DNA of 33,072 bases from Sulfurimonas sp. (lineage in GTDB: Bacteria; Campylobacterota; Campylobacteria; Campylobacterales; Sulfurimonadaceae): the NCBI GenBank assembly GCA_026988235.1, contig JALSLQ010000059.1, forward strand, positions 1 through 33,072. The letters are read 5' to 3'. Made by a program: the position numbers and the translations under genes. The notes beneath the pieces are model-generated. The model searched no databases. It was not told the DNA's origin and saw only the letters and a list, made by a program, of their open reading frames with translations. This document shows positions 1 to 33,072 of this stretch, piece after piece; within the stretch, counting starts at the first letter, position 1, and each line of letters starts with the position of its first letter.

Positions 1-77
1 TGGCGCGGTGGATGGGGCTCGAACCCACGACCCCCTGCGTGACAGGCAGGTATTCTAACCAACTGAACTACCACCGC
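1..77 (-). tRNA. tRNA-Asp(GTC)
   Basis: Cloverleaf on minus strand: GCGGTGG acceptor, anticodon loop CTGTCAC, GGTTCGAGCC T-arm, encoded CCA. Confidence 0.95.
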
Positions 78-114
78 GCATATAATAAAAAAGTAATTTA
101 CAACACCAAATAAG

Positions 115-190
115 TGGCGACCCCTAAAGGATTTGAACCTCTGTTACTACCATGAAGTGATAGTGTCCTTGGCCACTAGACGAAAGGGTC
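115..190 (-). tRNA. tRNA-Glu(TTC)
   Basis: Minus-strand cloverleaf GACCCTT...CTATC-ACTTCAT-GGTAG...AGGGGTC-G-CCA. Confidence 0.93.
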
Positions 191-236
191 ACTTTCTTTC
201 ATAAACAAAAGGTTTGTAACTGTTTTTTTGATTTAG

Positions 237-295
237 TTGTGCTTAAGTTTTTAGTGAAGCGTACTAAAGTACATGAGCTAAAAATTTGAGTGCAA
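237..295. repeat. about 59-nt imperfect inverted repeat (copy A), GTACT-aa-AGTAC apex
   Basis: TTGTGCTTAAGTTTTTAG...CTAAAAATTTGAGTGCAA pair imperfectly; homologous to 658-717. Confidence 0.7.
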
Positions 296-306
296 ATAAA
301 CAAAAA

Positions 307-383
307 TGGTGGGCATTACAAGACTCGAACTTGTGACATCTACCTTGTAAGGGTAGCGCTCTACCAACTGAGCTAAACGCCCA
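307..383 (-). tRNA. tRNA-Val(TAC)
   Basis: Minus-strand cloverleaf TGGGCGT...CTACC-CTTACAA-GGTAG...ATGCCCA-CCA. Confidence 0.95.
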
Positions 384-398
384 TTTACTAAAAATAAA

Positions 399-475
399 TG
401 GCGCGGTGGATGGGGCTCGAACCCACGACCCCCTGCGTGACAGGCAGGTATTCTAACCAACTGAACTACCACCGC
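399..475 (-). tRNA. tRNA-Asp(GTC), second copy identical to 1-77
   Basis: Identical to first tRNA-Asp over 77 nt. Confidence 0.95.
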
Positions 476-532
476 AACCTAAAATTATGCTTTTTGCTTT
501 ACTCGGCGTTAGAACCTTTCACTCAATCGTCA

Positions 533-547
533 CATAGTATAACTATG
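533..547. repeat. small hairpin CATAGT-ata-ACTATG
   Basis: Perfect 6-bp stem in the tRNA spacer; same apex stem as the hairpin at 681-695. Confidence 0.5.
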
Positions 548-657
548 CTCCTCATTCACTCAAGAACCTGCCTTGATTAAAACAAAAATCAAGAATTTTA
601 TAAATAATTGTCACATTTTCTTTTTTAAAGTAAGAAAAAACTTGTTTTTTGCATTAG

Positions 658-717
658 TTGTGCTAAAATTTTTAACGAAGCATAGTAAAACTATGTGAGT
701 TGAAAATTTAAGTGCAA
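658..717. repeat. about 60-nt imperfect inverted repeat (copy B), CATAGT-aaa-ACTATG apex
   Basis: TTGTGCTAAAATTTTTAAC...GTTGAAAATTTAAGTGCAA pair imperfectly; homologous to 237-295. Confidence 0.7.
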
Positions 718-729
718 ATAATCAAAAAA

Positions 730-806
730 TGGTGGGCACTACTGGACTCGAACCAGTGACATCTACCTTGTAAGGGTAGCGCTCTACCAACTGAGCTAAG
801 CGCCCA
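730..806 (-). tRNA. tRNA-Val(TAC), variant copy
   Basis: Cloverleaf as for 307-383 with compensatory changes in the T-stem. Confidence 0.95.
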
Positions 807-818
807 TTTTTATATAAA

Positions 819-894
819 TGGTGTCCTGTGATGGATTCGAACCATCGGCCACATCATTAAAAGTGACGTGCTCTACCAGCTGAGCTAACAAGAC
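819..894 (-). tRNA. tRNA-Lys(TTT)
   Basis: Minus-strand cloverleaf GTCTTGT...CGTCA-CTTTTAA-TGATG...ACAGGAC-A-CCA. Confidence 0.95.
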
Positions 895-922
895 GATTGC
901 CTCTTATTCTTAAGAGGTCGAA

Positions 923-951
923 ATTATAGGCAAATAGCTTTTAATTGTCAA
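923..951 (-). promoter_or_regulatory. consensus sigma70-type promoter of the tRNA operon
   Basis: Minus strand TTGACA - 17 nt - TATAAT, just upstream of tRNA-Lys. Confidence 0.85.
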
Positions 952-968
952 GATATTTCGCGCTAAAT

Positions 969-2057
969 TTAAAAAAAAGTCTCTTTATCAAGTAAAAGCA
1001 ACATTTTTATTGCCATTAAGGCACTTTGGTCTTGCACATAGTTTCTGTCACCATGAAAATGCAAATGTTTTTCTACATGTAAAGTGTGACTTCTTGCACT
1101 TATGTAGACTGTTCCTACCGGTTTAAGTTCTGTCCCTCCAGTGTCACCGGCTATTCCGCTTATGGCAAGCGCATAATCTGCTCCGCTCACATTTAATGCA
1201 CCTTCACTCATTTCTCTCACAACTTCAGCACTTACTGCACCATTTTCTTCAAGTATACCATGATCAACTGCCAACCAATTTTCTTTTAAAGTATTTGAAT
1301 ATGTCACTAAACTACCATCTAGAATTTTCGATGCTCCGTTATGTTTAGTAAAATAATAACTCAACAATCCACCCGTACAACTCTCTGCAAAACTTACTTT
1401 TTTAGAACCATGTGAAAGCTTTTCTATAATGTATTCTATAATATTAGAGGAAGCTATAAGCTTTTTGGGCAACAGATTTTTTGAGGCATGAATAAACTTA
1501 GCAATATCTCCGTACTTATTACTAGTTACATCAATTCTAAGCCAGCCTTCTACTTCTTGCGTCACATCAAAGTTCACTTCATAAGTTTGTGCAATGGGCA
1601 TTAAAATAGTTATAATCGTAGATTTATCTTCTTCAAATACATGGACAGTCGCCCGTATCTCTTCATTTTTCAACAACAATTCTGGCATTTTTTGCCCTTC
1701 ATCCATCTGCACGACATTTATAACAGAGTCCTGATATTCTAAAAGATACGAACGCTCTGCAAACAAAGAAGCTTTTTGCGGTATAAGCATTCCCTCTTTT
1801 AAAATCTGATTATCACTCGTAGCCGTGCATATCACTTTTCCTACAGTTGAAAAGTTTTGTTTACATGTAACTAGAAGAAGTCGTTCGGAGCTGTTTAATT
1901 CTTGTTCAAGATAAAGAAAAAATGAGTTGTCACTGTCTTTAAAAGTGGTTATTTGGTCGATAAATCCGCTATTTTTTTCAATATTTCGTAAAATATACTC
2001 TTTTAATTGTCTATTGTAAACAAATTTATTGCCTATAAATATAAGATGCGTTTTCAT
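969..2057 (-). CDS. CinA C-terminal-family protein (nicotinamide-nucleotide amidohydrolase-like)
   Basis: C-terminal half VSFAESCTGGLLSYYFT...ALAISGIAGDTGGTELKPVGTVYI is characteristic of CinA; N-terminal half divergent. Confidence 0.85.
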   Translation of the reverse strand: MKTHLIFIGNKFVYNRQLKEYILRNIEKNSGFIDQITTFKDSDNSFFLYLEQELNSSERLLLVTCKQNFSTVGKVICTATSDNQILKEGMLIPQKASLFAERSYLLEYQDSVINVVQMDEGQKMPELLLKNEEIRATVHVFEEDKSTIITILMPIAQTYEVNFDVTQEVEGWLRIDVTSNKYGDIAKFIHASKNLLPKKLIASSNIIEYIIEKLSHGSKKVSFAESCTGGLLSYYFTKHNGASKILDGSLVTYSNTLKENWLAVDHGILEENGAVSAEVVREMSEGALNVSGADYALAISGIAGDTGGTELKPVGTVYISARSHTLHVEKHLHFHGDRNYVQDQSALMAIKMLLLLDKETFF

Positions 2058-2132
2058 ACTACATGTAACCTTATTTGAAGAATTTAATTTGGCTTATTAT
2101 AACACTTTATTAGCTTTTAAACACATAACAGA

Positions 2133-2138
2133 TATAAT
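2133..2138 (+). promoter_or_regulatory. putative -10 box (TATAAT) upstream of ileS
   Basis: TATAAT about 32 nt before the ileS ATG; no clear -35. Confidence 0.4.
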
Positions 2139-2169
2139 GCAACAATTATAATAATATTTTGGGGTACAA

Positions 2170-4938
2170 ATGGACTACAAAGACACACTACTTTTACCGA
2201 CAACAACATTTGCCATGCGAGGCAATTTAATAAACAACGAGCCTAAGCGTTATGCTGCATGGGATGAGAAAAAAGTTTATCATAAAATGAAGGCAAAGCG
2301 TGCTGGAGCCGAACATTTCACACTTCATGACGGTCCTCCATATGCGAACGGGCATATTCATATAGGACATGCGCTCAATAAAATTCTCAAAGATATTATC
2401 ATTAAAAACAATTATTTTAATGGGAAATCTGTTCGTTTTACTCCAGGTTGGGATTGTCATGGGCTTCCAATCGAGCAACAGGTTGAAAAAAAGCTTGGCG
2501 GAAAAAAGAAAAAAGAACAGTTAGAGACTGCCCAAATTCGTAAGCTTTGTCGAGAACACGCAGCAAAATTTGTAGATATTCAAAGAGATGAATTTAAAAC
2601 GCTTGGAATTATTGCCGATTGGGAAAAACCGTATGTGACTATGGATTACAAATTTGAAGCAAATATTTTTAGAACACTGTGTAGTGTTGCAAAAAAAGGG
2701 CTTTTGATTGAGCGTAGCAAACCTGTGTTTTGGTCATGGGCTGAGAGAACCGCACTCGCAGAAGCGGAAGTTGAATATGAGGACAAAGAAGACTACTCTA
2801 TTTTCGTTGCTTTTGAGCTTGATGATGCCTCAAAAGAAAAGCTCGGACTTGCCAAAGAAACAAAAGCGGCGCCTGTTATCTGGACGACAACACCATGGAC
2901 TATTCCGGCGAACACCGGTATTTCTTTGAATCCTGAAGAAGAATATGTCCTGACAACAGACGGTTATATTGTCGCAAAAAAACTCTTTAACACTTTAGTT
3001 GATGACGGTATAGTTAGTGGAACTGTCGCAAAAACCTTTGATGCAACTGCATTTGAAAATTTAAACGCGCTTAATCCACTTAATGGCAGACCTTCTCGTA
3101 TGGTTTTAGGTGAGCATGTTTTAGTCGATAACGGGACGGGATGTGTACATACTGCTCCCGGGCATGGTGAAGATGATTACCGTGTCGGTTTAAAATATGA
3201 CTTGGAAGTTGTTATGCCAGTTGACGAGACCGGATGTTATGACACTACAATTGTGCGTGATGCTTTAATTCCAAATGCAGAGGATTTTGTCGGACGTCAC
3301 ATCTTTAAATCAAATGAAGATATAGTGGAGTTACTGGGTGAAAGCGTGTTACATGTAAGTAAGTTTATGCACTCATATCCACACTGCTGGAGAAGTCATA
3401 CACCGCTGATTTATCGTGCAACAAAGCAGTGGTTTATTGCAGTCGATGAAAAACCAAAAGGGCAAGATGAAACACTGAGAAATATTGCCCTTGATGAGAT
3501 AGAAAAAACACTTTTCGTACCGCAAACCGGAAAAAATCGCTTAACTTCTATGGTAGCAAACCGACCTGACTGGTGTATTTCTCGTCAGCGTGACTGGGGT
3601 GTGCCTATCGCATTTTTTCGAGTCAAAGAAACCGGTGAAGTTTTACTTGATGAAAAAGTGCTTAACTTTACGGCAATGATTTTTGAAATGCAGGGAAGCG
3701 ATGCTTGGTACTCTATGGACATAGCACAGCTTCTCTACCCAGGAAGCGGTTACAAAGCAGAAGAGCTTGAAAAAGTAACAGATATCTTAGATGTCTGGTT
3801 TGACTCAGGTTCTACTTGGAATTCAGTACTGAAATCCCGTAATTATGATGCCGGAGATTATCCTGCTGACTTGTATGTAGAAGGATCTGACCAACATCGC
3901 GGCTGGTTCCAGTCATCTCTGTTTTTATCATCCGCAGTTGAGCATAAAGCACCTTACAAAGGTGTGCTAACTCACGGTTTCACAGTGGATGAAAAAGGTG
4001 AGAAAATGTCTAAGTCAAAAGGCAATGTTATCGCCCCTGAGAAAGTTTTAAAAGAGTATGGCAGTGAAATCCTTCGTTTATGGGTGGCATCATCCGATTA
4101 TCAAGGTGATTTGAAAATTTCTCAAGGAATTTTAAAACAGACTTCTGAAAACTATAGAAAACTACGAAATACCTTTAGAATTATGCTTGCAAACATCAAT
4201 GATTTAGAGAGTCTGACACCGTATGCAGAGATGGGTGATTTGGATCAATGGATATTACATGTAACACAAACCACATTGGATGAAGTACATAAACAGTTTA
4301 GCGAATATAACTTTGTAAACGGTATGAGTACGCTCAACAACTTCATTGTCAATGAACTCAGCGGTATGTATATAGATATGACAAAAGACAACCTTTATTG
4401 TAACGCAAAAGAGAGCCAAAGAAGACGAGCAAGCCAAAGTGCCATGGCAATCATTACAAAAACACTGCTTTTAATTATGGCTCCTATCATTACTTATACT
4501 GCTGATGAAATTGTAGAAAATGCACCTGCCATCATCAAAGGTGATGCCGAAGATATTTTTGATATGACTTATGAAAAAATTGAACCCGTTACCGTGCCTT
4601 TTGATGCAGAGTATATGGTAAAAGCACGGGAAGGCTTCGGCGCAGAAGTTGATAAACTCAAAAAAGAAAAAATTATCAAAAATACACTCGAACTTGTCAT
4701 TTATACAGAATCTAAAACAACATTAGAGATGGACAGAGTCGATGCTGAAGACTGGTTTGTCGTTTCAGGTATACTTGAAGACAAACCTGAAGAAGAAATC
4801 ATCGGAAGTTTCAAAGTCGATGAGGATACTTTCTCCATTGCAAAAGCAAGTAAATATAAATGTCCTAGATGTTGGAAATACCAAGCTGAAACAGAGGATT
4901 GTCTTTGTACCAGATGCGAGAGTGTTATAAATGCCTGA
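2170..4938 (+). CDS. ileS: isoleucyl-tRNA synthetase
   Basis: HIGH-type motif (GHIHIGHALNKILKD), KMSKS (EKMSKSKGNV), C-terminal zinc motif CPRCWKYQ...CTRC. Confidence 0.97.
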   Translation: MDYKDTLLLPTTTFAMRGNLINNEPKRYAAWDEKKVYHKMKAKRAGAEHFTLHDGPPYANGHIHIGHALNKILKDIIIKNNYFNGKSVRFTPGWDCHGLPIEQQVEKKLGGKKKKEQLETAQIRKLCREHAAKFVDIQRDEFKTLGIIADWEKPYVTMDYKFEANIFRTLCSVAKKGLLIERSKPVFWSWAERTALAEAEVEYEDKEDYSIFVAFELDDASKEKLGLAKETKAAPVIWTTTPWTIPANTGISLNPEEEYVLTTDGYIVAKKLFNTLVDDGIVSGTVAKTFDATAFENLNALNPLNGRPSRMVLGEHVLVDNGTGCVHTAPGHGEDDYRVGLKYDLEVVMPVDETGCYDTTIVRDALIPNAEDFVGRHIFKSNEDIVELLGESVLHVSKFMHSYPHCWRSHTPLIYRATKQWFIAVDEKPKGQDETLRNIALDEIEKTLFVPQTGKNRLTSMVANRPDWCISRQRDWGVPIAFFRVKETGEVLLDEKVLNFTAMIFEMQGSDAWYSMDIAQLLYPGSGYKAEELEKVTDILDVWFDSGSTWNSVLKSRNYDAGDYPADLYVEGSDQHRGWFQSSLFLSSAVEHKAPYKGVLTHGFTVDEKGEKMSKSKGNVIAPEKVLKEYGSEILRLWVASSDYQGDLKISQGILKQTSENYRKLRNTFRIMLANINDLESLTPYAEMGDLDQWILHVTQTTLDEVHKQFSEYNFVNGMSTLNNFIVNELSGMYIDMTKDNLYCNAKESQRRRASQSAMAIITKTLLLIMAPIITYTADEIVENAPAIIKGDAEDIFDMTYEKIEPVTVPFDAEYMVKAREGFGAEVDKLKKEKIIKNTLELVIYTESKTTLEMDRVDAEDWFVVSGILEDKPEEEIIGSFKVDEDTFSIAKASKYKCPRCWKYQAETEDCLCTRCESVINA

Positions 4939-5050
4939 TTTTTCACACCCTGTTACTGCTCTATTTATCGGAATGACTATCGCTATGATATTTATAGTTA
5001 TTGGAATTGGGATTGCACTTGTTAAAATTGGCAAAAAGTCTAAAAAATAA
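4931..5050 (+). CDS. 39-aa single-TM small membrane protein, overlaps end of ileS
   Basis: ATG overlaps ileS stop region; MPDFSHPVTALFIGMTIAMIFIVIGIGIALVKIGKKSKK*, a hydrophobic helix followed by a basic tail; below the cutoff of the supplied ORF track. Confidence 0.65.
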   Translation: MPDFSHPVTALFIGMTIAMIFIVIGIGIALVKIGKKSKK

Positions 5051-5088
5051 TTTATCTTTTTAATAAGTGCCTGACCAGAATAAAAAGG

Positions 5089-5121
5089 GTACTCTACATT
5101 TAAGAAAATGTAAAAAAGTAC
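5089..5121. promoter_or_regulatory. nested inverted repeat upstream of the methyltransferase operon
   Basis: GTAC-TC-TACATTT-AAGA-AAATGTA-AAAAA-GTAC, perfect 7-bp core arms. Confidence 0.4.
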
Positions 5122-5139
5122 AATACAAGGAAATATATA

Positions 5140-6204
5140 TTGCGAGTATTAGATTTATTTTCAGGTTGTGGTGGCTTTTCATATGGATTTCAAGAAGCAG
5201 GATTTGAAATTGTTTTAGGTATAGACAATGTTGATATTGCGTTAAAAACATTCAAGTATAATCATAATAATTCTCATACAAAAAATATTGATTTATCAAA
5301 AATAGACAATTTACAGGAAATCGTAAACTTTTTAGACAACAAAGGTGGAGTAGATGTAATCATCGCGGGACCACCTTGCCAAGGCTTCTCACTTACTGGT
5401 TCGAGAAAAGAGGACGATGAAAGGAATAAACTTTTTTACTCTGTTTTTGAAATTGCACAAATGTTAAAAGAAAGACCAAAAGCATTAATTATAGAGAATG
5501 TTCCTGGTCTAGCAACACTTTACAAAGGAAAAGCAAAAGAAGAAATTGAAAGAAACTTCAAAGAAAATAACTACACAAATCAATCTAAAATTCTCTTTGC
5601 TCCCAATTATGGTATTCCACAAATTAGAAAAAGACTATTTTTTGTAGGTTTAGATGCACCTTATGGTAACTTTAAATTTCCTGATGAAATTTTAAACAAA
5701 GATGAATATATAACTTGCGAACAAGCAATTTCTGACTTGCCTTCATTAAAAAATACTCTAGGGGATGAAAATATAGATTATATTTGTAAACCAACTTCAG
5801 ACTATCAAATAAAAATGAGATTAAATTCAAAAAAAATAAACAACCATGTAGGAACACAGCATACAGACTTGGTAAAAAGTGTAATTGCACAAGTTCCTGA
5901 AGGTGGAAATCACAAAGATTTACCAATGGGTGTAGGTGATAGCAGGAAATTTAATGAAGCTTGGACTAGATATCACAGTCAAAAACCTGCTAAAACTATT
6001 GATACAGGACATAGAAACCATTTTCATTATAAATATAATAGAGTACCTACTGTAAGAGAGAATGCAAGACTACAAAGTTTTCCAGATAGTTTTCAATTTT
6101 TAGGAACAAAAACCCAACAATATAGACAGGTTGGGAATGCTGTTCCCCCGATGCTTGGTTTCCATATAGCAAAACAACTAAAAAAGATTTTAGAAAATGA
6201 ATAA
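5140..6204 (+). CDS. DNA (cytosine-5)-methyltransferase 1 (Dcm family)
   Basis: Motifs LDLFSGCGGFS, GPPCQGFS, ENV, QIRKRLFFVG, RENARLQSFPD, QVGNAVPP; TTG start with upstream AAGGA. Confidence 0.93.
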   Translation: MRVLDLFSGCGGFSYGFQEAGFEIVLGIDNVDIALKTFKYNHNNSHTKNIDLSKIDNLQEIVNFLDNKGGVDVIIAGPPCQGFSLTGSRKEDDERNKLFYSVFEIAQMLKERPKALIIENVPGLATLYKGKAKEEIERNFKENNYTNQSKILFAPNYGIPQIRKRLFFVGLDAPYGNFKFPDEILNKDEYITCEQAISDLPSLKNTLGDENIDYICKPTSDYQIKMRLNSKKINNHVGTQHTDLVKSVIAQVPEGGNHKDLPMGVGDSRKFNEAWTRYHSQKPAKTIDTGHRNHFHYKYNRVPTVRENARLQSFPDSFQFLGTKTQQYRQVGNAVPPMLGFHIAKQLKKILENE

Positions 6205-7435
6205 ATATAGCTATATAGATTTATTTGCTGGTTGTGGTGGTCTAACCGATGGTTTTGAACAAACAAATATGTTTAAACCTTATGCTTTTGTTGAATGGGA
6301 TAAAAATGCAAGTAATACATTGAGAAATAGACTTGCTACTAAATGGAAGATTGATTCAGTTGATAAGAAAGTCATGCATTTCGATATTCAAAGAATGGAT
6401 GAATTACTTAATGGTTACAAAGATGATAGTGAATTTGGAAGTCATTGTGGACTTAAAAAGCTAGTTGGCAATGCAAATATAGATGTCATAATTGGCGGTC
6501 CACCATGTCAGGCATACTCAATTGCAGGTAGAGTTCAAGATAAGAATAATATGCAGTGTGATTATAGAAACTATCTATTTGAAAGTTATTTAAAAGTAGT
6601 TCAAGAGTTTCAACCAAAGCTTTTTGTATTTGAAAATGTACAAGGAATATTAAGTGCGAAACCCGATGGTACATATATTATTGACAAAATTATTGAAGAT
6701 TTTGACAAAGCAGGATATGTTATTTCTAAAGAACTAAAAAAAATGGCTTTACTTGATTCTTCTGATTATGGAGTTCCCCAAATAAGAAAAAGATTAATTA
6801 TTATTGGTATTAAGAAAAATGCGACTACTACAAATCCTACTAATATTTTACATGATTTTTATAATAATATTTTACAAAATCATAAAGTTAAGACTAAAAT
6901 TACTGTTAAAGATGCAATATCTGATTTAGACCCCTTATACCCTTTATCTAGTAAAGAACAAATAAATAGAAAAATGTCACATTCAAAAGGTTCTATAATA
7001 AAAAACCATATTCCTAGGTTCCATAGTCAAAGAGATATTGAAATATTTCGTGAACTAGCTTTAGATGTAGCTAATGGATCAAAAAAATATCCTGATACGG
7101 AATCATTAAAAAAATTATATTATGAAAAAACTGGCAAAAAATCATCATTTCATAAATATAATGTATTAGCTTTTGATAGACAAAGTAATACTATCCCTGC
7201 TCATTTGCATAAAGATGGGTTAAGACATATTCATCCAGATTATATGCAAGGAAGAACTATAACTCCTCGTGAGGCTGCAAGACTACAAACATTTGATGAT
7301 GATTTTGAATTTTTAGGCAGCATGGGTGCATCTTATAAAATGATAGGTAATGCTGTCCCTCCTTTATTGGCACAAAAAGTTGCTTTATCTATTGATTATC
7401 TATTGGAAAAATATTTTATTAAAAAGAGAGAATAA
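6197..7435 (+). CDS. DNA (cytosine-5)-methyltransferase 2 (Dcm family)
   Basis: Motifs IDLFAGCGGL, GGPPCQAYS, FENV, VPQIRKRL, REAARLQTF, MIGNAVPP; start overlaps the previous stop by 8 bp. Confidence 0.93.
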   Translation: MNKYSYIDLFAGCGGLTDGFEQTNMFKPYAFVEWDKNASNTLRNRLATKWKIDSVDKKVMHFDIQRMDELLNGYKDDSEFGSHCGLKKLVGNANIDVIIGGPPCQAYSIAGRVQDKNNMQCDYRNYLFESYLKVVQEFQPKLFVFENVQGILSAKPDGTYIIDKIIEDFDKAGYVISKELKKMALLDSSDYGVPQIRKRLIIIGIKKNATTTNPTNILHDFYNNILQNHKVKTKITVKDAISDLDPLYPLSSKEQINRKMSHSKGSIIKNHIPRFHSQRDIEIFRELALDVANGSKKYPDTESLKKLYYEKTGKKSSFHKYNVLAFDRQSNTIPAHLHKDGLRHIHPDYMQGRTITPREAARLQTFDDDFEFLGSMGASYKMIGNAVPPLLAQKVALSIDYLLEKYFIKKRE

Positions 7436-7436
7436 T

Positions 7437-8474
7437 ATGCAAGTTAATCAAGTATATATTCATAAGTGCTATGCAAATGAATTAGGATATAGGTCAGGTA
7501 TACCAAAAAAAGCGGGGAGATTTCTGTTTATAAATAAAGAAACAGCATCATTTTTTCCTCATTTAAGTAAACTAGAATTAAATGATAATGTCTTAATAAA
7601 TATAGTTGATCAATCTAATAAAATTGTAGTGAGTAACTATGTTTATCATAATAGCAAAACTGCAACTAATAATCAAAAAGAAACTAGAGATGAATATAGA
7701 CTATATATTCCAAGTGTAATAGATAAAGATAAAAATTTATTTCAACCAGATGACATTCTCACTTTTAGTAAATATAACATTTCAGATGAAATTTTTTATA
7801 AACTTCATCTTTTTTCTAAGCATGATAATTCTATTCAATATCAATATCTTCTTTCACTACTCCATGATGCAAAAAAAAGAGTGAAGGAAGTTAATCACTT
7901 ATTAGTTAAATTAAATACTTTGAAATTTTTAAAAAAAGATCTTGATATTGCTTCAGAAGAAAAAATTCTTCCGACCGAAACAATAGAGATAATGCTAAAA
8001 AATCAACAAAATAATTTTGACAACCTTGAACAGATTGCGAAAGAAGATAAAAAAGTTCCAAAAGATGAAACAGGATTAATTAAAAGTAATAATTTTAGAG
8101 ATATAGTGTTGTTTGCTTACATGGGGAAATGTGCCATAACCAGAGAATCAATCACATATAATACATTATCAAATTTAGAAGCTGCTCACATCATGCCTCA
8201 ATCACATAATGGACCAGATGCTATTCCAAATGGTATGGCTTTAAGTAGAGATTTACATTGGGCATTTGATAAAGGATTCTTTACTATTGAATATAGCTCT
8301 GGTGACTATACAGTAAATGTACATGAAAATGTAAAACAAAATAAAATTATGAAAAGAATAGATGGTCAAAAAATTTTTACTCCTAGTGATCCAAGATTTA
8401 GACTTCATATAAACGCATTGAGTTATCATAAAAAATATATTTTTGGAACATTTAAGCAAATAAGATCTAAATAG
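7437..8474 (+). CDS. HNH-family restriction endonuclease (345 aa from ATG 7437)
   Basis: C-terminal GKCAITRE...LEAAHIMPQSHNGPDAIPNGMALSRDLHWAFDKGFFTI, typical HNH nuclease; ATG one nt after the MTase 2 stop, so the 7350 start in the track is unlikely. Confidence 0.85.
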   Translation: MQVNQVYIHKCYANELGYRSGIPKKAGRFLFINKETASFFPHLSKLELNDNVLINIVDQSNKIVVSNYVYHNSKTATNNQKETRDEYRLYIPSVIDKDKNLFQPDDILTFSKYNISDEIFYKLHLFSKHDNSIQYQYLLSLLHDAKKRVKEVNHLLVKLNTLKFLKKDLDIASEEKILPTETIEIMLKNQQNNFDNLEQIAKEDKKVPKDETGLIKSNNFRDIVLFAYMGKCAITRESITYNTLSNLEAAHIMPQSHNGPDAIPNGMALSRDLHWAFDKGFFTIEYSSGDYTVNVHENVKQNKIMKRIDGQKIFTPSDPRFRLHINALSYHKKYIFGTFKQIRSK

Positions 8475-8571
8475 ACTTGTTTATTGCAATTAATGAAAAT
8501 AACAAAATATTAAGAATGTGGACACATTGGGAAGGGCAATATTATAAAAGAAAAGAATAAACACATTTCGC

Positions 8572-8577
8572 TATAAT
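8572..8577 (+). promoter_or_regulatory. putative -10 box (TATAAT) upstream of gatA
   Basis: TATAAT 33 nt before the likely gatA start. Confidence 0.45.
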
Positions 8578-8609
8578 ACAACTAATATTTTATGAAGATA
8601 GGAACAGTA

Positions 8610-9950
8610 GTGATAACATTAAAAGAAGCACTCATACTCAATAAAGATGAATTAAAACAATTTAAAGATGAATTACAAACGAAAATAGAAGAGAACAGAG
8701 GTTTAAACGCTTACATAGATGTCAATACTTTTGGTGATGGTGTGCCTATTGCCATCAAAGACAATATTCAAGTCAAAGATTGGTCTGTAACTTCAGCTTC
8801 TAAAATCCTTCAAGGCTACATTGCCCCTTATAATGCAACTGTTATCAATAAACTTTTAGATGCAGGATTAAGCCCATTTGGGCGTACAAATATGGATGAA
8901 TTTGCTATGGGTTCCACTACAGAGACAAGTTGCTATGGGAAAACGCTCAATCCTGTCAATTCTGACTGTGTTCCGGGTGGAAGTTCCGGTGGATCTGCTG
9001 CTGCCGTTGGTGCCGGTTTGGCTATTGCAGCACTTGGGTCTGATACGGGTGGAAGTATCCGTCAGCCTGCTGCATATTGTGGAATTGTAGGCATGAAACC
9101 GACTTATGGAAGAGTGAGTCGTTATGGTCTTGGTGCGTATGCTTCAAGTTTAGATCAAATCGGACCGATGACACAAAATGTTGAAGATGCAGCTATTTTG
9201 TATGACATCATCAGTGGGAGTGATGCAAAAGATTCTACAAATGCCATGATGGATGACAAAGTCAGTGACAAACTCAATGCAGAGAGAAAACTCACTATTG
9301 CCATACTGCCTAAATATATTGAAAATGCAAGTGATGATGTCAAAGAAGCCTATGAAAAAGCAATTGAAGCACTCAAAGCTCAGGGACATACCATAGTTGA
9401 AAAAGAGATGATGGATGCAAAATATGATATTTCAGCTTACTATGTCACGGCAACGGCAGAAGCAACAACAAATCTTGGAAGATATGACGGTATTCGTTAT
9501 GGCAATCGGGTTGAAGGGGCAAACCTTGAAGAGACTTACATTAAAACCAGAAGCGAAGGATTCGGCGATGAAGTCAAGCGTCGTATTTTACTCGGTAACT
9601 TTGTTTTAAGCAGCGGTTATTATGAAGCTTATTATGTAAAAGCTCAAAAAACACGTCATTTAATTAAAGATGAATATGCAAAAATATTTAAAGAAGTTGA
9701 TTTAATTCTCTCTCCTGTTGCCCCGAGTGTTGCACCAAAATTTGGAGAACTTGCAAATCCAATGGAAATGTACTTGAGTGATATATACACCATTAGCGTA
9801 AACCTTGCCGGTCTGCCTGCACTTTCACTGCCCATTATAAAGAACAAAAACGGCATGCCTGTCGGACTGCAACTAATCGCCAATGCTTATGACGAGCAGA
9901 CACTTTTTGACGGTTCACTCAGTCTTGAAAAAGAAATAGCTTATAGCTAA
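8610..9950 (+). CDS. gatA: Asp-tRNA(Asn)/Glu-tRNA(Gln) amidotransferase subunit A
   Basis: Amidase signature ([53 protein letters not shown]); GTG start at 8610 (MITLKEAL) with AGGA upstream preferred over ATG 8592. Confidence 0.95.
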
Positions 9951-10001
9951 TGTAATGCTTATGAGATAATTTTTCGTTACTATTTTAAAAAAGGAATAAA
10001 C

Positions 10002-10412
10002 ATGGCATATTTTGATAATGTAAAAGTAAAAGATAAACTCTACGGTTTGGTATTTGGTGCAGGGAAAGTTTCTCAGGTATTTGAAAATTCTCATTACAAA
10101 ATGATGGTAAAATTCAAAAACGGACATGAAGTTCCTTATACTGAAGATGGTATACCAGGATGGGGAAATTTTAAAAAGCAGACTATTTTTTATAAAAATG
10201 ATATAGACTTAACGGATGTTGACTTTGCACCTGTTACAAAAGTATTGTCTCCTAAAAAAATTATTAAGTTACGCGAAAAGAAAAAACTTGAAGTAAGACT
10301 ACCTTCTGGCGTCTGGACAAACTGTACAAAATGTATCAAAGGCTATATAGAAGATATGCTTGAAGCTGAGAATTATCATCTTTTTAGAAAATCACCAAAA
10401 AAGGATAAGTAA
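10002..10412 (+). CDS. conserved hypothetical, SH3/KOW-like N-terminal domain
   Basis: Good SD (AAGGA) and ATG; N-terminus VKDKLYGLVFGAGKVSQVFENSHYKMMVKFKNGHEVPY resembles small beta-barrel domains. Confidence 0.7.
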   Translation: MAYFDNVKVKDKLYGLVFGAGKVSQVFENSHYKMMVKFKNGHEVPYTEDGIPGWGNFKKQTIFYKNDIDLTDVDFAPVTKVLSPKKIIKLREKKKLEVRLPSGVWTNCTKCIKGYIEDMLEAENYHLFRKSPKKDK

Positions 10413-10850
10413 TTTTATATACATTAATACATACCATTCATATATATTCTGTTTTTATTTACGGCGGTTTTTTATTTGTAGATATATTATTTTTATCTAA
10501 AATGAAACAAACTCTTAGCGAAGAAGAGAGTAAAAAAGCCAGAGAAGCCATTATGATGCATGTTAGAAAAGTTGTGCCTTATGCCTTATGCCTTAATGGT
10601 TGCGGTAGCTAGCGGGCTTTATCTTTTCAGCCAGATTTTTGGAAAAATTGGAACTGATGGTTTAACAACTTTTCAAATTGTTTTAAGCGTCAAAGCATTT
10701 CTAGGTCTATGGCTTGGTTTTCGAGGAATCAATCAAAAACTTTTCGGTATAAATCCATGGGTCTTTAAAAGTCACTTTTTCCCATTTACTTTAGTCGTTA
10801 TAATTATTTTACTCTCACAATTCATGTTTTTAGATTTTACCTCTTTTTAA
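10409..10850 (+). pseudogene. frameshifted integral membrane protein gene
   Basis: Reading frame 10409-10612 (...FIYGGFLFVDILFLSKMKQTLSEEESKKAREAIMMHVRKVVPYAL) continues in another frame after a 7-bp repeat (...PYALMVAVASGLYLFSQIFGK...LDFTSF); no canonical start upstream of 10502. Confidence 0.75.
10576..10596 (+). repeat. heptanucleotide tandem repeat GCCTTAT GCCTTAT GCCTTAa
   Basis: Read directly; removing one unit restores the frame. Confidence 0.9.
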
Positions 10851-10862
10851 CCACAAAAGAGG

Positions 10863-10868
10863 TATAAT
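10863..10868 (+). promoter_or_regulatory. putative -10 box upstream of guaB
   Basis: AGAGGTATAATGC about 50 nt before the guaB ATG. Confidence 0.45.
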
Positions 10869-10890
10869 GCAAAAATTTCTAAATTATTAA

Positions 10891-12363
<1,473 letters not shown>

Positions 12364-12367
12364 GTTT

Positions 12368-12868
12368 ATGAATGAAGTAAGATATGCAGGATTTTGGATT
12401 CGTTTTATAGCTTCATTTTTAGATACTCTTTTTCTCGCTCTACCAGTTGCGCTTGTCATTTACTTTGTAAGTGATGGGAATTGGTTTGATTTCGCACAAT
12501 ATCAACAAAATATACAAATGGCAATGAGTGGAAATACTCATGCCCTTGATACACAGCCGCAAACTTCATTTAGATGGGAATTAGTTTTTGAGATGTCAGT
12601 TTTAATTGTTACTGTCATATTTTGGGATAAATGGCGAGGTGCAACGCCCGGAAAAAAATTTGTACATGTAAAGATTGTAGATGCAAAAACATTGCATGAT
12701 ATTACAAATAAACAAGCAATTACACGCTCTTTAGCATATATACCCTCTCTTTTACTCTTTGGCATAGGGTTTTTAATGGTTGCTTTTAGAAAAGACAAAA
12801 GAGGTTTACACGATTTACTGGCTTCTACAGTTGTAATTTATGATGAAGAAACTAATCCTCAGTCATAA
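12368..12868 (+). CDS. RDD-family membrane protein
   Basis: YAGFWIRFIASFLDTLFL...KWRGATPGKKFVHVKIVD...FRKDKRGLHDLLASTVV. Confidence 0.9.
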   Translation: MNEVRYAGFWIRFIASFLDTLFLALPVALVIYFVSDGNWFDFAQYQQNIQMAMSGNTHALDTQPQTSFRWELVFEMSVLIVTVIFWDKWRGATPGKKFVHVKIVDAKTLHDITNKQAITRSLAYIPSLLLFGIGFLMVAFRKDKRGLHDLLASTVVIYDEETNPQS

Positions 12869-13601
12869 AAAAACTATCAACAGATATATTTTTAAAAGCC
12901 GCGTTCAGTGAAGTAAAAAGTCCGGGGAACTCTTTCTCCATTTTTGCAAGCATCTCTTTTGTGCTTTGTCTTGCATGTGGCATTTTTACATCAAAACGCA
13001 TAGCAGGACACGCTTCATCACCTATAGCTTCAATGTTGTTTTCTTCCACAAAAGCACGCAATTGTCGTTCGCGCATTTGAATAAGAGGACGAATAACAAT
13101 CAAACCATTTTGTGCTGTATATTTAGGGGCTAAACTTCTCATTTGTCCATTATAAATAAAGTTCATAAAAAAACTCTCAGCCGCATCATCCATATGATGA
13201 CCAAGTGCCACCTTATTGCATCCGAGTTCTTGTGCGACACTGTAAAGATACCCGCGTCGCATACGAGAAAAGAAACTGCAAAATGATGAATTTTTACGAA
13301 TTTTTTCTTTTGCCAACTCGTATGTTTGCGTATCTTTAATAATATGTTTTATTCCATGTTCCATGCAATGTGCTGCAAGTTTATCAAAGTTTTCACCCAT
13401 ACCGTAGCCAATCGTCACGGCAATAAATTCAAAATCAAAAGGTGCTCGACGCTGCTGTTCTTTCATAGCATGAATCATAGTTAAAGAATCTTTTCCACCA
13501 CTCAGTCCAACAAGAATTTTATCACCCTCTTGTATTAATGTAAACTCGGCATTTGTTTTGCCAAGTCTTGACATAATTTTTTTAGAAAGTTTAACGGACA
13601 A
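12852..13601 (-). CDS. TtcA-like PP-loop ATPase (tRNA thiolation family)
   Basis: GLSGGKDSLTMIHAM, CSFFSRMRRGYLY, ALGHHMDDAAESFFMNF. Confidence 0.85.
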   Translation of the reverse strand: MSVKLSKKIMSRLGKTNAEFTLIQEGDKILVGLSGGKDSLTMIHAMKEQQRRAPFDFEFIAVTIGYGMGENFDKLAAHCMEHGIKHIIKDTQTYELAKEKIRKNSSFCSFFSRMRRGYLYSVAQELGCNKVALGHHMDDAAESFFMNFIYNGQMRSLAPKYTAQNGLIVIRPLIQMRERQLRAFVEENNIEAIGDEACPAMRFDVKMPHARQSTKEMLAKMEKEFPGLFTSLNAAFKNISVDSFFMTED

Positions 13602-14283
13602 TCTTATCTACCATTTTCATAACAAATTCAGCAGATTCTACTGCACTTGTCTCCAAAAATTCATCAAAAGAGAAACTTGCATCCATATCTGCTGCATCAC
13701 TGATAGCACGCAGTATAAAAAATGGTACATGTAACGCATCACAAACTACGGCGACACTTGCACCTTCCATTTCCAGTGCATCCGCATGAAATATTTCACC
13801 AATCCAGTTTTTACGCTCTTCATCTGCTACAAACTGATCACCAGTGGCAATAATACCTTCTTGAACTGATTTCCCCATCTCTAGTGCAACCTCTTTTGAA
13901 AGTGCAAGTAATTCTTTGTCTGCTTCAACATATATGGAACCCTCAGGAACATAACCAAACGGATGCCCAAAAGCCGTAATATCTAAGTCATGCTGTGCAA
14001 GTTTTGTCGCTACAATCAAATCACCTACTTTAAGTTTTGGTGATATTGCTCCGGCAACACCTGAAAATAAAAGTTTTGTTGCACCGAAATGTTCACACAT
14101 AGTAGTCGCTGTCAATGTTGAGAATACTTTACCTATTTTTGAATAGGCAATGACTAATTGAATACCTTTATAGTTTGCTTCATAGTAGGTATTGCCTGCA
14201 TATTTTGTTGTCTTATATTCACCGAGCTTTTCTAAAATCGGTGCAATTTCTTCAGGCATTGCACCCATAATTGCTAATGTCAT
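13591..14283 (-). CDS. mtnN: 5'-methylthioadenosine/S-adenosylhomocysteine nucleosidase (or 6-amino-6-deoxyfutalosine hydrolase)
   Basis: IGAMPEEIAPIL, FSGVAGAI, DALEMEGASVAVVC, RAISDAAD. Confidence 0.92.
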   Translation of the reverse strand: MTLAIMGAMPEEIAPILEKLGEYKTTKYAGNTYYEANYKGIQLVIAYSKIGKVFSTLTATTMCEHFGATKLLFSGVAGAISPKLKVGDLIVATKLAQHDLDITAFGHPFGYVPEGSIYVEADKELLALSKEVALEMGKSVQEGIIATGDQFVADEERKNWIGEIFHADALEMEGASVAVVCDALHVPFFILRAISDAADMDASFSFDEFLETSAVESAEFVMKMVDKIVR

Positions 14284-14285
14284 AT

Positions 14286-15008
14286 TTATTCCTCTATTGT
14301 AAATGTTTGTATATCTTGTTTAAAAAGTGGCAGCTTGTGAGTTATATTTCCACTACTATTTACAACGCAGCTTCCACCCCAAAACCCAAGTCCATCTTCA
14401 AACCCTACTCGGTTCACAAAAAGAAGTTGTGCACTACATTCTTTTGCTACATCAGTAATAATTTTATACCATTTGTTTTGTATATCTAAAGTTTTTTCAT
14501 TAAATCCACGCGCCGGAGATGCTACTAAAACAATAATCAAATCGGGGTTGAGTGTTATAAGCTCTTGATGTACACTTTTATGCCATAAATCCTCACAAAC
14601 TAGCATAGAAATTTTTTGAGAGCTTGCAACAAATGATTCAAATTTATCTCCGCCTTCAAAGTAACGGGCTTCCTCAAACATACCATAGTTTGGTAGATGC
14701 ACTTTTATATGCTTGCAGACAAGTTTACCTTTGCTATAGTAAAGCCCGGCATTTCTAAACACACCTCCATCCTGTAAAGCAGCGCCAACAACTATGTCAA
14801 TTTTTTCACTCAAACTCTCGAAGATTTTCAACTCATTAAGCAACCATGCATCTTCAAATAATTTATCTTGTAATAAATATCCACTGAGTGCAAGCTCAGG
14901 AAACACAATCAAATCAGAATTTACTTGCACATCTTGGATACATGTAACAACATCATCAAGATTTGAACGATCTAACTTCGGTGAAGTTTGAGCAAGTGTT
15001 ACTCTCAT
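14286..15008 (-). CDS. carbon-nitrogen hydrolase family protein
   Basis: VFPELALSGY, KVHLPNYGMFEEARYF, VCEDLWH. Confidence 0.88.
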   Translation of the reverse strand: MRVTLAQTSPKLDRSNLDDVVTCIQDVQVNSDLIVFPELALSGYLLQDKLFEDAWLLNELKIFESLSEKIDIVVGAALQDGGVFRNAGLYYSKGKLVCKHIKVHLPNYGMFEEARYFEGGDKFESFVASSQKISMLVCEDLWHKSVHQELITLNPDLIIVLVASPARGFNEKTLDIQNKWYKIITDVAKECSAQLLFVNRVGFEDGLGFWGGSCVVNSSGNITHKLPLFKQDIQTFTIEE

Positions 15009-15009
15009 A

Positions 15010-15948
15010 TTATGAGCAAACTTCTTCTATTACTTTGTCTAAAGATGCCATATCTAATACATTCAAGGTTTTTAAATCTTTGGCAATTCTTCTGTTGAGT
15101 CCTTTTAAAACAACACCGTTTCCAAATTCTATCGCCATATCAACTTTAGGTGCTATGGCTTGTATTGATTGTTTATATTTTACCGGTTTCACTAACTGTT
15201 CTTTTAACAATGCAACAGCGTCCTCTTTTGTATTATAAAGATTTGTAGTAACATTTGAAACAATCGGTGCTTCAAAATCATTATGAATCATTTTTTCCAT
15301 TAACTCAGCTAATGGCTCTTGTGCAGCCGCTAAAATATCACAGTGAGAAGCAACAGACATGTTTAACAGTAGTGCTCTTTTTGCCCCTGCATCTTTAAAA
15401 GTTTGTTCTAAACTCATTAAGTCTTCTCTTAACCCTGCTACAACAAGCTGTCCATCTTGATTATAATTTGCCGGCCATACTTTTTTTCCAGCTACTTGTG
15501 CTTCTGCACAAATTTTCTCAACACTTGCATCATCAAGACCAACTATTACCATCATTCCTGCATCTTTTCCTGCACAAGCCTCCTGCATAAAAGCACCGCG
15601 TTTATGAACAAGCTCAACTGCATCCACATAATCAATAGCACCACTTGCACAAAGTGCGGAAAATTCGCCCAACGAATGTCCTAAAAAAAGTTCAGCTTTA
15701 GTGTCTGGACATTGTTTTTGAAAAAGTTTATATGCTATCATCTGAACAAGTAAAATTGCTGGTTGCGTATATGCAGTTTGCCCTAATCTTTCATTTTCTT
15801 CAAACAGTATTTCTTTAAAATCAACACCAATTCTATCACCTGCTTTTTCAAACATTTCACGAGCCAATTTAGAATTTTCATAAAAATCTTTCCCCATTCC
15901 AACCGCTTGAGAACCTTGTCCTGCAAATATCATTGCTATTCTTTTCAT
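15010..15948 (-). CDS. fabD: malonyl CoA-ACP transacylase
   Basis: FAGQGSQAVGMGKDF, GHSLGEFSAL, VASHCDIL. Confidence 0.96.
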   Translation of the reverse strand: MKRIAMIFAGQGSQAVGMGKDFYENSKLAREMFEKAGDRIGVDFKEILFEENERLGQTAYTQPAILLVQMIAYKLFQKQCPDTKAELFLGHSLGEFSALCASGAIDYVDAVELVHKRGAFMQEACAGKDAGMMVIVGLDDASVEKICAEAQVAGKKVWPANYNQDGQLVVAGLREDLMSLEQTFKDAGAKRALLLNMSVASHCDILAAAQEPLAELMEKMIHNDFEAPIVSNVTTNLYNTKEDAVALLKEQLVKPVKYKQSIQAIAPKVDMAIEFGNGVVLKGLNRRIAKDLKTLNVLDMASLDKVIEEVCS

Positions 15949-16730
15949 GCTTTTTCCTCTATATATTTTTTATGTTCTGCTATTTTTTTTCGTAATGTAT
16001 TTCTATTAAGTCCCATTTTATCAGCTAAGCGTACCTGAGATTTAAATTTATGAAGTCCCGCTTTAATAAGCGGGACTTCATATAAATACAAAAAATTTCT
16101 ATAATCACTATTTGAACCGAGTTTATCATAAATATATTGCTCTATAATATCCATCAATTCACTATCTTTAATATCTTGAAGTAAATAATTCATCATCACT
16201 TGTCTTTTTAAAGAAAGCCCATTTTGAGATAAATTAGGTTTGAAATTACTGATATCAAAATTATTACTTCCTCCAAATAAAGCAATGGCATCTGCAACAA
16301 AATGTTCAAGTAGCTCTTTTACATCTTCTATTCTTTCTCTTAAGGGAGGAATATTAAACTTTACACTAAATAATTCATCAATAGCCTGATGCTCAAAAGA
16401 GTCTTTAGCAGTTGCTATAACTCTAACATTACTTTCTTTAATAGCCTGTAGTAACCGTTCAATATTTGGTGAATTGTCAAGATTTATGATTATAATAGTT
16501 TCTGAATTTTCTAATGAAAGCAGTAATTCATCAAAATTAGATGCATCTATAATAAATGCATCCGGAAGGATAAAAGAAGCTAAAGTTTTTTTTCCAACAC
16601 CAACTTCACCTGTAATAAGAGCATTCACAGTCAGTGTTTTTAAAAGAGTAGCCGTCTTTTTAGCTTGTGAAGAAGCTTCACAAGCAGTTATAAACTTAGT
16701 GACATCCACAGCCTGTACCACAGCTTTCAC
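15945..16730 (-). CDS. degenerate NtrC-like AAA+ / Fis-type HTH regulator
   Basis: GEVGVGKKT Walker A, FNIPPLRERIEDV, C-terminal VRLADKMGLNRNTLRKKI; no GAFTGA. Start uncertain (GTG 16730 or GTG 16709). Confidence 0.75.
   Translation of the reverse strand: MKAVVQAVDVTKFITACEASSQAKKTATLLKTLTVNALITGEVGVGKKTLASFILPDAFIIDASNFDELLLSLENSETIIIINLDNSPNIERLLQAIKESNVRVIATAKDSFEHQAIDELFSVKFNIPPLRERIEDVKELLEHFVADAIALFGGSNNFDISNFKPNLSQNGLSLKRQVMMNYLLQDIKDSELMDIIEQYIYDKLGSNSDYRNFLYLYEVPLIKAGLHKFKSQVRLADKMGLNRNTLRKKIAEHKKYIEEKA
16051..16080. repeat. perfect 13-bp hairpin TGAAGTCCCGCTT-taat-AAGCGGGACTTCA inside CDS
   Basis: Read directly, within the regulator coding sequence (YEVPLIKAGLHKF). Confidence 0.85.
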
Positions 16731-17205
16731 CCTCTTCTTGCTTATTCTCAGCAGGAACTCCGGTCATAGCTTCTTCAGCAGATGCATCTCTTACATTATT
16801 AATAGCAACTGCAAACATCAAGTCTTTCCCTGCTAATTGGTGGTTAAAGTCAATAATAATAGTATCATCTTTGATTTCTTTCACAATTACTTGCACAGTT
16901 CCACCATCTTCACCTTGGCCATAAAGAGTCATACCCTCTTCTAAATCAATCCCAGCGAATTGTTCTTTTGGAACCTCTTGTATAGCTTCGGCATTATACT
17001 CGCCATAAGCATCTGCAGCTTTAACTAAAATGTCAGCTTTATCACCAATATTCATATCTTTAATCCCACTCTCTAATCCTGGAATTATTTGTCCTTTCCC
17101 ATACATAAATACTAATGGAGCGCCTCCCATATTACTATCTACAATGGTATCACCATCCTTAACTTCATACTCTATTGATACTACCTGATTATCTTGAATT
17201 GCCAT
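16696..17205 (-). CDS. slyD: FKBP-type peptidyl-prolyl isomerase, SlyD-like
   Basis: VSIEYEVKDGDTIVDSN...PLVFMYGKGQIIPGLE...DFNHQLAGKDLMFAV; Cys/His-rich C-terminus. Confidence 0.93.
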   Translation of the reverse strand: MAIQDNQVVSIEYEVKDGDTIVDSNMGGAPLVFMYGKGQIIPGLESGIKDMNIGDKADILVKAADAYGEYNAEAIQEVPKEQFAGIDLEEGMTLYGQGEDGGTVQVIVKEIKDDTIIIDFNHQLAGKDLMFAVAINNVRDASAEEAMTGVPAENKQEEGESCGTGCGCH

Positions 17206-17281
17206 TCTTTCACCTTTATTTATTTTTGAGATTTTATCATAATAATATATATTATTACTGAAAATTAGAGTTTAATTACAT

Positions 17282-18187
17282 TTATTCTAAATATTTTTTA
17301 GCCTCTTTTGCTGCTTTAGAATTAGGATATTTCGATATTATAGCATTGAAAAATGCTTCTGCATGTTTTTTATCACCTGTCTTATCCATCGCTATAGCTG
17401 TATGTAACATCAGTGTCGGCATATATGAAGCTTTATCATACAAAGAAGCACTCTTCTTAAAATAAGACAATGCCTCTGCATAATTTTTTCTTTTAAAGTT
17501 CATTTCACCTATCATATAATGAGCATATGCCGGCTTATATTTTCTTTTAATAAGTTCTTTATAATCTTGTATTGCTTTTGTATAATACTTTTTAGAAAAA
17601 TATGCTTTTGCTTGATTATATAGCTTTGCACTACTTATTTTTGTTGATTTTGCAGTAGTTTTCTTCGACTGTATCTCTTTTGTAACTAATGTCTTAAAAC
17701 TATTTACATCATTCACCAATGTATTAAATTCATCTTTACTGACATAAGCAACATTAATTTTGTCTACAACTTTGGAAAGCTCCATCAACATAATTTTGAG
17801 TTTTTCTATTTCTTGCGTATTCTTTTGTATTTGTTCGCTTAGTCTTGTTTGAAATTTATGTATATTATTAATATTTGTTTTGTTTTCTTCTATAAAATTT
17901 TGAAAATTTATTTTATAATTATGGGATGTTATACTCAAATTTTCTATAATACTTTGAATCCCATCAATTCTTTCACGTAAAGAATCAAGTTCATTAGCCT
18001 GAGATTTTGTATTGATAGCTACCTTTTTTAAAGTATTTTTTGTCTGTAAAATAACTTTTTCACTTTGAGTAAGTCCATACGGCTCTTGAGCAGTAAGGTC
18101 ACCTGCCCCAAATGCGGAAGGCTCGGCAGCAAATGACACACAAGAGACAAAAGTAACTAACAATAAAACTTGTACAGTACTTTTCAT
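17282..18187 (-). CDS. cpoB: Tol-Pal system TPR/coiled-coil protein (YbgF/CpoB-like)
   Basis: Signal peptide, coiled-coil, C-terminal TPRs, directly downstream of pal. Confidence 0.8.
   Translation of the reverse strand: MKSTVQVLLLVTFVSCVSFAAEPSAFGAGDLTAQEPYGLTQSEKVILQTKNTLKKVAINTKSQANELDSLRERIDGIQSIIENLSITSHNYKINFQNFIEENKTNINNIHKFQTRLSEQIQKNTQEIEKLKIMLMELSKVVDKINVAYVSKDEFNTLVNDVNSFKTLVTKEIQSKKTTAKSTKISSAKLYNQAKAYFSKKYYTKAIQDYKELIKRKYKPAYAHYMIGEMNFKRKNYAEALSYFKKSASLYDKASYMPTLMLHTAIAMDKTGDKKHAEAFFNAIISKYPNSKAAKEAKKYLE
17967..17985. repeat. ATTCTTT-CACGT-AAAGAAT inverted repeat inside cpoB-like CDS
   Basis: Perfect 7-bp arms. Confidence 0.4.
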
Positions 18188-18196
18188 CTATAAAAC

Positions 18197-18739
18197 TTAA
18201 GGTAACAGTTTAAAGTTTACACGACGATTTTTAGCCCAACAATCTTTTGTATGTGCAGTACAAACAGGATTACTTTTACCGTAGCTAACCATTGAAATGC
18301 GAGAAGCATCAATACCATCAGCAACTAAAGCTTTTTTTACGGCATTAGCACGTCTTAATCCAAGTGCAAAGTTATATTCATCACTTCCCCACTCATCACA
18401 ATTACCTTCTAATTTTACATTAAAAGATTTTACTCCTGTTTTACCAACTTCTGCTGCAGCATCTATTTTTTCCTGCATTTCAGGCGTAATATTATACTTG
18501 TCAAAGGCGAAGTAAATTGTTGGAAGTTTAGATTCAATGGCATTCATACTTAATTCATTTGTTGATGAATTAACAGTGCTATTTTCACCTGCAATAGTTT
18601 CAGTTTCAACTGCTTGAACTTCTTGTACTACTGGAGCAGCTACTTCTTCAGTTTTATTATCAACTGCCGGTTCTTTTGTACTACATCCACTAAAAACTAA
18701 AAGTGCCACTACAACACTAGAAAGTACTATACTTTTCAT
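18197..18739 (-). CDS. pal: peptidoglycan-associated lipoprotein (OmpA family)
   Basis: Lipobox LVFSGCS; IYFAFDKYNITPEM, LEGNCDEWGSDEYNFALGLRRANAVK. Confidence 0.94.
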   Translation of the reverse strand: MKSIVLSSVVVALLVFSGCSTKEPAVDNKTEEVAAPVVQEVQAVETETIAGENSTVNSSTNELSMNAIESKLPTIYFAFDKYNITPEMQEKIDAAAEVGKTGVKSFNVKLEGNCDEWGSDEYNFALGLRRANAVKKALVADGIDASRISMVSYGKSNPVCTAHTKDCWAKNRRVNFKLLP

Positions 18740-18812
18740 TATTTATTTCCTCTAATTTTAAAATTAATATATTATACCAAAAAAATGTAATAAGTTAATA
18801 AGAGTTAATTAT

Positions 18813-20063
18813 TTACCAGTCCATAGACTGTATTTTTCCAGATTTTAATGGAAAAAGATAATTTTTATTATGCATTAATCGTATAATACCAATAGCACTT
18901 TGCGATTTATAATTTTTTATAAATATAATAGCATCACCATCTTTTGAAAATCTAGGTAGCTCATTTATACCGGTTGCCGTTAGTCGTCTAATAAAATCAG
19001 TCTTTGTTGATATAAGATGTAGATTAAAAGTATTTTCACTAAAAGCATTGGAGCTTTCACGTGCTTCATATACTATGTAGTTTCCCTGTGCACTACATGA
19101 AGAGTTACTTTTTCCATAATAAACCATTTGTTCCACAGCTCCAGTATCCAAATTTTTTGAAAAAACATTTGGATACCCTAAACGAGATGAAATAAAAATT
19201 ATTTTATTTTTTCCCATAAACTGTCCATTAACATCTATACCTTTGTATGTCGTAATTCGTTTATATCTTTTCGTTCGTGTATTGTATAAATATATATCAG
19301 GTTGCCCATCTCTTGCCATAGTCAATAAAAGATTTTTTCCATCGTCACTTACATCTGAACATACCATCATTCCATCAGAAGATATAATATTTTTTACCTT
19401 TGCAGTTTTTATATTGACATATTTCAAAGTAGGTTTTAAGGGGTTTAGCGATGTATAATAAAATGCACTTTGTCCCTTATTTGCCCATTTTGGGAAAATG
19501 TCAAGCCCTCCTTTAATAATAACATGCTGATACGCCAAAGTATAATCTGCTATGATTATTTCACTTTTTTTAGGAGCAACAATACGAGAGAATATGACTT
19601 TTCTTTTCATCCAGGCAACTGATGGTTGTCCCATAAATTCATTAATATCATATGCAATCGCATGTGATATAAACATATATATATTTTTTTTACTGACTCT
19701 ATATCGTTTTGAAAATACTTCTTCATTTTGATTAAAAAGTTTCATTTGTATATTTAATGCTCTATTGTCATCTTCAAACATTTTATATCGCACAACATAG
19801 TTCATATCTTTATTTTCAACTAAAACATTTGTATCATCGTAGTTAGCCACTCTATGGTGTCTGTCTACATTAAATAAAGATATTACATTTAAGTCAGCCA
19901 CTATAGATTTAAAAAATCGCAACTTAAATGTATTATCATAATTAATAGACGCATCTTCAACTGCTAATGAAGGTAATGAATCTGCTTTTTTAATGACCTC
20001 TATCGTTGCATCACTTGCAAATGCAAGGCTTACTAAAATGAATAATGAAAAAAATATTTTCAC
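18813..20063 (-). CDS. tolB: Tol-Pal translocation protein TolB
   Basis: beta-propeller repeats (GQPDIYLYNTRTKRYKRIT), position between tolA and pal. Confidence 0.9.
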   Translation of the reverse strand: MKIFFSLFILVSLAFASDATIEVIKKADSLPSLAVEDASINYDNTFKLRFFKSIVADLNVISLFNVDRHHRVANYDDTNVLVENKDMNYVVRYKMFEDDNRALNIQMKLFNQNEEVFSKRYRVSKKNIYMFISHAIAYDINEFMGQPSVAWMKRKVIFSRIVAPKKSEIIIADYTLAYQHVIIKGGLDIFPKWANKGQSAFYYTSLNPLKPTLKYVNIKTAKVKNIISSDGMMVCSDVSDDGKNLLLTMARDGQPDIYLYNTRTKRYKRITTYKGIDVNGQFMGKNKIIFISSRLGYPNVFSKNLDTGAVEQMVYYGKSNSSCSAQGNYIVYEARESSNAFSENTFNLHLISTKTDFIRRLTATGINELPRFSKDGDAIIFIKNYKSQSAIGIIRLMHNKNYLFPLKSGKIQSMDW

Positions 20064-20066
20064 AAT

Positions 20067-20780
20067 CTACTCCTTAGATATTAATATTATAATTGTTTTG
20101 CTTGATCTATTTTTTGGATTCACTGGGAATACAATATTCTTTAATCGCTCTTTCATCATATCAGCTTCATGGTTCAGTGCTTCATTATTAGAATAACTCA
20201 ATATTCGAAAATCAGTCATTCTACCGAATGGATCAAGCTCTATTACAGTTTTAACACTATTACCTTCACTGTTTTGAGGTACATTAAAATGCTGATAAAC
20301 TATGTCTTGAATTTTAGCTAAATATTCATTAACTTCACTCGCCGCAGATGTTGCTTCTTCTTGTGTTTGCGAATGGTTTGTCTGCAAAGTTTCCAGTTTT
20401 TTAGAGACTGATTCTACATTATTTTCTTTTGTAGTACGAATCTTTTTTTGTATTTGCTGTATGCGTCTTGTATTTTCAGGTTTTTTGATTGTATTATTTA
20501 TTTTTTTTGTCCATACATCACTAAAAAGATTGTTTATATCTACATTTTTAGTAATTTTTGGTTTAGCACTTATGCTAGGGGTCTTTGAAGCCTGTTTTTT
20601 TGGAACATGTTTACTCTTTGTCATTTTAATTGATACTGAAATATAATTTTCTTTTTTGTATCCATAACTTTTAGTTTTTGAAACACTGAACATCATAGTT
20701 ATAAATCCAAATAAAAAAAAAGCAAAAAGAGAGAGTGATATAAAACCACTTATATAAAAATAACGGCTGTTATTATCCAT
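20067..20780 (-). CDS. tolA: TonB/TolA C-terminal domain protein
   Basis: N-terminal TM helix, C-terminal VKTVIELDPFGRMTDFRILSYSNNEALNHEA, operon position. Confidence 0.8.
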   Translation of the reverse strand: MDNNSRYFYISGFISLSLFAFFLFGFITMMFSVSKTKSYGYKKENYISVSIKMTKSKHVPKKQASKTPSISAKPKITKNVDINNLFSDVWTKKINNTIKKPENTRRIQQIQKKIRTTKENNVESVSKKLETLQTNHSQTQEEATSAASEVNEYLAKIQDIVYQHFNVPQNSEGNSVKTVIELDPFGRMTDFRILSYSNNEALNHEADMMKERLKNIVFPVNPKNRSSKTIIILISKE

Positions 20781-21165
20781 TTGTAGCTAAAGATACCTCA
20801 GTAAATCCGGCTTGCTTTACCGCCGCTAATACCGACATAACTATACCGTAATCCAAACGCTTATCTGCACTAATGAGCACCGTTGCTTTTTTATTTAATT
20901 TATTTGCATACAGTGAAAAATTATCCATAAAAGAATTCAGTAAATATGTATCTTTATTTACTTTTATATTTCTTTCTTTATCTATAGTTATATGAACGGG
21001 AGGTATTTTTGAAAGTTGCTGGCTTATAGAACCTTGAGGTAGTTTTATATTTTCTTCATAAATAATATTTGGAGCAATAACCATTAAAACTACAAGTAAA
21101 ACGAGCATTACATCTACAAGTGGGGTAATATTTAGTTCTGGTTTTTCATCCCAATCATATAGCAT
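20773..21165 (-). CDS. tolR: ExbD/TolR biopolymer transport protein
   Basis: PELNITPLVDVMLVLLVVLMV. Confidence 0.92.
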   Translation of the reverse strand: MLYDWDEKPELNITPLVDVMLVLLVVLMVIAPNIIYEENIKLPQGSISQQLSKIPPVHITIDKERNIKVNKDTYLLNSFMDNFSLYANKLNKKATVLISADKRLDYGIVMSVLAAVKQAGFTEVSLATNG

Positions 21166-21169
21166 TGTC

Positions 21170-21736
21170 TTACGCCTTGCGTGCTAAAATCGCATCACTT
21201 TGCATTTGAATATAGCTAATAAGTTCATAAGAATTTCTTTTTAAAATCTGATGATATGTATATGCAAATATTGCTACAAATATACCAGAAGCCGTTGCAA
21301 CTAATGCATCAGATACACCACTTGCTATAATTGACATACCGCCACTTTTTTGTCCAATATGTGAAAATGTATCTAAAATAGAAACAACAGTACCAAAAAG
21401 TCCTATAAAAGGAGAAGTAGAAGCAAAAACAGAAAGTACAGTAAGACCTTTCGTTGCTTCTTTAGTTGCCGCAAGCATCCCAAGTCCTAAAACTTCTTTT
21501 GAAACAATATTACTTGTTTTTATAAAATTATTTAAAAAAGAGTTTTCATTCACAGTTGTAGCTCCAAGTAAAAGTGATTCAAGTGAAGCACTTTCACGAG
21601 CAAGCCAGTTATTAAGAGAAAAATAGCGGTAAAAAAACACCCAATTTAAAACGATGAAGTACACAGACAAAAGTATTAATACTCCTATCGTAATCGGATG
21701 GCTTTTTAGGTAAAAATCTATTAAATTATTAATCAT
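21170..21736 (-). CDS. tolQ: MotA/TolQ/ExbB proton channel protein
   Basis: ASTSPFIGLFGTVVSILDTF...ASGVSDALVATASGIFVAI. Confidence 0.92.
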   Translation of the reverse strand: MINNLIDFYLKSHPITIGVLILLSVYFIVLNWVFFYRYFSLNNWLARESASLESLLLGATTVNENSFLNNFIKTSNIVSKEVLGLGMLAATKEATKGLTVLSVFASTSPFIGLFGTVVSILDTFSHIGQKSGGMSIIASGVSDALVATASGIFVAIFAYTYHQILKRNSYELISYIQMQSDAILARKA

Positions 21737-21743
21737 AAAATTA

Positions 21744-22136
21744 TTATATCAATCTTTGTGCAGCAGATTCGATTCTTGCTGATACAGTGGCAATTGCAGG
21801 ACTTGCATCTGCGATTTCATTGATAAGTTCTTTTGCTTCTTCAAGAGCTTTTGCAATTTCAGATTCAGTTTCACCACGAATAGCAGCAGCACCTTCCACC
21901 AAAATCACAACCTTTTCTTCATCAACTTGAACAACACCCCAATTAACAACAATAGATTCGACTGATTTATCTTCTTTTTCAATGTCTACCACGCCTGCTT
22001 CTAACAATGTAGTTAGAGATGCATGACCTGATAGAACACCAAATTCTCCCTCTTTACCAGGAAGAACAACACTAACGGCATCACCATTGTAAATTTCACC
22101 GTTAGGCGTTAGGATTTCAAGTTTAAATGTATCCAT
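21744..22136 (-). CDS. atpC: F1 ATP synthase epsilon subunit
   Basis: FKLEILTPNGEIYNGDAVSVVLPGKEGEFGVLSGHASL. Confidence 0.95.
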   Translation of the reverse strand: MDTFKLEILTPNGEIYNGDAVSVVLPGKEGEFGVLSGHASLTTLLEAGVVDIEKEDKSVESIVVNWGVVQVDEEKVVILVEGAAAIRGETESEIAKALEEAKELINEIADASPAIATVSARIESAAQRLI

Positions 22137-22163
22137 TACAGTCCTTTATCTTAAGCAATATGC

Positions 22164-24460
<2,297 letters not shown>

Positions 24461-24469
24461 AAATATCCC

Positions 24470-25987
24470 TTAGTTAGCTATGAAGCTAGCTTTGAACTCT
24501 TCTAATGCTTTTATCAATAATGCTCTCGTTTCATCATCTAGTTTCTTGGAACTTCTGATATTCTCAAAAATTTGAGGATAAGATGCTTCAATAAATGGAT
24601 ACATTTCAGCTTCGAAACGCACAATATTAGATGGAGCAAAATCATCCAAGAAACCTTCATTACCTGCAAAGATAATTGCGACTTGCTTTTCAGCAGAAAG
24701 AGGTGAAAATGGTCCCTGTTTTAAAACTTCAACCATTCTTTGACCACGCTCAAGTTGATTACGAGAAACTTCATCAAGATCAGATGCAAACTGAGCAAAT
24801 GCTTGTAATTCACGATACTGTGCAAGATCAAGTCTCAATGTACCGGCAACTTGTTTTGTTGCTTTAATTTGTGCAGCACCACCAACACGAGAAACAGAAA
24901 GTCCAACATTAATCGCAGGACGAACACCTGAGTTAAAAAGGTCAGTTTCTAGGAAAATTTGACCATCTGTGATTGAGATAACATTTGTCGGAATGTATGC
25001 CGCAACATCACCTGCTTGTGTTTCAATAATAGGAAGAGCCGTTAAAGAACCCGCTCCCTCTTCATCAGAGAGTTTTGCAGCACGCTCTAATAGTCTTGAG
25101 TGAACATAAAATACATCACCAGGATATGCCTCACGACCTGGAGGACGACGAAGAATAAGTGACATTTCGCGGTAAGCAACTGCATGCTTTGATAAATCAT
25201 CATATACAATCAAACCATGTCTTGCATTATCACGGAAATATTCTCCCATAGTAACACCAGTATATGGAGCTAAAAACTGTAATGCAGCAGCTTCAGCGGC
25301 AGTTGCTGAAACAATAATTGTATATTCCATTGCTCCATGATCTTCTAAACGGCGAACGATTTGTGCAATAGTTGATTCTTTTTGACCAATAGCCACATAA
25401 ATACATACAACACCATTACCCTTTTGGTTGATAATTGCATCGAGAGCAACTGTAGTCTTACCAGTTTGTCTATCACCAATAATAAGCTCACGCTGTCCAC
25501 GACCAATTGGTACCAACGCATCAATTGCTTTAATACCAGTTGCTAATGGCTCATGAACAGATTTTCTTTCCATGATTCCCGGTGCTTTTTCTTCTACAAA
25601 ACGAGTCTCTGTAGTCTCAATAGGACCTTTCCCGTCAATCGGCTCACCAAGTGCATTTACAACACGACCAAGAAGTGCATCACCCACAGGAACTTTAAGA
25701 AGTGTTCCAAGGCGCTTCACACTCATACCTTCACGAAGAGCATCCCCCGCACCAAGGATAACAACACCTACACTACTTTCTTCAAGGTTCATTACTAAAC
25801 CTCTCGTTCCATCTTCGAACTCTACCATTTCTCCTGCCATAACATTGCTTAGTCCGTAAACCTTTGCAACACCATCTGCATAAGAAACAATTTTACCTGT
25901 TTCATTGATATCAACACTTAGTTCAAAGTTGTCGATACGCTCTTTAATTATTGAGCTGATTTCATCAGCTTGAATTTTTGCTACCAC
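24470..25987 (-). CDS. atpA: F1 ATP synthase alpha subunit
   Basis: [36 protein letters not shown]. Confidence 0.98.
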
Positions 25988-26010
25988 TATTGTTCTCCTC
26001 TCATTGAAAG

Positions 26011-26544
26011 TTAAATTGCTTTTATTATATGTTCTATAATTTGACTGTCTATTCTGTCTTTAGAGAAATTAATCTCAATTCCCAGACCTTCTACTTCTAC
26101 TTTTAACCCGTTAAAGTCATTCTTTATAAATACCAACGAAATAGTCGCATCATATTTTTTACTTAAACCGGCACTTAATTCTTCTATTACCTTTGCTTCG
26201 ATATCAGTGTCACTGCAGATAATACCTTCATAAGTTTTCGTAGCTATTGCCAAATCATTTTTCAATTCTTGTGCAATTGCAGGAATAATATTAATACGTC
26301 TATTTTCTACTAATAGCTTAATGAGATTATTTATTTTATGAGAATCTACACTTTTTACAGCATCTAATAATAGATTTGATTTTTCTTCAGCTTTTATACT
26401 CGGATTAGCAATTATACTAACAAATTTTTCATTTTGAAATGATTCTGCCAAGACAGAAAACAATGTTGTTATATCTTGCATAGATGCTAAATCAGTACCC
26501 TCATTAAAAGCCTTTATATATCTTTTTGCAATTAGTTCTTCCAT
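26011..26544 (-). CDS. atpH: F1 ATP synthase delta subunit
   Basis: [11 protein letters not shown], operon position, OSCP-like length. Confidence 0.9.
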
Positions 26545-27057
26545 TTAAGCAACCTTTTTCAAAATGATATTTGCCATAGTTTCTCTGTCAAAACTATCAT
26601 TGCTTTGTTTCAATGTCTCTTTTATAACATCTTCAACGACATTACGAATCATTTTCTTCTCTTCAAATTCTTTTGTAGAAACATGTTTTTTTATCATGGA
26701 TTCAATATCATTCTCTGCTTGTGCAATAATATTGTCATTCAAAATTTTGTTCTCTTTTTTAGAAATAACTGCCAATTCTTCTGCAAACTTTTCAGCTTCA
26801 GAAATTTTTGCCAATGCCTCTTTTTTAAGATTGATTGATTCATTTAATTTTTCCTGAACCTTTTTCAATTCATCAGAAATACCCTGACTTCTTGATGCAA
26901 AGAAATTCTTTACAGGTTCCCCAACTAGATACCATACAAGCCCAGCAAATAACAAGAAGTTCACAGTTCTTTGAACTATATCTGTGCCTGCATGCTCGTG
27001 CTCAGATGCTAATGCATAAGTTGATATCATTAGCATTAATACTAAAATTCTCCTCAC
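26545..27057 (-). CDS. atpF: F0 ATP synthase subunit b
   Basis: Signal/TM then coiled coil, operon position. Confidence 0.88.
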   Translation of the reverse strand: MRRILVLMLMISTYALASEHEHAGTDIVQRTVNFLLFAGLVWYLVGEPVKNFFASRSQGISDELKKVQEKLNESINLKKEALAKISEAEKFAEELAVISKKENKILNDNIIAQAENDIESMIKKHVSTKEFEEKKMIRNVVEDVIKETLKQSNDSFDRETMANIILKKVA

Positions 27058-27066
27058 ATTACACCC

Positions 27067-27489
27067 TTATATCTGACTAAATTTAGCTTTTACAGCTTCT
27101 TTAAATACCGGAACTTGTGACATTAAGTCAGAAGTCAACTCATCTTTAGATTTTGCAAGTGATTGCTCAAACTCTAAATATTCTGCCGCGAGTTCAGCAT
27201 GTTTTGTTTCTAACTTACTGTCAGCTAATTCCTTAGCATCCGCGATAACTTTTTCTCTTAGGGCCGCAGCTTCTAGTTTAGCACTCATAATTATTGACTC
27301 TGCTTTTGCTTTAAGCTCATTGATTTCACTATCATTAGATCCTACTTTTGCAAGATCTTTTTTAATGTCATCATCACGCTTTTGCATAAAAGAAAGTAAT
27401 GGATTATAAAGCCAACTATTTAGAACGGCTATAAGGGAAACAAATACAACAAATGTAGCCAAGAGTAGTACCCAATTTATATCTAACAT
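27067..27489 (-). CDS. F0 ATP synthase subunit b'
   Basis: N-terminal TM helix, LYNPLLSFMQKRDDDIKKDL; second b-type subunit. Confidence 0.85.
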   Translation of the reverse strand: MLDINWVLLLATFVVFVSLIAVLNSWLYNPLLSFMQKRDDDIKKDLAKVGSNDSEINELKAKAESIIMSAKLEAAALREKVIADAKELADSKLETKHAELAAEYLEFEQSLAKSKDELTSDLMSQVPVFKEAVKAKFSQI

Positions 27490-27573
27490 AGCACCTCCTA
27501 AAAGTTGCGTGATTATACTATGATAAAATTGAAAGGATAGTTAAATTAAGGTATAAATTTGTTATTTTTTAAA

Positions 27574-28422
27574 TTAATTTCTAAAATGTGACAGAAATTC
27601 ATCAATTTCATCTTGTGAATCAAAATTGATTGTTATTTTATTATTTGTAGCTTTTACATGTAAGCCTAATGTAATAAATCTTTGTTTCAATTTTAAGAAA
27701 TCATATGTTGGAGATTTTTCTTCTGCACTAATTACTGGAACGCTTTGTTTATTTTTCATATTTTTAATTATTGTCTCAACATCTCTCACGCTTAACTTTT
27801 GACCAATTATAGAGTTTAAAATCAATTGTTGATTTTTATCATCTAATCCTACCATTACTTTTGCATGACCAGCAGAAATCTTTTTTTCAAGCAAGGCTTT
27901 TTGTGTTTTTGAAGAAAGTTGCAACAGTCGTAAAGTATTTGTTATATGTGTTCTGCTTTTATGAATAATATTTGAGAGTTCATCATGTGTTATCTCATGA
28001 ATTTTAATGAGTTCGCTATATGCTGTAGCAAGCTCAACAGCATTTAACTCTTCTCTTTGAATATTTTCAATCAGAGCGAACTGTCGCATTTTTTCTTCAT
28101 CTGAATTTAAAACGATAGCTCGTATTTCTTTGAGTTTTGCAAGTTTTGATGCACGGAATCTTCTTTCACCTGCTATGAGTACATAACCGTCGATATCTTC
28201 ACTCACCACTATTGGCTGAAGTAAACCATCATTTTTAATAGATTCTGCAAGTTCTAGTAGTGATTCTTCATCAAAAGATTTTCTCGGTTGAAAAGGATTA
28301 GGACGGATATCTTTGAGTGGTATATTTAATATAGCATCACGCTGAGAGCCTTCATTCTCATACGCTTCATCCATTTCACCCAAGAGTGCATCTAATCCTC
28401 TGCCTAACTTTTGTGACTTCAT
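27574..28422 (-). CDS. parB: chromosome partitioning protein ParB
   Basis: LGRGLDALLGE, RPNPFQPRK, GERRFRASKLA, ENIQREELNAVE. Confidence 0.96.
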   Translation of the reverse strand: MKSQKLGRGLDALLGEMDEAYENEGSQRDAILNIPLKDIRPNPFQPRKSFDEESLLELAESIKNDGLLQPIVVSEDIDGYVLIAGERRFRASKLAKLKEIRAIVLNSDEEKMRQFALIENIQREELNAVELATAYSELIKIHEITHDELSNIIHKSRTHITNTLRLLQLSSKTQKALLEKKISAGHAKVMVGLDDKNQQLILNSIIGQKLSVRDVETIIKNMKNKQSVPVISAEEKSPTYDFLKLKQRFITLGLHVKATNNKITINFDSQDEIDEFLSHFRN

Positions 28423-29204
28423 TATTTTATTATTGCCTGTGCTAAATTTTGATATGCGATTGAACCGCTTGATTTTACATCATATAAAATTGCTGGTTTT
28501 CCAAAGGAAGGTGATTCCGCCAATTTTACATTACGCGGTACTACAATATATTTGTCTGTCGCATCTTTAAACAGTTTGCCTTTAAAATGCTGACGCAAAT
28601 CTGCAAATACTTGTTTGGACAAATTATTTTGAGAAGAAAACATTGTTGGTAAAAAGCCTTTTACAGCCAGTTTAGGATTAATTGATTTTCTCACCAACTT
28701 TACAGTATTTAAGAGCTGTGCCAAACCTTCAAGTGCAAAAAATTCACACTGAATAGGAATAATAACCGAATTTGCAGCTGAAAGTGCATTTATAGTCATT
28801 GGACCAAGTGCAGGAGGAGAATCTATTATAATATAATCATAATCTTTTTTGATATTTGCAATTGCATTTTTTAATACAAGCTCACGCCCTTTTGCCTTAT
28901 CTGCATCATAATACTCTTTTTCTATACCAACAAGCCCAATGTTTGATGGTGCTAGATGCAGTGTAGGTAAATCTGACTTTAATATGATGTCTTTTAGTTT
29001 TTTCGTTCCAATAAGTACATGATAAATATTAAATTCATAATCATTTCTATGAAAACCCAGTGATGTCGTGGCATTCGCCTGCGGATCTGAGTCAATCAAA
29101 AGCACTTTTTTTTCTGCAACAGCCAGTGAAGCTGCCAAGTTTACAGCAGTAGTAGTTTTACCCACTCCTCCCTTTTGATTTGCAATTACTATTACTTCAC
29201 TCAT
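28422..29204 (-). CDS. parA: chromosome partitioning ATPase ParA/Soj
   Basis: ANQKGGVGKTTTAVNLAASLA, IDSDPQANATTSLG. Confidence 0.97.
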   Translation of the reverse strand: MSEVIVIANQKGGVGKTTTAVNLAASLAVAEKKVLLIDSDPQANATTSLGFHRNDYEFNIYHVLIGTKKLKDIILKSDLPTLHLAPSNIGLVGIEKEYYDADKAKGRELVLKNAIANIKKDYDYIIIDSPPALGPMTINALSAANSVIIPIQCEFFALEGLAQLLNTVKLVRKSINPKLAVKGFLPTMFSSQNNLSKQVFADLRQHFKGKLFKDATDKYIVVPRNVKLAESPSFGKPAILYDVKSSGSIAYQNLAQAIIK

Positions 29205-29854
29205 CGCCTGCTATATATCCTCTCACCATTTATGTTTAAACACCCGTCACTCTCAAGTATCGAAGACTTGAGAGCTATTCTTTTTCCATCACTATGTGTA
29301 AAAAATTCCTTGTTGTTTTCAAATTCTAACTTATATTTGCTAAAAACTTGCTTCCATAAAACTTTTTTTTCTATATTTGTAAAATATTTTTCTATTAAAA
29401 TTTCTCTATTTATTGTTATATCCAGTGGTTCAAAGCCTTTTGGCGCTGTGACAAGATTCAACCCAACACCACAAATGAGCTTGTTGTTAACAATATTTGT
29501 TATCATTCCACCTATTTTTTTATTTTGAATATAAAAATCATTAGGCCATTTTAAAAAAACTTTTGAGCCAAATTCACTCAAAGTTTCTTTTAAAATATAA
29601 GAAAAGTATAGCGATACAGATTCGAGTTTTAAATCATTCGGTAGTTCATGCATATGAAGAGCGAACGATAGAAAAAGATTGCCCTCTTGTGAAGTCCATT
29701 CATTTTCCCGACTGCCTATGCCATCGGTCTGTATATTTGCCACTACTGCCACAGGAGTATCTAATGCTTTGCTCTTAAGTTGCTCTTTTAAATATAGTTG
29801 AGTTGAAGGAAGCGTGTTAAAGTAAAGTATCTTCAAGGCTGAGTCTTTTTCCAT
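29201..29854 (-). CDS. birA: biotin-[acetyl-CoA-carboxylase] ligase
   Basis: LPSTQLYLKEQ, QTDGIGSRENEWTSQEGNLFLSFAL, LKWPNDFYIQNKKIGGMI; start ambiguous. Confidence 0.9.
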   Translation of the reverse strand: MEKDSALKILYFNTLPSTQLYLKEQLKSKALDTPVAVVANIQTDGIGSRENEWTSQEGNLFLSFALHMHELPNDLKLESVSLYFSYILKETLSEFGSKVFLKWPNDFYIQNKKIGGMITNIVNNKLICGVGLNLVTAPKGFEPLDITINREILIEKYFTNIEKKVLWKQVFSKYKLEFENNKEFFTHSDGKRIALKSSILESDGCLNINGERIYSRR

Positions 29855-30731
29855 TTATATAAGAAACAACATCCATCTCTTTTTTTGATTGCGGCTGTAC
29901 TTTGTAAATGCGAAGAGAACCTTGCTTACATGTAACCACTATACTTTTTTTGTCCACAACAATTATTTTTCCGCTATTGTCATGGTGTTCATCGCTGTTT
30001 TCAAGTTGCATCTCTTTTATTTTAAGTCCATTTGAAAGATATACACCCGGCCATGGCGTAAAAGCACGGTATTTATTATAAACAGTAACGGCATCATCAA
30101 AGCGTATCTCACCGTCTGCTTTTGTAATTTTTTTACAATGTGTAGCCTCAGTTTCATTTTGTTGTTTTGAAGTATATGTATAAAAATCATGTAAAACTTC
30201 TACGCTCAATTCTCTTGCAAGAATTGTGAGCGCATCAAACAGCGTTTCAAGCATCATATCATCTGGAACGCTGAGTGTTTTAATTTTTAAAATATCACCA
30301 GTATCTAAGCCTTCTTCCATAAGCATAGCCGTTACACCCGTCGTTTTATTACCATTGAGTAGTGTTTGCTGAATCGGGCTTGCTCCTCTATATTGCGGTA
30401 AAATAGAAGCATGTAAATTAATACATGGGGCATGGTCCAAAATCTTACGCGGTAAAATTTGTCCGTAAGCAGCTACGACTATAAAATCACATGAAATTTT
30501 GAGTAGTTCATTCACTGTTTCTTCATCACGAAGTCTCGTCGGTTGATATATAGGAATATTATATTCTTTAGCCGTCACTTTTACAGGGGGAGGCGTAAGC
30601 ACTTTTTTGCGTCCCACAGGTTTATCAGGTTGTGTATATACTGCTACGACATTTATGTCACCTGTTTCAATCAGTGTTTGAAGAATTTTTTGCGCATAAT
30701 CCGGCGTTCCCATGAAGATAATATCTAACAT
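29817..30731 (-). CDS. fmt: methionyl-tRNA formyltransferase
   Basis: FMGTPDYAQKIL, YTQPDKPVGRKK, INLHASILPQYRGASPIQ. Confidence 0.96.
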   Translation of the reverse strand: MLDIIFMGTPDYAQKILQTLIETGDINVVAVYTQPDKPVGRKKVLTPPPVKVTAKEYNIPIYQPTRLRDEETVNELLKISCDFIVVAAYGQILPRKILDHAPCINLHASILPQYRGASPIQQTLLNGNKTTGVTAMLMEEGLDTGDILKIKTLSVPDDMMLETLFDALTILARELSVEVLHDFYTYTSKQQNETEATHCKKITKADGEIRFDDAVTVYNKYRAFTPWPGVYLSNGLKIKEMQLENSDEHHDNSGKIIVVDKKSIVVTCKQGSLRIYKVQPQSKKEMDVVSYINGKRLSLEDTLL

Positions 30732-31495
30732 TATTCCCCTTTACATGTAAAGAGTGTACCGCCTTTATGGAGACCCTCTAGCATAAAACTTTTGACATCA
30801 CTCAAATCAAAACCACTTGCAAGAAACATTTCTCTATTTGATTTGAGTAAATAATCGGCAGCTTTAAGTTTTGTCACAATTCCGCCTGTTGCAAAAACAT
30901 TGTTTGGTGTCACCTCTTTGTTTAATTCTTGACTATCAATACTACATACTGTTTTAAAAGCTCTTGCCTCAGGATTTTCTCTTGGATCACTTTCATAATA
31001 CGCATCTATATCTGAAAGAATTATTAGCATATCTGCATTTGTATGTTTTGTTATATAAGCTGAGAGTTGGTCATTGTCTCCAAGTTCAAGTTCGTCCGTT
31101 GCTGTGGCATCATTTTCGTTGACAATAGGTAAAACATCGTTATTTAAAAGTGTTTCAACTGTTGCTCGTACACGCTTAATATCATTTTGAGAATTTAAAT
31201 TTGCGGCTGTTACCAATACCTGTGCGGGAAGTATTTCGTATTTTGCAAATTTCTTTGCATATTTATTCATCAAAACTGGTTGTCCTATTGCTGCAAGTGC
31301 TTGTTTATTGGCAATAATATTTCTGTCTAATTTTAATTTTGTATAGCCACCGGCCACTGCACCCGAAGAGACTAAAATCACTTCATGCTTTTTTTTCAAT
31401 CGTGCCAAAAAATCAACAAGTGCTAGCATACGCTTTAGTGCTATTTCTCCATCTTGTGTTAAAACGGCACTACCAACTTTTACTACAACGCGCAT
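30731..31495 (-). CDS. proB: glutamate 5-kinase (short form without PUA domain)
   Basis: VVVKVGSAVLT, VSSGAVAGG, NENDATATDELELGDNDQLSAYI. Confidence 0.95.
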   Translation of the reverse strand: MRVVVKVGSAVLTQDGEIALKRMLALVDFLARLKKKHEVILVSSGAVAGGYTKLKLDRNIIANKQALAAIGQPVLMNKYAKKFAKYEILPAQVLVTAANLNSQNDIKRVRATVETLLNNDVLPIVNENDATATDELELGDNDQLSAYITKHTNADMLIILSDIDAYYESDPRENPEARAFKTVCSIDSQELNKEVTPNNVFATGGIVTKLKAADYLLKSNREMFLASGFDLSDVKSFMLEGLHKGGTLFTCKGE

Positions 31496-31498
31496 AAT

Positions 31499-32599
31499 TT
31501 ACTCTCTTGTTTGATGTACTAAATTAAAGAGTGCATATTTTATAGGCTCTATATTTTTACTGATTGCAGAAGATATGGGAACAATAAAATATGGTTTTTC
31601 AATGTCACAACCCAGTGTTTCATCAGCACTCTCTTGAATAAAATACGGTAAATCTTTGTCAAAATCAAATTCACTGCCTTTACTTGGTTCAAGTTCAAGC
31701 ATTGATATAAAATTAGCAATCTTTTCTTTTATCTCATCTTGTGGCACAATATCCGTACGCGTAAGCGCAATAGCATATCTTGAACTTCCTAATTTATCTG
31801 AAAAAGATGCCACTTCATTTTTAAGTGTTTCTATTTGTTCTTTAAGATCTCTATACGAAGCCAAGTCTATCATAAACAACAGTGTTTTTGTCCTCTCAAT
31901 GTGACGCAAAAACTTTATGCCAAGACCTCTGCCTTCGTGTGCTCCACCGATAATTCCGGGAATGTCCGCCATCACAAAGGACTCAAAATCACCTATGTTT
32001 ACTTGCCCTAGTTTAGGTGTCAGTGTGGTAAACTCATAATTTGCAATTTCTGGTCTTGCATTTGAGACGGTAGAAATAAGTGTAGATTTTCCGACATTTG
32101 GAAAACCTACCAAACCGACATCGGCAATCAATTTCAAATCAAGTTTTATAGCTCTTGTTTGTCCTTTCTCCCCTGGCTGTGCATAGGTCGGTCGCTGATT
32201 AGTAGGTGATTTAAAGTGAGTATTACCGAGTCCACCTTTTCCACCTTGCAAAAACTTCTCTTCTTGTCCATCTTTTAGCATATCAAAAAGAACTTCACCG
32301 CTCTCTTGATCAATAATTTGTGTTCCAGGTGGAACAATAATCACTTTTTTGACACCTGATTTTCCGCTACAATTGGAACCTTCACCCGGTTTGCCACCGT
32401 CTGCTTTTATGTGCATTTTTCTTTGAAAATGAGAAAGTGTATGCGTATTGTTGTCACATTTAAACCAAATATCACCACCTTTTCCGCCGTCACCGCCGTT
32501 TGGACCACCATTGAGTACAAATTTTTCGCGACGAAATGCCACACATCCTTGCCCGCCTTTTCCTGATGAGACTGTTAATTCGACACTATCTGTAAACAT
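31499..32599 (-). CDS. obg: Obg-family GTPase
   Basis: Gly-rich Obg domain (SSGKGGQGCVAFRREKF), GFPNVGKSTL, DIPGIIGGAHEGRGLG. Confidence 0.97.
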   Translation of the reverse strand: MFTDSVELTVSSGKGGQGCVAFRREKFVLNGGPNGGDGGKGGDIWFKCDNNTHTLSHFQRKMHIKADGGKPGEGSNCSGKSGVKKVIIVPPGTQIIDQESGEVLFDMLKDGQEEKFLQGGKGGLGNTHFKSPTNQRPTYAQPGEKGQTRAIKLDLKLIADVGLVGFPNVGKSTLISTVSNARPEIANYEFTTLTPKLGQVNIGDFESFVMADIPGIIGGAHEGRGLGIKFLRHIERTKTLLFMIDLASYRDLKEQIETLKNEVASFSDKLGSSRYAIALTRTDIVPQDEIKEKIANFISMLELEPSKGSEFDFDKDLPYFIQESADETLGCDIEKPYFIVPISSAISKNIEPIKYALFNLVHQTRE

Positions 32600-32699
32600 T
32601 GTTTGATCCTTGATTAAATACTTAAAAAAATACTAATAATATTATAAAGTAGATTGTTAAATATTTTATTTTTTTGGAATTGATTTCCGAAGTAGTAAG

Positions 32700-32728
32700 A
32701 AGACATTTGGGTTTCACCCAAATGTCTT
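32700..32728 (-). terminator. hairpin downstream of rpmA (candidate terminator or processing stem)
   Basis: AAGACATTTGGGT-ttc-ACCCAAATGTCTT, perfect 13-bp stem; no strong U-tract follows. Confidence 0.6.
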
Positions 32729-32734
32729 GTAGAA

Positions 32735-32992
32735 TTATGCAGCAGGAATAATTGAAACTTGTTGGCGTTTTTTGTCTTTTCTTTCAAACGCTACAACACC
32801 ATCAACTAAAGCAAATATAGTATGATCTTTCCCCATACCTACATTTTTACCTGGGTGAACTTTTGTTCCGCGTTGACGGATAATGATGTTTCCAGCGATT
32901 ACAGCTTCTCCACCGAATTTCTTCACACCAAGTCTTCTACCAGCCGAATCACGATTATTCTGTGTACTACCCTGACCTTTCTTATGTGCCAT
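32735..32992 (-). CDS. rpmA: 50S ribosomal protein L27
   Basis: [29 protein letters not shown]. Confidence 0.98.
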
Positions 32993-33072
32993 ACTATTCT
33001 CCTTAAATTTAGTTCCTAAATTGAAGGAACCTTTTATTTGATTTATTACATAAAAGGAACAAAGTCCCTTTT

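What the first reader, a model, noticed from the sequence alone, without database searches (positions are those of the whole stretch)
1075..30750. Over-represented, orientation-biased octamer ACATGTAA (core of palindrome TTACATGTAA)
By eye I find ACATGTAA 12 times on the + strand: 1075, 1863, 2061, 3351, 4257, 12664, 13727, 14940, 22232, 27656, 29928, 30743. Six are the full palindrome TTACATGTAA (1861, 3349, 4255, 27654, 29926, 30741). The other six are non-palindromic and all six read ACATGTAA on +; I found no TTACATGT lacking the trailing AA. Assuming roughly 35% GC, independent bases would give about 1 octamer on this strand and about 0.1 decamers. Occurrences lie in genes of both strands and in several reading frames (LHV/FVHV, VTC, YMS), so a protein motif or codon bias does not explain them. 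None lies between 4265 and 12663, which covers the R-M island. Polar repeated words elsewhere act as Chi sites, KOPS-like translocation guides or DNA uptake sequences; which, if any, applies here is speculation.
Basis: partly seen in the sequence, partly recalled or inferred. Interest (0 to 1): 0.72.

Follow-up and report, generated by a model that had tools for sequence, protein, structure and literature searches.

The report
DNA-uptake-like tag in sulfur-oxidizing bacteria
The genome of this sulfur bacterium is sprinkled with about 400 copies of one ten-letter palindrome, and its relatives carry either the same word or different related words, much as Neisseria and Haemophilus mark their own DNA for uptake, which would be the first such self-tagging system in this phylum.

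Summary
The counts are right (12 ACATGTAA, 6 TTACATGTAA), the polarity is not. The element is the palindrome TTACATGTAA with strict core TACATGTA; the window holds 11 members (6 full, 5 with one altered end; 22232 is a chance octamer). The whole genome has 400 copies against 2 of a control word, with no strand bias. It is a patchy genome-wide signature in Campylobacterota: 165-400 copies in one Sulfurimonas clade, up to 1,496 in Sulfurospirillum relatives, 1,059 in one other-family genome, 0-10 in most others. It forces protein sequence (Leu-His-Val about 5x over-represented), tolerates no internal variants, collects at gene 3' ends as terminator hairpins, is sparse on a plasmid, and has been lost in some lineages, leaving protein 'fossils'. 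No tested DNA methyltransferase family is shared by all rich genomes. Relatives without it carry other iterated words around the same CATG core, including the non-palindromic TTGGCATGTGGAA, found in inverted terminator pairs and never in a locus with TTACATGTAA. This is the anatomy of DNA-uptake-sequence dialects (Neisseriaceae, Pasteurellaceae), so I favour a self-DNA uptake tag maintained by molecular drive (0.6). The receptor and uptake itself are undemonstrated.

The parts
1861..1870 (.). Full TTACATGTAA, inside the CinA-domain gene (969-2057, - strand), frame xTT ACA TGT AAx
3349..3358 (.). Full TTACATGTAA in ileS, frame TTA CAT GTA A (Leu-His-Val); most relatives have Leu-Lys-Val/Cys here
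4255..4264 (.). Full TTACATGTAA in ileS, frame Leu-His-Val; sister species have Leu-Asn-Val
27654..27663 (.). Full TTACATGTAA inside ORF 27574-28422 (-)
29926..29935 (.). Full TTACATGTAA inside ORF 29817-30731 (-)
30741..30750 (.). Full TTACATGTAA at the 3' end of ORF 30731-31495 (-)
1073..1082 (.). Variant CTACATGTAA (core intact, one outer base changed), coding
2059..2068 (.). Variant CTACATGTAA, intergenic
12662..12671 (.). Variant GTACATGTAA in ORF 12368-12868 (RDD family protein)
13725..13734 (.). Variant GTACATGTAA in ORF 13591-14283 (-)
14938..14947 (.). Variant ATACATGTAA in ORF 14286-15008 (-)

Best explanation
TTACATGTAA works like a DNA uptake sequence: a self tag, repeated hundreds to about 1,500 times, that biases which free DNA a naturally competent Sulfurimonas or Sulfurospirillum cell takes up (or transforms with), and that accumulates by molecular drive because fragments carrying the perfect word are taken up and recombined preferentially. 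Related lineages have switched to other words ('dialects') around the same CATG core or lost the preference. Shown: genome-wide enrichment, strict core, confined footprint made by substitution, amino-acid forcing, 3'-end/terminator placement, low density on a plasmid, lineage-specific gain, loss and dialects, competence genes in every complete genome tested. Inferred: that the force is uptake, and that a pilin-type receptor reads the word.
For: Enrichment 400 vs 2 and the family-wide distribution. Internal one-base variants are not enriched (49 vs 75 expected, pooled) while outermost-base variants are (103 vs 12.4); position-4 variants stay at background in rich genomes. Leu-His-Val 56 vs 11.9, 90 vs 20.9 and 96 vs 19.2 in three rich genomes, nearly all coded TTACATGTA; 9 vs 7.0 and 7 vs 7.9 in two poor ones. 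Excess divergence confined to the 10 bp in syntenic pairs (2.4-3.2 mismatches vs 1.8-2.1 in neighbouring 10-mers). In Sulfurospirillum the density is 4.1/kb between convergent genes, 2.1 tandem, 1.0 divergent, 0.28 coding; pairs fold as strong hairpins (z -6.3 and -8.0). Plasmid 4 sites vs 17.4 expected. Loss with LHV 'fossils' in G192 (17 non-motif LHV vs 9.1). Dialects: TTGGCATGTGGAA, 63 core sites vs 0 control in 80 named loci, never in a locus with TTACATGTAA, with inverted terminator-like pairs; a one-base dialect TTGGCATGTGAA in L141; ATCATGAT in G110. ComEC and T2SSF (pilus platform) occur in all genomes at least 90% complete that were tested. In Neisseriaceae, dialects share a fixed core and act as barriers (PMC3630211); in H. 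influenzae, inverted USS pairs lie at gene ends as terminators (PMC7811141).
Against: A palindromic uptake word is unprecedented as far as I know, and its symmetric, independent flanks suit a dimeric DNA-binding protein. ComEC and T2SSF are also present in motif-poor genomes, so they do not discriminate. No receptor gene with a matching distribution was found. Depletion in accessory genes is weak and was not shown to be significant (0.22 vs 0.28 and 0.06 vs 0.10 per kb). No paper on uptake or competence in these organisms was found in the library searched.
Confidence: 0.6

Rival explanations
1. A highly iterated palindrome of the cyanobacterial HIP1 type, created and kept through an orphan DNA methyltransferase (methylation-directed repair or signalling).
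For: Palindrome, strict centre with free outer bases, patchy alternates: all reported for HIP1 (PMC4390886).
Against: Two complete motif-rich genomes, G011 (397 sites) and G175 (340), have no PF01555, PF02086 or PF00145 methyltransferase. They have PF02384 type I-like enzymes, while rich G163 has PF02086 but only marginal PF02384/PF07669 hits on a 238-aa frame. No one methyltransferase is evident in all. The non-palindromic sister dialect does not fit a HIP.
Confidence: 0.1
2. Binding site for an abundant chromosome-organising or segregation protein; many sites needed per chromosome.
For: Symmetric palindrome with independent flanks; dispersed over the chromosome with near-Poisson counts in two of three genomes.
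Against: Hundreds of sites vanish in close sister species (367 vs 48, about 1,200 vs 49) with no replacement word detected in the samples; dialect switching and 3'-end preference are not expected.
Confidence: 0.17
3. A repair-driven bias (Vsr-like patch repair or mismatch conversion) that turns near-matches into TTACATGTAA; no function for the organism.
For: Internal one-off variants are below expectation in rich samples (49 vs 75).
Against: Position-4 one-offs are at ordinary levels genome-wide; motif loci differ from their orthologues by about three bases on average, which one-step repair would not give; intergenic 3'-end concentration is unexplained.
Confidence: 0.08
4. Chi-like recombination site or KOPS-like polar guide.
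For: Density similar to E. coli Chi (own knowledge).
Against: Palindromic core; no strand bias genome-wide; amino-acid forcing; loss and switching between close species.
Confidence: 0.03

Closest known systems
DNA uptake sequence (DUS) dialects of Neisseriaceae
   Same: 10-12 bp word in hundreds to thousands of copies, both strands, coding and intergenic, dyads, dialects sharing a fixed core, constraint on coding content (PMC3630211, PMC5031613).
   Different: Here the main word is itself a palindrome, in another phylum; no ComP-like receptor identified; uptake untested; copies per Mb about 170-500.
Uptake signal sequence (USS) of Pasteurellaceae (Haemophilus influenzae)
   Same: Two sequence types in one family, A/T-rich flanks, oppositely oriented pairs as terminators (PMC7811141). 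The sister word TTGGCATGTGGAA looks closest to this.
   Different: Unrelated sequence; palindromic main word; far fewer internal variants, by my recollection of the H. influenzae counts.
HIP1 (GCGATCGC) highly iterated palindrome of cyanobacteria
   Same: Iterated palindrome, strict centre, variable ends, alternates in relatives (PMC4390886).
   Different: AT-rich; no shared methyltransferase found; non-palindromic sister words; lower density.

Membership tests
DNA uptake sequence (DUS/USS) | Short word iterated genome-wide far above expectation, both orientations | tested here: met
   400 vs 2 control; strand counts
DNA uptake sequence (DUS/USS) | Occurrence as closely spaced pairs/hairpins at gene 3' ends | tested here: met
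DNA uptake sequence (DUS/USS) | Dialects in related species that share a core | tested here: met
   TTGGCATGTGGAA, TTGGCATGTGAA; ATCATGAT weaker
DNA uptake sequence (DUS/USS) | Competence machinery present | tested here: met
   ComEC and T2SSF in all genomes at least 90% complete that were tested, but also in motif-poor ones
DNA uptake sequence (DUS/USS) | Depleted in accessory/foreign DNA | tested here: inconclusive
   Plasmid P about 1e-4; accessory genes only a weak trend; R-M island gap not significant
DNA uptake sequence (DUS/USS) | Non-palindromic word (a usual property of known examples rather than part of the definition) | tested here: not met
   TTACATGTAA is palindromic with symmetric flanks; the sister word is non-palindromic. 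For this reason I claim 'works like', not proven membership
DNA uptake sequence (DUS/USS) | Word stimulates uptake/transformation through a dedicated receptor | not testable with these tools
   Needs transformation and binding assays
HIP1-type highly iterated palindrome | Palindrome with strict centre and free outer bases | tested here: met
HIP1-type highly iterated palindrome | Methyltransferase reading the word, or part of it, in every genome that has it | tested here: not met
   Tested only as a shared family: G011 and G175 lack PF01555, PF02086 and PF00145; G163 lacks PF01555 and PF00145 and has only marginal PF02384/PF07669 hits. Enzyme specificities themselves were not testable
Chi / KOPS polar sites | Strand bias relative to replication | tested here: not met
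   534:539 overall and balanced half sites; palindromic core. Contigs could not be oriented relative to ori/ter in G000

The most novel reading that the evidence does not exclude
Sulfurimonadaceae, Sulfurospirillaceae and a few other Campylobacterales use uptake-sequence dialects that switch between palindromic and non-palindromic words on a CATG core: a third, independent origin of self-DNA tagging, and the first with a palindromic word.
Probability: 0.5. Interest if true: 0.88.

Novelty: new variant of a known kind. Interest (0 to 1): 0.77.

Why it matters
In the papers read here, uptake-sequence tagging is described in two families only (Neisseriaceae, Pasteurellaceae). A third system with several dialects, in free-living sulfur bacteria, would give many independent switches in which to find receptors and test whether such words arise by drive or by selection. 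It would also affect gene-transfer inference in Campylobacterota, and suggests putting TTACATGTAA into DNA constructs for transforming laboratory Sulfurospirillum. Even if uptake is wrong, a force that rewrites amino acids at hundreds of places and can be lost within a genus needs an explanation.

Tried and rejected
Polar site: rejected on strand counts. Methyltransferase link: five families tested, no common enzyme evident. R-M island avoidance: gap not significant. Competence genes as discriminator: ComEC and T2SSF universal, uninformative. Candidate linked operon in rich G055 and G163 missing from the syntenic stretches of G192 and G209: MoxR-type ATPase, VWA protein and an ArsC-like protein, which I read (own knowledge) as nitrogen-fixation accessory genes, so unrelated. 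Insertion origin: rejected, orthologues differ by substitution, with few gaps. Vsr-like depletion: not seen genome-wide. Sulfuricurvum 'CAGCAGGTGC': a low-complexity repeat mostly in one gene. Viral contigs: 47 stretches contain close pairs, but the top ones look like phage operators. An apparent density peak near the start of G011 came from my choosing stretches around listed sites and was discarded. A prepilin scan next to the pilus platform gene found prepilin-like ORFs only in one G011 locus.
Full report
WHAT IS THERE. The octamer and decamer counts are exact. The host is a fragmented Sulfurimonas genome, G000 (1.805 Mb, 93 contigs, 92.6% complete); its IleS nests among named Sulfurimonas. 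ACATGTAA occurs 534/539 times on the two strands against 39/45 for the reversed control, and TTACATGTAA 400 times against 2. In 334 kb of the genome TTACATGTAA (63 sites, about 1 expected) leads the list of over-represented 10-mers; the core is TACATGTA. One-base variants are enriched only at the outermost base (103 vs 12.4 pooled over three genomes); internal variants are not (49 vs 75). The apparent orientation bias was chance: half sites are 15:15, 21:23 and 12:17 in three genomes. Site 22232 is not a member.

DISTRIBUTION. In 397 Campylobacterota genomes at least 80% complete, plus the nearest 60, the word is abundant in one Sulfurimonas clade (G000 400, G011 397, G175 340, G034 278, G033 165), in a second genus of the family (367, 380, 194), in G398 (354), in most genomes of family f20 (up to 1,496 in genus g20) and in G377 (1,059; family f11, probably Helicobacteraceae, an inference). 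Most others have 0-10. G055 is Sulfurospirillum diekertiae (its plasmid is 100% identical to NZ_CP059996.1), so f20 is Sulfurospirillaceae. An IleS tree makes the rich Sulfurimonas genomes one clade and shows sisters with few copies (G209 48 beside G163 367; G192 49 beside G055 1,220).

WHAT THE FORCE DOES. In genes the word sits mostly in the frame TTA CAT GTA A. Leu-His-Val tripeptides are 4-5 times over-represented in rich genomes (56 vs 11.9; 90 vs 20.9; 96 vs 19.2), nearly all coded by the word, and normal in two poor genomes. At window 3349 in ileS, rich lineages have LHVS where most relatives have LKVS or LKCS; sites arose by substitution, not insertion. In syntenic pairs the excess divergence is confined to the 10 bp (2.4-3.2 mismatches vs 1.8-2.1 in neighbouring 10-mers, flanks at background). 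So something overrides protein sequence, with a sharp footprint.

LOSS. All three sites in the G192 sample are shared with G055; the other G055 sites are altered there. Paired hairpin sites differ by compensating changes (TTGCATGTAA/TTACATGCAA; TTACGTGTAA/TTACACGTAA), so the hairpin was kept while the palindromes were not. Non-motif LHV remains in excess in G192 (17 vs 9.1) and weakly in G209 (13 vs 7.9) but not in G012 or G110. I read these as fossils of a former motif-rich state, so the force can be switched off within a genus.

PLACEMENT. In S. diekertiae intergenic density is 4.1/kb between convergent genes, 2.1 tandem (41 nearer the 3' end, 20 nearer the 5' start), 1.0 divergent, against 0.28/kb in coding DNA. 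The consensus there is CTTTACATGTAAAG, and pairs 13-31 bp apart can fold into strong hairpins. The 39.9 kb plasmid has 4 sites where 17.4 are expected (P about 1e-4). Counts per stretch are close to Poisson in G000 and G055.

DIALECTS. Pooling motif-poor relatives showed other iterated words. In nine Sulfurimonas-type loci the word is TTGGCATGTGGAA: 63 copies of GGCATGTGG in 1.1 Mb of named loci against 0 of the reversed control, in no locus that has TTACATGTAA. It is non-palindromic, occurs on both strands, and forms inverted pairs such as TTGGCATGTGGAAATTTCCACATGCCAA in intergenic gaps. L141 has TTGGCATGTGAA, one base away. G110 (Sulfurospirillaceae, 7 copies of TTACATGTAA) has ATCATGAT at 57 vs 17. 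CTGCGTTT in L098/L102 and CTGCGTGAG in the clade of L100-L107 and L123 are tentative. On an IleS tree the two main words are scattered among relatives with neither, needing about eight changes ('neither' includes short loci where a word could be missed by chance).

INTERPRETATION. Iteration, strict core, A/T flanks, terminator-like pairs, forcing of coding sequence, scarcity on a plasmid, gain and loss between sisters, and dialects on a common core are together the signature of DNA uptake sequences. In Neisseriaceae eight dialects share a CTG core and limit interspecies transformation (PMC3630211). In Haemophilus oppositely oriented close pairs lie at gene ends as terminators (PMC7811141). Papers read here name only Neisseriaceae and Pasteurellaceae (PMC5031613; PMC7811141). 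Competence genes ComEC and T2SSF are in every genome of at least 90% completeness tested, rich or poor: necessary but not discriminating. The palindromic form invites the HIP1 comparison, but no methyltransferase common to all rich genomes is evident among five families, and two complete rich genomes lack three of them entirely; the non-palindromic sister word also argues against it.

LIMITS. No paper found in the held library describes either word as a bacterial genome signature, but most subscription papers are not held.

Noticed in passing
window 5140-8474: Compact R-M module inserted between ileS and gatA: two C5 cytosine methyltransferases and an HNH endonuclease (PF13391, weak similarity to PT-DNA restriction enzymes).
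   Followed up: partly
G000 sample incl. window: GATC (500 vs 1634), ACGT (72 vs 850) and GGCC (104 vs 685) are strongly under-represented, suggesting restriction avoidance.
   Followed up: no
G000 sample (L001-L020, window): A separate repeated word AGTACCGGTTCC / GGAACCGGTACT occurs 16 times in the 334 kb sample against about 0 expected; probably a longer dispersed or tandem repeat.
   Followed up: no
L098, L102; L100-L107, L123: Possible further iterated words CTGCGTTT (16 in 22.8 kb of L098) and CTGCGTGAG in the closest Sulfurimonas relatives of the window.
   Followed up: partly
L141: One-base variant dialect TTGGCATGTGAA, 10 copies in 20.3 kb, including adjacent copies.
   Followed up: partly
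L258, L273, L284 (viral contigs): Arrays of CTTTACATGTAAAG or ATCTTACATGTAAGAT that look like phage repressor operators centred on the same decamer.
   Followed up: no
L233:16993-L234:1013 (G055); L212:4773-10561 (G163): Conserved MoxR ATPase, VWA protein and ArsC-like gene cluster, read as nitrogen-fixation accessory genes, absent from the syntenic stretches of G192 and G209.
   Followed up: partly
G012 sample (L077-L086): Local repeat of GTCATTCTGA / GTCACCCTGA-type units, about 20 copies in one stretch.
   Followed up: no
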